Assembly: GCF_964036645.1 (NCBI RefSeq)
Contig: NZ_OZ038525.1
Location: forward strand, 2,564,501 to 2,628,500
Length of the DNA: 64,000 bases
Reading direction: 5' to 3'
From: Tenacibaculum sp. 190524A02b
GTDB lineage: Bacteria; Bacteroidota; Bacteroidia; Flavobacteriales; Flavobacteriaceae
Of this stretch, positions 1 through 64,000 are shown one piece after another; positions within the stretch are counted from its first letter, which is position 1; each line of letters begins with the position of its first letter. The notes beneath the pieces are model-generated. The model worked only from the letters and a program-made list of their open reading frames with translations. It was not told the DNA's origin and did no database searches. A program made the translations under genes and the position numbers.

Positions 1-528
1 TTCATTATAGTCTTGCACCCCAAAACTAACTCTTGTAAAACCAACATCATAAAGTGCTTGTAATTGCTCTTTGCTTGTATTATTAGGGTGTCCTTCAAAA
101 CTAAATTCATGATTTGGGTGTTTAATAGCATAATCAAACAATCCATCCATTAACCTTAAAAGTTCTTCTTTTTGAAAAAAAGTAGGTGTGCCACCTCCTA
201 AATGAATCTCCTTAACCACAGGTGTTTCATCAACTAAATTGGTATATAACTGCCACTCTTTTAAAACAGTATCTATATAAGGTTTTTCTAATTCATGTCT
301 TTTAGTTATATGTTTATGACATGCACAAAACGTACATAAACGCTCACAAAATGGTAAATGAATGTACAAACTTATTCCTTCTGTTTGATTACTTTCTTTA
401 AATGACTTTTTAAAAGATTCTATCCATTTGTCTATAGAAAATGTGTTTGAATCCCAATAAGGCACTGTTGGATAGCTAGTATATCTTGGCCCTGGTATAT
501 TGTATTTTTGAATGAGTGATTCCATCAT
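1..528 (-). CDS. hemN: Oxygen-independent coproporphyrinogen III oxidase (HemN), N-terminal part
   Basis: Radical-SAM enzyme that decarboxylates coproporphyrinogen III to protoporphyrinogen IX in haem synthesis without oxygen. About 176 N-terminal codons lie in the window; the rest continues past base 1. Visible are the N-terminal GPRYTSYPT motif and the iron-sulphur/SAM cysteine cluster FCERLCTFCAC (CxxxCxxCxC, the HemN arrangement), then the GGGTPT glycine motif. Two adjacent ATG codons (528 and 525) could start it; the gap to the deoD stop codon is only 4-7 bases, so it is probably the last gene of the ccoI-deoC-deoD-hemN run. Low-oxygen haem synthesis next to an FNR-type regulator and a cbb3-oxidase assembly ATPase makes functional sense. 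Identity is firm; the C-terminal half is unseen. Confidence 0.93.
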   Translation of the reverse strand, partial: MMESLIQKYNIPGPRYTSYPTVPYWDSNTFSIDKWIESFKKSFKESNQTEGISLYIHLPFCERLCTFCACHKHITKRHELEKPYIDTVLKEWQLYTNLVDETPVVKEIHLGGGTPTFFQKEELLRLMDGLFDYAIKHPNHEFSFEGHPNNTSKEQLQALYDVGFTRVSFGVQDYNE

Positions 529-532
529 CTAA

Positions 533-1231
533 TTAAGCTATTTCTATAGCCAAGGCTACCATTTCTTTAAATGTTTGTTCTCTTTCTTCTGAAGAAGTTC
601 TCTCTCCTGTTACTAAACTGTCTGAAATAGTAAGAATAGATAATGCTTCTACTTTATTTTTTGCTGCGATGGTATATAATGCAGCTGTTTCCATTTCTAC
701 GCATAAAACTCCAAAATCTGCCCATTTCTTATAACTTTCAAAATCATCAGCGTAAAATTCATCGGAACTGAGTACATTCCCTGCTTTTAACACTATTTCT
801 TTTTGTGCTGCTACTTGCATAACTTTTTGTAGTAATTTGAAACTTACTGTAGGTGCATAGTCTGCACCATTAAAACGAATTTTGTTTAACCCTGAGTTTG
901 TGGAAGCAGCTAATGCTATTACTATATCTCTGATTTTAACTTCTTTTTGATATGAACCTGCTGAACCAACTCTAATAAGTTTTTTAACACCATACTCATT
1001 AATTAACTCATGTGCATAAATTAATGCTGATGGTACTCCCATTCCTGTTCCTTGGACTGAAATTCTTTTTCCTTTATAAGTTCCTGTAAACCCTAACATA
1101 CCACGCACATTGTTATAACAAACAGGGCTCTCTAAAAATGTTTCTGCTATCCATTTTGCTCTAAGCGGATCTCCAGGTAATAATACCGTCTCTGCTATTT
1201 CTCCTTTTTTTGCTTCTATATGTACGCTCAT
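533..1231 (-). CDS. deoD: Purine-nucleoside phosphorylase, DeoD type
   Basis: Phosphorolysis of purine (deoxy)nucleosides to base plus (deoxy)ribose-1-phosphate in nucleoside salvage. At 232 residues it has the length of the hexameric DeoD family. Visible: phosphate-binding [10 protein letters not shown] near residue 18, the GTGMG motif, the RVGSAGS loop with the phosphate-contacting Arg/Ser, VEMETAALY for ribose contact, and TISDS carrying the catalytic Asp. The start ATG lies 11 bases after the deoC stop. Deoxyribose-1-phosphate made here (after mutase action) feeds the adjacent aldolase, so deoD and deoC act in one pathway. No anomaly seen. Confidence 0.95.
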
Positions 1232-1242
1232 GTAATGCTTTT

Positions 1243-1911
1243 TTAGTAAGATCCGTCTTTTATATTTCCTTCAGTAACCAAAGCTACTCCAGATGATGTT
1301 CCTAAACGAGTTACTCCGATTTTTATATATGTCTGAGCTGTGGCTATGTCTCTAATACCGCCTGCAGCTTTTATTTCTATTTTATTTTTTGCTATTTCTT
1401 TCATAACAGTAACATCCTCAACTGTGGCTCCATTTGTTCCAAACCCCGTAGAAGTTTTGATAAAATCTGCTCCTGCATTTATAGCTAATTGACTCACTTT
1501 TTTTATTTGCTCTTGAGTTAAATAACAATTTTCAAAAATTACTTTTAATGTATAATGCCCAATTGCTAATTTAACTTGACGGATTTCTTCTTCTACTTTC
1601 TCATATTCTCCGTCTAATAAGTTTCCTATATTAATAACCATGTCTATTTCTTCTGCTCCATCAACCACTGCTTGCCTAGCTTCAAATATTTTTGACTTGG
1701 CACACATTGCTCCTAACGGAAAACCAACTACTGCAGCTACTTTTACATTGCTCCCTTTTAATTCTTCTTTAGCTAATGCTACATAGCTACCGTTTACACA
1801 TACCGCATAGAAATTATGAGTTTTAGCTTCTTTACATAAATGAATAATATCTTTTTGAGTTGCTGTTGCTTTCAATAAAGTATGATCTATATATTGGTTT
1901 ATGTTATCCAT
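1243..1911 (-). CDS. deoC: Deoxyribose-phosphate aldolase
   Basis: Cleaves 2-deoxyribose-5-phosphate to glyceraldehyde-3-phosphate and acetaldehyde; cytosolic class I aldolase with a TIM-barrel fold. At 222 residues it is full length. It shows the N-terminal [11 protein letters not shown], the VVGFPLGA strand, the Schiff-base lysine in KTSTGF and the second catalytic lysine in KAAGGIRD. The start codon lies two bases after the ccoI stop, so translation may be coupled to the copper ATPase. This is odd: in most relatives with a cbb3 oxidase, ccoI is followed by ccoS and the ccoN operon, not by deo genes. Confidence 0.95.
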
Positions 1912-1913
1912 AT

Positions 1914-4283
1914 TTATTTTATTTTGTAACTAATTAAATTTGTAGCAATGGTAGTAAATAATACTATACTAATAGAGCTTAGAGGCATTAAAATAGCTGC
2001 TATTATTGGAGTTAATTGTCCAGTTACTGCAAAATACACCCCAACTATATTGTAAGCTAAAGATAGTAAAAAACAGTACTTAATTATTTTTACTGTTTGT
2101 TTAGACAACTTTATAAAAGTAGTTAAATAATGAAATCTTGAAGCATCTAAAATAGCATCGCAGGCGGGAGAAAACACATTAATATCTTCAGATATAGCTA
2201 CACCAACATTACTCTGTGCTAATGCTCCAGCGTCATTCAAGCCATCGCCAACCATCATTACTTTTTTATCTAGCTTTTGTAAATTTTCTATATAAGTAAG
2301 CTTATCTTTAGGTTTTTGATTAAACACTAAATTTGTTTTATTAGGCAAATGCTTTTCTAAGTATTTTTTTTCTCCATTATTATCTCCTGATACTACAGCC
2401 AAATCATAATCATGACTTAACATCCCTAATACCTTTTCCATTCCTTGTCTATAAGAGTTCTTAAAAGTAAACTTACCTAGGTATTCTCTATCTATACTCA
2501 AATGCACTGAAGTATCCATGTTACTAACTTCAGATTTATTTTTTACAAATGAAGACGATCCTACCTTTAGTTTATTATTTCCACAAATGGTTTCTATTCC
2601 TTTTCCTACATGTTCTTTAAAATCATCAATAGCTACTATTTTATCATCTTTCAATGTATTATATAAAGTTCTACTTAATGGATGGTTAGAAGCTCGTAAA
2701 GAACTTTTTAATATACTTTTTTGTTTATTTTTTATTGGTTGACCGTAATATTCAACTTCGCTTTTTTTAGTATTGGTTAGCGTTCCTGTTTTATCAAAAA
2801 CTACACTATTTATAGTAGCTAATTGCTCAATTACAGTAACATTTTTTAAATAAAACCTTTGTTTACCAAAAATTCGTAGCATATTTCCCAAAGCAAAAGG
2901 AGCTGCCAATGCTATTGCACACGGACAAGCAATAATTAATACCGCTGTAAAAACATTTAAAGCTTTATTAGCATCATAAAATACCCAAAATAAGGTAGCA
3001 ATAAAAGCAATAGTTAGCACTGCAATAGTAAAATTCTCTCCTATTGTATTAGTTAGTGTCTTAAACGAAGTATTCTTATCTTTTTTAAAAACATCATTGC
3101 TCCATAATTGTGTTAAGTAGCTTTGAGAAACTGAATTTAACACTTCCATTTCTATACTTCCTGAAATTTGTTTACCTCCTGCGTATATCTTATCTCCAGA
3201 ACTTTTATTAACTGTATTTGCTTCCCCTGTAACAAAGCTATAATCTATAGCAGCTTCTCCTTTTATTAAAACACCATCTACAGGAATTAATTCTTGATTT
3301 CTAATTAATAATCGATCTCCTTTTTCTACTTTATAAATAGATATATTTTCTTCTTTTTCTTTTCCTAACCTTGTTACTGAAATTGGAAAATAGGATTTAT
3401 AATCCCTTTCAAATGATAAAAATTGATATGTTTTTTGCTGGAAAAACTTCCCTAATAATAAAAAGAAAACCAAACCAGTTAAACTATCAAAAAAACCAGT
3501 TCCTAAATCAAAAACAATTTCTACTGTACTTCTTATAAATAAAACGATAATTCCTAATGCAATAGGTACATCAATGTTTAAAACTTTAGATTTTATTCCT
3601 TTATAAGCTGAGATAAAATAATCCGTGCTTGCGTAAAAAATTACAGGTAATGAAAAAATAAACATCAGCCATCTAAAAACAAATTTGTATTGCTCTAACC
3701 AATATTCTGATACTTCAAAATATTCTGGAAAAGACAGAAACATTACATTTCCATAAGCAAATCCTGCAACACCAAGTTTATAAATTAAATTACGGTTCAC
3801 TTTTTTCTTTCCTACTTCATAATCTTCTAAACTTATATAGGGTTCGTAGCCAATACTACTTAACATTACTACTATTTCTTTTAAAGTTATACTAGTATCA
3901 TACGTAATTCTTACTGTTTTTTTAGGAAAATTAACTCTTGATTGTTTAATCTCTTTTTTTAGCTTGTGTAGGTTTTCTAAAACCCAAATACAAGAGCTAC
4001 AATGAATATGCGGAATACATAAATTGATAACAGCTACAGATTCATTCTTAAACTCTAGTAACTTTTCAACTATCTCCTCGTTCTCAAGAAAGTTGTACTT
4101 TCCTTTGATTTCTTCAGGAGTAGCTCCAGGACTGTTTTCAAAGTTGTAATAACAAGTTAAATCATTTTCTGAAAAAATTTCATAAACTGTTTTACATCCG
4201 TTACAACAAAATAATTTATCATCAATCTTAATTGCATCTATATCACATTCATTACCACAATGAAAACAGTTATCTCCCTTCAT
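1914..4283 (-). CDS. ccoI: Copper-transporting P1B-type ATPase, CcoI/FixI family
   Basis: Inner-membrane P-type ATPase of the kind that supplies copper for cbb3 cytochrome oxidase assembly. The 789 residues show, in order: an N-terminal Cys-rich metal-binding domain (FHCGNEC and FCCNGC in the first 30 residues), an HMA domain with IHCSSC near residue 95, membrane helices from about residue 170, the CPC translocation motif in ACPCAIALAAP, the phosphorylated Asp in DKTGTLT, the HP motif (ASNHPLSRT) and the hinge VGDGLNDAGAL. The double N-terminal metal region plus CPC is the CcoI/FixI pattern rather than CopA. It is divergent from the FNR-type gene across about 100 bases and heads the run with deoC, deoD and hemN. 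No ccoS or ccoN gene lies nearby. Confidence 0.9.
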   Translation of the reverse strand: MKGDNCFHCGNECDIDAIKIDDKLFCCNGCKTVYEIFSENDLTCYYNFENSPGATPEEIKGKYNFLENEEIVEKLLEFKNESVAVINLCIPHIHCSSCIWVLENLHKLKKEIKQSRVNFPKKTVRITYDTSITLKEIVVMLSSIGYEPYISLEDYEVGKKKVNRNLIYKLGVAGFAYGNVMFLSFPEYFEVSEYWLEQYKFVFRWLMFIFSLPVIFYASTDYFISAYKGIKSKVLNIDVPIALGIIVLFIRSTVEIVFDLGTGFFDSLTGLVFFLLLGKFFQQKTYQFLSFERDYKSYFPISVTRLGKEKEENISIYKVEKGDRLLIRNQELIPVDGVLIKGEAAIDYSFVTGEANTVNKSSGDKIYAGGKQISGSIEMEVLNSVSQSYLTQLWSNDVFKKDKNTSFKTLTNTIGENFTIAVLTIAFIATLFWVFYDANKALNVFTAVLIIACPCAIALAAPFALGNMLRIFGKQRFYLKNVTVIEQLATINSVVFDKTGTLTNTKKSEVEYYGQPIKNKQKSILKSSLRASNHPLSRTLYNTLKDDKIVAIDDFKEHVGKGIETICGNNKLKVGSSSFVKNKSEVSNMDTSVHLSIDREYLGKFTFKNSYRQGMEKVLGMLSHDYDLAVVSGDNNGEKKYLEKHLPNKTNLVFNQKPKDKLTYIENLQKLDKKVMMVGDGLNDAGALAQSNVGVAISEDINVFSPACDAILDASRFHYLTTFIKLSKQTVKIIKYCFLLSLAYNIVGVYFAVTGQLTPIIAAILMPLSSISIVLFTTIATNLISYKIK

Positions 4284-4335
4284 ACTTTTGTTGATTACTC
4301 ACTGCAAAGATGCTGTTATGCTTGTTTTAAAAATA

Positions 4336-4368
4336 TGATATTTATCAGCTTTTTGGTATCTTTGATAC
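4336..4368 (+). promoter_or_regulatory. Palindromes and Bacteroidetes-type promoter box between ccoI and the FNR-type gene
   Basis: The 103-base divergent region contains two short inverted repeats: TGATATTTATCA at 4336-4347 (5-bp arms, resembling a compressed CRP/FNR half-site pair) and GTATCTTTGATAC at 4356-4368 (5-bp arms around TTT). The second contains TATCTTTG, an exact match to the Bacteroidetes -7 consensus TAnnTTTG, placed about 20 bases before the regulator's ATG at 4387. Inference: the regulator's own promoter, with a possible autoregulatory or shared operator controlling ccoI in the other direction. The site spacing is not a canonical FNR site. Confidence 0.45.
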
Positions 4369-4386
4369 ACTACAAAAAGCTACATT

Positions 4387-5076
4387 ATGGACGGGAAGTG
4401 TGAACAATGTATTGTGCGAAAATTTAACTCTTTAAAAGCATTAACAAAAGAGGAACTAGTTAGAATATCTAGTTGTAAAACCCATAAACTATATAAAAAA
4501 GGAGACATTCTTTTTGAAGAAGGAAAACATATTAATGGTGTTTTTTGCATAAAAAATGGTGTTTGCAAAGTTTCTAAAAGGAGTGATAATGGACGTGATC
4601 AAATTGTACATTTAATTAAAAGAGGTGATTTAATAGGAGAACGTAGCTTAATTAATAATGAAGTTTCTAATTTAAAAGCTGTAGCAGTTAATGATATGGA
4701 AGTTTGTTTTATTCCTAAAGAAGAAATTATAAATGACCTAGCTAGAAATCCAAACTTTACTATGGAGGTTTTAAAAAACATGGCCACTTCTCTTAAAAAT
4801 GCAGATAATATTATAGTAGATATGGCTCAAAAAACGGTAAAGCAACGCTTAGCAGCCACTTTGTTATATTTAGATGAACGTTTTACTAAACATGATAATG
4901 GTGCTATTGACATCCATCTTACTAGAGAAGATATTGCTAACATTATAGGAACTGCAACTGAATCTGCCATTAGACTTCTTTCAGAATTAAAAAAGAAACA
5001 ACTAATTCGTTTACAAGGAAAAGATATTTTTGTGTTGGATGTAAAAGGATTACGTACTATTGCTGATGGTTTTTAA
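4387..5076 (+). CDS. CRP/FNR-family transcriptional regulator
   Basis: 229 residues with a cyclic-nucleotide-type beta-barrel (about 30-130), a long dimerisation helix (about 140-160) and a C-terminal winged HTH. The recognition helix region LTREDIANIIGTATESAIR keeps the Glu and Arg that in E. coli FNR contact the TTGAT half-site, with the intervening Ser replaced. The N-terminus has CEQC (Cys5, Cys8) and another Cys at about 30; a fourth candidate lies in the barrel. That could support an oxygen-sensing cluster, but the spacing differs from E. coli FNR, so sensing is inferred. Divergence from ccoI, with hemN in the same run, points to a low-oxygen regulon. Confidence 0.85.
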   Translation: MDGKCEQCIVRKFNSLKALTKEELVRISSCKTHKLYKKGDILFEEGKHINGVFCIKNGVCKVSKRSDNGRDQIVHLIKRGDLIGERSLINNEVSNLKAVAVNDMEVCFIPKEEIINDLARNPNFTMEVLKNMATSLKNADNIIVDMAQKTVKQRLAATLLYLDERFTKHDNGAIDIHLTREDIANIIGTATESAIRLLSELKKKQLIRLQGKDIFVLDVKGLRTIADGF

Positions 5077-5101
5077 TATTATATTAATTTGTTATTAGAA
5101 A

Positions 5102-5641
5102 ATGAAAATTATTCAACTTTTACTTATTTCACTTACAATTTCTCTTGTTTCTTGTAAGCTCACGGTTTCTGAAAGGAACACTAAAAAGACTATTCCTTTT
5201 TTTGACTTTAATTCTGTAGAAAAATACAAACAAAGTAAATTAACAGGCCAAATTGTTAATGATTATAGTAATATTCTTAATCCTTCTCAAAAACGGCAAT
5301 TAACGAGTTTAATTAGTAACTATTATAAAAAAACGACACGTCAAATAGCTTTAGTTACCGTTAATAATATTGAATCTTACACGGATATTAGAAAGTTTAG
5401 TACTGATTTAGGAAACTATTGGGGCATAGGAAGTGCTGAAAAAAACAACGGTATTTTAATCGTTTTTTGTAATCCTTGTAAACAAATAAGAATTGCTACT
5501 GGACTAGATACCCAAAAGGTTTTAACAGACGACATTTGTAGCACTATACTTAACAATAATATGATTCCTTATTTTAAGGAAGGTAAATTTTATGAGGGTT
5601 TTGAAAACGGGATTACTGAATTAATTAAACAATGGAAATAA
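5102..5641 (+). CDS. TPM-domain lipoprotein (YgcG/TPM_phosphatase family)
   Basis: 179-residue exported lipoprotein. The first 18 residues form a signal peptide ending in a lipobox (LVSC). Residues about 40-175 match the TPM domain: a start like TGQIVNDYSNILNPSQ, the strand QIALVTVNNIESY, then WGIGSAEKNNGILIVF and RIATG. TPM domains are found in periplasmic or membrane-anchored proteins, some with phosphatase activity or photosystem-repair roles; the function here is unknown. It follows the FNR-type gene by 25 bases and precedes the AraC gene by 4 bases, so the three may be co-transcribed. Confidence 0.75.
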   Translation: MKIIQLLLISLTISLVSCKLTVSERNTKKTIPFFDFNSVEKYKQSKLTGQIVNDYSNILNPSQKRQLTSLISNYYKKTTRQIALVTVNNIESYTDIRKFSTDLGNYWGIGSAEKNNGILIVFCNPCKQIRIATGLDTQKVLTDDICSTILNNNMIPYFKEGKFYEGFENGITELIKQWK

Positions 5642-5645
5642 ACTC

Positions 5646-6482
5646 ATGCCTATAGACAACATACCTGAACTCTATTTCAATACAAATAAACCTAAACCTA
5701 ATTTATTTGTATACGACTTAAAAATGACCGAAGATTCTATAAAAACTAAGGTCAATTTAAACATGCATATGTTTAGTTTTTTACAAACTGGCAAAAAACA
5801 AGTTCATTTTGCTAACACCTCAGCATTCGTTAATAATAATCAATCTATTCTTATAAAAAAGGGAAATTGTTTATGGAGTGAGTTGTTGGATAAAGATACT
5901 ATTTACTTCTGTAAACTTTTCTTTTTTTCTGAAGAGAATCTTAAGGAGTTTTTAAATAAACAAATGATTAAGTCTAAAGAAAAAAAGGTAAAATCTTCAT
6001 CTTTTTTCACCATTGATAATGATGAATATTTAGGCTATTATTTTAACTCATTAACTACCATTACTAACAAACGTTCTACTTTTTCAAACGCTTTATTGTC
6101 TATTAAATTTGAAGAGCTTTTAATGTATTTATTGAGTAAATATGGAGCTCGTTTTGAAAACTATTTAATCTCTTTAGTTACCCCAGAAACATCTTCATTT
6201 AAAAAAAGCATTGAGCAAAATATTTTTACACCTTTATCTTTAGAAGAAATTGCTTTTTTGTGTAATATGAGTCTCTCAACTTTTAAACGTCATTTTTTAA
6301 AAGAGTATAACATTTCTCCTGGTAAATGGTTTCGTGAGCAACGTTTATTAAAGGCTAAAGAATTATTAGAACAAGGAAATCTAACTTCTTCTGATATTTA
6401 TTTAAATCTAGGCTATAACAACTTATCCAACTTTAGTAATGCCTTTAAAACCAGATTTGGTATAAATCCAACTCAGGTTTAA
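5646..6482 (+). CDS. AraC-family transcriptional regulator
   Basis: 278 residues. The C-terminal ~100 residues form the double helix-turn-helix: a first HTH around SLEEIAFLCNMSLSTFKRHF, then the linker and second HTH ending in LGYNNLSNFSNAFKTRFGINP, the classic AraC signature. The N-terminal ~170 residues are a sensor region of the ExsA-like/unclassified type with no recognised ligand motif. It starts four bases after the TPM gene's stop, and a HbpS-like gene lies 96 bases downstream on the same strand; regulation of these neighbours is possible but not shown. Confidence 0.88.
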   Translation: MPIDNIPELYFNTNKPKPNLFVYDLKMTEDSIKTKVNLNMHMFSFLQTGKKQVHFANTSAFVNNNQSILIKKGNCLWSELLDKDTIYFCKLFFFSEENLKEFLNKQMIKSKEKKVKSSSFFTIDNDEYLGYYFNSLTTITNKRSTFSNALLSIKFEELLMYLLSKYGARFENYLISLVTPETSSFKKSIEQNIFTPLSLEEIAFLCNMSLSTFKRHFLKEYNISPGKWFREQRLLKAKELLEQGNLTSSDIYLNLGYNNLSNFSNAFKTRFGINPTQV

Positions 6483-6578
6483 ATGGACTTTATTCATAAC
6501 TTATTGAACTTTTATCGTAAATATCTAAACACTTTTATCTATTAATTTTGCTGTACTTTAAAACTAATACATTAAATT

Positions 6579-6989
6579 ATGAACATTACTTTAGAACAAG
6601 CAGAAGAAATTATTGCAAAAGCCAAAGCAAAATCTGTAGAAATAGATACTAAAATGAATATTGCTGTAGTAGATGCAGGTGCTAACTTAGTAGCGTTTGC
6701 TAGAATGAATGGTGCTTGGTTAGGATCATTAGATATTTCTATTAAAAAAGCTAAAACAGCTCGTTTTTTTGATATGAACACTGGTACTGTAGGAGAATTA
6801 TCTCAACCTGGTGGTGCTTTATTTAATATTGAACACTCTAACAATGGTTTAATTACCTTTCCTGGAGGTGTGCCATTAAAGGATGCTGATGGTAACATTA
6901 TTGGTGCTGTTGGTGTAAGTGGTAGCACAGTAGAAAATGACCATATTGTTGCGGAAGCTGCCGCTAATGCTATTTTAGCAACCGTATAA
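6579..6989 (+). CDS. HbpS/GlcG-family (DUF336) protein
   Basis: 136 residues covering one complete HbpS-like (GlcG, PF03928) domain: an N-terminal helix with [15 protein letters not shown], the strand [18 protein letters not shown], the [12 protein letters not shown] helix, the GGVPL loop, and GAVGVSGS near the C-terminus. Family members bind haem or act as small accessory proteins of oxidative catabolism; no enzyme activity can be assigned. There is no signal peptide, so it is cytosolic. A strong terminator follows at 7016-7047. It may belong to the regulon of the AraC gene just upstream. Confidence 0.85.
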
Positions 6990-7015
6990 AATATTTATCT
7001 AAATAATTTTATTTT

Positions 7016-7047
7016 AAAACTACAGTCTATTGGCTGTAGTTTTTTTT
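7016..7047 (+). terminator. Rho-independent terminator after the HbpS-like gene
   Basis: Perfect 10-bp stem AAAACTACAG / CTGTAGTTTT around an 8-base loop, followed by a run of T residues. Confidence 0.85.
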
Positions 7048-7169
7048 ATTTATGATACTTTCTAAAAAAATTACGTATTTCTTTCCTTTCTTCTTACAAC
7101 ATCATTCCATTTTTAGTATTCGAAAATTTTCTAAAAAACTGGGTAACATTTCTTTTTAAGTAGCACTAT

Positions 7170-7186
7170 ACAGTATAAAATACTGT
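7170..7186. promoter_or_regulatory. 17-bp perfect palindrome upstream of the YD/RHS operon
   Basis: ACAGTAT AAA ATACTGT is a perfect 7-3-7 inverted repeat about 70 bases before the ATG of the first operon gene. It lacks a T-run and is not positioned as a terminator, so it is a candidate operator for the 7.3-18.7 kb operon. No regulator can be assigned. Confidence 0.4.
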
Positions 7187-7256
7187 TTACTGAATTCATT
7201 ATCAAATTATAAAACAGCTAAATAGTATCTAAAACTTAAAAACAAACACATTCCTA

Positions 7257-9335
7257 ATGAAAAAAAATGTCATCTCAGCGTTTATGTTACTATTTACAGT
7301 AACTTTTATCAATGCTCAATCTACCACCAATGTTGGTGTAGATTCAGGTAATCAAGGAACAAATAATAGTTTTTTTGGCTATCAAGCTGGGCAATTAACC
7401 ACCTCCAGTAACAATTCCTTTTTTGGAGCTAAAGCAGGTGCTAAAAACACTACAGGCCTCTATAATCTTTTTATTGGAAATAGCTCTGGTTTTAATAATA
7501 TCTCAGCATCCAATAACTTATTTATTGGAAGTTTTTCTGGTTATAGTAATGTTAATGGTAATTTTAACTTATTTCTTGGAGCAAATGCAGGGCTTAACAA
7601 CACCTCAGCTTCTAACAACCTATTTTTAGGTTATAATTCAGGAAAAGAAAATACTACAGGAAACAATAACCTTTTTATTGGTGCTACTTCTGGATTTAAA
7701 AACACATTAGGAAACTTTAATACTTTTATAGGTAAAGATGCAGGTAGAAGTAATACATCTGCTTCTTATAATATGTTTTTAGGAGCAAAAACAGGCTACT
7801 CTAACACTACAGGTACACTTAACACTTTTTTAGGTTATTATTCTGGTTATGCCAATACTACTGGGATAAACAATGTATATATAGGTGCTTTAGCTGGGCA
7901 ATCTGGCATTGGAGACAGAAACGTTTTTATAGGTTCTCATGCAGGATTTAAAAATAAAGGTGAAGGTAATGTTCTTATTGGTAATTATGCTGGATATAAT
8001 GAAGCTGGTAGTAACAAGTTATATATAGAAAACTCTAACGATTCTACTCCACTAATTTATGGAGACTTTAGTACAAACAGAATTGGAATTAATACTAAAA
8101 CATTTAATAGTAATGAGAGCTTAGCTGTAAAAGGAAACACTTTTATAGATGGTGCTTTAAAAAGCGTTAATGGAGCCATTTTAGGAGAAGATGTATCTGT
8201 TAGTAGTTATCCTCTACGTTTAGGTAAAAATGTAGATGGAGAAAAGAAAAATTTTCTTTGGCATATAAGTAAAACTGGATATTTAGAGCAAAGTGTATGG
8301 GATTTTAATGGAAAAAGAAGACAACAAACTTGGGCATATCCTAATTTAACTTCAAACTCATATCATGATACAAACGGTGATGAGTTTTTCAAAGTACAAT
8401 GGAGTCAAGACGGTACTTTTCTTCAAATGGGAAAACCAAACTCTAAACTACGAGTGGGTAGACTTTCAGAATACCTTCCTGAAAAAGCAATGGTTGTAAA
8501 TGGAGCCTCAGTAATTGAAGGGGATTTTAAAGCCAATACAGGTATTTTTGAAGCTAAAAGCTTAGATGCAGCAATTGAAGCAGATGCAGCAGGAAATTGG
8601 CAAGATAGAAACCTTAATAGTATTGCTTTATCTGCAGGAAGATTGGTAGGAACCTACGACAATGGTTTTGAAGAAAGATTACTTAACTTTTTTGATTTTC
8701 CTAATTCTGTGTTTTTTGGCATTGAAGATCAAAACAATAAAGGAAGGTTACGCTTTATTGCTGACAAAGGAAAAGAAAGTCAATTCATTTTATTAGATAA
8801 AGATCAGTCAGAATATTTTAAAGTATTAGAGTTTGCAGATGGAGCTAAAGTAATGCAAATGGGTAAGCCAAACTCAAGATTAAGAATAGGAACTTATGGA
8901 GATTACCTTACACAACATGCGGTAGTGATAAAAGGTAGCTCTATGTTTGAAGGAAAAATAATAACTAATGATATTGTTGGTATTGGTACTTCAAGTCCGG
9001 ATCCCAAATTTAAACTATCTGTCAACGGTCAAGTAAGAGCTAAAGAAGTAACTGTGGAAACGGATTGGGCAGATTATGTTTTTGAAAAGGATTACAACCT
9101 TCCTACCTTAAAAGAGGTTGAAACTCATATAAAGGAGAAAGGACACCTTAAAAACATACCTTCTGCTAAAGAAGTGGCTGAAAAAGGAATCAAAATAGGC
9201 GAAATTAATGCCAAGCTTTTAGAAAAAATTGAAGAGTTAACCTTATACACTATTTCTCAAGAAAAGAAAATACAAACACAAGAGAACCGATTAAAAAGAC
9301 TAGAACAATTATTACTGGATAAGCAAAACAAGTAA
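7257..9335 (+). CDS. Secreted YadA-head-like repeat protein with C-terminal coiled coil
   Basis: 692 residues. Signal peptide to about residue 20 (ends INAQ). Residues about 35-250 are a dozen or so repeats of about 23 residues of the kind NTTGxxNxFxGxxAGxxN, resembling the left-handed beta-roll of trimeric adhesin heads. A middle region follows with two similar segments (QMGKPNSKLRVG and QMGKPNSRLRIG), then a C-terminal module seen on many flavobacterial surface or tail-fibre-like proteins: EVETHIKEKGHLKNIPSAKE, then INAKLLEKIEELTLY and a coiled coil to the end. It is probably a trimeric fibre on the cell surface. It begins the operon; the first YD protein starts 54 bases later. Function is unproven. 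Confidence 0.75.
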   Translation: MKKNVISAFMLLFTVTFINAQSTTNVGVDSGNQGTNNSFFGYQAGQLTTSSNNSFFGAKAGAKNTTGLYNLFIGNSSGFNNISASNNLFIGSFSGYSNVNGNFNLFLGANAGLNNTSASNNLFLGYNSGKENTTGNNNLFIGATSGFKNTLGNFNTFIGKDAGRSNTSASYNMFLGAKTGYSNTTGTLNTFLGYYSGYANTTGINNVYIGALAGQSGIGDRNVFIGSHAGFKNKGEGNVLIGNYAGYNEAGSNKLYIENSNDSTPLIYGDFSTNRIGINTKTFNSNESLAVKGNTFIDGALKSVNGAILGEDVSVSSYPLRLGKNVDGEKKNFLWHISKTGYLEQSVWDFNGKRRQQTWAYPNLTSNSYHDTNGDEFFKVQWSQDGTFLQMGKPNSKLRVGRLSEYLPEKAMVVNGASVIEGDFKANTGIFEAKSLDAAIEADAAGNWQDRNLNSIALSAGRLVGTYDNGFEERLLNFFDFPNSVFFGIEDQNNKGRLRFIADKGKESQFILLDKDQSEYFKVLEFADGAKVMQMGKPNSRLRIGTYGDYLTQHAVVIKGSSMFEGKIITNDIVGIGTSSPDPKFKLSVNGQVRAKEVTVETDWADYVFEKDYNLPTLKEVETHIKEKGHLKNIPSAKEVAEKGIKIGEINAKLLEKIEELTLYTISQEKKIQTQENRLKRLEQLLLDKQNK

Positions 9336-9389
9336 TAACTATGTTTTTTATTCTTAGCTATTAATTACTAATATCTAAACAAATTTCTC

Positions 9390-12300
9390 ATGCAAATAAA
9401 CAATAAAAATAACCTCACAAATAAAGAAGTTACTACAAAGCCTTCGCATAAAGCCATTGCGTTGTTTTTTATATTTACTTTTTTACAAAGTTTACTCCCA
9501 CATCATCAATTATGGGCTAACAATAATGGTCCAAATGCTCCTGAAGCCATGGCTTTTGAACCCGTTGATGCTACTGATATGGTTAACTTAGCAACGGGTG
9601 ATATGTCTTATGTATTACCTATATTAAACGTGCCAAGTCCTGAAGGAGGCTATCCTTTGGCACTATCCTATCACGCTGGCATTGCTATGGATCAACAAGC
9701 TTCATGGGTTGGTTTAGGTTGGTCTTTGAATCCTGGTGCTATTAATAGATCTATAAATGGCTTTCCAGATGACTGGAAAGATTCCAAAAGAACAGATATG
9801 ATATATAATATTGGAGGAGAATCTACAAGTAATAAATTATCATTAAGCGTAGGTTGGGGAGGTAATGGAAAATATTCTGTGGGTTTATACTCTGCTTGGG
9901 GTGAAAATAGAGCCTTTGGAGGTGAAACATCTAGCTATTTTGCTTTTGGAGCTCATGCAGGTTTTAAAGGAAAAGATGCTACTTTGGGAATTAATGCAGG
10001 TTCAAACGGAATTGGTATTTCATATGCTAGTAATAGAATTGGAGGAGGTGGTATTTCTTTAAACTCCACAAAAAATGGACTAGGTATATCGTTAACATCA
10101 ACTAGTGGAGGAAACTTTAATATAGCAAATGTAGGAACATCTAAAAATAACAACTCAGCATCTTCAGCTACTTCTTATTCACAATCAGGAAGTGCCATAA
10201 TGGTAGATTTTAGTCTTTATTTTAAAGCTTTAAAAATAAACTTGAATTATTCAAAGTCTCCAAAGCTTAGATACTGGAACCATGATAAAAAAACATATAC
10301 TGCTACGGGTACTTTATACTCTGGCCAATTAAATGAAGTATTATCTTCTCAAAACACAAAGCTACCATATTTACAAGATTTTGATGCGTATGAGGTAAAG
10401 AACAATACTGATAGGTCTAAAGCAAATTACGACAATAATTTAACAAACTTAGCCTTCGATCATTATAGTATTGCTGCGCAAGGTTTATCTGCTACAATGT
10501 CTCCAGTAATTAGTAATTCTGGTACTATTCACCAAATGAGAAGGGATATTAACACTCATACTATTGATGGAGAACATAATACAATTATGCCCTATAGGAA
10601 AAGATCTTTTTCTAAAAGTATTGGAACCAATAACACCATTCACTTTTACATGGATAATGAATATTCATCATACTTATCTCTATCTTCAAACTTGTTAAAT
10701 ATTCCACCACCAGCCGAACATACAAGACCTTCTGAGCTTTTCGATGGATTCGAGGCTGAAAACAGTTCTTTAAATACTTCCTTTACTAATAATGGAATAA
10801 CATTTAATAATTATAATGAAAACTCTAAGAGAATAACTAAAGGGTCTTACATTGAAACTTTTACCAATAAACAAATTCTAAATTCAAATATTCTAGGTTT
10901 TACCAACTCTCTTACTAACCGTGATGATTACAATGAAGATGGTATTGGCGGATTTAAAATTACAACTTCAGATGGTAAAACATATTTTTATACAATACCT
11001 GTTTATCAAAAAGAAAAGTTTGACAGAAGCTCTTCTTTAAAACACGATATAGAAGATAAATTTTTTGAACAACATTCTTTAGATAGTTATGCTACTCATT
11101 GGCTTTTAACCGCCATTGTTGGCCCCGATTATATAGATACGAATGGAAATTATATTATAGATAAAAATGACTATGGATATTGGGTTAATTTTGATTACGG
11201 AAAATGGACAGATGGATATACATGGAGAACTCCTCTTGAAGGTTATGAGTTTAATGAAAAGTCTAAAAGTTATGGATGGGGAAGCAAAGAAATTTATTAC
11301 CTAGATAGAATAAAAACAAGAACTCATACAGCTCTCTTTGTAAAGGAAGCAAGAAAAGATAATAAATCTAGTAAAATTAAAATAGGCAATAGTAAAACAG
11401 ATAGAAAATGGTATACCGAAATACTACTCGGCTTCTCAGATTATAATATGTTTAAAGGAACAGACAATAAAATCTATAAACCAGGTCTATATGAAAATTA
11501 CGCTTTCAACTCTTACTTTGACGCAAATAATCAATCTATTAGAGCAGACAATAGTTTTTATTATAATTCAAAAGAACAAAAAACGTTAAGATTAAAAGAA
11601 ATATTACTTTTAAACAATAGTGATATTCCTATTAATTTTTCAAAAGCCAATGGAGAAAAACCTATTGAAATTGGAGAAATGTTTTTTACTGAAAGACAAA
11701 GAGTAACATGTTGTAAAGGAGAAGGTCACACCCTTATTTATGATAGTGGTGATAAAGTAGTTCAAAAAGCAAATAAAAAGTGGAAAGGCCACTATTATCA
11801 GCAAATAATGGATGAAAGTGATGTAGAAACCTCATCTTTTAACTTAAGAGAAAAAGCCATTCAAGTTATAGATTTTAAACACGACTATTCTTTATTAAAA
11901 AACACACCTAATTCAGAAGCTACATCTAAGGGAAGATTAACGTTAACGGAATTAAATATAAAGGGTAAAGCTGGAAATAACATTACTCCTCCATATAAGT
12001 TTGATTATTATAACAGTGAAAATTACAATCCAAAAAACAGAGATGATTGGGGGTATACGAAAAACAATCCAGCGTCAAGCAGTCTTAAATCAATAACTAA
12101 TCCATTAGGAGGTAAAATAAATATTGAATATGAAACAGATGATTATTACGAAGAAGCTTCTATTTCAAAAAGAGTTTATGAAAATGGGTTACAGTTCAAA
12201 TTTTACAATTACAACAACAAACTACGTTTTGATGTTGAAAAAGCTCCTGAAAGTGAGGTTCAAGGTAATTTTTCTGATTATTTTAATATAGGAACTCCAA

Positions 12301-14537
12301 TAATTGCAGACATATGGGCTTGTTTAGCACATGAATATAATGATTGGGGATGTAAATCTAGAAGTGGTAGTATCAACATTCCTCTTAAGGAGATTGATGT
12401 AGTCACAGTTTCGGATAACAAAGTTACATTTGAAACTAGTCTTTCCTATACAAGTAATCATAGAGATGGTCTTAATTGGCTTTATGATGCTGGACCAATG
12501 GGTAATGATTTTTCAAGACATATTATGCAAAACACAAGAAGAGGAGCATGCCCAGATTTGAGTGGTGGTTGCTCAAATAGAACACGGGTAACATTTCAAT
12601 ATAAATTAATCGCTCAAAACTCTCAAAAAAACCTAGCCGGTGGGGGCCTAAGAGTAAAAAAAATAGGTGTTTTTGAAAATGATACTGAAGTTTCTTCTAA
12701 AACATACTATTATAACATTCCTAATTTCGATCAAAACCCTACAAGTACAGGATATAAATCTTCAGGAACTACCTCGTATGCACCTTCAAAGCATGATAAA
12801 GATATACTTTATTTAAATGAATTACCTAGTCCTGGAATTGTATATAAAAATGTAAAAGTTCTCAATAGTGATGGAACTTATAATTTATATGATTTTAAAG
12901 GACTTGATAAAGCAGTAGGAACTAACGATAACTTTAGTATGGGAGATATCTTAAAAATTAAAGTAGCTCAAAATGCAGATTATACATCTAAACACATAAA
13001 ATCTACAACAACAATTTCGAAGATCAATATAAAAAAATATGAAGAAACTAAAAACTTTGGAAGCATTGGTAGGCTAATAAAAGTAGCTTCTTATAATTCA
13101 AATGATCAATTACTAAGAAAAGTTGTAAATTCTTATAAAACCGATTTTAATGCACAAAAGCAAGGTGTGGTAGAAGAGTCCTTTAATTCATATAAATACA
13201 TTGATAATAAGGATGAGCAAAAGATAAACTACAACATTTCAGTTGCTTCTATTAAAAAAATCCCTTCTGTTTTAAGAAGTACAACAACTTTTGAAAATGG
13301 ATATTCATTTTTTAAAGACTATAATTCTTTTGATTTTAACACAGGAGAGCCTCTGGATATAATAACCACATTAAGCAATGGCACTACTTTTAAAACACGA
13401 AATATTCCTGCGTATACAATACCCGAATACTCTGGTGAATTAGATAAAAATGAAGATGGGGTTCCTGATGGTTTTGGAATGGGATCTAAAGTAGATAACC
13501 CCACCAATAAAAACATGCTAACACAACAAGCCATTAATTTAACTCAAATAAAAGGAAGTAGGAATCAATGGAAAACAACTAGTGCAAATATTACTACATG
13601 GAACAAGAATTGGTTATATCGTAACTATGATGGTAGTTTATTCAAACCTAGAAGTAATGCCGCTAAAATATGGAGAAAACATAAAAATTATGTTTGGAAA
13701 GGGCCTATTGAAAATGATGGTGCTTATGCAGGTTATCTTGGAGATTTTGATAACTTCAATTGGATCTACCCTAACGAACAAACAAATTTAAATTGGACAG
13801 CAACTTCCACTATTAATTTATATAACCATTTTTCATCTCCATTAGAAACTATTGATATTAATGGTAACAAAATGGCTTCTGTAATGAATGGAGATAATAC
13901 TAAAGTTGAAGCCGTTGCTAATGCAGGATATACAGAAATATTTTACAGTGGAGCTGAAAATAGAATAAATAACTCTAACTTTTTAGGTAAAGAAATTCAA
14001 GGAGCTAATTACAGAGACAATTCGTTGGCTCACACAGGACAATATTCTCTAAAACTAAGTTCAGGGGATAAAGGGTATCATATGGCAATGCATATAGGAG
14101 ATTCCCACCGCGCTGGGGATTACAAAATTTCTGTATGGATTAATAAAGCTAATGCAGATAAAGCTAGAATATTTATTAATGATGAATTAAAATCATTTAA
14201 TGGTGAGAGTATCACCTCTGGTAACTGGATACAGTTAAATCATTATGAATCATTATCTGCTGAATATGAAGAAATTTATGTAACGGCTCTTACAGGTAGT
14301 ACTTTATACGCAGACGACTTTAGAATTCATCCTCTAGAAGCTTCTATGACCAGTTACGTGTACAATGAATGGGGAGAGCTTTCCTATATTATTGGCGCCA
14401 ATAACTTAGCTACTAAATATGAATATGACGCTGCTGGTAGGTTATTTAAAACTTATAACGAAGTGATAGATACTCCAACTATAACTGGAGGATTTAAAGA
14501 AGTTAGCAAAAACACCTATCACTATAAAACACAATAA
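9390..14537 (+). CDS. Giant secreted YD/RHS-like protein, upstream partner
   Basis: 1715 residues. The N-terminus has an unusually long leader (about 45 residues, hydrophobic stretch around 28-40 with ALFFIFTFLQSLL). It then shows the SpvB/RHS-type shell opening used by Bacteroidetes: DMVNLATGDMSYVLPI, ALSYHAG, SWVGLGWSLNPGAINR. A Gly/Ser-rich segment (about 150-290) and long beta-rich stretches follow, with EF-hand-like DxNxDG motifs (DKNEDGVPDG; DTNGNYIIDKNDYG). It ends with YD motifs (YVYNEWGELSYI, TKYEYDAAGRLFKTY). The stop is two bases from the next ATG, so it is translated with the RHS protein. I infer the two form one split shell. No protease or toxin motif recognised. Confidence 0.75.
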   Translation: MQINNKNNLTNKEVTTKPSHKAIALFFIFTFLQSLLPHHQLWANNNGPNAPEAMAFEPVDATDMVNLATGDMSYVLPILNVPSPEGGYPLALSYHAGIAMDQQASWVGLGWSLNPGAINRSINGFPDDWKDSKRTDMIYNIGGESTSNKLSLSVGWGGNGKYSVGLYSAWGENRAFGGETSSYFAFGAHAGFKGKDATLGINAGSNGIGISYASNRIGGGGISLNSTKNGLGISLTSTSGGNFNIANVGTSKNNNSASSATSYSQSGSAIMVDFSLYFKALKINLNYSKSPKLRYWNHDKKTYTATGTLYSGQLNEVLSSQNTKLPYLQDFDAYEVKNNTDRSKANYDNNLTNLAFDHYSIAAQGLSATMSPVISNSGTIHQMRRDINTHTIDGEHNTIMPYRKRSFSKSIGTNNTIHFYMDNEYSSYLSLSSNLLNIPPPAEHTRPSELFDGFEAENSSLNTSFTNNGITFNNYNENSKRITKGSYIETFTNKQILNSNILGFTNSLTNRDDYNEDGIGGFKITTSDGKTYFYTIPVYQKEKFDRSSSLKHDIEDKFFEQHSLDSYATHWLLTAIVGPDYIDTNGNYIIDKNDYGYWVNFDYGKWTDGYTWRTPLEGYEFNEKSKSYGWGSKEIYYLDRIKTRTHTALFVKEARKDNKSSKIKIGNSKTDRKWYTEILLGFSDYNMFKGTDNKIYKPGLYENYAFNSYFDANNQSIRADNSFYYNSKEQKTLRLKEILLLNNSDIPINFSKANGEKPIEIGEMFFTERQRVTCCKGEGHTLIYDSGDKVVQKANKKWKGHYYQQIMDESDVETSSFNLREKAIQVIDFKHDYSLLKNTPNSEATSKGRLTLTELNIKGKAGNNITPPYKFDYYNSENYNPKNRDDWGYTKNNPASSSLKSITNPLGGKINIEYETDDYYEEASISKRVYENGLQFKFYNYNNKLRFDVEKAPESEVQGNFSDYFNIGTPIIADIWACLAHEYNDWGCKSRSGSINIPLKEIDVVTVSDNKVTFETSLSYTSNHRDGLNWLYDAGPMGNDFSRHIMQNTRRGACPDLSGGCSNRTRVTFQYKLIAQNSQKNLAGGGLRVKKIGVFENDTEVSSKTYYYNIPNFDQNPTSTGYKSSGTTSYAPSKHDKDILYLNELPSPGIVYKNVKVLNSDGTYNLYDFKGLDKAVGTNDNFSMGDILKIKVAQNADYTSKHIKSTTTISKINIKKYEETKNFGSIGRLIKVASYNSNDQLLRKVVNSYKTDFNAQKQGVVEESFNSYKYIDNKDEQKINYNISVASIKKIPSVLRSTTTFENGYSFFKDYNSFDFNTGEPLDIITTLSNGTTFKTRNIPAYTIPEYSGELDKNEDGVPDGFGMGSKVDNPTNKNMLTQQAINLTQIKGSRNQWKTTSANITTWNKNWLYRNYDGSLFKPRSNAAKIWRKHKNYVWKGPIENDGAYAGYLGDFDNFNWIYPNEQTNLNWTATSTINLYNHFSSPLETIDINGNKMASVMNGDNTKVEAVANAGYTEIFYSGAENRINNSNFLGKEIQGANYRDNSLAHTGQYSLKLSSGDKGYHMAMHIGDSHRAGDYKISVWINKANADKARIFINDELKSFNGESITSGNWIQLNHYESLSAEYEEIYVTALTGSTLYADDFRIHPLEASMTSYVYNEWGELSYIIGANNLATKYEYDAAGRLFKTYNEVIDTPTITGGFKEVSKNTYHYKTQ

Positions 14538-14539
14538 TC

Positions 14540-17500
14540 ATGAAAAAGAATTTTATATCTATTTTTTTTATAGTATTTCTCAATACTTTGCTCACTCCCT
14601 TGTTAGCACAACACGGTTGTATAAAAGTAGTTAATGGAACCCTAAATTTTGATGGTACTAATCATCAAACATTACGAGTAGTTATTAACAAAAATCCTGA
14701 AAATTGTGTTGGTAGTTCATTAGGCATTGGTAGACACCCTTCATGGCTTAGCATTCAGCAACATGAAGACTATATTGATGTTAGTTGCGTGCCTAATACT
14801 TCAGGAACTTGTAGAACCGCTGAAGTATTTTTTAATGATGGTACGGATAACCCACATATTCCTCCTTCTCCAAGAGGAAGTATTAGAGTTATACAAACTA
14901 CTTCAGGAGAAGAAAACTTAAACTGGATTCAAAGTGAGCAACGAGACATTAATGGAAAAGTAATTGCCAAAGCTCGTAATTATTTCAATGTACTAGGAAA
15001 AAGTACTCAATCTCAAAGTGTAGATATTAAAACGGGAAAAACTTGGGTTTCACAAACCATGTATGATTCTCACGGAAGACCTGCTCTCCAAAGTTTAAGC
15101 GCTCCCTCTGCGGCTTGTACCAGTAATGGTTTTCAATATGTAAATGGTTTTATTAGAAATGAAGGTGGTGCTTATTTTACTAAATACAATTTTGAAAATA
15201 ATCCTGAAAATCCTTCCGAAGTTGGTAGTTTTGACAATTCTGTTGGCTGGTATTATAGTGAAAGTAACAATACCGAGCCCTACCAAGATAAAACCACCCG
15301 ACCATATTCACGTACTATTTATAGTGAGTTAAACCCTGGTGCTATTTTAAAAACAATTGGTGGTAATCAAATAAATGGCGAGTGGAAAAATGGGTATTCT
15401 TTTTCCATGCCTGCTGGTCAAGAACTTTCACAACATGTTGCTTTTAATGATCCCAAATACAATACACAGAAAATTGTTAAAACTGTTACTAGAGATGTAC
15501 ACGGAATAGAAAATGTAGTCTTTACAGATACAGATGGAAACACTTTAGCAACTGCAAGAAGCGGAAATGAAGAAGGCAATCCAAATAATACGCGTACCTC
15601 AACCATTTCTATTGGCACACAAGGATTTGTTGATATTCATATTCCTGTGGGGAGAAAAGGTATTTCTTTTTCAGGGAATCAAGGAAACATTATAGAAATT
15701 TATGATTTGATTACAGAAAAAAGAGTTGGTATTAAAGAGGAATACTTTTTACCTCCTGGTTTTTATCGAATTGCCGTAAGTAATCCTGATACCTACACAG
15801 CAGGAAATATTTCCGTAACCTATCCTGAAAACTATTATGATTATAGTTTAAATGAATATGATACTACTGGACGTTTAGTTGCTTCTTACCAACCTTTACG
15901 AGACGGAAATCAAAACAAATTAAAAAGCGAATTTCGTTACAACTCTTTAGGGCAGCTAGAATACACTAAAAGCCCTGATGAAGGAGATGCTTGGTTTAAA
16001 TACCGTAAAGATGGGCAAATACGTTTTTCACAAAACAGCAAGCAAAAGGAACAAAATCAAATGTCTTATACCAGTTACGATCAAAGAGGAAGACCTATTG
16101 AAAGTGGTGTTTACACCTCGCCAAAACCTTTAAATTTTTCACAATTGAATCCTGATGGACTGGTTCCTGCTGGTTTTCGTTCTGAAAAACATATTACCGT
16201 ATATGACAAAGCTGATAATCAAGGTTTGGTTGCTGCTTTTGGGGATGACTTTAGAAGAAATATTTACAATGCGCAACAGTTTCTAGCTGGTAATGTGGCT
16301 AAAACCTACACGGAAAACCCAAAAACTACTACAACTTGGTATAATTATGATATTTATGGACGTGTAGTATGGATAGCTCAAAAGATAGAAGGATTAGAGG
16401 GAGTGAAAACTATTGATTATGAATACGATGCAATTACTGGTTTGGTAAACAAAGTTATCTATCAAAAAATGTTTTTATCAGAACAATTTGTACATCGTTA
16501 CACCTATGATCCTGATAATTACAAACTGGTTAAAGTAGAAACTTCTTTAGACAATAAAACCTATACTGAACATGCTAATTATGAATACTATGAAACGGGT
16601 GCTTTAAAGAGTATTGATTTAGCAGAAGGCTTACAAGGTATTGACTATGTATACAATTTAAACGGCGCCTTAAAAAGTATCAATCATCCAAGTTTGAGTA
16701 AAGATAAAGACCCTGGTGGTGATGCTAATGATCTTTTTGGAATGAACATCCATTATTATAATGGTGATTATTTACGTAATACCCCTAAACCTATTCCAAA
16801 TATAAGTAATGGTATTGATCAATATAATGGAAACATTAAAGCCATTACTAGTAATACTAATAGACCTAATGAAGTCAGTCAACCAAACACCTATGTATAT
16901 AAATACAATCGAAACAATTGGCTAACTGACGCTCGTTATAACTATCAAGGTAATTTTGAGAGTAACTACAATGCTATTGAAAACTATGCAACAATTATTG
17001 ATACAGGGAATTCTGAAAATCATAGAGCTACCAAAAAGATCAAGTGGCTGCCTGGTTTTAAAGCCGTAGAAGGTAGTTATGTAAATGCTAAAATTGTAGA
17101 TAGCGATACTGGAAAAGCCGATTACGATGTTTCTAACATTACCTACGACGCCAATGGAAATATTCAAAGTTTACGACGTAATAAAAATAAAGAAAACGGT
17201 AGCAATGCTATGGATCAATTATCCTATGCCTACAAAACCGATCAACCCAATCAATTATTACGTGTTGATGATGCTGTTACTGAAAATACCAATGCTAATG
17301 ACATTAAAGATCAGCATGGAGAAAACTATAAGTATAATGCTATTGGGCAACTCATAGAAGACCATGAACATGTAACTCCAGAAAATCCTGATGATATTAT
17401 CCGTTATTCGTATACAGCTAGTGGTTTAGTATCTGAAGTCACTCGTAAAAACCAACCACTGGTAAAATTCTTTTATGATGATAGAGGACATCGTGTACGT

Positions 17501-18688
17501 AAAGAAGCTTATAGTCAAAGTGGAAATAGTACCATTACGTATTATGTTAGAGATGCTTCTGGAACGCCTATGGGAATTTATAATTACCTTAATTCGGAAG
17601 TTTCCGGAGAAAGAGGTGCTCCTCCAACTTTAGTCGAAAACACTATATACGGAGCAAGTCGTTTAGGAGTTTACAAACGTAATACAAATGGAGAAGACAT
17701 TAACCTATACCAATTAACTGATCATTTAGGAAATGTACGTGCTGTAGTGGGAAAAACTAGCTCTGGGCAAGCTATTGGCTTATCTAGCGCTACCGATTAC
17801 TATCCTTTTGGAATGGCGATGCCGAAGCGTACTGTGAATGGTGCAGAAAAATACAGATACACCTACCAAGGACAAGAAAAAGACCCTAAAACTGGTAAAG
17901 AAGCTTTTCAATTACGTTTATGGGACGGTAGAATTGGTCGATGGTTAACTACGGATCCTTATGGAGAATTTTCATCTCCGTATCTGGGAATGGCAAACAA
18001 TCCAATTACCGCAACAGATCCAAATGGCGGATGCACTTCTTGTTTTAATTTTAATACACTTCAAGCAATAGGAGACGCTGCTTTTATTTATGGTGAAGGA
18101 GGTTTTTTACATTCTGATTATTTTCTAGATGAGGTTTTTATAACCAATAAAACTCCTAATTCAGACTTCAAAGCATGGAAGCATGCTCCTTTTATAAGTT
18201 TCGGAACTACTCCACCTACTAGTATTGCTCAAATACAATATACGTTTACTCCAACTTCTGGTCACCCAGTTTGGGGAACTGGAGGTGGAACTGATGAAAT
18301 GGGAAGAAAACTAGGACCAAATGGTGAGCTATACGATCCTATATATACTGATGAATTATTAATCCCTGGAGGTGGAGGAGGTAGCTTCAGAGTTCTTGGG
18401 AATGGTAGTACATATTCATTAATAAAAAGAGGAATCCAAGGAATACAAACTGGATTAGGTGCTCAAGGTCATTATGATACTATTAAAACAAAACTAGCAC
18501 CTTATGAATTTAACGCTGCATTCATAACAAAAGAGTTTATTGTTAGATTAGATACTAGGACTATAGATTCTACTCAAACTACTATTTGGCTTCATGGTTC
18601 AAAGAAACAACTAAACTATATAAGAGATTCAATTAACAGCGCACATAATAAAGCTAGAAAAGAAGCTTTAAACTATTTTACATATTAA
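14540..18688 (+). CDS. RHS repeat protein with RHS core and unrecognised C-terminal tip
   Basis: 1382 residues. Signal peptide to about residue 24 (LLAQ), then a short beta domain with paired Cys (about 25-130, loosely BACON-like), many YD repeats (for example YDTTGRLVASYQ, YDIYGRVVWIAQ, YDANGNIQSLRRN, YNAIGQLIEDHE), and the RHS-associated core at about 1085-1165 with DYYPFGM, LRLWDGRIGRWLTTDP and DPNGG. About 215 residues follow the core as a variable tip with a CTSC pair, Gly-rich stretches and a charged helical end; no catalytic motif is recognised. In polymorphic toxins this position holds the effector. No same-strand immunity gene follows: the next genes are on the other strand. A REP-like hairpin ends the operon. 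Confidence 0.88.
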   Translation: MKKNFISIFFIVFLNTLLTPLLAQHGCIKVVNGTLNFDGTNHQTLRVVINKNPENCVGSSLGIGRHPSWLSIQQHEDYIDVSCVPNTSGTCRTAEVFFNDGTDNPHIPPSPRGSIRVIQTTSGEENLNWIQSEQRDINGKVIAKARNYFNVLGKSTQSQSVDIKTGKTWVSQTMYDSHGRPALQSLSAPSAACTSNGFQYVNGFIRNEGGAYFTKYNFENNPENPSEVGSFDNSVGWYYSESNNTEPYQDKTTRPYSRTIYSELNPGAILKTIGGNQINGEWKNGYSFSMPAGQELSQHVAFNDPKYNTQKIVKTVTRDVHGIENVVFTDTDGNTLATARSGNEEGNPNNTRTSTISIGTQGFVDIHIPVGRKGISFSGNQGNIIEIYDLITEKRVGIKEEYFLPPGFYRIAVSNPDTYTAGNISVTYPENYYDYSLNEYDTTGRLVASYQPLRDGNQNKLKSEFRYNSLGQLEYTKSPDEGDAWFKYRKDGQIRFSQNSKQKEQNQMSYTSYDQRGRPIESGVYTSPKPLNFSQLNPDGLVPAGFRSEKHITVYDKADNQGLVAAFGDDFRRNIYNAQQFLAGNVAKTYTENPKTTTTWYNYDIYGRVVWIAQKIEGLEGVKTIDYEYDAITGLVNKVIYQKMFLSEQFVHRYTYDPDNYKLVKVETSLDNKTYTEHANYEYYETGALKSIDLAEGLQGIDYVYNLNGALKSINHPSLSKDKDPGGDANDLFGMNIHYYNGDYLRNTPKPIPNISNGIDQYNGNIKAITSNTNRPNEVSQPNTYVYKYNRNNWLTDARYNYQGNFESNYNAIENYATIIDTGNSENHRATKKIKWLPGFKAVEGSYVNAKIVDSDTGKADYDVSNITYDANGNIQSLRRNKNKENGSNAMDQLSYAYKTDQPNQLLRVDDAVTENTNANDIKDQHGENYKYNAIGQLIEDHEHVTPENPDDIIRYSYTASGLVSEVTRKNQPLVKFFYDDRGHRVRKEAYSQSGNSTITYYVRDASGTPMGIYNYLNSEVSGERGAPPTLVENTIYGASRLGVYKRNTNGEDINLYQLTDHLGNVRAVVGKTSSGQAIGLSSATDYYPFGMAMPKRTVNGAEKYRYTYQGQEKDPKTGKEAFQLRLWDGRIGRWLTTDPYGEFSSPYLGMANNPITATDPNGGCTSCFNFNTLQAIGDAAFIYGEGGFLHSDYFLDEVFITNKTPNSDFKAWKHAPFISFGTTPPTSIAQIQYTFTPTSGHPVWGTGGGTDEMGRKLGPNGELYDPIYTDELLIPGGGGGSFRVLGNGSTYSLIKRGIQGIQTGLGAQGHYDTIKTKLAPYEFNAAFITKEFIVRLDTRTIDSTQTTIWLHGSKKQLNYIRDSINSAHNKARKEALNYFTY

Positions 18689-18781
18689 ACTAAAACTAGA
18701 TAACTCTAATATAAAAAATATGGATTGTTAACACAGTAATGTTTTTCGAATCATGTGTCAGTAGGCAATATGATAAATATT

Positions 18782-18815
18782 AAAACTACTTTACAGTAAA
18801 ATGTAGAGTAGTTTT
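18782..18815. repeat. REP-like nested palindrome, copy 1 (also terminates the RHS operon)
   Basis: Outer arms AAAACTACT / AGTAGTTTT enclose an inner stem TACA / TGTA around GTAAAA. A T-run follows, so it can terminate transcription on the plus strand. An almost identical element lies in the opposite orientation at 40891-40924, directly upstream of a RAYT transposase gene. Confidence 0.7.
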
Positions 18816-18851
18816 TTTATGTAGCATAAGTCTAATCTACCTTAATTACAG

Positions 18852-19898
18852 TTAAAATCGTATTTTCTTTCCTTCTAAGGTTCCTCGGAAATATTTTCCA
18901 TTTATAATGAGTAATAACTCTCCATATTTCCCTTTTTTTATACTGGAATCTACCCCAAAAATTTTGTTATCAAACAAACTAACCACTTCTTCATTTGAAC
19001 AGTGCCCTACCACAATATGTTCTGAGTTTATATCATGTAAGATCTCGCAAACATCTTTATCTTTCAAATTTTTATCAAGAAAATACCCTCGATACCATAT
19101 CAAGCTTGATGCTCCATAATAGTTTTTATAAAAATCTGTAGCTTTCATTTCTTTCTTGCTACGATCTATAGATTTCCTCATAATATCATTTATGTTTTTG
19201 ATATTAAAATCGTTTATAGCTAAGAAATCTTTTGAAATTCCACCATGTACAAACACATTGTTATTTATTTTTAAAATTGTAGATTTTGAACGTAACCACC
19301 TACCAATAAGTGTATTTTTTCCGTATAATTCATTATACTCTACATTCAATAACTTAGAAGTTGATTGATATTTTTCATTTATATACCTTAAATCTTCATG
19401 AAGAATCATATACTCGTGATTCCCTAATAAAAAATGCACTCGACCACCTTTTATTTTTGCCTGTTTTTCAAGCTTATAAATTAACCAAAGCATTTCATTA
19501 ACCTTATCACCCCTGTCAAAAATATCTCCAACAATTACTAAATGTCCTTTACCAAAATTCCAATTTAGTTTCTTATCTATTATTTTGTTGTTTTTTAATA
19601 TTTCTACTGCTAAGTCATATTGTCCATGAATATCACTTAGAGCGGCTATTTTCTTTATTTTGTTATAAACAGCTTTTTCAGGATGAAATATTGTATTATA
19701 GACATTGGCTTCTAAAGTCTTTGAAAAAACTTGCCCCTTTATTACTGATTTTTCAATCAATTTATTTTTTTCAATAAATATATAAGGGCCATCAGAAAAT
19801 TTATTCTGAACACCATTAGTATTCTTTATGCTTTGACAAAATGCGGGGAATGTAGTTAAAGAGACTATTATTAATATAATAATTTTTTTAATCATCAA
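18852..19898 (-). CDS. Secreted PPP-type metallophosphoesterase
   Basis: 348 residues. Signal peptide of about 22 residues (ends PAFCQ). All metal motifs of the calcineurin/PPP superfamily are present in order: SDIHGQYD, GDIFDRGD, LGNHEYM, FVHGG and VVGHC. The GDxxDRG/GNHE pattern is that of PPP Ser/Thr-type phosphatases (the Shewanella-like/bacterial PPP branch) rather than nucleotidases. With the signal peptide it should act in the periplasm or outside; the substrate is unknown. It is convergent with the RHS operon and is the first gene of a minus-strand array of short genes. It is not an obvious immunity gene. Confidence 0.88.
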   Translation of the reverse strand: MMIKKIIILIIVSLTTFPAFCQSIKNTNGVQNKFSDGPYIFIEKNKLIEKSVIKGQVFSKTLEANVYNTIFHPEKAVYNKIKKIAALSDIHGQYDLAVEILKNNKIIDKKLNWNFGKGHLVIVGDIFDRGDKVNEMLWLIYKLEKQAKIKGGRVHFLLGNHEYMILHEDLRYINEKYQSTSKLLNVEYNELYGKNTLIGRWLRSKSTILKINNNVFVHGGISKDFLAINDFNIKNINDIMRKSIDRSKKEMKATDFYKNYYGASSLIWYRGYFLDKNLKDKDVCEILHDINSEHIVVGHCSNEEVVSLFDNKIFGVDSSIKKGKYGELLLIINGKYFRGTLEGKKIRF

Positions 19899-19910
19899 TT
19901 TATTTTTGTT

Positions 19911-19986
19911 TAACGGTTAGTATAAGAATAGTAGCCGACTACGTTGCACTTACCTTTTCTTTTGCAAGAAAGATGAAGCGGGCTAC
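19911..19986. repeat. Palindromic spacer of the first cassette-like array
   Basis: Between the phosphatase and the next minus-strand gene: GTAGCC at 19931-19936 pairs with GGCTAC at 19981-19986, and between them CTTTTCTT and AAGAAAG pair around TTGC, giving one long imperfect hairpin. It starts with TAACGGTTAG. It resembles the folded attC-type spacers between integron cassettes, but a canonical attC core is not evident. Confidence 0.4.
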
Positions 19987-20018
19987 AAACCTCTAATTTA
20001 TTACTGTTACGACTATTC

Positions 20019-20411
20019 CTAATTAGACATGAGGTTAACTCTAATCACATCTTGATGCAAACCATAAACAATCTGTAATTTTTCTACATCATTATAATAA
20101 AATTCCATCCAACCATTATTAAGTATTAATTCCCAATCTTCTCTTTTTCCGTAGCGCTCCATATATAAATCTAATTTCCTTTTCATTCCTTCTTCACTTT
20201 CTCTTCCCATAGGGTCATTATACCATACCGCAATTATTTTTGAATCATTTACGTATAAAGCCAAATCAAAATCATCGCCTTCAATTCGATAATTCGTTAC
20301 TTCCCCATCTTTTTCTATATCTATTTCTTTCGAGAAAGAATTTAATATTTTTAGCCCCTCTTTAACATTTCCGCCAACGGGTAAAAATGGTGTTAATAAT
20401 TTTGTATTCAT
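20019..20411 (-). CDS. Small acidic cytosolic protein of unknown function
   Basis: 130 residues, no signal peptide or membrane segment. I do not recognise the family. The composition (acidic, alternating beta and helix, aromatic WYNDP and NNGWMEFYYND) recalls small immunity or cassette proteins, but that is only resemblance. It is a single gene between palindromic spacers in a minus-strand array. Confidence 0.6.
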   Translation of the reverse strand: MNTKLLTPFLPVGGNVKEGLKILNSFSKEIDIEKDGEVTNYRIEGDDFDLALYVNDSKIIAVWYNDPMGRESEEGMKRKLDLYMERYGKREDWELILNNGWMEFYYNDVEKLQIVYGLHQDVIRVNLMSN

Positions 20412-20579
20412 AGTTATAGAAATTTTTGTAGATCTTTAATGTTTACTAACGTTTTGTGTATGATTAGTTACGATTTTTATCCAAATGTAACTAAAGATTA
20501 TTACTTTATGGTTTCAACGAATACTTTCTAAAGTAGCCAGAACCTAGCAATTAATTATAAACGTTGCTACCAGTAGTTT
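20412..20579. other. Spacer between cassette-like genes
   Basis: 168 bases without a gene. It has imperfect internal symmetry (ACTAACGTTTTG near 20448 against ATAAACGTTGCTACC near 20558; AACG/CGTT elements at both ends), like the other spacers of this array. No promoter is obvious. Confidence 0.35.
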
Positions 20580-21209
20580 TTACTTCCAGAATTCCCACCA
20601 TTTATTATTCTTCTGTTTTAAAATTTTTCCTTTATCATTTTTTGTGAGATCAATACTTATGATTCCTTTCTCTTCAAATTCACATATTTTTGTATTCGAT
20701 AAATTGATGTTATTTAAATTAACAAAAGATTCAGCCTTTATCAGTAAAATTTCATTTTTTAAAGTATTCCACTTTTCAACTATATTTTTATCACTTTCAA
20801 TTTCAAATCTTCGATTAAAAAGATTTCTCACATCTGGGGTTTCTGAATCAATATTAATATACAGGCTTGTAATTCTTTCTTTTTCTTTATTATCATTAAT
20901 AGAATCAAGGAATTCAATTAATATTTTCTTTCTTTCATTAAATGACAATCTTGGTATTTCAATTATTTCTTCATCATCATTTTCGATTCTTTGAATTCTA
21001 TTAACTATACTATTTTCATTTTGATTAGAATATGATGTCGTGGTGTTTTTAGCTATTTCTAAATTTTCGTCAAGCATAAAATAATCAGTAGCCAAAATAG
21101 AAAAAAACTCATTGTTGTTTTTGTCTAAATAAAAGACTTCATTTAAACTAAAGGGTGATTGAGATATTCCAATCATTAACCAATTTAATATTTGATTTTC
21201 GTTTGTCAT
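20580..21209 (-). CDS. UPF0158-like protein
   Basis: 209 residues, cytosolic. The N-terminus has a hydrophobic turn followed by FYLDKNNNEFFSI, and the C-terminal half shows the helical pattern of UPF0158 (PF03682): NERKKILIEFLDSINDNKEK, then RNLFNRRFE and the final W..LKNEILLIKAESFV helix. Function is unknown for the family. The C-terminus KWWEFWK is unusual. It is the last gene of the array before the shared boundary block at 21243-21322. Family call is from pattern only. Confidence 0.5.
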   Translation of the reverse strand: MTNENQILNWLMIGISQSPFSLNEVFYLDKNNNEFFSILATDYFMLDENLEIAKNTTTSYSNQNENSIVNRIQRIENDDEEIIEIPRLSFNERKKILIEFLDSINDNKEKERITSLYINIDSETPDVRNLFNRRFEIESDKNIVEKWNTLKNEILLIKAESFVNLNNINLSNTKICEFEEKGIISIDLTKNDKGKILKQKNNKWWEFWK

Positions 21210-21242
21210 CTAATTACTGATAATGTAGAGCCAAACACAAAA

Positions 21243-21322
21243 GTGTTTATTCCCATTATACTTACAAATCTAATAGATTTTTAACTAATTAAAAACTATA
21301 AAGTAGTTGAATATTCGTTTAA
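21243..21322. repeat. Array boundary block, copy 1
   Basis: About 80 bases roughly 80% identical by eye to 44019-44097, including ACTAATTAAAAAC and ATAAAGTAGTT. Both copies lie upstream of the last minus-strand gene of an accessory array and are followed by short repeats. Confidence 0.75.
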
Positions 21323-21380
21323 GGTTATACATTTTAATGCACATAACTAGTTGTAAAACACCAACACCTGAGAGAGCAAA

Positions 21381-21508
21381 CAAACAACACCCGAAGGTGG
21401 AAACAAACAACACCCGAAGGTGGAAACAAACAACACCCGAAGGTGGAAACAAACAACACCCGAAGGTGGAAACAAACAACACCCGAAGGTGGAAACAAAC
21501 AACACCCC
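21381..21508. repeat. 23-bp tandem repeat, five full copies, each with a UUCG hairpin
   Basis: Units start at 21381, 21404, 21427, 21450 and 21473, plus a 12-base partial sixth. The five copies look identical. Each contains CACCCGAAGGTG; on the minus strand this reads CACC-TTCG-GGTG, a 4-bp stem closed by C-G around the very stable UUCG tetraloop. The period is not a multiple of three, so it is not a coding repeat. There are no unique spacers. Confidence 0.9.
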
Positions 21509-21661
21509 ATAAAGTGGATGATATACATCCACTTTAAACTACGCTTAAATTACTAGCTACCTAAAATAGATTCAATCTTATTACTTGTTATATTACACTT
21601 TCTTCTTTAGTTTTCTTAAATTCCCTTTTCAATTACACAAACTAACTAAACCACCAACACC

Positions 21662-22600
21662 TTGTATTTAAAACACTTTTTCTTAATCGGCTTTCTAATA
21701 ATATCTCAATTGGTTAATTCGCAAAAAATGGTATCTATTACCATTGACGATATACCTAATGCTATCAACTTTAAAAAGAACAAGTATCAATCACTCCTTT
21801 TAAACAAACTGGATGCTTTGAAAATACCCATTGCTGTTTTTGTAAATGAAGTGCTTATCTATAGTACGGAAACAACTACCAAAAACTTTGATCTTTTGGA
21901 TCAATGGGCTCAAAGAGATTATATAACCTTAGGAAATCATACCTTTAATCATGCTAGGTATTCTGATTTAGGGCTTGAAGCTTATAAAGATGAAATTATA
22001 AAGGGAGAAGCCATTTCTAAACAGCTTGCTAAAAAATATAATAAATCACTTACACATTTTAGGTTTCCGTATAATGATTTAGGAAAAGACTCTATTCAGC
22101 AAACTCAAATAAAAAATTATTTAACTAAAAAAGGCTATCATATTACACCTTTTACTATTGAGAGTTCTGATTGGATGTATAATTTTGTTTATGAGTATTA
22201 CTTAACTAAAAACAACCTACAAAAAGCCAAAGAAATTGGAGAGGCTTATATAAATAAAACCTTAGCGTATTTTGATTTTTTTGAAGCCTTAGCACAAAAG
22301 GATTACCAGCGTCCTATAAAGCAAATTTATCTTTGTCATGATAATACTTTGAATGCCGATTATTTACCTCAACTAATCACTGCTTTAAAACAGAAAGGAT
22401 ATTCTTTTATTAGTTTAGACAATGCTTTAACTGATACAATTTACCAACAAAAAACAAATTATTATCAAAAATGGGGTGTTTCTTGGTTATACAGATGGGA
22501 AATTGCTGAAAAAGATCGTTATAAAAACATGAGGGAACAGCCTTCTACAACAACTATTCAAAAGTTATATAATAGCATTTTAAAAGAGATGAATAAATAG
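21662..22600 (+). CDS. Secreted polysaccharide deacetylase-family protein
   Basis: 312 residues with a TTG start, chosen because an in-frame stop lies 15 bases upstream and only this start keeps the signal peptide (FFLIGFLIISQLVNSQ). The NodB-type fold shows the first Asp pair in SITIDDIPN, the zinc His pair in GNHTFNHARYSD (HxxxH) and the Arg/Pro motif in FRFPYND; a later LCHDN supplies a candidate catalytic His. Family members remove N- or O-acetyl groups from chitin, peptidoglycan or surface glycans; the substrate is unknown. It lies just after the tandem-repeat region and ends before an intergenic repeat. Confidence 0.85.
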   Translation: MYLKHFFLIGFLIISQLVNSQKMVSITIDDIPNAINFKKNKYQSLLLNKLDALKIPIAVFVNEVLIYSTETTTKNFDLLDQWAQRDYITLGNHTFNHARYSDLGLEAYKDEIIKGEAISKQLAKKYNKSLTHFRFPYNDLGKDSIQQTQIKNYLTKKGYHITPFTIESSDWMYNFVYEYYLTKNNLQKAKEIGEAYINKTLAYFDFFEALAQKDYQRPIKQIYLCHDNTLNADYLPQLITALKQKGYSFISLDNALTDTIYQQKTNYYQKWGVSWLYRWEIAEKDRYKNMREQPSTTTIQKLYNSILKEMNK

Positions 22601-22676
22601 TTTCTCAAAGCAGTGAAAGCATGATTTTATTAAACTTATAACACAAAATTATAGTCTAACTCACCTTAATTTAATA

Positions 22677-22702
22677 AGATTTCGACTGCGCTCAATCTGA
22701 CA
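22677..22702. repeat. Flavobacterial-type intergenic repeat fragment
   Basis: Reads AGATTTCGACTGCGC followed by TCAATCTGACA. AGATT and AATCT form short arms around a GC-rich centre. From memory, sequences of the type TTTCGACTGCGCTCA occur widely between genes in Flavobacteriia; here a single copy lies in a 259-base gene-free stretch. Confidence 0.45.
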
Positions 22703-22806
22703 TATAGAACATATATCAAGTTTAGAACACGAAATAGTCAACCTTTACAGATCCTACATATATGGAAAACTTATTCGTAAACCATATAAAATAATATTAA
22801 TCCAAA

Positions 22807-22832
22807 ACGACCATTCTAAAAAGAATGGTCGT
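22807..22832. terminator. Terminator between the deacetylase and DUF4369 genes
   Basis: Perfect 11-bp stem ACGACCATTCT / AGAATGGTCGT around AAAA, with a short T-run on the minus strand. It lies 27 bases past the stop of the minus-strand DUF4369 gene. Confidence 0.8.
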
Positions 22833-22859
22833 TGTATTATTAAACAAAAGTAATCCCAA

Positions 22860-23573
22860 TTACTTTTGTTCTTTTGCTTTTATATTGGTTACAAACTTTT
22901 GTAATTGCTTTCCATATTTTGAGCCTTTTACTCTATCTGTTAAACTATTATTAATAGTATCTAACAATTGTATGTTGGCATCAAATAATTCAGTTAATGC
23001 AAGATATGGTGAAGCTTCACTATCTGCGTTGGCAATGGCAAAATTGGTTGTAAATAAAAATCTGCGTCTTACCATTTTTTTATAATCAAGTTCTAATTGC
23101 TTTATTGCCTCTTCATCTTTCGCTTGTCTTGCTTCTACATCTTTTTTAATAAAGTCTAAACGTTGATCTGTGAATCTTTTGTTTATTTCTTGAAATTTTT
23201 TGATTACTTCTTGGTTTTTAGAGCCTGTAATCTCTGGCTTAAACCCAAACTCCTCTACTTTGTCATTGATTGTAATTTCTCCTTTTTCTCCAAAAAACAA
23301 CAGTCGTTTGTCATTGGTATTTCCATTAAATGTTAAATAGTACATTTCTGGATTGTCCACATTATCTGTTAACACAAACATATCATTTCCTAATAACGCC
23401 ACAGAGTCTACAGTTACTAAAACTGTATCCTTCATTTTTTGAAGGTATAAAGTTCCTTTTTTAAGTCCTTTTATTTGACCTTTAACCACCATGTTTCCTT
23501 CTTTTTTAGAGGAACATGCAATGATTAATGAAGTGATGATAAGTGTAAGTATTGTTTTTTTCATTCTGATCAT
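22860..23573 (-). CDS. DUF4369-domain lipoprotein
   Basis: 237 residues. Lipoprotein signal with lipobox (IIACSS). Residues about 28-130 match DUF4369 (VVKGQIKGLKKGTLYLQKM, then VTVDSVAL and MYYLTFNG), a beta-sandwich found at the N-terminus of Bacteroidetes thiol-disulphide lipoproteins. Here the second half is helical and charged and has no thioredoxin CxxC, so redox activity is not supported. The start could be the second Met (MKKTI), three codons in. Probably anchored at the inner or outer membrane. Followed by a clear terminator. Confidence 0.8.
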   Translation of the reverse strand: MIRMKKTILTLIITSLIIACSSKKEGNMVVKGQIKGLKKGTLYLQKMKDTVLVTVDSVALLGNDMFVLTDNVDNPEMYYLTFNGNTNDKRLLFFGEKGEITINDKVEEFGFKPEITGSKNQEVIKKFQEINKRFTDQRLDFIKKDVEARQAKDEEAIKQLELDYKKMVRRRFLFTTNFAIANADSEASPYLALTELFDANIQLLDTINNSLTDRVKGSKYGKQLQKFVTNIKAKEQK

Positions 23574-23614
23574 TTTGTATTATCTCCTTAGGATTGCAAA
23601 TATGCGTAATTCTG

Positions 23615-24928
23615 TTAAATTGTGGCTGATAATTCCATTAAAATTGTACACAGAATAGCTCCAATGGTACCAATAGCATACCCAAAAACGGCTAGTAAAA
23701 CACCTACTGTTGCTAACGATGGGTGAAACGCTGAAGCTACTATAGGTGCCGAAGCTGCACCTCCTACATTTGCTTGACTTCCTACTGCTAAAAAGAAATA
23801 AGGTGCTTTAATTAATTTGGCTACTAAGATTAACAACCCTGCATGTATAGACATCCAAACCAACCCTATAGCTATTAAGCCTACATTATCAAAAATCATG
23901 GTTAAGTCCATTTTCATTCCAATAGTAGCTACTAATATGTAAATAAATACACTACCCAATTTACTAGCTCCTGCTCCTTCATAGTTTTTAGCTTTGGTAA
24001 AAGATAATGCTATAGCTACTATAGTTGAAATACTGATTAACCAAAAGAAACCTGAGCCTAAGAAAGAGAATATATTTCGCCATGTTGGTGAAGTTATGCC
24101 TTTGGTTATATCTGCAAAAAATGTACTTAAATATTTTGAAGCAAAATGTCCAAATCCAACGGTTCCAAATGCAATGGCTAACATAATCATGATGTCAGTT
24201 AATGTTGGATTTCTTTTTACACTTTGGGTAAAGTTTACTACTTTTTCTTTTAATTCTTCAATAGCTGAAGTATCTGCTTTTAACCAAGCATCTATTTTAT
24301 CTTTTTTACCAATTCCTATTAATAAAATGGCCATCCATATATTGGCTACAACGATATCAACAAATACCATTCCTCCGTATTTTGAAGGATTGTATTGATA
24401 AATTTCTAACATGGCTGTTTGATTAGCGCCTCCTCCAATCCAACTTCCTGCTAATGTAGACAGTCCTCTCCATACAGCATCAAAATCAGCGCCTCCAACG
24501 GTTTCAGGAGAAAAAATAGAGATTAATAAAATGGCTATAGGACCTCCAATAATAATACCCACGGTTCCTGTAAAAAACATAATTAATGCTTTAGAACCTA
24601 AATTAAAAATAGCTTTTAAATCAATACTTAACGTCATTAGTACCAACGCTGCTGGTAATAAGAAACGACTTGCTACATAGTATAATTGCGACTTGTTTTT
24701 TACTACTACTTCTCCTGCTTTATCTAAGCTTTCCCACTCTGGAGCTATAACGCCTAATGTGGTAAAAATAGCTGGGATAAAATAGGCCATAAATAAGCCT
24801 GGTACTATTTTATAAAACTTGTGCCAAAATCCTGATTTTTGATTTTCTGTATAAAAAACGAAGCCTAAAGAAATCATTAAAATACCAAAAACAATGGCGT
24901 CATTGGTAAATAAAGGTTGATTGTTCAT
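23615..24928 (-). CDS. DUF819-family integral membrane protein
   Basis: 437 residues with about eleven predicted membrane helices. Matches the DUF819 family: early FTNDAIVFGILMISLG, the GGSWIGGG-type signature seen as GSWIGGGANQTAMLE near residue 165, and C-terminal SQANVGGAASAPIVASAFHP. Family members look like transporters of the sodium-dependent/LrgB-like superfamily but have no firm substrate. The neighbouring DUF4369 and DUF2490 genes are on the same strand, with spacings of about 40 bases, so an operon is plausible. Confidence 0.85.
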   Translation of the reverse strand: MNNQPLFTNDAIVFGILMISLGFVFYTENQKSGFWHKFYKIVPGLFMAYFIPAIFTTLGVIAPEWESLDKAGEVVVKNKSQLYYVASRFLLPAALVLMTLSIDLKAIFNLGSKALIMFFTGTVGIIIGGPIAILLISIFSPETVGGADFDAVWRGLSTLAGSWIGGGANQTAMLEIYQYNPSKYGGMVFVDIVVANIWMAILLIGIGKKDKIDAWLKADTSAIEELKEKVVNFTQSVKRNPTLTDIMIMLAIAFGTVGFGHFASKYLSTFFADITKGITSPTWRNIFSFLGSGFFWLISISTIVAIALSFTKAKNYEGAGASKLGSVFIYILVATIGMKMDLTMIFDNVGLIAIGLVWMSIHAGLLILVAKLIKAPYFFLAVGSQANVGGAASAPIVASAFHPSLATVGVLLAVFGYAIGTIGAILCTILMELSATI

Positions 24929-24967
24929 AAATTGTAGTTAATTTCTGCTAAGGTATTGAAAATATGT

Positions 24968-25630
24968 TTACTTCTTTTTTTGATGATTAGTGTTAATAGC
25001 TACGCCTATTTGAACCCTATCAAAACCTTGGTGATTATCATTTATAATCTTCATATATCCTAACTGTAACTTAACACCTTTAGATACTTTATACTTTACA
25101 CCAATTCCCATCCAATTTTGGTTGAATGCTTCTCCTTCAAAATCAAAAAATATTTCGTCATATAAATAAGTAGACCATTTATCACATATAGGATAGTTAA
25201 AAGCTAGTTGGTATCGTATAAAATGTCCTGTAGTACTATTAAAAAAGCGTTGTTCAGCTCTTAATCTATGGTCTAGTCCTAACTCAGCAATCTTATGTTT
25301 AATGTTTAAATCTTCATACACTCTGTGTTCGTTAAAGTCTCCTTTATCTAACTCATATGTAGTGTCTGTACTTAAATAAGCATATCCTAAAGTAGCACTT
25401 AAGGTAGTATTGATTTTATAATTTGCTCCTAAACGTCCTATAAATTGTTGCATATCATCTCCTATTTCAAAAAAACGAAAATGTGCCATTGATTTTAGAC
25501 TAAACTTATTTGAAAGTGTATGAGAACCATTATACATATACCAAGCTCCAAATGTATTTTCTGGATTGGTTTGCGCTATTCCAGATAAAGCACTCATAGT
25601 TATAATGATAGCTAAATAAACTTTTTTCAT
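24968..25630 (-). CDS. DUF2490-family outer-membrane-like protein
   Basis: 220 residues. Signal peptide to about residue 19 (SGIAQ). The rest is amphipathic beta strands with the DUF2490 pattern: FGAWYMYNGSHTLSNKFSL, then FFEIGDDMQQFIGRLGANYK, LRAEQRFF and a last strand ending VQIGVAINTN. Probably a small outer-membrane beta-barrel; function unknown. Upstream of DUF819 on the same strand. Confidence 0.8.
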   Translation of the reverse strand: MKKVYLAIIITMSALSGIAQTNPENTFGAWYMYNGSHTLSNKFSLKSMAHFRFFEIGDDMQQFIGRLGANYKINTTLSATLGYAYLSTDTTYELDKGDFNEHRVYEDLNIKHKIAELGLDHRLRAEQRFFNSTTGHFIRYQLAFNYPICDKWSTYLYDEIFFDFEGEAFNQNWMGIGVKYKVSKGVKLQLGYMKIINDNHQGFDRVQIGVAINTNHQKKK

Positions 25631-25747
25631 TGTATTCTTTTTTCTGTGTTTATTAGCTGTAAATGTAGTAATTTAAGTATAAAAAGGTTGCCTTTTTATT
25701 TAAGACAACCTTGTTAACTTTAATAACCTTCTATTTATTATAGTGGC

Positions 25748-25954
25748 TTAAGAACATCCTCTACAATTTCTATGGTTATCACAATTTGCTATAGCATTAG
25801 CGGTTGAAGAATAGGTTACGGTATGAAGTGAGCCATCTGGATTTTCATATTTACAATCCCAAGATCGTCCGCCTCCTATTTCCATCTTTTCAGATTTTGA
25901 TAATTCTTCAACTCCTTGTACTTTTAATAAGTCTTTAATTAATGTTTGGTTCAT
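25748..25954 (-). CDS. Double-glycine-leader, Cys-rich small peptide (secreted peptide precursor)
   Basis: 68 residues. The first 29 read as a class II bacteriocin/ComC-type leader: ELSKSEKMEIGGG matches the (L/V)SxxE(L/M)xxIxGG pattern cut by C39-peptidase transporters. The core of about 39 residues has four Cys (DCKY; NCDNHRNCRGCS at the end), so disulphide or thioether bonding is possible. No C39 transporter, modifying enzyme or immunity gene is visible within several kb. It lies between the DUF2490 gene and the orphan RHS gene on the same strand. Flavobacteria encode many such peptides of unknown role. Confidence 0.7.
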   Translation of the reverse strand: MNQTLIKDLLKVQGVEELSKSEKMEIGGGRSWDCKYENPDGSLHTVTYSSTANAIANCDNHRNCRGCS

Positions 25955-26006
25955 AATTGTTTTGTTTTAAAATTGTTACTACAATAGTAGTTTCTATTTT
26001 AATAGG

Positions 26007-26034
26007 AAAAAACACCCTAAAAGGGTTGTTTTTT
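26007..26034. terminator. Terminator after the orphan RHS gene
   Basis: Near-palindrome AAAAAACACCCT / AGGGTTGTTTTTT with one bulge; runs of T on both strands. It lies 50 bases past the RHS stop and before the peptide gene. Confidence 0.65.
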
Positions 26035-26083
26035 CTAAACAACCATTATAAAAACATCGTAAAAACTATTGAAAGAATAGTTA

Positions 26084-29000
26084 CTACTTATAATCTTCTT
26101 CTTTATTTTTTTTAAAGTTATTATAATACTCCAACTTAGCATGCATAAATATTCTTGAATTATAAGGGTTTATATATTCTTGATTAACATTTCTTCTTTC
26201 CATATTTAACCATCTTCCTGTAGAAATATCATAGTTCCTAGTTCCAAAATCATACCAATACAAACCTAGTTCATCTTTCAGTTCTTTTCCATTAAACCTA
26301 AACTTCTGAGCTATACTATTACCATCTGAAGAAACAATGTTATTGTACCCCTTATGTTGCAAACCCAAGGGATAATAATTCAGTTCTTCTATAATTTCTG
26401 ATTTATTTCCTCTTGTTTGTATGGTACCATCATTATTATTATCTGTATACGATAGCCTTATGTTTCCGAAATAATCTTTGTATTGATATACATACTTATA
26501 AGAGGAGATTACTTCACTACCGTTTGTAATTACAGGAGTTACATAGCCTTCTGGGTGACGAAAGAATTGTAATCTATTTTTTTCATAAATATAATTACCG
26601 ATATAGTCTGTGATAGTTGTATTTTGATTATCTATGGTTATTTTTCTTTGCTTAACACCTGTGGCGTCATAAACATACTTTACTGTTTTATGATTAGTAT
26701 TTCCTACTTTAACTTCTGTTGGTAAATTTAAATGGTTATATACTATTCCAGCACTTGTATATGTGCCTATGTTTTTATTTAAGTTTGTTAGCATATTTCC
26801 ATTAGCATCATAAATATATTCAACATTAGAATTTACGTTGTCTATAAATCCAGTATTTATACTTCCTCCAGACAACTCTTCTACTTTAATTAACTTATTG
26901 CCTGAGTATATATATTTCAAATTATCCATTAGTCCAAAATGACTAACCCTAATATCTTTGTGTCCTCTTCTTTGTAGTTTTTTAATATTTCCGTTTTTAT
27001 CATAAACAATATTAGCAACATCATACTTATCGTTATTATACCCTTTTGCAGCTACCATTCTATTCAAAGCATCATACTTATATGTATACCCTCTAATATC
27101 ATTTGAAATGTTATTAGTTCTCCACAAAAATTCTTTAATATTACTAGTAGATTGCTCTTCTCTATCTCTATTTTGAGAAACATCATTATAACTCAACTTA
27201 AAAGAAAACAGATCATCTGCTAGGTTATCTATATTGTTTAGTTGTTTTAACTGTCCTTTGTTATTATACTGGTAGTTAATTATTTGCAAGCCTTTATTTA
27301 AATCTACAAAGACCAAATTTCTGATACTTGCATTCTTTTCATATAAAAAAACAATACCAACCATAGCTTTAGCCTCACTTAAAAATTCTGATGTATAAAA
27401 TACTTTATTGTTTTTTAAATAGTAAACTTTACCATTTCTACGTTCAATAGTAAAATAATCATTAGCTACATATGTTGTTTTTATCCCTATGTTTCTCCCT
27501 GATTCGTAAACATATGCTTTTCCTTCTTTATTTTGGATTGCATAAGCCATATCTTGGGATATTATATTGTTATCTACAGTAGACAATCCTACCATTACTT
27601 TTTTCTTTCCATTAGTTACTGAATAACTTACATAACCATCTTCTGAAATTTTATTTGACGTAGCTAATTCTGAATTATTATTAGTTTCTGAATTTTTAAC
27701 AATTACGTTTTCTTTTATTGAAACATCTTTGCTTATGTTGATATAACTACTTGTATTTGGTAAGCGTCCTCCTACTACTTTCTTAATAAGCTTTCCATAA
27801 CTATCATAGGTATTTTGTAAAATAAGCTCTTTAACTTGATTGTTAATTCGTTGTTCTTGACGAATCAAACGATTGACAGTATTATAGGTGTAATAGTTTT
27901 CTGTAATTACAGGTGCTTTATTTTCTCTTTTATGTACCCATAATTCTTTTAATGTCCTACCTTCTGAATCTAGCTCTTTTCCTGTTTCATTTTTAGCTTT
28001 TAAATAATTATTTTCAGTTATTCTATAGATTGGTCTTTTTTGAGCATCATAATAAATAGATGTTGTAATCCATTTTGAGGTTCCTAAAACACGGGCTTTT
28101 ATACCTGTTTTTAAACTTTCTGTACCATTAGTAAATAATTGTCCTCCGTGAGAATACCCTATATATACGGTATTCTGTTTATTATTTACCTCATAAAATG
28201 TACTGAATCCTCGTAAAGAACTCTGAATATCAATCAAACCTTTATGAAATATTTTATCATTTTTTTTATACAAAATGTATTCTCCTGAACGTTCTACTTT
28301 AAAAATATCTCCTACTTGATAATTACCTTCTAATGCTATGGATAATACATCTTTCTCATAAACATTTATTTTCCCTTTCTCATTCAAACTTATTTTATAA
28401 TCTATAGGTAAAGACGTACGATTATTCTTTTCAAGAATTGTAAAACCTACTTCTCTATTTTTATTTAGTTCTGGAACTGTAAATTGGATATATCCATCAT
28501 GTTCTATAACTTCTGTAGATATATATTTTTGAGTGTTTTCTTCCCTATTAAAACCATACGAAATCTTCAATTTATTATCCTTTTTCCAATTATAATCATC
28601 ATAATAATTAATAGTAAATATCTTTAACTGCTTTGTTGGAAAAGTTCTGGAAGTATAATAGAGTTCTGTACTCATATCTACCAATTTATTTCCTGTTCTT
28701 ATTCTTTCCTCGTAAAGTAATTCAGAATTTTTATTAGTGTGTGTAGTTACCCTATTTTGAAGTTTTTCTCTCTCTTCATTATCTATATACAAACCTGTAT
28801 AAGCTATTCTACCATCAAAATCGTATTTGGTAAACAACCATTCTTTTGGAGTTTTTGCTCTTTGATTAGCATCTTGAGTTAAAACTGGACGATCTAATTT
28901 ATCATAAACAATATTTTCTTTTCCTTTTCCTGGTATTTTCTTTTCTATCAATCTATTTCTAGTGTCATATCTGTACTGATAACATAGATTATCCAATATT

Positions 29001-29518
29001 GATGTTTCTATTTCTTCTCTTTCATTTAAAATTTTTGAAGAGCCTTCAGGTGATAAAACATAATTTAAATTACCATAATCGTCATAAACATAATAAGTAT
29101 CATGATTGCTGTCATCATTCTGTTCAGAATTATAATTTCTTTTTAAAATAACTTGGCCTTTTTTATTTTTAAATTCAGCTGTAGTATGATCTCTTAAATC
29201 AGTTTGAGTTGGTTTCCAATTTCCATCTTTAGTTACAGTTTTATACAATTCATTTTTTAAATAGAAACCTCCATAATTTAATTTTGGAATACCTGAAGCC
29301 TCATGAAATGTTACATAAAAATATCGTACTTTTTCTTCTTCATTTAATGGTGTTTTCTTAGTAGAACTTATACACTCATAAGGAAACAAGTTTGCTTGAG
29401 AGTTATCTACCTTAAATAGCATTGAAACAATAAAAACTTTTAATAAAAGCTTTTTGTTATGCTTTATTCTTAAAACTAAATTTAAACACCACTTTATCTT
29501 ATTGAGTAATTTATCCAT
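26084..29518 (-). CDS. RHS repeat protein with degenerate C-terminus and no tip domain
   Basis: 1144 residues. N-terminal hydrophobic stretch at about 25-42 (LLLKVFIVSMLFK) after a basic start. YD repeats follow (YDDYGNLNYVLS, YDTRNRLIEKKI, YDFDGRIAYTG). Two copies of a beta-sandwich module seen in Bacteroidetes RHS proteins lie at about 335-460 and 628-740 (DGYIQFTV and DGYVSYSV; VGDIFKVER and ANDYFTIER). The RHS core begins near 1050 with NYYPLGLQHKGYN, FRFNGKEL and YDISTGRWLN, but after GRW the conserved DP...PYNY...DPDG part has become an unrelated, charged tail and the protein stops within 45 residues. It lacks the variable toxin segment. Probably surface-exposed or decayed. Confidence 0.85.
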   Translation of the reverse strand: MDKLLNKIKWCLNLVLRIKHNKKLLLKVFIVSMLFKVDNSQANLFPYECISSTKKTPLNEEEKVRYFYVTFHEASGIPKLNYGGFYLKNELYKTVTKDGNWKPTQTDLRDHTTAEFKNKKGQVILKRNYNSEQNDDSNHDTYYVYDDYGNLNYVLSPEGSSKILNEREEIETSILDNLCYQYRYDTRNRLIEKKIPGKGKENIVYDKLDRPVLTQDANQRAKTPKEWLFTKYDFDGRIAYTGLYIDNEEREKLQNRVTTHTNKNSELLYEERIRTGNKLVDMSTELYYTSRTFPTKQLKIFTINYYDDYNWKKDNKLKISYGFNREENTQKYISTEVIEHDGYIQFTVPELNKNREVGFTILEKNNRTSLPIDYKISLNEKGKINVYEKDVLSIALEGNYQVGDIFKVERSGEYILYKKNDKIFHKGLIDIQSSLRGFSTFYEVNNKQNTVYIGYSHGGQLFTNGTESLKTGIKARVLGTSKWITTSIYYDAQKRPIYRITENNYLKAKNETGKELDSEGRTLKELWVHKRENKAPVITENYYTYNTVNRLIRQEQRINNQVKELILQNTYDSYGKLIKKVVGGRLPNTSSYINISKDVSIKENVIVKNSETNNNSELATSNKISEDGYVSYSVTNGKKKVMVGLSTVDNNIISQDMAYAIQNKEGKAYVYESGRNIGIKTTYVANDYFTIERRNGKVYYLKNNKVFYTSEFLSEAKAMVGIVFLYEKNASIRNLVFVDLNKGLQIINYQYNNKGQLKQLNNIDNLADDLFSFKLSYNDVSQNRDREEQSTSNIKEFLWRTNNISNDIRGYTYKYDALNRMVAAKGYNNDKYDVANIVYDKNGNIKKLQRRGHKDIRVSHFGLMDNLKYIYSGNKLIKVEELSGGSINTGFIDNVNSNVEYIYDANGNMLTNLNKNIGTYTSAGIVYNHLNLPTEVKVGNTNHKTVKYVYDATGVKQRKITIDNQNTTITDYIGNYIYEKNRLQFFRHPEGYVTPVITNGSEVISSYKYVYQYKDYFGNIRLSYTDNNNDGTIQTRGNKSEIIEELNYYPLGLQHKGYNNIVSSDGNSIAQKFRFNGKELKDELGLYWYDFGTRNYDISTGRWLNMERRNVNQEYINPYNSRIFMHAKLEYYNNFKKNKEEDYK

Positions 29519-29645
29519 TCAGTTCTTGGTTTTTAAATTATAACTATTAAGGTGTATTGCGGGTTAATAAACTACCAAGATGTAAAACATCTAGATATTA
29601 TACAAATTGACTATCTCATAGCAATTAAACGTACGGTAAATTTGT

Positions 29646-30587
29646 TTAAAAAACAGGTTCTTTCCATCTTACTCTCATATAATTATCTATTTTCTTGAGA
29701 TCTTTAGGTAAGTTTTGTTTTATAATCATCAATAAATTTTCTAATAACTTTTCTTTAGTAAAGTTTTTATTAACCACAATACTTACTTCTCTTGTAGGAA
29801 TTGGATCTTTAAATTGTTTTATAAACTGTCTTTCTTCTGTATTTTGAATGGAAAGCTGTGGTACTAAACTATATCCTAAACCTGCTTGTACTAAATTTTT
29901 AATAGTTTGAATAGAACCACTTTCAAATATAAAATCATGGTTTATATCGGTATTCTTCTCCTTACAAATGTTTAATACTTGATTCCTAAAACAGTGCCCC
30001 TCTTCTAACAACAACAGATTTTCAGGTGTTAAATCTTTTTCATCTACCTTCTCTGCTTCTTCAAAAAGTTCTGCATTTTTGCAATAAAGAAAGAAAGGTT
30101 CTTGGTAAAGATTTATTTCACGTAATCTTGAATCTTCTAAAGGAGTAGACAAAATGCTCAAATCTAACGTTCCATTATTAAGCGCTTCAATAATTTGGTT
30201 TGTTTGCATTTCCTTAATTGTTAATTTTAAATCAGGATGTTCTCTTACAAAATCTTCCAAAAAAAGCGGTAATAAATAGGGTGCGATGGTAGGTATAATT
30301 CCTAAAGTAAATTCACCTGTAAGATCTGTTTTATCTCCGTAAGCAAACTTATTAAACTCACCTACCTCACGTAAAATTAATTTAGCTTTTGCTATTAATA
30401 CTTCACCTACAGGCGTAGGTGTAAGTGGAGATTTATTTCTATTAAAAATAGTTGTACCAATTTCTTCTTCTAGCTTTTTTACCTGTAAAGTTAAAGTTGG
30501 TTGCGTAACAAAACATGCTTCTGCAGCTTTTACATAATGTCTTTTATTATTTAATGCAACAATATATTTAAGTTGTTGTATAGTCAT
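29646..30587 (-). CDS. oxyR: LysR-family peroxide sensor OxyR
   Basis: 313 residues. N-terminal winged HTH (QQLKYIVALNNKRHYVKAA, TQPTLTLQVKKLEEEIG) and C-terminal regulatory domain. The redox pair of OxyR is present: GHCFRNQVLNIC matches the E. coli GHC...C spacing (Cys199 and Cys208). It is divergent from a catalase gene across 664 bases, the usual oxyR-kat arrangement. Peroxide would oxidise the Cys pair and activate katA. No binding site could be read with confidence. Confidence 0.93.
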   Translation of the reverse strand: MTIQQLKYIVALNNKRHYVKAAEACFVTQPTLTLQVKKLEEEIGTTIFNRNKSPLTPTPVGEVLIAKAKLILREVGEFNKFAYGDKTDLTGEFTLGIIPTIAPYLLPLFLEDFVREHPDLKLTIKEMQTNQIIEALNNGTLDLSILSTPLEDSRLREINLYQEPFFLYCKNAELFEEAEKVDEKDLTPENLLLLEEGHCFRNQVLNICKEKNTDINHDFIFESGSIQTIKNLVQAGLGYSLVPQLSIQNTEERQFIKQFKDPIPTREVSIVVNKNFTKEKLLENLLMIIKQNLPKDLKKIDNYMRVRWKEPVF

Positions 30588-31251
30588 ATCAATATTGTTT
30601 TATAAAGTCTTTTTAACATTTAAAGTTTTACTTTTTTATATAGTTATCACATCCGTCAGAAACTAAAACTTCTAACGTACTAATAACAACATAAAGCCCT
30701 TTATAAGGCTATAAACAATCTGCTAATACATTTATAAATTCAATTGCATGACTCTAATCTAGAGAGTATCTCTTCAAAGTAATAACTTTTCTCCTTTAAT
30801 TGGTATGTAGGATTATAAGTTATAAATTTTAAGCTCTAAGGGACAAAAGCTTTCTGTTTTGAATAAAGAAGTCTACCAATTATAAATATCCTTACAAACA
30901 ATTGTAATATTTATTTTAAATACATTTAAATTGGTTTCATCCATTTAAATAAATACTTGATAACAAACAGTTTTTGTAGCCGCTAAGTCAAGATGACTCT
31001 AACACAAATATCAACAACACTTCTTTTTTCTCAAAATAAGTGAGTCAACATCCTTATTAATTTTATAAATATGATTATTTAAAGTATTAATATCATGACT
31101 CATAACTCCCATAGCGTACTTCTATTTTCTCTAAATAAGCAAGATGTAAACATTATTAATTTTATAAATACTAACATTAAAAGTATCAATATTATTTATA
31201 CTCTTTTTGGTTATACCTTTAGCTAAATCAAACTATAAATTATTTTTAAAA
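30588..31251. promoter_or_regulatory. Long oxyR-katA divergent regulatory region with 99-bp direct repeats
   Basis: 664 bases without a gene. An imperfect direct repeat occupies 31019-31117 and 31118 to about 31206 (period 99), sharing ACTTCT, TTTTCTC, AATAAG and TATTAATTTTATAAATA, and ends close to the catalase ATG. AT-rich filler and short palindromes (AGAGAGTATCTCT at 30761) occupy the rest. OxyR tetramer sites are expected somewhere here. Confidence 0.6.
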
Positions 31252-32775
31252 ATGAAAAAAACAGCAATTTTTATCGCATTTTTTGCTTGTTGTATTGCTT
31301 ACGGACAAGTAATTACAACAAATGGAGGTGTTCCTGTTGGAGACAATCAAAATTCTAAAACAGTAGGTAGGTACGGAGAAGTACTTTTAGAAGATATTCA
31401 TCTTATTGAAAAGCTTGCCGCTTTTGATCGTGAACGTATACCAGAACGTGTTGTTCATGCTAGAGGTGCTGGTGCTTTTGGGCATTTTATTAGCACCAAA
31501 GATATGTCTAGGTTTACAAAAGCTTCTTTATTTCAAGGAAATGGTAAAAAAACGGATGTAGCAGTACGCTTTTCTACTGTTATACATGGAAAAGGATCTC
31601 CTGAAACTGCTAGAGATCCTAGAGGTTTCGCGGTGAAGTTTTATACCGATCAAGGGAATTATGATATTGTAGGGAATAACTTACCTGTATTTTTTATTAG
31701 AGATGCGATTAAGTTTCCTGATATGGTGCATTCTTTAAAGCCATCTCCTGTTACTAACAAGCAAGATCCAAATAGATTTTTTGACTTTTTTAGTAATGTT
31801 CCTGAATCTACTCATATGATTACTCGTTTATATACAGATTTAGGGATTCCTAAAGGATATCAATTTATGAACGGAAGTAGTGTACATGGATTTAAATGGG
31901 TGAATGATAGAGGTGAAGTAACTTATGTAAAATATTCATGGGTTAGTAAACAAGGTGAAATAAATTTAGATATTGACCAGGCAGCTGAACAACAATCTAA
32001 AGATTGGCAACATGCTACGGTTAGTTTAAGAGACGATATTGCTAACAATAAGTTTCCACAATGGGATTTATTTGTACAATTAATTAAGCCAAGAGATTTA
32101 CATAGTTTTGATTTCTGGCCTTTAGATGCAACAAAAGATTGGCCTGCTGACCAAATTCAAAAAATTAAAATAGGTACGATGATTTTGAATAAAAATCCTA
32201 TTAACTTTTTTGAACAAGTAGAATCAATAGCAATGGCTCCTGGAAACTTAGTTCCTGGTATTGAACCATCTGAAGATAAATTATTACAAGGTCGTTTGTT
32301 CTCTTATTTTGATACACAACGTCATAGATTAGGACCAAACAATCAACAAATAGCTGTAAACAGACCTAAAATTCAAGTAGTAAATTACAATTCTGACAGT
32401 TTTTCTAGTGCTGACAATTCTAAGTTTCCTAATCCAGATGTAAATTATGAACCAAGTAATAAAGTAAATCTTTCTGACGATGCTTCTTTTAAGTTTTCTC
32501 AAAGAAAAATTAAATACACCAGAATCACTCAAGGAAGTATTACTAAAACGAATAATTTTGGGCAAGCTGGTGATTTTTACAGATCATTATCTGCTAAGGA
32601 TAAAGATAACTTAATAAGAAACTTAACTGGCGACTTAGGTCAGGTAACAGATAGAAGAATTCAGAAAAAAATGATTATTCATTTTTATAGAGCTGATAGA
32701 AACTATGGGATGAGAGTTGCAAGAGCCTTAGGTTTTTCTCAAAATGACTTTATGCAACATAGAGGTCAACACTAA
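31252..32775 (+). CDS. katA: Secreted haem catalase
   Basis: 508 residues from the ATG at 31252; this start is chosen over one 45 bases upstream because it begins a clean signal peptide (MKKTAIFIAFFACCIAYGQ). The mature protein is a monofunctional catalase: catalytic His in RVVHARGAGAFGHF, catalytic Asn in GNNLPVFFIRDAIKFPD, and the haem-ligating Tyr in LFSYFDTQRHRLGPN. It breaks down hydrogen peroxide, here probably in the periplasm. An ankyrin-repeat gene follows, as in other katA-ank pairs. OxyR regulation is likely. Confidence 0.93.
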   Translation: MKKTAIFIAFFACCIAYGQVITTNGGVPVGDNQNSKTVGRYGEVLLEDIHLIEKLAAFDRERIPERVVHARGAGAFGHFISTKDMSRFTKASLFQGNGKKTDVAVRFSTVIHGKGSPETARDPRGFAVKFYTDQGNYDIVGNNLPVFFIRDAIKFPDMVHSLKPSPVTNKQDPNRFFDFFSNVPESTHMITRLYTDLGIPKGYQFMNGSSVHGFKWVNDRGEVTYVKYSWVSKQGEINLDIDQAAEQQSKDWQHATVSLRDDIANNKFPQWDLFVQLIKPRDLHSFDFWPLDATKDWPADQIQKIKIGTMILNKNPINFFEQVESIAMAPGNLVPGIEPSEDKLLQGRLFSYFDTQRHRLGPNNQQIAVNRPKIQVVNYNSDSFSSADNSKFPNPDVNYEPSNKVNLSDDASFKFSQRKIKYTRITQGSITKTNNFGQAGDFYRSLSAKDKDNLIRNLTGDLGQVTDRRIQKKMIIHFYRADRNYGMRVARALGFSQNDFMQHRGQH

Positions 32776-32859
32776 AACTTTTTTATACGCAACACTTGAT
32801 ACTAACATAATTCTGCTATTAGTTTTGAGTGTTGGGTATATTTCTTTAATATTTTAACC

Positions 32860-33378
32860 ATGAAAAAAACTATTTTTTTACTTCTGCTGTTATTATCTAG
32901 TACTCTTTTTTATGCACAAGAGCCTATTTTTGACTATAGTAGAGAAGGTAATACAGAAGCTATAAAAGCATTATATAAAGAAGATTCTAAAATAATAAAC
33001 AGTGTTAACAACAAGGGATTTAGTCCTTTAATACTAGCTGTGTATAACAATCAAACAGAAACTGTACGTTTTTTACTAACGCATAAAGCGAACACAGAAA
33101 TACAAGACAACTACGGAAATACAGCCTTAATGGGTGCTTGTTTTAGAGGATATGCAACGATTGCTCAATTATTATTAGACCATAAGGTTGATGTAAATAA
33201 AAAGAATTATAACAATGCTACTGCTTTAACTTTTGCTGCTACTTTTGGGCATGCCAATATTGTGAAAGCATTACTTAAAAACGGAGCTGATGTTAGTTTA
33301 AAAGATAACAGAGGGAATACGGCATTAGATCATGCTAAAATGCAAGGAAATGAGGAAATCATAGCTTTATTGAAATAA
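32860..33378 (+). CDS. Secreted ankyrin-repeat protein paired with catalase
   Basis: 172 residues. Signal peptide to about residue 19 (LFYAQ), then four ankyrin repeats with TPL/TAL turns: GFSPLILAVYNNQTETVRFL, GNTALMGACFRGY, NATALTFAATFGHANIVKAL, GNTALDHAKMQGNEEIIALL. Comparable to AnkB, which in Pseudomonas is needed for full activity of the neighbouring periplasmic catalase KatB. Same strand, 84 bases after the catalase. Ends at a strong terminator. Confidence 0.88.
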   Translation: MKKTIFLLLLLLSSTLFYAQEPIFDYSREGNTEAIKALYKEDSKIINSVNNKGFSPLILAVYNNQTETVRFLLTHKANTEIQDNYGNTALMGACFRGYATIAQLLLDHKVDVNKKNYNNATALTFAATFGHANIVKALLKNGADVSLKDNRGNTALDHAKMQGNEEIIALLK

Positions 33379-33391
33379 TATTTACTCAAAA

Positions 33392-33440
33392 AAAGAACTA
33401 CCGCTTTTGATTTAAACTTAATCAAAAGCGGTAGTTCTTT
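33392..33440. terminator. Long bidirectional terminator
   Basis: A 21-bp perfect stem: AAAGAACTACCGCTTTTGATT pairs with its complement from 33420 to 33440 around a 7-base loop, with A- and T-runs at the two ends. It separates the catalase-ankyrin unit from the minus-strand DUF3857 pair. Confidence 0.93.
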
Positions 33441-33479
33441 AACTTTTATAAGTTATTTAAATACTTACGTTTATATGGT

Positions 33480-35666
33480 TTATCCTTTTTTTAATAAAAT
33501 TTTTGCTTGTGTAAATTTAAATGCTTCATCTAACCAAGTTACCATAATACTCCATTGTGCATTTTCTATAAAGTTAGCTTTATACTTTTTGGTGGTTTCT
33601 ATAATTAATTTCCCTTCTTTTACGTAAGCCTTAGCTATAAAAGCACCTGTTTCATTTTCTATTGAAGTATTAAGACTCTCTATACCTTGTACAGAATATC
33701 CTTCAGGAAGTTCTAATGTAATTTCATAGTTGTAAGTTTTAGCAAAATCAATATAAACATTGGCTTTTCTGTTTTTTTCATCATCCTCTATTTTTACCTG
33801 CCCGCCTATAAATTTTCCTATTTCAATAATTATATTCTTTCCTGCCTTTTTGATATAACCATCTTTCAATAAAAAGTCTTCCTTTATTTTTAAAGGTGTT
33901 TTATCTCCGTATCTTCCAGTTTCTATTACACTAGTATTAAATTCTGTTACTTTACCTTCACTCCATTCACTATCAACATACTCTTCTCTATTTTTTATAA
34001 ACTCTTCACGTTTTTTATCTTCAAAAGCTTTGAATTGAGTACTGAATCTTTTTTTTGTTTTTTTAGAACCACATTCATAGAAGTGTCCTTTTTCAGGAAA
34101 CTTTTTATAATCTTCTGCCAAGAAATCTGTAAAATGAATCCAGTTCTTAATATATTGATCCTCAAAATGACCTCTAGCAATCAACTCTCTATTTACCGTA
34201 AACCCTTTTTTGTCTTCATTTAGTTTAAGGTTTATATTTTCTTTATAATGATTTTGCTCTGCTGATGATGTACCTAAGAAAACTTTTTCTAATTTTTCAA
34301 TTCTTTTACCTTTAACTACAGCACCTTGGTACGCTTCTGAACCTTCTAGCGCATGAGGAAAACGTTCAAATGTCATGTTTTCATTAAAGTCAAAGAAATA
34401 CAAGTTAGGCTCAGTTTTAAACTTTAATCCAACTCTAGCGTTCGACTTAATTAATAAATCTTTTAGTTTACCATCATATCTTGGCTGTACAAGAACAACA
34501 TCATAATCTATATCATACTTTTTACAAACTGCTCTTAGCCTAGACATTACCGTAATGTCACTATCATACATTCCAAAATAATTTTTACTACACTTATTTC
34601 TTGGCACAAAAAACCTTTCAATAATCTTAGCTTCGTAGGCTATTCTTGGCTCAAAATAGCTTGTGAATTTGTGAAATCGAATATAATCAAGAGCAGCTTT
34701 TAATACTTCTGTTTTATTAGTCAGTCCTTTCTCTTTTATATATTTCAATATATCTGATGCGTATTTTGTACTTGATTTATTAAACTTTCTATCAAAATAA
34801 TCAAATACATCTTCTTCTGTTACTTTAGATTTTACTTCACCATCTTCTCCTGTAAAAATATCTACATATTTTTCGTTCTTTCTTTTTCTCGCAAAAGCAA
34901 TTTGGTATTTTACAGAAGGTTGTTCAACTAGCGGGAAATACCATCTTTTTGTTTTTAGTTTGTCTATGTTCTTTGCTTCTACCACATATTTTTGTGTAGC
35001 ATTTCTGTCTGTTGGTTCTTCCTTTAATGCTGGAGCACCATTGTAGGTGTTCATATTTAAAAAGAAGTCGTTTTCTACTTCAACAGCTAATCTGTAATCT
35101 AGAATAGGATAATTATCTTTTAATGTTGATTCATTAGCTGGGAATATGTTTACTCCATCCAACTCTTTTTTCTTCGAATCTGTCTGGATAAAAACATCTA
35201 ATATATCTCCAATTTCTAAACTTGGTATTGCTATCTTTTTTATATTATCTTCTTTAACCTCTACAGCTTCAATGTCAATAATTATTTCCTTTGCATCTGG
35301 CTTAATAACTCTTATACCTATAGTAGTTTCTCTTCTAGAATAAGTTCCCATTATCCATGGTAACTTAAAATCTTTTTTTAACTCTATCTCAGAAAAAGTT
35401 TCAAGAGAAGATTGATCTTGTATTTTTATAATTTGATGTTTGTTTTTCTTTGACAGAATATTCTTTCCTCGATTAAAATACATGACATACCTGTGATCTT
35501 TTAAAATCACCGCACTTTCATTTGACCATTTTTCGGGAATCGTTGTGTTTACAATTTCTTTAGCTGGTGTTTTCCAGAATTGTTCTCTTAATTCAAGTTC
35601 TAATTTTGTTTGTGCAATGCTAAATGTACTTGTAATTAAGGCAAAAACAAAGAGTAGTTTTTTCAT
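33480..35666 (-). CDS. DUF3857/transglutaminase-like protein, probably inactive
   Basis: 728 residues, signal peptide to about residue 18 (FSIAQ). It has the DUF3857-type N-terminal beta region and the following transglutaminase-like fold, but the catalytic signature is lost: where the downstream-numbered paralogue has YGDCKG it has YDSDIT, and the His site (NHM in the paralogue) is NAR; an Asp-like site (FFDFNEN) remains. It starts six bases after the paralogue ends, so they are likely co-transcribed. Known DUF3857 proteins are exported and often paired. A binding or scaffold role is my inference. Confidence 0.72.
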   Translation of the reverse strand: MKKLLFVFALITSTFSIAQTKLELELREQFWKTPAKEIVNTTIPEKWSNESAVILKDHRYVMYFNRGKNILSKKNKHQIIKIQDQSSLETFSEIELKKDFKLPWIMGTYSRRETTIGIRVIKPDAKEIIIDIEAVEVKEDNIKKIAIPSLEIGDILDVFIQTDSKKKELDGVNIFPANESTLKDNYPILDYRLAVEVENDFFLNMNTYNGAPALKEEPTDRNATQKYVVEAKNIDKLKTKRWYFPLVEQPSVKYQIAFARKRKNEKYVDIFTGEDGEVKSKVTEEDVFDYFDRKFNKSSTKYASDILKYIKEKGLTNKTEVLKAALDYIRFHKFTSYFEPRIAYEAKIIERFFVPRNKCSKNYFGMYDSDITVMSRLRAVCKKYDIDYDVVLVQPRYDGKLKDLLIKSNARVGLKFKTEPNLYFFDFNENMTFERFPHALEGSEAYQGAVVKGKRIEKLEKVFLGTSSAEQNHYKENINLKLNEDKKGFTVNRELIARGHFEDQYIKNWIHFTDFLAEDYKKFPEKGHFYECGSKKTKKRFSTQFKAFEDKKREEFIKNREEYVDSEWSEGKVTEFNTSVIETGRYGDKTPLKIKEDFLLKDGYIKKAGKNIIIEIGKFIGGQVKIEDDEKNRKANVYIDFAKTYNYEITLELPEGYSVQGIESLNTSIENETGAFIAKAYVKEGKLIIETTKKYKANFIENAQWSIMVTWLDEAFKFTQAKILLKKG

Positions 35667-35671
35667 CTTTT

Positions 35672-37591
35672 TTAATTTTTAACAAGGGTAATTTGTTCGT
35701 CGTAGAAATTTTTTATTTTATTAATAGATGTATTCCAAAGTGCTAGTTTGTCTTTTGGTATCAATCTTTTTTTAAGAATAATGTTAGAACTGTATACTAC
35801 CTTTCCTGCATTTTCAACATAACTAGCTTCAAAAGTCATAAAATCATTCTCAATTTTAACGGATTCTGGTAAGGATTCTACTTTATAGCCTGTAGGTAAC
35901 TCTAAACTAAGTTCTTTTATTTTTCTTCGTTTCATACGAAGCAATAATGGGGCTTCTCTATCCTCTTTTAACTCCCAATTACTTAGGTAACGAACGGGAT
36001 CTAATTCTAAATAAAGATTATTACCAAACCCACTTACAACGTTGTTTATTTCTAGTTTATAGTCTAAATTAATTTCCTTATCTCTATCTGAAAAGTCAAA
36101 ACCTTTTACATCGGACACCTTGGCATTATCGTTACCGTCTGCTAATACATCACACATGACTTCTTCTCTTTTATCTTTTGGTGTTCCAGTAAACCCATAC
36201 AAAAACTCACTTACATGTTCACCTGCCAAACTTCTATTTATAGTTCCTGTAATGTTGTTATCTACAATAGTTAATTTTCCCTTGTAAATTTCCTTATTGT
36301 ATTCTGGTTGGGCTTCTGGTACTCGCTTTAATATAAAATTATCTTTGTTTTCAATTAAGGCTTCTTTTCCTTGTATTCTGGAAGCATAGGTACCGTATGC
36401 ATTGTATTTTTCCGTTCCATCTAGAAAAATAAATTTATCATTTAGCATCACGCCAGAAATCATGTGATTGTCTACAATTAAAGATGGTAACGAATAATCA
36501 TAGGCTATGGCATCTGTACCTATCCAAACCAATCTAGCATCAAATCCAGCTTCAACAAGCATGGTTTTAAGTAAAATTGCCATTCCTTTACAGTCTCCAT
36601 ACTTTTTATTGTAAACATTTTGCGGAGCATCTGGTTTAAAACCAGCAATTCCGTCTTCAAAAGCAATGTATTTTATAGAGTCTTGTACCCAATAATAAAT
36701 TGCTTTTATTTTATCTTCATCATTTTCAATGCCTTTTATAATTTCTTCTACTTTTGCTTTAATATCATCCGTTTTAATAGCTACATCATCTACTAGCTTT
36801 TTATACCAAGTATATAAATCTGCGGTATTTTTAAAAAGTGTATGTGAATTCCCCTCTTTATCAGTAAATGCTTTTGAAAGGTATACAATATGCGGATGCA
36901 AATATGAATTACCAGGCTTAGCTACTTCTTTCTTAATCCCAGCTATGTTTTTAAAGGTATAACTTAACACATTATGTTTTTCAGTTTTACTTTCTGTTTT
37001 ATTGATTTCAAAACCTTTAAAATGAAAATCTTTAGTAGAAAAACTTAACCATTCTGGAATATTAATAACAAGGTTACCTTTTATAATTCTGTGAGGTTTT
37101 TTCAAATACTCTACAGTAAAGTATTTGATATCTTTATAACGTTTTACTTCTTTTACTTTTCTAACATAACCTTGAAGTGGAAGATTTATTTCACCGTATC
37201 TAATTCTATAATCGTTATGAAAAATAGATTCGTCAGAATACGCTTCGTCTCTATAGTTCCAAAACTTCTCTCTACCTCTTCTACCATATAATTTTAATTT
37301 TTTAATTTCAGATTGTTTGTCGTACCCTGTACTGTACCATAAATCTGCTCTTTTTGAAATGGCTAAAAAAGTAATAGACTTCGATTCAATTACCTCAACT
37401 TTGTTGGTTTTTCTATTGAGTTCAAAGTTTATTTCAATTGAATAATCGGAAATAACTACATCTTCTTCCTCATACTTTTCTTTTAAGGATTGTGCTAGTT
37501 TTACAGCCTCCTCTGTTGGCTTGTCTCTTTGTGCAAAGAGTGTTGATGAAAATAGTAGTAATGCTAATAAGTGATAAGTGATATTTCTCAT
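35672..37591 (-). CDS. DUF3857 and transglutaminase-core domain protein
   Basis: 639 residues, signal peptide to about residue 20 (TLFAQ). N-terminal DUF3857 beta-sandwich (about 45-260), then a transglutaminase-like core with catalytic Cys in KYGDCKGMAILL, His in VDNHMISG and Asp in FLDGTEK, followed by a C-terminal DUF2569/DUF3858-like beta domain. Exported, likely periplasmic or outer-membrane associated; substrate unknown. First gene of a two-gene unit with the inactive-looking paralogue. Confidence 0.82.
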   Translation of the reverse strand: MRNITYHLLALLLFSSTLFAQRDKPTEEAVKLAQSLKEKYEEEDVVISDYSIEINFELNRKTNKVEVIESKSITFLAISKRADLWYSTGYDKQSEIKKLKLYGRRGREKFWNYRDEAYSDESIFHNDYRIRYGEINLPLQGYVRKVKEVKRYKDIKYFTVEYLKKPHRIIKGNLVINIPEWLSFSTKDFHFKGFEINKTESKTEKHNVLSYTFKNIAGIKKEVAKPGNSYLHPHIVYLSKAFTDKEGNSHTLFKNTADLYTWYKKLVDDVAIKTDDIKAKVEEIIKGIENDEDKIKAIYYWVQDSIKYIAFEDGIAGFKPDAPQNVYNKKYGDCKGMAILLKTMLVEAGFDARLVWIGTDAIAYDYSLPSLIVDNHMISGVMLNDKFIFLDGTEKYNAYGTYASRIQGKEALIENKDNFILKRVPEAQPEYNKEIYKGKLTIVDNNITGTINRSLAGEHVSEFLYGFTGTPKDKREEVMCDVLADGNDNAKVSDVKGFDFSDRDKEINLDYKLEINNVVSGFGNNLYLELDPVRYLSNWELKEDREAPLLLRMKRRKIKELSLELPTGYKVESLPESVKIENDFMTFEASYVENAGKVVYSSNIILKKRLIPKDKLALWNTSINKIKNFYDEQITLVKN

Positions 37592-37654
37592 AGTGCGGCA
37601 AAGATACTTTTAATTACAATATATTTTGCCTGAAATGCAATTTATTTATTTCAT

Positions 37655-37912
37655 TTATGAGGCGCAATTGTTTTTAAACCAACCACTTCTCTGTTTTAAA
37701 TATCTTTTTAATAAAAACAATATTCCACTTAGCACATTCCAAATTATGAAATAAATCCAAATATCTTTTTTGAATTCCGTTAAACAAGGAGGGCAAGGGT
37801 AATCAGGAATACAGGGTTCGCATGATATGAAAAAAGAGTCAATTAAAAATCGCCCAATTAACAGTAAATTTCCAATAATCCAACTATAAAAAATGTAATT
37901 CTTTTTTTTCAT
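37655..37912 (-). CDS. Small two-helix membrane protein with Cys-rich loop
   Basis: 85 residues. Two predicted membrane helices (about 8-28 and 51-66) enclose a loop CEPCIPDYPCPPC, four Cys in 13 residues, that could bind metal or form disulphides on the outer side. Family not recognised. It starts one base after the stop of the next upstream gene (37914), so it is coupled to it. This is the low-coordinate end of the second accessory zone. Confidence 0.6.
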   Translation of the reverse strand: MKKKNYIFYSWIIGNLLLIGRFLIDSFFISCEPCIPDYPCPPCLTEFKKDIWIYFIIWNVLSGILFLLKRYLKQRSGWFKNNCAS

Positions 37913-37913
37913 T

Positions 37914-38369
37914 CTAATTTTCTATTTCACCCCTATATTTTTCCCTATCTGTTGAGTGAATTCCGAACATTGTAATTCCACTATCAAAGATTTTAATATC
38001 AAAATCACGCTTTATTTTATATCTGTCATCCAAATCCTTTGATAAATATATAAACCCTAGAAAAAAAACTCCAAATCCAACCCAAAATATTTTACAAATC
38101 AGTTTAGGTATGTTTACTTCCCATAATCGGTTTATAATCAACGTTACTATTAACCAAAAGGCAAAATAAGTCAGAAAATTAATTGTCATTTCAGTCAAAA
38201 AGTATTGAGTTGACAATGATGTATGAAACCCTTCGCACTTGTAGATTAAAGGAAAGCCATAGAAAAAAACATCTTTTGCATCTATCGCAATTCCAAACCA
38301 CCATTTGGTTATAATTCCAAATGAAATTAACGTCAAAGGTAATGTTTGTCTAAAAATTATTTTTTTCAT
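37914..38369 (-). CDS. Small membrane protein, three predicted helices
   Basis: 151 residues. Hydrophobic segments at about 9-29, 65-83 and 93-112; a soluble C-terminal tail with a basic/acidic mix (SKDLDDRYKIKRDFDIK). Not recognised. Translationally coupled to the Cys-rich small membrane protein that follows. No homologue could be assigned by eye. Confidence 0.6.
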   Translation of the reverse strand: MKKIIFRQTLPLTLISFGIITKWWFGIAIDAKDVFFYGFPLIYKCEGFHTSLSTQYFLTEMTINFLTYFAFWLIVTLIINRLWEVNIPKLICKIFWVGFGVFFLGFIYLSKDLDDRYKIKRDFDIKIFDSGITMFGIHSTDREKYRGEIEN

Positions 38370-38393
38370 TTATCAAATTCGGGTAAGGATGCT

Positions 38394-38412
38394 CACACGA
38401 TTGCATCGTGTG
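38394..38412. repeat. Palindromic spacer element, copy 1
   Basis: CACACGATTGCATCGTGTG is a perfect 8-3-8 inverted repeat in the 52-base gap between two minus-strand genes. A degenerate sister lies at 39037-39057. Confidence 0.7.
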
Positions 38413-38421
38413 GTTAGATAT

Positions 38422-39018
38422 TTACCAAACAGTTTCTAAATCCGTTTCTGTTGCCTTTTCTACGCGATTTTCTTTTTTAATATCAATATACTCAGCTATT
38501 GTAAACTCCACCACTTTTTTCTCCTTATTAAGAGATAAAATATCCCAAACTTTTTCAGCATTTATATTATTGAATTCACATGGCAATTGACTCAAACGTT
38601 TTTCGAATAATTTTTGATTATAAGGTTTAGATATTCTAAAAACATCACTTCCAACAATCTCTGGAATAGTGTAAACAAAATCTAAGTTTAATAACTTTTC
38701 AATCAAACTCATTTTTCGTAGAATTCGATTTATTTTTATGTTATAAGACTTTCGAATATCAAACTCTGGAAATGTTTTTCGAGCTATTTTTTCATGTTTA
38801 ATTTTCTCTAGAAAATCAGCTTTTGGGTTATTATCTCCAGAACCATAAATAAAAAATCTTTCATCTGGCTTATTAATAAATATCAATCCTTGACCAACGT
38901 AAATTTCTGTCGGATGAAAATAACTAAAACAATAATAATCAGGAGTATTTTCAATTTCTCTTAGTTTCATTTCTGGAATACTCAACCCCTTAATATATTT
39001 TATAGCTAATTCTTTCAC
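38422..39018 (-). CDS. Cytosolic protein of unknown function
   Basis: 198 residues, no signal peptide or membrane segment. Not recognised. The segment GQGLIFINKPDERFFIYGSG recalls immunity-protein sheets of the Imm35/YrhB type, but this is only a resemblance. Single gene flanked by palindromic spacers. No neighbour suggests a toxin partner. Confidence 0.55.
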   Translation of the reverse strand: MKELAIKYIKGLSIPEMKLREIENTPDYYCFSYFHPTEIYVGQGLIFINKPDERFFIYGSGDNNPKADFLEKIKHEKIARKTFPEFDIRKSYNIKINRILRKMSLIEKLLNLDFVYTIPEIVGSDVFRISKPYNQKLFEKRLSQLPCEFNNINAEKVWDILSLNKEKKVVEFTIAEYIDIKKENRVEKATETDLETVW

Positions 39019-39036
39019 GATTATATTTTATTTACT

Positions 39037-39057
39037 CCACACGATTGCATTCTGTGG
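39037..39057. repeat. Palindromic spacer element, copy 2 (degenerate)
   Basis: CCACACGATTGCAT followed by TCTGTGG; arms CCACA / TGTGG with an internal mismatch compared with the copy at 38394-38412. Immediately beyond it, 39063-39097 repeats the 3' end of the RAYT gene at 40300-40332. Confidence 0.6.
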
Positions 39058-39132
39058 TTACAATTCATAGTTTAAATTAATTTTCAAAAAAAATAATAAT
39101 TCTAAAATGTCATGTTATTTCTTGCTCGCAAC

Positions 39133-39146
39133 ACGAAAAAGTTCGT
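39133..39146. repeat. Short hairpin in cassette spacer
   Basis: ACGAA AAAG TTCGT, a 5-4-5 inverted repeat; same core (ACGAA/TTCGT) as the larger element at 42349-42377. Confidence 0.45.
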
Positions 39147-39163
39147 ATAAGTACTCTATGGAA

Positions 39164-39454
39164 CTATTTATTTATCTCTTTATGATCTACCATAAAAACT
39201 AATATAATAGTACTAATTAGAGAGGTAATTAAAAATGGAATTAATTTTATTACATCAATTAATCTAACAGAAAGTCCTGCAATAAAAACTATTAAAAAAT
39301 AGAATAAAAACAAAACAATTCTCTTTTTAATTCTAGAGTTAAATCTTTTAATAATTCTTTCTCTAAAATATATTGTTATAAATATAGGGTTGAGAATTAC
39401 CCAACAAATCATTATCAATAATAGTTCCGTATATGAACCTGTTCCTCCAATCAT
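39164..39454 (-). CDS. Small membrane protein, about three predicted helices
   Basis: 96 residues. Hydrophobic segments at about 7-27, 45-63 and 69-90, with a basic loop (RERIIKRFNSRIKKR). Not recognised. Single gene between palindromic spacers. Confidence 0.55.
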   Translation of the reverse strand: MIGGTGSYTELLLIMICWVILNPIFITIYFRERIIKRFNSRIKKRIVLFLFYFLIVFIAGLSVRLIDVIKLIPFLITSLISTIILVFMVDHKEINK

Positions 39455-39490
39455 TTTTTTATGTTAACAACCTACACTACCATATAATTG

Positions 39491-39520
39491 CACCATACAA
39501 AAGGATTCGTGCAAGAGCGA
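39491..39520. repeat. Palindromic spacer element, degenerate
   Basis: Contains AAAGGATTCGTGCAAGAGCGA, partial match of the perfect copy at 42349-42377 (AAAGGATTCGTGCGGGAGCG). Lies between the membrane protein and the ParDE pair. Confidence 0.55.
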
Positions 39521-39551
39521 GTTTTTCTTATAGATTGTTAGCTACTGCCTA

Positions 39552-39848
39552 TTATAATCTATTCTCAATATCCATTCTTTGATGTAGAATTCGAATTATT
39601 TCTACTATTTGAGTTTTCTTGTCTATTTTATAGAATAAATAATGAAGTTTAACTTTAGTTCTTAAATATCCTTTTCTAACATAACTAAAGTCTTTTCCTT
39701 CTTCCGGTTTTGTCGAGATATACTCAATCTCCTCAAAAATTTGATTTAGATATCTGTCAGCTTTTTCAATAGACCAAGTTTCAAAAGTATATGCCCATAT
39801 TTTTTTAAGGTCTTTTTCCGCTTCAACACTAATTTTATATTTCGCCAC
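39552..39848 (-). CDS. parE: ParE/RelE-family toxin
   Basis: 98 residues, basic. Matches the RelE/ParE fold: YKISVEAEKDLKKIWAYT, the GKDFSYVRKGYLRTKVKLHY strand pair and IVEIIRILHQRMD at the C-terminus, the ParE-type ending. ParE toxins inhibit DNA gyrase; RelE toxins cut mRNA; the ParD-type partner favours ParE. Overlaps the antitoxin gene by 14 bases. Its location inside an array of unrelated accessory genes fits a stabilising role (inference). Confidence 0.88.
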   Translation of the reverse strand: MAKYKISVEAEKDLKKIWAYTFETWSIEKADRYLNQIFEEIEYISTKPEEGKDFSYVRKGYLRTKVKLHYLFYKIDKKTQIVEIIRILHQRMDIENRL

Positions 39849-40089
39849 TCGAATATTTTTTATGCATTGAACTTAAAAAATCACTCTTACTAAAGTTCTC
39901 TACAAATCCTGAGTTTTCTCCTTTTTTTAATTCTCTAATTAGTTCTTTTTTCTTATTCTCCTCTTGTTCAAATAATCTTAGCGCAGTTCTAACGACTTCG
40001 CTTGCAGACGAAAATCGTCCTGAGGTTATTTGTTCACTTATAAATTCATTAAAGTAATCACCCAACAATATTGATGTATTTTTTGCCAT
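39835..40089 (-). CDS. parD: ParD-family antitoxin
   Basis: 84 residues. N-terminal ribbon-helix-helix of the ParD/CC2985 type: a strand KNTSILLGDYF, then FISEQITSGRFSSASEVVRTALRLFEQEE. The C-terminal ~30 residues are the flexible toxin-binding tail. Antitoxin first, toxin second with overlapping ends, as usual. Probably binds its own promoter just upstream of 40089. Confidence 0.9.
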   Translation of the reverse strand: MAKNTSILLGDYFNEFISEQITSGRFSSASEVVRTALRLFEQEENKKKELIRELKKGENSGFVENFSKSDFLSSMHKKYSSGEI

Positions 40090-40151
40090 AATTATTGTTT
40101 TTTACAAATATACCAATTTATGGTATTAAACACAAATCTTTGGGTTATAGC

Positions 40152-40199
40152 TAACGCTGTAGGCATGAGCTGTAAACCATTGTCTTTTGCCTATTGTTA
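40152..40199. repeat. attC-like palindromic spacer
   Basis: TAACGCTGTAGGCA at the left and TGCCTATTGTTA at the right form an imperfect inverted repeat (TAGGCA/TGCCTA plus TAAC/GTTA) around a 22-base centre. It lies between the parD start and the RAYT 3' end in a 219-base gap. The arrangement TAAC...GTTA resembles the outer boxes of an integron attC, but the consensus cores do not match well. Confidence 0.45.
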
Positions 40200-40308
40200 T
40201 CGGTTGTCTTTGATGAGTATTCACTCAGTAAAGAACTGATAAAGTTGGGTATCTAAAGCTTCTTCGTTGTAACTCTAGAAAGGCATCGTGGTGGTGACTA
40301 TTCTTAGT

Positions 40309-40872
40309 TTAAATTAATTTTCTAAAAATAATGATATTATCTAACAAACCTGTTTCTCCAGCATAGTCAATAGCACTACTATATCTATAATCTTCTGGTT
40401 TAAAAACCCAACCTGCTTTTACTGGGTTATTATGGATATAGTTAATTTTTTCATTGATTACCTTAGTACTCCACAATTCTATTGGTTTATTATCATGCCT
40501 CCAAAATTGATATTTCTTTACATTTGAAGATTTATTGGCTACTTTTTGAAATTCCGCTAATAGTAATTCTTTCCTGCTTTCTCTAAGGTTTTCCTGAATC
40601 GCTTTTACGATTGCTTTACTTGTAAATCATTTAAAATCTCCTAATAACAACTGTGGTGGTTGTCCTTGGGTACTTCTAAATATTAAATGAATATGATTAG
40701 TCATAATACACCAAGAAAAAATTTCCATTCCTTTATTTTCTTGACAAAATGATAGGCTTTTCAATAAAATATCTTTGTACTCATTTCTGGTAAAAACATC
40801 TAACCACTTTACTACTGCAAAGCTTACAAAATAGATGCCGTCTGGATTATGGAATTTATAGTTTCTACTCAT
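40309..40872 (-). pseudogene. RAYT (REP-associated tyrosine transposase), interrupted by an in-frame stop
   Basis: IS200/Y1 superfamily transposase. The first part (from MSRNYKFHNPDGIYFVSF) has the His pair in MTNHIHLIF, the HUH motif. At codon about 81 an in-frame TGA follows LLLGDFK; the reading frame continues unchanged after it with FTSKAIVKAIQENLRESRKE, WRHDNKPIELWS and YIHNNPVKAGWV, family signatures ending in a TAA at 40309-40311. A single base change (CGA or AGA to TGA) explains it. The catalytic Tyr of the family would lie downstream of the stop. A REP-like palindrome sits 19 bases before the start codon (40891-40924), as RAYT theory expects. Confidence 0.82.
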
Positions 40873-40890
40873 AGCACAGCTAAAATACAA

Positions 40891-40924
40891 AAAACTACCT
40901 TACATTTTACTGTACAGTAGTTTT
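40891..40924. repeat. REP-like nested palindrome, copy 2, upstream of RAYT
   Basis: Opposite-strand copy of 18782-18815: on the minus strand outer arms AAAACTACT / GGTAGTTTT and inner TACA / TGTA around GTAAAA. About 30 of 34 bases agree with copy 1. Confidence 0.75.
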
Positions 40925-40989
40925 CTATTTTTATTTTGTGACGTCCTGAATACTCGTTACAATAATTAATATATTAAAGGTAGTAATTT

Positions 40990-41930
40990 TTAAATTGCTA
41001 CCTTTAGTTTTTTGTAGCTTTTTCTTTTGACTTTTTTTTGTTGGTGCATTTGATTAGGAGTTAACATTGAATTTGATAAATGAGGTCTTATTTGATTGTA
41101 AATATTGATTGCATTTTTAATTAACTTCTTTTTAATTTGTATAGAAACGTCGTATTTATCAATTGCAAATTCTTGTTTAAGAATCCCATTGATTCTTTCA
41201 GCTATAGCATTTTCATAAGGATCATATTTTTCAGTCATGCTAGGTTTGATATTATTGATACTTAACATTTTTTGATATTCATTAGAGCAATATTGTAACC
41301 CTCTATCTGAATGATGAATAATAGGTTCTTTATTATAATTTCTATTAGAGATTGCCATATCTAGGGCTCTTAAAGAACCTGCTACATTTAAACTATTAGA
41401 GACATCATACCCCATTATTTTTTTAGAGTAAGCATCAGTAATTAGCGCTAAATAACATGGGTTTTCTCTCTTTCCAATGTAAGTAATATCACTCACCCAT
41501 ACTTGTTCAGGTCTTACAAATTCTATATTTTTAAGTTGATTTACATGTTTTCTAAATCTATGATGAGAATTTGTAGTTATATGATATTTTTTCTTGGTAG
41601 AATTAATAAATTATTAGCTTTTAATATTTTAAACAACTTATCACGACCAACACCAATTGCTTTTAATTCAGATTTTAAAAGATAAAATAATTTCCTTGTA
41701 CCTATTCTCGGCATTGATATACGGATAGTATTTACTAAATCAATAACCTTTTTACTAAGCTTTTGTTTCTCTTTATATGAATGAATAGCTCTATAATATA
41801 CCTGCCTATTCACCCCGAGTAAATCACAGGTAGCTGTTATGCTTTCTTTGGCTTCTTGACTATATTTTTTGATAACTCGGGTACGTGCTTTTTCTGATTG
41901 GAATATTAAATTCTTCTTCAGCAATATCAA
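40990..41930 (-). pseudogene. IS3 transposase orfB (DDE integrase), frameshifted
   Basis: The N-terminal part (to LLILPRKNII) and the C-terminal part (from MSDITYIG) are in different frames. Reading through the A6 run (T6 on the plus strand, 41587-41592) with one extra A gives RKKYHITTNSHHRFRKH..., joining the halves, so one A is missing or is a base-call error. Catalytic triad visible: WVSDITY, HHSDRGLQY and ENAIAERINGILKQE. The N-terminal HTH_21-type region has SITATCDLLGVNRQVYYRA. orfB starts 71 bases before the orfA stop and lies +1, not the usual -1, relative to orfA. Confidence 0.82.
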
Positions 41931-42267
41931 TCATCATATCAAAAATGATGACTTTTTTATCAGCAAGCTCTGCTAAATATTCAGCACGTGCTTTTTGCTT
42001 TTCTAAAAGCTTGACTTGTTGCTCTAATTCTAAAATACGCTGTTCAGGTGTTTTTGACATGGTTTGATTTATACTAAAATCGTAATCAAATTTACCATAT
42101 TTTTTTAACCAAGTACGAATCGTAGATCTTGCTTGAATACCATATTTATCAATCGCTTGAGTTCTGGTTAATAATCCTTGCTCAATCTCTTGAACAACTT
42201 GTAGTTTAAAGGACAAACTATAATCCTTTTGGGTTCGCTTTACATAATCTGATTTCCTAGAATCCAT
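41860..42267 (-). CDS. IS3 transposase orfA (DNA-binding)
   Basis: 135 residues. N-terminal HTH (YSLSFKLQVVQEIEQGLLTR, IQARSTIRTWLKKYG) and a leucine-rich coiled coil (RILELEQQVKLLEKQKARAE), the OrfA pattern. Overlaps orfB by 71 bases. Starts about 40 bases inside the right terminal repeat. Confidence 0.85.
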   Translation of the reverse strand: MDSRKSDYVKRTQKDYSLSFKLQVVQEIEQGLLTRTQAIDKYGIQARSTIRTWLKKYGKFDYDFSINQTMSKTPEQRILELEQQVKLLEKQKARAEYLAELADKKVIIFDMMIDIAEEEFNIPIRKSTYPSYQKI

Positions 42268-42348
42268 AAAATAACTTTTAGTTGTAACGCTATTTTAGGA
42301 CGGGACATTTATTAATAACTTTAGCTGTTAATACTTACTCATACTCGT

Positions 42349-42377
42349 CACACGAAAGGATTCGTGCGGGAGCGGGG
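42349..42377. repeat. Palindromic spacer element, perfect copy
   Basis: CACGAA AGGA TTCGTG (6-4-6) with the flanking tail CGGGAGCGGGG. Degenerate relatives at 39491-39520 and 39133-39146. Lies between the IS and the following minus-strand gene. Confidence 0.65.
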
Positions 42378-42389
42378 TTATTTTAGAAT

Positions 42390-42962
42390 CTATAATCCTT
42401 CTTCAAAATTCATTCTTTCAACCTTTTCTCTTTGCTCTATCAATGTTTCCACTCCAAAATCTCTTCGCTCTTTATTTGTAATTTTCGTTGTATCAATGTC
42501 GGCTAGTTTCCATGGTTCATCTCCATTTTTATGATATTGAGTCCCGTAAATCTGAGGTTTTCCAATACTTAATAAATACCTATCTGTAGCTGCAGCTAAA
42601 AGCCACTTATCAGCATTAGGATTTAACTCAATGCTTTTTTTCATAAGATTCATAGCCATTTTATAACTAGTTGAATCACCTCCGTGTTGAAATATCATAG
42701 CTGCATGTCTATAATCTTTTGATGTATGTAACTTCTTAAGTTTTATTAATTCCATTACTCTTAAACGTCTCAAGCTATCATTTTTTGAAACTTCATCCCA
42801 GTCTGTTTCAAAATAATCTTTTTGGCGGTCCTTTTGATCATTATAATGAATTTGACTTAGTTCAATGTTATCATTAAAGATTCCGTTCTTTATCGCATTT
42901 GAATGTTTTATATTGTTCTTACAAGAAGTAACTATAAATACGACTAAAATTATCCTTTTCAT
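42390..42962 (-). CDS. Lipoprotein with a DUF6624-like region
   Basis: 190 residues. Signal peptide with lipobox (FIVTSCKNN). The central part HAAMIFQHGGDSTSYKMAMN and WLLAAATDRYLLSIGKPQIYGTQY match my recollection of DUF6624 (FQHG and the RYL...PQ..GTQ signature); function unknown. The C-terminus is charged and coiled. Single gene between palindromic spacers. Family assignment is from memory and moderately certain. Confidence 0.6.
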   Translation of the reverse strand: MKRIILVVFIVTSCKNNIKHSNAIKNGIFNDNIELSQIHYNDQKDRQKDYFETDWDEVSKNDSLRRLRVMELIKLKKLHTSKDYRHAAMIFQHGGDSTSYKMAMNLMKKSIELNPNADKWLLAAATDRYLLSIGKPQIYGTQYHKNGDEPWKLADIDTTKITNKERRDFGVETLIEQREKVERMNFEEGL

Positions 42963-43064
42963 AAAAAAAATGTTTTAATGAAGCACAACGACCCAGCTAA
43001 GGAATCGTTGCGTTAGTTTTACTTTTACGTTATAAATATACCTAAAGATTTGAGTTGTCCGAGT

Positions 43065-43083
43065 ATTTTCCCAACGGGAAAAT
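43065..43083. repeat. Short hairpin in cassette spacer
   Basis: ATTTTCCC AAC GGGAAAAT, a perfect 8-3-8 inverted repeat in the gap 42963-43099. A second one (CAACGA/TCGTTG) lies near 42985-43010. Confidence 0.6.
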
Positions 43084-43099
43084 GCGTAAGCAGTGTTTT

Positions 43100-43978
43100 T
43101 TAGGTTTTGTTATATGCTTTTTTTACTATAGTTTTTTCTTTATTGGGCTTATTATACTCTATTGGATCTAATGAAAAAAAGCTTCTGTAGTTTTTGTCAT
43201 TAGGTTGAAATAAAGAGTTTTTTCCTTTGAATTTAACTTCTAGAGCAAGTTTTCCATTGTTTAAAAAACGTTGAAGTATAACTTCGTTTTTTTCTCTGTC
43301 TGAAATTACAATTTCATGGTGATAATGATTTGGAGCGCCTAAATAAGTTGAAAAAGGAATAGAATCTCTGGAATAGTTTAGGCTCCTTTTAAGTCCAACC
43401 TTACGCATAGGAGCTATTGAATCTATTTCATTTAGATATAATGTGATTAATTGATGTGGATCCCAAAAACTTGATGTAAACACTCCATCTTCATAAAGAA
43501 TATAATCAATATATTTTTCTTTCTTTTTTAACTCAGAATATATTTGTTGTATATATGTTTCATAAATATAACTAGAGAAGTCAGGATTACTAAGAAAGCC
43601 TTTAACAGTAAATCTATTTTCTATTCCAATTAAACCTAGATATTTATTGTTTTTAGCTTCAAAACATTCAAATTGAGTTGATGGATTACAAGTTTTATAT
43701 AAAGGGATAAAGCTACCTATTCCGATAGTTAACTCTTTTTTTTCTCTTAATTCGATAATTCTATTTCCAGTTCCTTGAATTATTATATTTCCATTTTTTA
43801 GTAAGAATTTATATGATACTTTATCTTCTCCTGCTAATATTCCATTTTGTATTTCACAGAAAGAACCTGAATTTTGTTGAGTCATTTTATAATATTTAAA
43901 ATGAATTGGAAAAAAACCGAAGTTGTGAAGGAGAATTAATATCGTAATTCCTATTATTAAAATTTTGAACTTTTTCAT
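43100..43978 (-). CDS. Membrane-anchored protein of unknown function
   Basis: 292 residues. One N-terminal hydrophobic segment at about 5-25 that may be an uncleaved anchor, then a mostly beta soluble part with scattered Cys (SFCEIQNG, KTCNPSTQFECF). Not recognised. Last gene of the second accessory zone; the shared boundary block starts 41 bases before its ATG. Confidence 0.55.
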   Translation of the reverse strand: MKKFKILIIGITILILLHNFGFFPIHFKYYKMTQQNSGSFCEIQNGILAGEDKVSYKFLLKNGNIIIQGTGNRIIELREKKELTIGIGSFIPLYKTCNPSTQFECFEAKNNKYLGLIGIENRFTVKGFLSNPDFSSYIYETYIQQIYSELKKKEKYIDYILYEDGVFTSSFWDPHQLITLYLNEIDSIAPMRKVGLKRSLNYSRDSIPFSTYLGAPNHYHHEIVISDREKNEVILQRFLNNGKLALEVKFKGKNSLFQPNDKNYRSFFSLDPIEYNKPNKEKTIVKKAYNKT

Positions 43979-44018
43979 TTTTAGACTAATTGCATATAAC
44001 GCAGAGGTAAATACAATG

Positions 44019-44097
44019 GTGTTATCCCCATTACATTTACAATGCTACTAGATTTTTTACTAATTAAAAACCATAAAGTAGTTCAACATCAATTTAA
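44019..44097. repeat. Array boundary block, copy 2
   Basis: Roughly 80% identical by eye to 21243-21322. Same position (upstream of the last minus-strand array gene) and orientation. Confidence 0.75.
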
Positions 44098-44254
44098 ACC
44101 GACAAACAACTAACTATAAACACCTTAACATCAAAACACTTTACTACTAAGTCAATAAATACAGCTATGGTAAACCTATATTTCATAAAATAAAAATTAG
44201 AATAAACTATAATATTCATTTAGCATATACTTCAACAAAATAACCTTGTGAAAA

Positions 44255-44340
44255 TGTATCAATGAGCTATGGAAACATAGCAACGGACTATAGGAAAGTA
44301 TCAGCGAACCAAATGCAAATGTCAGCGAACCGACTGAAAA
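44255..44340. repeat. Degenerate ~22-base tandem repeat
   Basis: Four imperfect units starting GTATCAATGAGC, ATAGCAACGGAC, GTATCAGCGAACC, GTCAGCGAACCG and each ending in an A-rich stretch. The first contains CTATG-GAAA-CATAG, a stem with a GNRA loop. Same position relative to the boundary block as the 23-bp array at 21381-21508. Confidence 0.55.
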
Positions 44341-44362
44341 TAATAGCTACTGCTCTAAAAAA

Positions 44363-44396
44363 AGAACCCGCTCAGAAAAAATTCTGAAACGGGCTC
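44363..44396 (-). terminator. Terminator after the larger LRR gene
   Basis: AGAACCCG and CGGGCTCT pair (with one mismatch) around an inner CAGAA / TTCTG stem; lies 38 bases past the gene's stop and ends in a T-run on the minus strand. Confidence 0.7.
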
Positions 44397-44433
44397 TAAC
44401 AAAAAGTAAAAAAATTAATACCCCTTCACTCTA

Positions 44434-47400
44434 TTAATTATTTACTTTCATGAATTTATGAACTAATATGCCTTTATCACTATGTATTTTCATAAAGTAT
44501 AAATTAGGAAATAAGTAACTTACATTAAATGTTCTTAATTGCCCTGAGAAAAATCCTACCATTCTATCAGAAAGATCATGAATGGTAATGTATTGTATTT
44601 GAATATCTGAATTCTTCTCCGTTAAATTCATTATTCCTGTGGTTGGGTTGGGTGATAGCGTAAAGTAGTCCTCAAATGTTGGTGGGCCTACTTTCTTTTC
44701 TTTTACCTCAACACGTTCTGTATTGGTTATAATTGGTGGATTAAAATCAAAATAGATTGCTGCTTTATTATCTATTACATCTCCTAATACTAAATCATCT
44801 TTTGTTTTAATTCTGAATAAAACATAGCCGTCATTAGTAGCATCGTCAAATGGTAAGTTGATTTCCTCAAATGTAAAGGTTACTTCTTTTTCATCCTTTA
44901 TAGTGGTAGTGTATTTATGACTTGCATACAAAGGTTCAAAGGTTTTAATATCTAGTTTTGTAGTATCTATCTCATCTACAATACTAATATTTATAGCATC
45001 TGCAGTTCCTTTATTTTCAAATCGGATTAAATAATGTAAATACTTCCCTACTTCTTTTGGTTCTAGAATATTTCCTTCTAAACATGTTTTATCATTCGGA
45101 TCATACGAATTTACAACTGTTTGATTCAACACCATGGTATTGTCTTCTGGTGCTTCATCCGTAGCTCCGTTAACTTTTACCGTGTATGTTAAAATATCAC
45201 CATTATTTACTGCTGGACTATCCGTTGGTTTATTAACGTTTAATGTTAATTTGATTTCTCTTGCTTCATACGGTTTTAAATCTGTAAAATTCCACGAAAA
45301 CTGATTAGAAGTTGTTGTTGCTACTGCTGGATTTGCTGAAACCAAGGTTAAAATATCCTCCATATATTCTAACGCAATGGTTCCAGACTGTGTAGTAGTT
45401 CCTCTGTTTTTATACGTAATATTATAAGAAGTATCAAACCCTGGTCTAGCTGGTATTCCTTCAGGTACAATGGTAATTTCTAAATCGTTAAAATCAACCA
45501 AACTAGTTACACAAAAATCTTGTGTTTTTATTGGTCCTTCTGCCGGGAAGTTGATAATTGTAGGTGGAAACGTTGGTGCTGGAGAAATCGCAAAGTTGGT
45601 TGGTTTTGCAAAGTTTGAAAACATATAATAGCTTCCTGCTTCAACATTGGCTTCATAAAATCCGTCTTTATCAGGAAAAACAGTTATTGGGAATCCTCCT
45701 GCTACTGGGAAAATGTTAAGACTCAATCCTGCTGAAAAACCTCTATCATTTACATCACAGCCATCATTGTTAATATCAAATTTAACACGACCTCTTAAAA
45801 AGTTACTTTTTCCGCAATCCGTACTTACTTTATAATTTCCTGTATTTTGGATATAACTTCTTCTATAAATAGCAGACTCTACATAGTTTTCATCTACACA
45901 CATAAAAGCTAAGCTAGGTGTATTTTTAAACTCAAAATTATCTAAAGTTCCTTTAAAAGGTTGTCCGGTAAGGAATACTGTTTTAAGATCTGAATTGTTT
46001 TCTACATTCAAATAATCTAACGTAAACTTTCTGGCGTCAAATGTTAAAAATTGATTGCCTGCAACATTTAAGCTGCTAAGCTTACTGTTATTATCTCCAA
46101 AAGTAATATCCGTTAACTCATTGTTTTGTAGTTGTAAAGTTTCTAATGCGTCATTTTTACTAATATCAATAGTTACTAATTTATTATTAGCTGCGTTAAT
46201 ATTTTTTGCCTTTGTATTAGTATCAAGGTTTAGTGCTGTTAATACATTTCCACTAACATCAATAGTATCTAAAGCTATATTTTTAGATAAATCAATAGCG
46301 GCTAATTTGGTGTTTCTTATAAAAAGGCTAGTTAAATTAGTATTCTTACTTACATCTATGGTGGCTACATTGAACGCTTCATTTTGATTTTCAAAATTTT
46401 CTACTCTTAAACTTCTTAATTTGGTGTTTTGAGTTACGTTTACATTTTTTAAAGCAGTAAAAATACGTACCTCAACTGTTTCTAATGCTGGATTGTTACT
46501 AAAGTCTAAACCTGTTACAGCAGTAGCTACTATCATTACATTTTTTAATGCAGCTTGTTTACTTAGGTCTAAAGAAGAAAATGAACCTCCTATTACAATC
46601 AAATTTTGTATTTGTGTATTCTTTTCTAGGTTTAATTCTTGTAATTTATACATGCTAACATGTAAACTTTCTAACAATGTATTTTCCCTTAAATCTATAC
46701 TCGTAAGTATAGTACTCTTTACTTTTAATTCTTTTAATGCTGTATTACTAGTTACATCAATAGTAGACAGTGTATTTTTATCAATATTTAAATACGTTAA
46801 GTTAGGCAACACACTTATGTCTAAAACATCAATATTAGGTGAATCAATAGTTAATCGTTCTATAAGTGGGTGATTTCCTAAGTTAATTGTTTTAATAGGT
46901 TCTTCATCTCTTTTTCGTTGATGAAAACTTAATTCTCTTAAATTTTTAAAGAATTTTAGCTCCGTAATATCTTTTATATCTAAATAATATCCATTTTTTC
47001 CTGGGGTTGCTGTGCTTTCAGGAATTAACAAACTGGTTACAGCTTCTGCTTCTGCAAAGCTAACTTCACCATCTCCATCAGTATCTACATTATTTGCTGG
47101 TAGTAATACCGCACTTTCAAAATAGAAATCTTTAAAATTGATGTTATTCCCAACGCCACAATTCAAACTGATTTCATAATTTGAGTACCCATCTGTGCCT
47201 TTCTTGGCTTTTATTTCTTGAAAAATATCTGGTGATGCACAAATGTTTTTTAAGTTTAAACAGTTAGTATATCCTAAACTTCCATTTGATGGTTTAAATG
47301 TATGGTTCCCTGCTATAAAAGCAGTTTCTAAATTAGGATTACTACTAAAGTCTAATCTGTTTAACGTATTGTTGCGAACGTCTATGGTTGTTAAACTGTT

Positions 47401-48102
47401 ATTGCTAATATCTAAATGATTGATAGCTGTATTCTGGGCAATGTCTATAGACGTAATTTGATTGTTTCTTAGTATTAATTTTTCTAGGTTGGGAATATTG
47501 GTAACACTTAAAGTGGTTAACTGATTGTTATAAGCCTCAATATTTGTAAGAGTTGGTGTATTGGGTAATTTTAAATTCGTTAATTTATTACTACTTACAT
47601 TTACGCTTTCTAAGGTTATTTTATCTTCAAGGTTTAATGTAGTAAGTTGACTTTCAGTTAATGTAAATTCTTTTAAAGCTGGTGTAGCCCCAATAGAGAA
47701 TGTTGTTAAATTATAACTATATCTTATGTGTACTTGATTTAAATTTGTATTTGAGCCTAAATGAATACTTGTTAAATCTTGGTTTTCCGATATAATTAAT
47801 TGCTTTAAGGCTTTATTATGAGATAAGTCTAGACTAGATACTCCTGTTAAAACCATTCTAAAAGATTCGATGTTTTCAAAATATTTAATATCTGATACAT
47901 CTTTAAAATCAGCAGATAATAAAGCTATTCGTCCTGTTAGATTCTTTGCTTCTTCTACTGTTATTTCTCCGTCTTTGTTACTATCAGCACTTGTGACTTG
48001 GACCATATATTGCTTAAATAGATTGTCCTTAAAGTTGATATTTTGAGCCTGAACTTTAAATAAACAGGTCAAAATACATAGCAAAATTAATTTGTGTTTC
48101 AT
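44434..48102 (-). CDS. T9SS-exported leucine-rich-repeat protein with two LRR blocks
   Basis: 1222 residues. Signal peptide to about residue 19 (KVQAQ). EF-hand-like DSNKDGEITVEEA near 38, LRR block one (about 60-300), a second EF-hand-like DTDGDGEVSFAEA near 337, LRR block two (about 360-740), then a beta domain (DINNDGCDVNDRG), Ig-like segments with NSYDPNDKTC near 1000 (the DUF7619/DUF11-like region) and a C-terminal T9SS type A sorting domain (YFTLSPNPTTGIMNLT onward). Two EF-hand/LRR units versus one in the neighbour show internal duplication. Secreted and probably surface-attached. Confidence 0.88.
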   Translation of the reverse strand: MKHKLILLCILTCLFKVQAQNINFKDNLFKQYMVQVTSADSNKDGEITVEEAKNLTGRIALLSADFKDVSDIKYFENIESFRMVLTGVSSLDLSHNKALKQLIISENQDLTSIHLGSNTNLNQVHIRYSYNLTTFSIGATPALKEFTLTESQLTTLNLEDKITLESVNVSSNKLTNLKLPNTPTLTNIEAYNNQLTTLSVTNIPNLEKLILRNNQITSIDIAQNTAINHLDISNNSLTTIDVRNNTLNRLDFSSNPNLETAFIAGNHTFKPSNGSLGYTNCLNLKNICASPDIFQEIKAKKGTDGYSNYEISLNCGVGNNINFKDFYFESAVLLPANNVDTDGDGEVSFAEAEAVTSLLIPESTATPGKNGYYLDIKDITELKFFKNLRELSFHQRKRDEEPIKTINLGNHPLIERLTIDSPNIDVLDISVLPNLTYLNIDKNTLSTIDVTSNTALKELKVKSTILTSIDLRENTLLESLHVSMYKLQELNLEKNTQIQNLIVIGGSFSSLDLSKQAALKNVMIVATAVTGLDFSNNPALETVEVRIFTALKNVNVTQNTKLRSLRVENFENQNEAFNVATIDVSKNTNLTSLFIRNTKLAAIDLSKNIALDTIDVSGNVLTALNLDTNTKAKNINAANNKLVTIDISKNDALETLQLQNNELTDITFGDNNSKLSSLNVAGNQFLTFDARKFTLDYLNVENNSDLKTVFLTGQPFKGTLDNFEFKNTPSLAFMCVDENYVESAIYRRSYIQNTGNYKVSTDCGKSNFLRGRVKFDINNDGCDVNDRGFSAGLSLNIFPVAGGFPITVFPDKDGFYEANVEAGSYYMFSNFAKPTNFAISPAPTFPPTIINFPAEGPIKTQDFCVTSLVDFNDLEITIVPEGIPARPGFDTSYNITYKNRGTTTQSGTIALEYMEDILTLVSANPAVATTTSNQFSWNFTDLKPYEAREIKLTLNVNKPTDSPAVNNGDILTYTVKVNGATDEAPEDNTMVLNQTVVNSYDPNDKTCLEGNILEPKEVGKYLHYLIRFENKGTADAINISIVDEIDTTKLDIKTFEPLYASHKYTTTIKDEKEVTFTFEEINLPFDDATNDGYVLFRIKTKDDLVLGDVIDNKAAIYFDFNPPIITNTERVEVKEKKVGPPTFEDYFTLSPNPTTGIMNLTEKNSDIQIQYITIHDLSDRMVGFFSGQLRTFNVSYLFPNLYFMKIHSDKGILVHKFMKVNN

Positions 48103-48154
48103 GGTAGGTTAGATTTTTAAATTAAACTCCAAAATTACCGCTCTGAAACAAAAT

Positions 48155-48181
48155 AAAAATCACCCTTTTCGGGTGATTTTT
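48155..48181 (-). terminator. Terminator after the 858-residue LRR gene
   Basis: AAAAATCACCC / GGGTGATTTTT around TTTTC. Homologous to the one at 50827-50853. Confidence 0.85.
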
Positions 48182-48199
48182 GTTATTCTTTTTTTAGTA

Positions 48200-50776
48200 T
48201 TAATTAACTACTTTCATAAATTTAGTTGTTAATATTCCTTTATCACTAGTATGTACTTTTAATACATATAAATTAGGGAATAAATAGCCTACATTAAAAA
48301 CGCTCATTTGCCCTGGAAAGAAACCTACTATTCTACCTGATAAATCATGGATACTTATATACTGAATTTGAATAGCTGTTTTCTTTTGAGTTAAGTTTAA
48401 AATTCCTGTTGTTGGATTTGGAGATAATGTAAAGTAATCATCAAATGTTGGCTCTTCAACCTTTTTCTCTTTTACTTCAACGCTTTCTACATTAGTAATT
48501 ATTGGAGGATTGAAATCAAAATAAATAGCTGATTTGTTATCAATTACATCTCCAACCACCAAATCATCTTTTGTTTTAATTCTGAATAAAACATAGCCAT
48601 CATTATTTGCATCATCAAATGGTAAGTTTATATCTTCAAAAGTAAAGGTTATTTCTTTTTTATCTTTTACAGTGGTTCTATACTTATGACTTGCATATAA
48701 CGGTTCAAATGTTTCAATATCTAACTTTGTGGTGTCTATTTCATCTACAACTGTTATATTAACAGCATCTGCTGTTCCTTTATTTTCAAAGCGAATTAAA
48801 TAATGTAAATAGTTCCCTACTTCTTTTGGTTCTAAAATAGTTCCTTCTAAACATGTTTTATCATTCGGATCGTAAGAATTTACAACTGTTTGGTTTAACA
48901 CCATAGTATTGTCTTCTGGTGCTTCATCTGTAGCACCGTTAACTTTTACTGTATATTTTAAAATATCTCCATCATTTACTGCTGGACTATCCGTTGGTTT
49001 ATTAACGTTTAATATTAACTTAATTTCTCTTGCTTCATACGGTTTTAAATTGGTAAAACTCCACGAAAACTGATTGGTAGTTGTAGCTTCTACTGCTGGT
49101 GTTGCAGATACCAAACTCAATATATTTTCTGTATAATCTAATGTAATATTTCCTGACTGAGTAGTAGTCCCTCTATTCTTATACGTAATACTATAGGATG
49201 CGTTAAATCCTGGTCTTGCTGGTGCTCCATCTGGTATTATAGTTACTTCAAGATCATTAAAATCAACCAAGCTAGTTACACAAAAATCTTTAATTTTTAT
49301 TGGTCCTTCTGTAGGAAAACTAATAGGTGTTGGTGGAAATGAAGGAGCAGGACTTATATCAAAGTTAGTTGGTTTTGCAAAAACAGGGAACATATAGTAA
49401 TCTCCATCTGCTAAAGCTATTTGATAAACTCCATCTTCGTCTGGAAATACTTCTTCGTAGCCTCCAGTTAAAGCTGAAATTCCAAATTTTAATCCTGATG
49501 AAAAACCTCTATCATTAGCATCACATCCATTCTTATCTAAATCAAAATTTACGATTCCTTTAAGAATGTTACTTTTTGAGCAATCATTGGAAACAACATA
49601 ATTAGAATGATTTGTAGATTTTTTTCTTTCTTTTGCTGACTTTACAAACTTTGAATCAACACACATGTATTCTAAATTAAGGCAGTGCTCATAGTATGCA
49701 TTTTCAAAATCTCCTCCAAAAGGTTGTCCTGTAAGGTATGCTTTCTTTAAGTCAGGATTTCCTGCAAAGTATAGAAAATCTAATTTACAATTTCTAACAT
49801 CTAATGCAGTTAACTTGTTATTCATAATACGAAGAAATTGTAACTTCGTGTTCTTACTAAAGTCTACATTGGTTAATTCATTACTATCTATAAGCAGTTG
49901 TTGCAGGTCTGTATTAGTTGTTAAATCTATTGTAGTAAGTTGATTGTTTGATATACTTATTGTACTTAACTTTTTACAATTGGTAACATTTATACTTGCT
50001 AATTTGTTAAACGCAAGTGTTAACTGCCTTAGTTCATTATTTTTACTTAAATCTAGAGCCGTTAAATTTGTATTGGTAATATCTACCACAAGTAATTCAG
50101 TATTTTTACTCAAGTCAAGAGCTGTGATAGCGTTATTTGATAACTTTAATATTTGTAATAAAGGGCTATCTTTTAAGTCTATATTTGTTAAACTTCCATA
50201 GTGAATTTCTAATGTTTTTAGTTTGTTAGCATTACTAAAGTCTATGTCAGAAAGTGCTCTGTTATTACTTCTAATTTTAACTAGCTCTAATTGGGTTTTA
50301 TTACTTAAATCTAACGTAGGTATTTTGGTATTAATTAACTCTAAGTGCTCTAGTTTTGAATTATTACCTAAATCTAATTGATTCAAATGTACTGCAGATA
50401 GAATTAATTTTTTAAGGTTTGATAGCATACTTACGTCTATGCTTGAAATAGTAGATCCCCATAACTCAAGCTCTTTAATATGTGTATTATTACTCAAGTC
50501 AAGTGAAGGAAATACAACATTGTTAGATTTTAATACTTCTAAGTTTTTGAAGTATTTAATATCTGTCATTTCAGTTAATGATACATTTTCAAAGGTAAAA
50601 GCTTTCAGTGTTTCTGCTTCCTGAAAACTAATTTCTCCATCAGAGTTTGTATCAACTCTATGTTTTTTACTGTTTAATAGGGCTTCTTTAAACTTAATAT
50701 CTTTAAAATTGATATTTTGAGCATTACTTTTTATAAAAAAGCTCAATAAACATAGCAAAATTAATTTGTGTTTCAT
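48200..50776 (-). CDS. T9SS-exported leucine-rich-repeat protein, single LRR block
   Basis: 858 residues, paralogue of the gene at 44434-48102. Signal peptide to about residue 19, EF-hand-like DTNSDGEISFQEA near 42, one LRR block (about 60-360), a conserved beta region (KSNILKGIVNFDLDKNG, about 404), the NSYDPNDKTC segment near 632 and a T9SS sorting tail (YFTLSPNPTTGILNLT, about 779). The C-terminal ~450 residues are nearly colinear with the paralogue; LRR regions differ most. Confidence 0.88.
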   Translation of the reverse strand: MKHKLILLCLLSFFIKSNAQNINFKDIKFKEALLNSKKHRVDTNSDGEISFQEAETLKAFTFENVSLTEMTDIKYFKNLEVLKSNNVVFPSLDLSNNTHIKELELWGSTISSIDVSMLSNLKKLILSAVHLNQLDLGNNSKLEHLELINTKIPTLDLSNKTQLELVKIRSNNRALSDIDFSNANKLKTLEIHYGSLTNIDLKDSPLLQILKLSNNAITALDLSKNTELLVVDITNTNLTALDLSKNNELRQLTLAFNKLASINVTNCKKLSTISISNNQLTTIDLTTNTDLQQLLIDSNELTNVDFSKNTKLQFLRIMNNKLTALDVRNCKLDFLYFAGNPDLKKAYLTGQPFGGDFENAYYEHCLNLEYMCVDSKFVKSAKERKKSTNHSNYVVSNDCSKSNILKGIVNFDLDKNGCDANDRGFSSGLKFGISALTGGYEEVFPDEDGVYQIALADGDYYMFPVFAKPTNFDISPAPSFPPTPISFPTEGPIKIKDFCVTSLVDFNDLEVTIIPDGAPARPGFNASYSITYKNRGTTTQSGNITLDYTENILSLVSATPAVEATTTNQFSWSFTNLKPYEAREIKLILNVNKPTDSPAVNDGDILKYTVKVNGATDEAPEDNTMVLNQTVVNSYDPNDKTCLEGTILEPKEVGNYLHYLIRFENKGTADAVNITVVDEIDTTKLDIETFEPLYASHKYRTTVKDKKEITFTFEDINLPFDDANNDGYVLFRIKTKDDLVVGDVIDNKSAIYFDFNPPIITNVESVEVKEKKVEEPTFDDYFTLSPNPTTGILNLTQKKTAIQIQYISIHDLSGRIVGFFPGQMSVFNVGYLFPNLYVLKVHTSDKGILTTKFMKVVN

Positions 50777-50826
50777 AATAGGTTATCTTTTAAATTAAGC
50801 TTCAAAACTACCTACTTAAAACGTAG

Positions 50827-50853
50827 AAAAATCACCCGTAATGGGTGATTTTT
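50827..50853 (-). terminator. Terminator after the S9 peptidase gene
   Basis: AAAAATCACCC / GGGTGATTTTT around GTAAT; nearly the same stem as at 48155-48181, and the sequences between these terminators and the following ATG codons also align. Confidence 0.85.
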
Positions 50854-50883
50854 ATTGAATTTCTAACAGTATATTACTGACCT

Positions 50884-52809
50884 TTATTCTTTTATTTTTT
50901 CAGTTTCTCCTTCTTTTTTAAGGTGTTTATCTAAAAATTTTAAAATTCTACTATTTGATTCTATTTGGTTTTCTTTTTTTCTAAACCCATGCCCTTCATC
51001 ATCAAATAACACATATTCTACTGGTACACCGTTCTTTTTTACTTCTGCTACAATTTCATCTGATTCTACTTGCAATACTCTTGGGTCTTTTGCACCTTGT
51101 AAAACCATTAATGGCTTGGTTACTTTATTGGCATGGAATAATGGAGAAATTCTTCTTAACCTCACTGAATCTGCCGTATTTGGATTTCCTAATTCTTTAT
51201 ATAACGCTTCTCTATATGATTCCCACCATGATGGAATACTTTTTAAAGTTCTTAACCAATTAGTTACTCCAAAAATATTTACACCTACTTTAAATTCTTC
51301 TGGCGTGTAAGTTAATGCTGCCATCGTCATATACCCTCCGTAAGAACCTCCTATAATTCCTATTTTATCAGCATCTATTTCTGGTTGTTTTGCTAACCAG
51401 TTTTTACCTTCTACACAATCTTGTAAATCTTTTTCTCCGTGGTTTTTATCATCCATGGTATAGAATGTTTTTCCATAACCACTACTTCCTCGGTTATTAA
51501 CTGCTAATACTGCATAACCATGATTTACTAAATATTGAATTCTTGAACTAAACCCTTGACGTGATTGTCCGCCAGGACCTCCGTGAACCCAAACTAAAGC
51601 TGGCACTTTACTTTTAGTAGAAGCTTGGTGAGGTAAATAGTAAATAGCTGGTATGGTTACTCCATCAAAAGATGGATATCTAATTACTTTAGCCTTTACT
51701 AAATCTGCTGGATTAATGTCTTTGTTTAAAACATCTGTCAACTTCTTTTGTTCTTTTGTTGTTAAGTCATATATATACAAGTTAGAAGGCGTATTTGATC
51801 CTCCTGAGTAAAAGCGCATTTTAGATTCGTCTTTTGAAAAACCAACACTAGTAACACTTTGTCCATTTACATTAGGTAATTCGATATTTTTCCCGTTTGC
51901 TATGTCAAAAATCTCTATTGCATTTTTTCCATCTTCATTAATATAGGTTACTCTGTATTTTCCATTATAGGTAAAATAACTTCCCATAATATCCCAATTT
52001 TTCTTCAAGACTTCTTCTGACTTTTTAGCTTCAATATCATATCGCATTAAAACTGCAAATTCTCCATTAGCATCTGTTGTGTAGTAAAAATATTTATCAT
52101 CTAAAGAAAAGTCTTCAGCACTATTTCCACTTAAAGTTGTATTAATTTTAGTAGTTTCTTTGGTTGTTCTATTATATAAAAACAAATCTCTGTCATTAGT
52201 ATTTACCGCTTTACTTAATGCTAAAATGTTTTTATTATTTGATTTAGCTACTACATTGTATCCTTCTTTATTTTCATAGATCATTTTAGAAGTGAAATTT
52301 TCAATTTCCATTTCATATACATCCATAAATCGTTTGTCTCTTTTATTAGATGAAAAGAAGAAACTCTTTTTATCTCTTGCCCATCCAGAAAACAATGCTC
52401 TTGCTCCTTTTTCTGGAGTTAACTCTTTAACGGTTCCATCCAAATCTCTTTTAAAAATATGATAGATTTCATCTCCATTGTTATCCATTCTAAACAACAT
52501 TCTGTCATCATTTGGAAAATATGAAGTAGCATATACCGATGAACTATCTGATTTTGTAATTGGTGTAAACGCTCCATTACTGGTGTTTACTTCATAAATA
52601 TTATATACTCCTGAGCGGTTACTTGTTACTAATAACTTTGAATTATCTGATGAAAAACTTCCGCCTCTAACCGCTTCATTATCCATCATTTGCTTAATGG
52701 TATATTTTTTAGGTTCTTTCTTAACTTCTTCAGAAGTTTTTTGCCCTTCCTTTTTACAAGATAGTATTGTTATTGCCATAATAACAATAAGTGAATATAG
52801 TTTTTTCAT
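50884..52809 (-). CDS. S9-family prolyl-oligopeptidase lipoprotein
   Basis: 641 residues. Lipobox ILSCKK. N-terminal beta-propeller (about 30-370) with repeated WD/TolB-like blades, then an alpha/beta-hydrolase domain. Catalytic Ser in GGSYGGYM (near residue 489), Asp in GAKDPRV (near 575), His in DDEGHGFRKK (near 606). Cleaves peptides after proline or related residues (DPP-IV/acylaminoacyl type); lipid-anchored, so acts on exported peptides. The gene at 52882-56046 (BNR protein) is 72 bases upstream on the same strand. Confidence 0.9.
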   Translation of the reverse strand: MKKLYSLIVIMAITILSCKKEGQKTSEEVKKEPKKYTIKQMMDNEAVRGGSFSSDNSKLLVTSNRSGVYNIYEVNTSNGAFTPITKSDSSSVYATSYFPNDDRMLFRMDNNGDEIYHIFKRDLDGTVKELTPEKGARALFSGWARDKKSFFFSSNKRDKRFMDVYEMEIENFTSKMIYENKEGYNVVAKSNNKNILALSKAVNTNDRDLFLYNRTTKETTKINTTLSGNSAEDFSLDDKYFYYTTDANGEFAVLMRYDIEAKKSEEVLKKNWDIMGSYFTYNGKYRVTYINEDGKNAIEIFDIANGKNIELPNVNGQSVTSVGFSKDESKMRFYSGGSNTPSNLYIYDLTTKEQKKLTDVLNKDINPADLVKAKVIRYPSFDGVTIPAIYYLPHQASTKSKVPALVWVHGGPGGQSRQGFSSRIQYLVNHGYAVLAVNNRGSSGYGKTFYTMDDKNHGEKDLQDCVEGKNWLAKQPEIDADKIGIIGGSYGGYMTMAALTYTPEEFKVGVNIFGVTNWLRTLKSIPSWWESYREALYKELGNPNTADSVRLRRISPLFHANKVTKPLMVLQGAKDPRVLQVESDEIVAEVKKNGVPVEYVLFDDEGHGFRKKENQIESNSRILKFLDKHLKKEGETEKIKE

Positions 52810-52881
52810 TATTTGATTTAGTTTTGGTTATTATTGAATTAGACCGTAATCTTAACTTTTTGTTACACAAGCTTTCTTTTT

Positions 52882-55800
52882 TTAATTTATACTAAACCTT
52901 TTAGTTTCTTTAAAAGGTGAAATCGTTATTTTCTCTACTTTATCTTTATACCTATTCCAATCGTTTGTAAAAAAAGTGTTCGTTTTATTTATCGCTTTTT
53001 CAAATACTTCTGTAAATTGTTGTATCAGCCTTTCTTCTGTAGCTGTTTGATTACCAAAACGACTGTTAACATACCACCTAGCGGTATTTAGTCTTTGATT
53101 TATGGTTACCTCTGGATTCCTTGTTATTCCCTGTCTTTTATCTACTTTTCCTAAAAAAGTAGCGACTAAAGTATCTATTTGTTTAATTATTGCTTTGGAT
53201 GCCTCAATACTTTCCTTATATTTTTTCTTGTCTGACTTTGCTAATTTTGACTTATAGTTACTGGCTATTTTTTTACTTTCTTGTAACTGTCTCAAAACAT
53301 TCACCATAATTTCTTGGTAGCTTTCTAGTTTTTTAGCGGATTCATATTTTTGATTGATGGCATTATCAGATAATTTTAATCTTGGATCAAAAACTATTTT
53401 AATATTTTGTTCCGAAGATTGATTTCCATAAGTTAGTTTTACTTTATAAATACCTGGTTTTACTTTAACTCCTGATGGTTCAGCTTTAGGTTTTCTAATA
53501 TTTCTTGAAGGCTTAACAATTCCTTTTTCAGTCATATTCCATACTAACCTATGAATTCCGTTTTCTTTTGGTGCTTTTCTTTTAATGGTTCTTATTAATC
53601 TATTTTTATCAAAAAACTCAAATTTTATAGAGTCATACTTAACAGAAGTAGTATCTTTTTTTATGGTACTCTTTTTAGGTTTATTTATAGAGTATGATAG
53701 TATCGCTCCTTTTTTACGGTTCTCTCCATTGTATAGTGCATCTGCTCCAAAACGACTTCCTAAAGGTTGCTGATATGAAGCTTGATATCCTATTGGTGGC
53801 TCAAATAAATTAACCGCATTAGTTAAAATTTGTGCATTCCTTGCCATAGCTCTTAGTGGTCTAATATCATCTAAAATCCATGCTGCTCTTCCAAAAGTTC
53901 CAATAACCAAATCGTGTTCTCTTGGGTGAATTACCAAATCCTTTACAGGTACCGTTGGAAAACCATTTGTCCACTTTGTCCATTTTTTACCTGCATTTAT
54001 AGAAACATACAAACCGTCATCGGTTCCTAAAAACAGTAGGTTTTTATTCTCTGGATCTTCAACAATACATAATGTATAACTTTCAACATCATTTTCATCT
54101 ACAATTCGTTCCCAAGTTGTACCATAATCTTTGGTACGGTAGGCATATGGTTTGTAATTAAATCTGCGGTAATCATTAGCTACCAATAAAGCTTCTCCTT
54201 TATGTTTATTAGATGCTTTTATTTGTGTTATCCAACTATTTGCTGGCAGTCCCTTTAAATTGGCTGATATATTTTTCCAATTTTGTCCACCATCTCTAGT
54301 AATTTGTACTTGACCATCGTCAGTAGCTACCCAAAGCATTCCTTTTTCCAAAGGCGAAGGTTCTACAACTAAAATAGTACAGTGGTTTTCTGCTCCTGTA
54401 GCATCCATGGTTAATCCTCCACTTTCTGATTGTTTTTGTTTGTTTTTATCATTTGTTGTTAAATCTGGTGAAATAACTTCCCATGTTAATCCTTTATCTG
54501 TTGATTTATGAACAAATTGACTTCCAAAATAGATGGTTGAATTATTAAATGGGTCAATATTTATAGCTGAATTCCAGTTAAACCGAAGTTTTACTTTTGG
54601 ATCAGGATGTGTAGGTCTAACTGTATAATTATTCCCCGTTACATAATCATACCTAGAAACATATCCTTGTTGACTCATAGTCCAACCATAACGAGCATCA
54701 TCTTTATCAGGAACCACATCAAAACCATCACCAAAACTAATTTCTTGCCAGTAGGCATTTCTAATACCTTGTGCTTTCCATACATAAGCTGGTCCGCGCC
54801 AAGAGCCATTATCTTGCATTCCTCCATAAACGTTGTATGGGTATTCATTATCTACATTTATATGATAAAATTGTGCTACAGGTAAATTTCCTATAAATCG
54901 CCAAGACTTTCCTCTATCAAAAGTTATGTTTAAACCTCCATCATTTCCATCTATCATAAAAGAGCCGTCTTTGGGATGAATCCACCAAGCATGATGATCA
55001 GGATGTACTCCATTAGATACTCTATAAGCTGGCATTAATCTTTTAAAACTTTTTCCGCCATCTTCAGAAACATTTACATAGGTAAAAATGGTATACAATC
55101 TATTTTCATTCTGAGGATCAACATATATTTCGGAATAATAAAATGGTCTATTTCCAATACCGCTTCCACTATTTATATTTTTCCAAGTGAATCCACCATC
55201 TTCGCTTTTATACAAGGCATTTTTATTAGCTTCTACTAAAGCATAGATAATTTCTGGATTAGAACGTGCAATGGCTATTCCAATTCTACCTAACTTCCCT
55301 TCTGGTAAACCTTCTTTATGAGTTATTTTTTTCCAATTTTCTCCACCGTCATGCGTAATAAACAAACCGCTTCCTGTTCCTCCAGAATTAAAAAACCATG
55401 GTTCTCTTTTATGTTCCCACATGGTAGCAATTAATTTATTTGGATTGGAAGGATCCATTACTAAATCTGCTGCTCCTGATTTTATGTTGGTGAATAATAT
55501 TTGTTTCCATGTTTTACCGCCATCAGTTGTTTTATAAACACCTCTTTCTTTGTGTTCTCCCCATGGTGATCCAATAGCAGCTGCATATACTATATCTGGA
55601 TTGGATGGATCTATAACTATTCTATGTATATGACGTGTTTTTTGTAATCCCATAGATTTCCATGTTCTTCCCGCGTCTAGTGATTTATAGATTCCGTATC
55701 CTCCATTTAAACTATTTCTTGGGTTTCCTTCTCCAGTTCCTACCCAAATAACACTTGGATTAGATTGTTGTATGGCTAAAGCGCCTATTGAGGCTGTTAC

Positions 55801-56046
55801 TTCTTTTTCAAAAATTGGTTTCCATTTAATGCCTGCCGAAGTAGATTTCCATACACCTCCTGATGCTGTTCCTACATACATAACATCAGTATTTGATTCT
55901 ACAACATCTATAGCTGTTACTCTTCCACTCATTCCTCCAGGCCCAATATTTCTTGGTTTCATATTTTTAACCAAGTCCATAGTGAACTCTTGCGCATTTA
56001 GAAAAAAGTTAGAGAAAATTAATAGTAGTATTAATAGTTTTTTCAT
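52882..56046 (-). CDS. Secreted BNR/VPS10-like beta-propeller protein
   Basis: 1054 residues, signal peptide to about residue 18. Starts NIGPGGMSGRVTAID, the opening typical of a large flavobacterial family of BNR/sortilin-like (glycosyl-hydrolase-annotated) proteins. Several Asp-box (SxDxGxTW) repeats: KSLDAGRTWK, KTTDGGKTWK, THDGGENWKK, KSEDGGFTWK, KSTDKGLTWE, TRDGGQNWKN. A C-terminal part (~750-1054) is helical and basic. Binding or scaffold role more likely than hydrolysis; no catalytic motif seen. No T9SS tail recognised. Confidence 0.82.
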   Translation of the reverse strand: MKKLLILLLIFSNFFLNAQEFTMDLVKNMKPRNIGPGGMSGRVTAIDVVESNTDVMYVGTASGGVWKSTSAGIKWKPIFEKEVTASIGALAIQQSNPSVIWVGTGEGNPRNSLNGGYGIYKSLDAGRTWKSMGLQKTRHIHRIVIDPSNPDIVYAAAIGSPWGEHKERGVYKTTDGGKTWKQILFTNIKSGAADLVMDPSNPNKLIATMWEHKREPWFFNSGGTGSGLFITHDGGENWKKITHKEGLPEGKLGRIGIAIARSNPEIIYALVEANKNALYKSEDGGFTWKNINSGSGIGNRPFYYSEIYVDPQNENRLYTIFTYVNVSEDGGKSFKRLMPAYRVSNGVHPDHHAWWIHPKDGSFMIDGNDGGLNITFDRGKSWRFIGNLPVAQFYHINVDNEYPYNVYGGMQDNGSWRGPAYVWKAQGIRNAYWQEISFGDGFDVVPDKDDARYGWTMSQQGYVSRYDYVTGNNYTVRPTHPDPKVKLRFNWNSAINIDPFNNSTIYFGSQFVHKSTDKGLTWEVISPDLTTNDKNKQKQSESGGLTMDATGAENHCTILVVEPSPLEKGMLWVATDDGQVQITRDGGQNWKNISANLKGLPANSWITQIKASNKHKGEALLVANDYRRFNYKPYAYRTKDYGTTWERIVDENDVESYTLCIVEDPENKNLLFLGTDDGLYVSINAGKKWTKWTNGFPTVPVKDLVIHPREHDLVIGTFGRAAWILDDIRPLRAMARNAQILTNAVNLFEPPIGYQASYQQPLGSRFGADALYNGENRKKGAILSYSINKPKKSTIKKDTTSVKYDSIKFEFFDKNRLIRTIKRKAPKENGIHRLVWNMTEKGIVKPSRNIRKPKAEPSGVKVKPGIYKVKLTYGNQSSEQNIKIVFDPRLKLSDNAINQKYESAKKLESYQEIMVNVLRQLQESKKIASNYKSKLAKSDKKKYKESIEASKAIIKQIDTLVATFLGKVDKRQGITRNPEVTINQRLNTARWYVNSRFGNQTATEERLIQQFTEVFEKAINKTNTFFTNDWNRYKDKVEKITISPFKETKRFSIN

Positions 56047-56158
56047 GGAGTTTGTGTTTCATTAGTAAGTTTGAGTAGTAAAGGTATCAATTAAACTCCA
56101 AAAAAATGTTAAGTTTATGTTTTTCAAAATAAACAACTAACAAACCCTTGTATACTAT

Positions 56159-56191
56159 AAAACTCCCTATTTTTAATCAATAAGGAGTTTT
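56159..56191 (-). terminator. Terminator after the Arc-like gene
   Basis: AAAACTCC / GGAGTTTT (8 bp), extended by TATT/AATA pairing, around an AT loop. Lies 25 bases past the Arc-like stop. Confidence 0.75.
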
Positions 56192-56215
56192 ATATCATCT
56201 AATAAAAGTATACTT

Positions 56216-56380
56216 TTATTCTTCTTTCTTTTTAGGTTCTCTTTTAGCTTGCTTTAATACTTGCATTAACATCCATTCTATTTGTCCGTTTGTTGAACGG
56301 AACTCATCGGATGCCCATTTTTCAATTTCTTTGAGCATATCTTCATTTAAGCGTAATGCAAATGCTTTCTTTTTTGCCAT
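56216..56380 (-). CDS. Arc-type ribbon-helix-helix DNA-binding protein
   Basis: 54 residues, below many size cut-offs. Reads MAKKKAFALRLNEDMLKEIE, then KWASDEFRSTNGQIEWMLMQ and a basic tail ending KEPKKKEE-like. The strand KAFALRL, the helix and the NGQIEWML helix are the Arc/MetJ RHH layout; dimer strands would enter the major groove. Start ATG (56378-56380) and stop TAA (56216-56218) are clean. Adjacent to the SPFH/PH cluster. Confidence 0.8.
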   Translation of the reverse strand: MAKKKAFALRLNEDMLKEIEKWASDEFRSTNGQIEWMLMQVLKQAKREPKKKEE

Positions 56381-56478
56381 GGTTATTTTCTAATGAATGT
56401 AACTATTGTTTTAAATCAATTCTTTTTCTATTACCTCAAAACATGATTTATATTATATATAATCAAATTATAATTTTT

Positions 56479-56973
56479 TCAGTTTATTTTAGATTCATAA
56501 GTTTTTAGAACTCTATTAATAGCTGTTTCTTTTTGTGTTCCTATTAATATTTTTTTTGAATTTTTTAATTGTATTTGCAATCCTAAATCTCCTCTTACAC
56601 TAACAGCTATTCCTTTTTTCCCTTTCCATAAAGTACCTACTCTTAATCCCCAACCTCCATATTCAGATATTGCATCATACTTTCTAACGTATACTTCTTG
56701 TACTTGAGACCATTGTATGGTTTTAGTTTTTATATGAAACGGAAAAAACTGATAGTGAATACCTTTTTCATCTATTTTAGTTCTAAGTTTAATAGCCCAA
56801 AAGATACCCAAACAAAACATTAACGTTAAAATAAAAGTAAGGACTCCAGTTACAGTCATTTCTCCGTTAAAATATTTTTTAACAACAAGAATCATTGGTA
56901 CAATAGCTCCCAATATTAAAAATATTATGAACCATGATTGTGTAAACTTTTGTTCCTCTTTAAAAACTTTCAT
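56479..56973 (-). CDS. Membrane protein with PH-like domain
   Basis: 164 residues. Two N-terminal membrane helices (about 13-33, 43-61) then a bPH-like beta domain (KIDEKGIHYQFFPFHIKTK, IQWSQVQEVYVRKYD). Starts eight bases after the DUF4177 stop. Part of a tight minus-strand cluster with SPFH, suggesting a membrane-organising role; not more precisely known. Confidence 0.65.
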   Translation of the reverse strand: MKVFKEEQKFTQSWFIIFLILGAIVPMILVVKKYFNGEMTVTGVLTFILTLMFCLGIFWAIKLRTKIDEKGIHYQFFPFHIKTKTIQWSQVQEVYVRKYDAISEYGGWGLRVGTLWKGKKGIAVSVRGDLGLQIQLKNSKKILIGTQKETAINRVLKTYESKIN

Positions 56974-56981
56974 TTTATTTC

Positions 56982-57140
56982 TTATCTGTTTTTATCTCTT
57001 TCAAACACAATTCTAGCTGAATGTTCAGCTATGCTAATTACCCTCCAACCTTGTTTTGCATAACTGTTTAAAGTATCTTCTAATTTCTGGTTATTTCCAG
57101 TAAGTCCCATTTTCCAATTTACTACCTTATATTCTTTCAT
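56982..57140 (-). CDS. DUF4177-like small protein
   Basis: 52 residues, below the usual size cut-off. Sequence begins MKEYKVVNWKMG and has the DUF4177 core LNSYAKQGWRVISI followed by IVFERDK. Start ATG at 57138-57140, stop TAA at 56982-56984; it starts three bases after the preceding stop (57144). Clearly a real gene in the cluster by spacing and composition. Confidence 0.78.
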   Translation of the reverse strand: MKEYKVVNWKMGLTGNNQKLEDTLNSYAKQGWRVISIAEHSARIVFERDKNR

Positions 57141-57143
57141 AAT

Positions 57144-57611
57144 TTATATGTATTTTATTTCAATTCGAGAATTCTTATTATTTATAAACTCTAAAAATGG
57201 TTTAACTTGGTTTTCAAGAACTCTAAAGGATAATACCTTCACTCTATTTTTATTATCATATATTTTCAAATGATTTATATTAGGTTCTAGAAAAATTTCT
57301 TCAACTTCTATTTTTTTTATTTCAAGAATATCTATTTTACTTTTAAAATTAGTTTTAAATAATTTATAAAAACAAGCAAAAACTAAAGCTGCAAAAACAA
57401 CAACTACTAAAACTAACTTTACATAACCAAACACACTAGCCGTATAGCCTTTATCTATATAATCAATTATAATACTCCAACTAAACAATAGATATAATGA
57501 TATGTTTATTATAAATTGTTGAACATTAAAACCTGTTTTAACGTCTATTTTAAGATCGGTATTTGAAACACTAACTTCTCCATTAGTTAATATAAAAGTA
57601 CTTTTTTTCAT
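57144..57611 (-). CDS. Small membrane protein of the SPFH cluster
   Basis: 155 residues. Two membrane helices (about 36-52 and 66-86), flanking beta-rich segments (TFILTNGEVSVSN; KVLSFRVLENQVKPFLEFI). Not recognised. Five bases separate it from the SPFH stop. Confidence 0.6.
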   Translation of the reverse strand: MKKSTFILTNGEVSVSNTDLKIDVKTGFNVQQFIINISLYLLFSWSIIIDYIDKGYTASVFGYVKLVLVVVVFAALVFACFYKLFKTNFKSKIDILEIKKIEVEEIFLEPNINHLKIYDNKNRVKVLSFRVLENQVKPFLEFINNKNSRIEIKYI

Positions 57612-57616
57612 AAGTA

Positions 57617-58477
57617 TTAATGATTTAAAGTTCCCGTATTTAATACTGGTGACGCTTCTTTATCTCCACATAAAATCACCATTAAATTACTAACCATTGC
57701 AGCTTTTCTCTCTTCATCTAATTCTACAATTTCTTTTTTATTCAATTCTTCCAAAGCCATTTCTACCATACTTACTGCACCTTCAACTATTTTATGTCTT
57801 GCAGCTACAATTGCTGTTGCTTGTTGACGTTTTAACATAGCACTTGCTATTTCCTGAGCATACGCTAAGTATCCTATCCTAGCTTCTAATACTTCTATTC
57901 CTGCGATTGCTAAACGTTCTTCCAACTCTTTTTCTAAAGCATCGCTTACTTCATTAACACTAGATCTTAAAGTAATATCTTCTTCATGTCCTTCATCAGC
58001 AAAATTATCATAAGGGTACATGCTTGCTAACTTTCTAACGGCTGCATCAGTTTGTACTCTAACAAAATTCTCATAATTATCTACATCAAAAGCTGCCTTG
58101 TAAGTTTCTGTAACTCTCCAAACTAAAATAGTACTTATCATTACTGGATTTCCTAATTTATCGTTCACTTTTAATCGTTCACTATCAAAGTTACTTGCTC
58201 TTAATGATATTGTTTTTTTCTTATACAACGGGTTTGCCCAATACAATCCATTTTGCTTAATAGTTCCTACGTATTTTCCAAATAGTAATATAACTTTTGA
58301 TGAATTTGGATTTACGAGTATAAACCCAAATGACAATATTAAACCAATTACAGTCGCTAAAATATAAATTGGGCTTTCAGTTTTAATAGCCATAACAATT
58401 CCTCCTATAAAAAGAACTAGTACAATGAAGAATAATAAATATCCATTTGCTGGTTTGATAATCTTTTCTGACTTCAT
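57617..58477 (-). CDS. SPFH/band-7 domain membrane protein
   Basis: 286 residues. Two N-terminal membrane helices (about 10-55), then the SPFH core: NPNSSKVILLFGKYVGT, GLYWANPLYKKKTISLR, PVMISTILVWRV and the long helix with AAVRKLASMYPYDNFAD and EVLEARIGYLAYAQEIASAMLKRQQA. Stomatin/flotillin-like proteins order membrane microdomains. First gene of a five-gene minus-strand run ending in the Arc-like gene. Confidence 0.85.
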   Translation of the reverse strand: MKSEKIIKPANGYLLFFIVLVLFIGGIVMAIKTESPIYILATVIGLILSFGFILVNPNSSKVILLFGKYVGTIKQNGLYWANPLYKKKTISLRASNFDSERLKVNDKLGNPVMISTILVWRVTETYKAAFDVDNYENFVRVQTDAAVRKLASMYPYDNFADEGHEEDITLRSSVNEVSDALEKELEERLAIAGIEVLEARIGYLAYAQEIASAMLKRQQATAIVAARHKIVEGAVSMVEMALEELNKKEIVELDEERKAAMVSNLMVILCGDKEASPVLNTGTLNH

Positions 58478-58590
58478 ATTAATATAATTTTATTTGATAT
58501 TATTTTGATATCATAAAGATATGTAATATTTTTAAATATATCAAAATTTTTATGCATACTATTTTTTAACTTTGTCAAAAAATATTCAAA

Positions 58591-59373
58591 ATGACCCTAC
58601 GAAATTTACTGTTAACTATCGGCTTTTTAACATGCTTAAATGTATTCTCTAATGATATTGTTTGGGGACCAACTGGACATAGAGCCACTGGAAAAATTGC
58701 TGAAAAACACTTAACTAAAAAGGCTAAAAGAAAAATAGACCAATTGTTACAAGGTGAAAGTTTAGCTTTTGTTTCTACTTATGCAGATGAGATAAAATCA
58801 GATAAAAACTATAGAAAGTTTTATTCTTGGCATTATGTGAATATGCCTTTAGATGGCAAATACGAAACCAGTAAGAAAAACCCGAAAGGAGATTTAGTTA
58901 CTGGAATTAATCATTGTATTGCTATTTTGAAAGATAAAAATAGTTCTATTGAGGAAAAACGTTTTTATTTAAAAATGCTAGTACACTTTATGGGAGATCT
59001 ACACCAACCTATGCATATTGGTCAAAAAGAAGATAAAGGAGGAAATACGATACAAGTTCAATGGCATGGCAAAGGTTCAAATTTACATAGAGTTTGGGAT
59101 GAAGATATTCTTAACAAATGGGATATGAGTTACCTTGAATTAGCTAATAATGCCAAACGTTTATCTAAAGAACAAATAAAAATAATACAAAAAGGAAATG
59201 TGATTGATTGGATGTATGACACTCATAAACTAACTAAAGAAGTATATGCTTCTGCTGAAATAGGTGAAAACTTACGTTACCCTTACTCTTATATTTACTT
59301 CCCTATAGTTAGAAAACAACTACAAAAAGGTGGTTTACGTTTAGCTAAACTTTTAAATGATATTTTTTGTTAA
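58591..59373 (+). CDS. Secreted S1/P1 nuclease
   Basis: 260 residues. Signal peptide to about residue 21, after which the mature start VWGPTGHRATG supplies the Trp and first His of the trinuclear zinc site. Further ligands: Asp in STYADEI, His in SWHYVNM, His/Asp/His in VHFMGDLHQPMH, His/Asp in LHRVWDEDI. All ligands present. Degrades single-stranded DNA or RNA, probably extracellularly for phosphate or nucleoside scavenging, which ties in with deoD/deoC. Confidence 0.93.
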   Translation: MTLRNLLLTIGFLTCLNVFSNDIVWGPTGHRATGKIAEKHLTKKAKRKIDQLLQGESLAFVSTYADEIKSDKNYRKFYSWHYVNMPLDGKYETSKKNPKGDLVTGINHCIAILKDKNSSIEEKRFYLKMLVHFMGDLHQPMHIGQKEDKGGNTIQVQWHGKGSNLHRVWDEDILNKWDMSYLELANNAKRLSKEQIKIIQKGNVIDWMYDTHKLTKEVYASAEIGENLRYPYSYIYFPIVRKQLQKGGLRLAKLLNDIFC

Positions 59374-59387
59374 TACAATTTACAAAT

Positions 59388-59424
59388 AAAAAAAATGGAA
59401 ACTTTAATACGTTTCCATTTTTTT
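59388..59424. terminator. Bidirectional terminator between nuclease and DUF3467
   Basis: AAAAAAATGGAAAC / GTTTCCATTTTTTT, 14-bp stem, 8-base loop, A- and T-runs on both sides. Confidence 0.92.
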
Positions 59425-59428
59425 ATGA

Positions 59429-59746
59429 TTAGGCTTCTCCAGTTGTTCCTCCAAAATTCATTGGTATTGGTGGTTGCTCATAATCTTTAATTTCACCATG
59501 AGCTTGCTCAAACTTTCTAATATTATCTGCTAAAGCTTTTGTTAATCTTTTAGCATGTTGAGGCGTTAAAATAATTCTTGATTTTACTTTAGCTTTTGGC
59601 ACTCCTGGCATAATATTAATAAAATCTACTATAAACTCAGATACAGAATGATTAATAATAGCTAAATTACTATAAGTTCCTTCAGCTACTTCTTGATCTA
59701 ATTCTATATTTAATTGAGGTTCGTTATTGTTATTATTATCTTCCAT
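59429..59746 (-). CDS. DUF3467 protein downstream of rpoC
   Basis: 105 residues. Matches DUF3467: EGTYSNLAIINHSVSEFIVD, the FINIMPG turn and ILTPQHAKRLTKALADNI. Function unknown; the family commonly follows rpoC in Bacteroidota. A hairpin lies between it and the rpoC stop, so its expression may need readthrough. Confidence 0.9.
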   Translation of the reverse strand: MEDNNNNNEPQLNIELDQEVAEGTYSNLAIINHSVSEFIVDFINIMPGVPKAKVKSRIILTPQHAKRLTKALADNIRKFEQAHGEIKDYEQPPIPMNFGGTTGEA

Positions 59747-59763
59747 AATTTTAATTATTAGTT

Positions 59764-59794
59764 AAAAAAAGACCTCTAAAACTAGAGGCCTTTT
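59764..59794 (-). terminator. Hairpin between rpoC and DUF3467
   Basis: CCTCTA AAAC TAGAGG with extended GA/TC flanks and a T-run on the minus strand. It may act as an attenuating terminator. Confidence 0.7.
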
Positions 59795-59813
59795 ATATTA
59801 TTAGTCGTAATTT

Positions 59814-62800
59814 TTATAAACTACTTTCTATTTCATCTTTAGGTCCTACAATTTGTTTCTCATAGAATCTCATTCCTGTTCCTGCTGGAATTCTCTTACC
59901 AACAATTACATTTTCTTTTAATCCTTCTAAAGTATCAATCTTACCATTTACGGCAGCTTCATTTAATACCTTAGTAGTTTCCTGGAACGATGCTGCAGAA
60001 ATAAATGACTTAGTCTGTAAAGATGCTCTAGTAATTCCTTGCAACACTTGCTCAGCTGTTGCTGGTTCTGCATCACGCGCAATTACTAACTCCTTATCTG
60101 CTCTTCTTAAAATAGAATTTTCATCTCTTAATTGACGAGCAGAAATCATTTGTCCTTCTTTTAAGTTATCAGAATCTCCTGAATTTTCAACTATTTTCAT
60201 TCCAAAAATATCATCGTTTTGTTTGATGAAATCGTTTTTATGAACTAATTGATTCTCTAAGAATAATGTATCACCTGAGTCTATAATTCTAACTTTACGC
60301 ATCATTTGACGTACTACTACCTCAAAATGCTTATCGTTAATTTTTACCCCTTGTAAACGATATACTTCTTGAATTTCATTTACTAAGTATTCTTGAACAG
60401 CTGAAGGTCCTTTAATATTTAAAATATCTACTGGAGTAATTGCTCCATCAGATAAAGGCATACCTGCTTTAATAAAGTCATTTTCTTGAACTAAGATTTG
60501 ATTCGATAACTTAATTAAGTATTTCTTAATCTCACCTGTTTTAGACTCAATAATAATTTCACGGTTACCTCTCTTTATTTTACCAAATGAAACAACTCCA
60601 TCTATTTGAGCTACAACCGCTGGGTTAGAAGGATTACGTGCTTCAAATAATTCCGTTACACGTGGTAAACCTCCTGTAATATCCCCTGCTTTACCAGACT
60701 TACGAGGAATCTTTACTAGCGTATGACCAGACTCAACTTTATCTCCATCACTCACCATTAAATGTGCACCTACTGGTAAACTATATGAACGCAAAGCATT
60801 ACCATCAGCATCTTCAATAATTAATGAGGCAATAATCTTTTTATTCTTAGAATCTGTAATTACTTTTTCTTGGAAACCTGTTTGTTCATCAATTTCTACA
60901 GAGTAGTTAATTCCTTGCTCTAAGTTATCAAACTTAACTTTTCCTCCAAATTCAGAAACAATAACTCCATTAAATGGATCCCACTGACAAACTACATCTC
61001 CTTTTTTAATTTCAGAACGTTCTTTATCAAAAATAATTGATCCATAAGGGATGTTATTTGTACTTAAAGTAATACCAGTTTTCTTATCAGTAATCTTTAA
61101 TTCAGCTGTACGAGAAATTACAATATCAACTTCTTCACCTGAATTATCTTTACCTTTAACGGTTCTTAAATCATCAAAAGTAACATTACCTTCAAACTTA
61201 GTTATTAATTTATTTTCCTCAGAGATGTTCCCTGCAACCCCTCCAACGTGGAATGTACGTAATGTTAACTGTGTACCTGGCTCTCCAATTGATTGTGCTG
61301 CAATTACTCCTACTGCTTCACCAATTTGAACTTTTTTACCAGTAGATAAACTTTGTCCGTAACACTTAGCACAAATACCTCTATTAGATTCACATGTTAA
61401 TGGAGAACGAACTTCTACTCTATCTAAACCAGCTTCTTCAATAACATCCGCTAATTTAGGTGTTATTAACCCACCTGCTGCTACAAGAATATCGTCAGTA
61501 CCTGGAGCATATACATCGTATAAAGCAGTACGTCCAGCAATTCTTTCACTAATAGGTTCTACTATTTCATCATTTTTCTTTAATGGAGTAATTTCTAAAC
61601 CTCTTAATGTTCCACAGTCATCTTCATTTACAATTACATCCTGAGAAACATCAACTAAACGACGTGTTAAGTATCCAGCATCAGCCGTTTTTAATGCCGT
61701 ATCCGCTAATCCTTTACGTGCACCGTGTGTTGAGATAAAGTATTCTAAAATTGATAACCCTTCCTTAAAGTTAGAAAGAATTGGGTTTTCAATAATTTCT
61801 CCACCTCCAGCTGTAGATTTCTTTGGTTTTGCCATCAGACCACGCATACCAGTTAACTGACGAATCTGTTCTTTAGATCCACGTGCTCCAGAATCTAACA
61901 TCATAAATACTGAATTAAATCCTTGCTGGTCTTCACGTAAACGTTTCATAGATAGTTCAGTTAATTGATTGTTGGTTCTACCCCAAATATCAATTACCTG
62001 ATTATAACGTTCTTTTTGCGTTAACATACCCATGTTATAGTTCATGATAATTCCATCAACCTCTTTATTAGCTTCAGCAATCATATCATGTTTTTCAGCA
62101 GGAATAATAATATCTCCTAATGAGAATGATAAACCTCCTTGGAATGCAAACTTATATCCCATATCCTTGATAGAATCTAAGAACTTACCTACCGCAGGTA
62201 TGTCAGTTACTTTAAGAATTCCACCAATAATACCTCTTAACGATTTTTTAGTTAATACCTCATTAATGTAACCAGCTTGTTCAGGTACTACTTCATTAAA
62301 TAATACTCTACCAACAGTAGTTTCAATAACTTTAGTTACTAACTCTTTATTTTCGTTTAAATCTTTAGTTCTTACTTTAATTCCAGCATTTAAGTCTACT
62401 CTTTCTTCATTATAAGCTATCGTAACCTCTTCTGGTGAATAGAACGTTAATCCTTCTCCTTTAATAGGCACTTCAGGCGTAGACTTACGCTCCTTAGTCA
62501 TATAGTATAAACCTAATACCATATCCTGAGATGGTACTGTAATTGGCGCACCATTTGCAGGGTTTAAGATATTGTGAGAAGCTAACATTAATAATTGAGC
62601 TTCTAAAATTGCCTCTGGACCTAAAGGTAAGTGAACCGCCATTTGATCCCCATCAAAATCGGCGTTAAATGCCGTACATACTAATGGGTGTAAACGAATT
62701 GCTTTTCCTTCAATTAATTTAGGCTGGAAAGCTTGGATACCTAAACGGTGTAACGTAGGAGCACGGTTTAATAAAACTGGATGTCCTTTAATTACGTTTT

Positions 62801-64000
62801 CTAAAATATCCCAAACAACAGGCTCTTTTCTATCTATAATTTTCTTTGCAGATTTTACTGTTTTAACAATTCCTCTTTCTATTAACTTACGAATAACAAA
62901 AGGCTTGTATAATTCAGCTGCCATATCTTTTGGCAATCCACATTCGTATAATTTTAACTCAGGTCCTACAACAATTACAGAACGAGCAGAATAATCAACA
63001 CGCTTACCTAGTAAGTTTTGACGGAAGCGTCCTTGCTTACCTTTTAAACTATCAGATAATGATTTTAATGGTCTATTAGATTCCGTTTTTACTGCAGATG
63101 CCTTACGTGTATTATCAAATAATGAATCTACCGACTCTTGTAACATACGCTTTTCATTACGTAAAATTACTTCAGGGGCCTTTATTTCCATTAATCGCTT
63201 TAAACGATTGTTACGGATAATTACACGACGATAAAGATCATTTAAATCTGAAGTAGCAAAACGACCTCCATCTAATGGTACTAATGGACGTAATTCTGGT
63301 GGAATTACCGGTACCACTTTCATTATCATCCACTCTGGTTTATTCTCTCTATTTTTTTGAGATTCTCTGAATGCTTCAACAACATTTAAGCGCTTTAATG
63401 CTTCATTCTTACGTTGTTTAGAAGTTTCAGTGTTGGCCTTGTGACGTAGTTCATATGACAAAGAGTCTAAATCAATTCTTTCTAATAAATCAATTAAACA
63501 CTCAGCTCCCATTTTAGCAATAAACTTATTAGGGTCTGTATCCTCTAAGTATTGATTGTCTTGTGGAAGTTCATCTGCTATATCCAAGTATTCTTCCTCA
63601 GTTAAAAAGTCCATTTTTTGCAATGGTTCTCCTTCTGAGTTTTTAGCAATACCTGGTTGAATTACTACATAACGCTCATAGTAAATTATCATATCTAACT
63701 TCTTAGATGGTAACCCTAAAAGGTATCCCATTTTGTTAGGTAATGATCTAAAGTACCAAATATGAGCAACTGGTACTACTAAGTTAATATGACCTACTCT
63801 ATCTCTACGTACTTTTTTCTCAGTAACTTCAACACCACATCGGTCACAAACGATTCCTTTATATCGGATTCTTTTATATTTACCACACGCACACTCGTAA
63901 TCTTTTACAGGTCCAAAGATACGCTCACAGAATAATCCGTCACGCTCTGGTTTATGTGTACGATAGTTAATAGTTTCTGGCTTTAACACCTCTCCTTTAG
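59814..64000 (-). CDS. rpoC: DNA-directed RNA polymerase beta' subunit, 5' end outside the window
   Basis: At least 1395 codons; the reading frame is open to the right edge, so about 30-40 N-terminal residues are missing and no start should be placed here. Visible: Zn ribbon [19 protein letters not shown], the catalytic NADFDGD, the trigger-loop region with the typical [18 protein letters not shown], and the second Zn site [14 protein letters not shown]-terminus and stop are normal. Core transcription enzyme. Confidence 0.97.

What the first reader, a model, noticed from the sequence alone, without database searches (positions are those of the whole stretch)
21243..44097. Two accessory arrays end in the same ~80-bp boundary block
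Seen: 21243-21322 and 44019-44097 share about 80 bases (roughly 80% identity by eye), in the same orientation. Each lies just upstream of the last minus-strand gene of a run of unrelated small genes (18.8-21.2 kb and 37.6-44.0 kb) and is followed by a ~22-23-base short repeat. Known: chromosomal integrons and some phase-variable or insertion hotspots show repeated end sequences. Inference: both arrays were built by the same mechanism and this block is an insertion or anchor site.
Basis: partly seen in the sequence, partly recalled or inferred. Interest (0 to 1): 0.75.

Follow-up and report, generated by a model that had tools for sequence, protein, structure and literature searches.

The report
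Integron-like arrays without canonical integron integrase
The repeated block marks the head of two gene-cassette arrays, apparently remains of an integron-like gene-capture system found in many Bacteroidota, whose recombinase lacks the protein insert thought essential for integrons.

Summary
In detail: two ~80-bp blocks, 83% identical. The genome holds 13 copies at E<=5e-6 and three more found with a consensus. Each window block is the promoter-proximal head of its array: a -7-box-like motif, a hairpin-type stretch in most copies, and a GTT point where homology stops. One partial copy lies 24 bp behind a broken tyrosine recombinase. Most relatives with the recombinase carry it intact, followed by TAA(A)CnnGTT and cassette arrays of up to 126 sites. 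Cassette starts (GTT-N7-AT) are complementary to the same cassette's end (AC-N7-AAC); the sites fold best on the bottom strand; in two super-arrays 194 of 194 sites point one way. A model of these sites, built only from other species, finds the first site behind both window blocks (3e-11, 1e-6). The recombinases lack the ~42-residue IntI insert (88 of 88; 14 of 14 IntI have it) and fall outside the IntI clade. Surveys that select on that insert would miss them. In this genome the system looks dead, since the only recombinase copy found is broken. Recombination itself is inferred, not shown. Best label: an IntI-independent variant of the integron, spread through Bacteroidota.

The parts
21221..21323 (-). 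Block 1: platform copy (promoter + attI-like head) of array 1; degenerate at the recombination point (ATT instead of GTT)
21265..21272 (-). TAGATTTG, matches TANNTTTG (-7 box of Bacteroidetes promoters; the motif is recalled)
   Evidence: sequence; TAG[AC]TTTG in 11 of the 13 examined copies that hold this half (read)
21349..21532 (.). 23-bp tandem repeats upstream of block 1
20580..21209 (-). Cassette gene 1 of array 1 (209 aa, UPF0158-like below cut-off)
20439..20577 (+). attC-like site after cassette gene 1 of array 1 (model strand = bottom strand of array)
   Evidence: R1 hit, 59.5 bits, E=3.3e-11
20019..20411 (-). Cassette gene 2 of array 1 (130 aa, no family); its cassette starts GTTAGTAAACAT (GTT-N7-AT)
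18852..19898 (-). Array 1 gene 3, calcineurin-like phosphoesterase
43997..44097 (-). Block 2: platform copy heading array 2; cassette start GTTATATGCAAT at 44000 downwards
44040..44047 (-). TAGCATTG, degenerate -7-like box in block 2
   Evidence: sequence
43100..43978 (-). Cassette gene 1 of array 2 (292 aa, no family)
42978..43120 (+). attC-like site after cassette gene 1 of array 2; its R'' AGCATATAAC matches the rc of the cassette start at 9 of 10 bases
   Evidence: R1 hit 39.2 bits, E=1.1e-6
42390..42962 (-). Cassette gene 2 of array 2 (190 aa, DUF6624-like, below cut-off); cassette start GTTGTGCTTCAT
40990..42267 (-). IS3-type insertion sequence (rve core + HTH pieces; the IS3 label is recalled) interrupting array 2
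40627..40890 (-). Y1/IS200-like transposase fragment
39552..40089 (-). ParE/ParD-type toxin-antitoxin pair in array 2
37655..39454 (-). Further small genes of array 2 (85, 151, 198 and 96 aa; no Pfam family)

Best explanation
The block is the platform (promoter plus attI-like integration site) of an integron-like cassette system. In intact copies a tyrosine recombinase of mostly 370-415 residues is followed, about 15-230 bp past its stop, by an attI-like core TAA(A)C-nn-GTT, in a third of cases with a promoter -7 box 14-16 nt before it, and then by an array of cassettes (observed). Cassettes start GTT-N7-AT and end in a ~120-bp attC-like site whose first half, AC-N7-AAC, is complementary to that same cassette's start (observed). 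Inferred: cassettes are excised as circles and re-inserted at the GTT through a folded bottom strand, as in integrons, and are transcribed from the platform promoter. In the window's genome the recombinase was found only as a broken remnant beside one partial platform copy. The dispersed copies, among them the two window blocks, head short, decayed and probably immobile arrays. How the platform was copied around the chromosome is not known. The recombinase is not IntI: it lacks the catalytic-domain insert and has an extra N-terminal domain.
For: (1) Self-complementarity. 20 first cassettes of relatives: mean best match 10.6/12 to their own end against 9.13 (sd 0.16) for permuted pairs, 0 of 10,000 permutations as high (two pairs of rows are the same place, so 18 are independent). 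Named genomes: exact 10-nt pairs behind the recombinase in 27 of 59 loci, against 1 of 59 upstream and 36 of 1180 shuffles. Two super-arrays: 105 and 42 strict cassettes, against 0 and 0 on the opposite strand. (2) Bottom-strand folding: more stable in 31 of 32 sites (DNA energies) and 32 of 32 (RNA); arm mismatches 71 A.C against 3 G.T on the top strand. Covariation: 12 of 16 long-helix pairs change on both sides. (3) Polarity: 126 of 126 and 68 of 68 model hits on one strand. (4) Model R1, built without the window's genome, hits both window arrays, and 8 of 9 genome hits lie near blocks (150 of 6904 candidates scored). (5) attI-like core behind the recombinase in 26 of 32 downstream regions; without three regions fetched twice, 23 of 29. 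TANNTTTG 14-16 nt before the core in 16 of 47, against 1.9% elsewhere. (6) attC counts follow recombinase presence. (7) Partial block copy next to the broken recombinase. (8) At two other block copies of the same genome the first cassette fits the start/end rule at 12 of 12 positions (11 complementary bases plus the A.C position).
Against: No recombination event was observed. In the window block 1 has lost the GTT, and a tolerant self-complement scan of the two window arrays is no better than its controls except at the modelled position. Of 14 copies examined, 8 have a model hit within about 4 kb, and one of 9 genome hits (807831) has no block. The block itself occurs in only 5 of 59 genomes; the link to other species rests on the recombinase and on attC, not on the block. 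31 of 47 attI-like cores lack TANNTTTG; 6 of 32 regions lack the core. The specificity control was not clean: 7 of 20 genomes with canonical IntI carry 1-4 model hits, and 13 of 27 relatives without the recombinase have at least one.
Confidence: 0.87

Rival explanations
1. The arrays are relics of a canonical integron whose IntI was lost; the neighbouring recombinase is a coincidence.
For: Canonical IntI exists in the phylum (84 of 296 genomes over the cut-off). Cassette logic is the same. An attC of a Polaribacter phage was recombined by IntI1 in E. coli (PMC9892861, passages), so flavobacterial sites can suit IntI.
Against: No TIGR02249 match over the cut-off in the own genome. The 86 genomes with a match are all 'same phylum' or, in one case, 'same class'; none is of the own genus or family. 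The recombinase lies beside attI in relatives and its presence follows attC number. Only 8 of 82 ends fit the integron core RYYYAAC.
Confidence: 0.06
2. The block is a dispersed promoter-bearing mini-element (MITE- or REP-like, perhaps moved by an IS200/Y1-type transposase) that merely sits upstream of accessory genes.
For: 13 or more dispersed copies; a Y1 transposase fragment in array 2; some copies seem to sit inside arrays, right after an attC half (sequence).
Against: In the copies examined the block is read towards the genes behind it and homology ends at the GTT point; attC sites follow 8 of 14; a partial copy lies beside the recombinase. Terminal repeats and target duplications were not tested.
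Confidence: 0.05
3. The system is integron-like but works on double-stranded DNA like Xer; the hairpins are by-products.
For: The recombinase is XerA/XerC-like and lacks the I2 insert thought necessary for single-strand work (PMC7790495 passages).
Against: Strong strand asymmetry: 71 A.C against 3 G.T, and conserved G.T pairs at two positions in 23 of 26 sites each, which a folded bottom strand explains most simply.
Confidence: 0.15

Closest known systems
Sedentary chromosomal integrons (IntI, attI, attC, Pc)
   Same: Recombinase beside attI, promoter-like box at the head, head-to-tail cassettes, GTT point, start complementary to the end of the same cassette, attC folding on the bottom strand, super-arrays of about 100 kb
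   Different: Recombinase lacks the IntI insert and lies outside the IntI clade; extra N-terminal domain; 7 free cassette-specific bases instead of RYYYAAC/GTTRRRY; integrase 3' end faces attI; in the window's genome the platform is repeated 13 times or more
CALIN / orphan cassette clusters
   Same: The window arrays are cassette clusters without a working recombinase
   Different: Each keeps its own platform block, and the likely ancestral recombinase type is identifiable
Reverse integrons (as in Treponema; recalled)
   Same: The orientation of the integrase relative to the array is not the class-1 one
   Different: Those use IntI with the insert (recalled)
XerA/XerC/XerD recombinases
   Same: Best curated family hit is NF040815 XerA in 3 of 3; same catalytic spacing
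   Different: Extra N-terminal domain, position next to cassette arrays, side of the tree separate from the four Xer-like proteins of the own genome

Membership tests
Integron | Tyrosine recombinase gene adjacent to an attachment site and array | tested here: met
   attI-like core behind 26 of 32 recombinase regions, 23 of 29 without repeats
Integron | IntI with unique additional (I2/patch III) domain | tested here: not met
   Spacing KDR to HxLRH 58-60 in 88 of 88 recombinases, 101 in 14 of 14 IntI, 60-67 in 4 Xer-like; TIGR02249 below cut-off in 3 of 3
Integron | Cassette start complementary to the 5' end of its own attC | tested here: met
Integron | attC folds as hairpin on the bottom strand | tested here: met
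   (structure named by me from these sequences)
Integron | Core consensus RYYYAAC / GTTRRRY | tested here: not met
   AAC/GTT present by construction of the search, but RYYYAAC in only 8 of 82
Integron | Cassette promoter Pc at the platform | tested here: inconclusive
   TANNTTTG at fixed distance in 16 of 47, 1.9% control; 11 of 13 block copies holding that half; no transcript data
Integron | Experimental cassette excision and capture | not testable with these tools
   no experiment
IntI clade | Recombinase falls inside the IntI clade | tested here: not met
   IntI 14 rows one clade, support 100; 88 recombinases on a separate side, support 80 (quick method, four Xer-like rows on long branches)
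HARP/XPB-DRD DNA-binding domain (N-terminus of recombinase) | Family or fold match | tested here: inconclusive
REP/RAYT elements | Block is moved by a Y1 transposase and flanks it | not tested
   only a Y1 fragment seen in array 2

The most novel reading that the evidence does not exclude
Bacteroidota have a second, IntI-independent lineage of integrons: cassettes with private 7-base end tags and bottom-strand hairpin sites, captured by an XerA-like recombinase that lacks the I2 insert and may read folded DNA through an N-terminal HARP/XPB-like domain instead. Cassettes move between orders (Flavobacteriales and Cytophagales) with their end tag intact.
Probability: 0.6. Interest if true: 0.93.

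Novelty: new variant of a known kind. Interest (0 to 1): 0.85.

Why it matters
An early integron survey kept only proteins with the extra IntI domain (PMC2426708, passages), IntegronFinder 2.0 reports one complete integron in Bacteroidetes proper, in Salinibacter (PMC9024848, passages), and a Tenacibaculum genome run through it was said to hold no integrons (PMC10013915, passages). If this reading holds, gene-capture platforms spread through the Bacteroidota, some about 100 kb long, have been passed over. It also bears on an open question: the I2 helix is held to be what turned a double-strand recombinase into a single-strand one, both being thought exclusive to IntI, and no ancestor without it was at hand (PMC7790495, passages). 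These recombinases are natural I2-less enzymes next to sites with the bottom-strand signature, so the necessity of I2 becomes directly testable.

Tried and rejected

Rows dropped before counts: one search used 20 of the 26 regions with a core (at least 1200 bp left; L088 removed as duplicate of L114; L086/L109 and L080/L110 are the same places and were left in); 59 of 80 loci (21 with under 600 bp downstream left out); 82 cassettes include a few probable chance pairs (for example third links of L113 and L110); 32 of 39 full sites (length filter to 36, near-duplicates to 32). Alignment A3: 26 of the 28 references (L145 and L172 left out as divergent); 14 block copies were examined; L012 and L013 were not. 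One search scored 150 of 6904 candidates and does not list the block-2 site that one search found; one named row (L126) gave a spurious motif spacing; three truncated rows were left out of the tree. Counts are capped at 54 per genome; one search does not correct for relatedness. Site counts of the super-arrays were checked by repeating the search per genome.
Full report
WHAT IS THERE. Two blocks, window 21221-21323 and 43997-44097, share 83% identity over 76 nt in the same orientation. The 5.04-Mb genome has 13 places at E<=4.6e-6 and three more with a consensus query. Outside it the block is rare: 5 of 59 genomes, its own included, have a match at E<=0.001. Read in array direction (minus strand in the window), most copies align through TTTATRGTTTTTAATTAGTTAAAAATCTAGTAGATTTGTA..TAATGGGAATAAACAC-ATTGTGTTTATCCCTACGTTA and diverge at the GTT; a few have another second half. 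Eleven of the 13 examined copies that hold that half keep TAG[AC]TTTG, which fits TANNTTTG, the -7 box known from Bacteroidetes (recalled). The genes follow on the same strand, so the block is the head of each array.

LINK TO A RECOMBINASE. One partial copy (genome 126440-126479) begins 24 bp behind a broken tyrosine recombinase gene, with small genes after it. In G000 this was the only match at E<=1e-35, with an open frame of 183 aa, against 371-416 aa for most relatives. Related genes occur in 32 of 59 genomes including G000; of these 29 have one, two have two and one has three. Behind 26 of 32 downstream regions, 23 of 29 without repeats, lies TAA(A)C-nn-GTT, as a rule followed by a small gene (sequences).

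CASSETTE LOGIC. In integrons the first bases of a cassette are complementary to the 5' end of its own attC (recalled). That holds here: 10.6 of 12 bases against 9.13 in permuted pairs, 0 of 10,000 permutations. In the named genomes an exact 10-nt pair follows the recombinase in 27 of 59 loci, against 1 of 59 upstream and 36 of 1180 shuffles. From 82 cassettes in 43 arrays: start GTT-N7-A (79 of 82) T (73), end A (72) C (77)-N7-AAC-A (79); RYYYAAC in only 8 of 82; 32 of 39 full sites measure 116-121 bp from AAC to GTT. In two single-contig genomes, 108 and 125 kb next to the recombinase hold 126 and 68 sites, all on one strand in each, and 105 and 42 strict cassettes against none on the other strand.

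FOLDING. Of 32 non-redundant sites the bottom strand is more stable in 31 (DNA energies) and 32 (RNA). In the arms, A.C mismatches of the top strand, which are G.T pairs on the bottom strand, number 71 against 3 of the opposite kind. On 26 sites, 95.5% of cells pair, 12 of 16 long-helix pairs show changes on both sides, covariation is 0.400 against 0.111 shuffled, and G.T is kept at each of two positions in 23 of 26. The structure was drawn from these sequences, so the slide control favours it. The two window sites alone show little strand difference (-12.5 against -12.8 and -16.1 against -15.1 kcal/mol), as decayed sites might.

BACK TO THE WINDOW. Model R1, built from other species, hits window 20439-20577 (E=3.3e-11) and 42978-43120 (1.1e-6), the sites right after the first gene behind each block, on the expected strand. 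In the genome search 8 of 9 hits lie within 3.2 kb downstream of a block copy; the ninth, 807831, has none. That search scored only 150 of 6904 candidates and misses the block-2 site. Of 14 copies examined 8 have a hit within about 4 kb, two of these with E of 1e-4 and 1e-3 in a search of nine loci. The cassette behind block 2 matches its own end at 9 of 10 bases; two other copies (4336750, 2026161) fit the rule at 12 of 12 positions; block 1 has lost its GTT and does not match. A tolerant scan of the window arrays alone is no better than its controls. Cargo: a phosphoesterase, a ParDE-type pair, sub-threshold family matches and orphans; an IS3-type element interrupts array 2.

PROMOTER. In 16 of 47 platforms with a core, TANNTTTG lies within 45 nt before it, in each case 14-16 nt away, against 1.9% of equal windows elsewhere. 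The other 31 lack the strict motif.

NOT INTI. Best curated family is XerA-like NF040815 in 3 of 3; TIGR02249 stays below its cut-off, and the two stretches matched in the solved integron integrase 2a3v leave out its residues 179-246. Spacing from KDR to HxLRH is 58-60 in 88 of 88 recombinases, 101 in 14 of 14 canonical IntI of the phylum, 60-67 in four Xer-like proteins. The tree puts IntI in one clade (100) and the recombinases together on another side (80, quick method). Canonical IntI passes its cut-off in 84 of 296 genomes of the phylum, none of the own genus or family, so both systems exist in the phylum. An extra N-terminal domain is predicted with high confidence; HARP and archaeal XPB domains are among its nearest matches, all weak.

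CO-OCCURRENCE AND EXCHANGE. Control: 13 of 20 genomes with canonical IntI have no R1 hit, seven have 1-4. A Flavobacteriaceae strain and an Algoriphagus (Cyclobacteriaceae) share a homologous cassette, 88% over 179 bp, with the same start GTTGTGCTTCAT.

LITERATURE. IntegronFinder 2.0 reports a single complete integron in Bacteroidetes proper, Salinibacter ruber M1 (PMC9024848, passages). An early survey kept only proteins with the additional domain (PMC2426708, passages). The domain is called necessary for cassette capture and unknown in other proteins (PMC7790495, passages). A survey of tyrosine recombinases notes that the insert is not fully conserved in its integron-like subgroup (PMC8138268, passages). 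Nearest prior hints: a Polaribacter phage with two predicted attC sites, one of which IntI1 recombined (PMC9892861, passages), and a Tenacibaculum genome in which IntegronFinder 2.0 found no integron (PMC10013915, passages). The other searches of the held library (listings seen) showed no description of this system. No preprints are held, so prior description elsewhere is possible.

SHOWN AND INFERRED. Shown by sequence: block family, recombinase remnant, attI-like and attC-like sites, self-complementarity, bottom-strand bias in relatives, polarity, missing insert. Inferred: excision and insertion at GTT, single-strand mechanism, promoter activity, role of the N-terminal domain, and that the window arrays are now immobile.

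Noticed in passing
21349-21532; also upstream of copies at 4272937, 659649, 184434, 4860430, 2026161: Minisatellites with units of about 21-42 bp sit just upstream of several platform copies (units judged by eye); no explanation found.
   Followed up: partly
G012 super-array (L225-L230): Of 105 strict cassettes only 34 have an ORF of 50 aa or more, and only 27 distinct 7-base tags occur.
   Followed up: no
genome copies 857832 and 4860430: A 40-bp ORF-less mini-cassette that is itself a hairpin sits directly at the GTT of two platform copies.
   Followed up: no
genome 4335408-4340048: Four block copies in a row, apparently each followed by a gene, some with a different second-half hairpin (AATAATAGTAATTGCTATTAT type).
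   Followed up: partly
L162 10390-10567 and L144 11653-11830: Homologous cassette with the same start tag in Flavobacteriaceae and Cyclobacteriaceae; the tag GTGCTTC also starts window cassette 2 of array 2, with a different gene.
   Followed up: partly
40627-42267: IS3-type element and a Y1 transposase fragment inside array 2.
   Followed up: no
L181, L195: Related recombinases in Halonatronum (Bacillota) and a Spirochaetota MAG; the latter has a self-complementary pair behind it.
   Followed up: no
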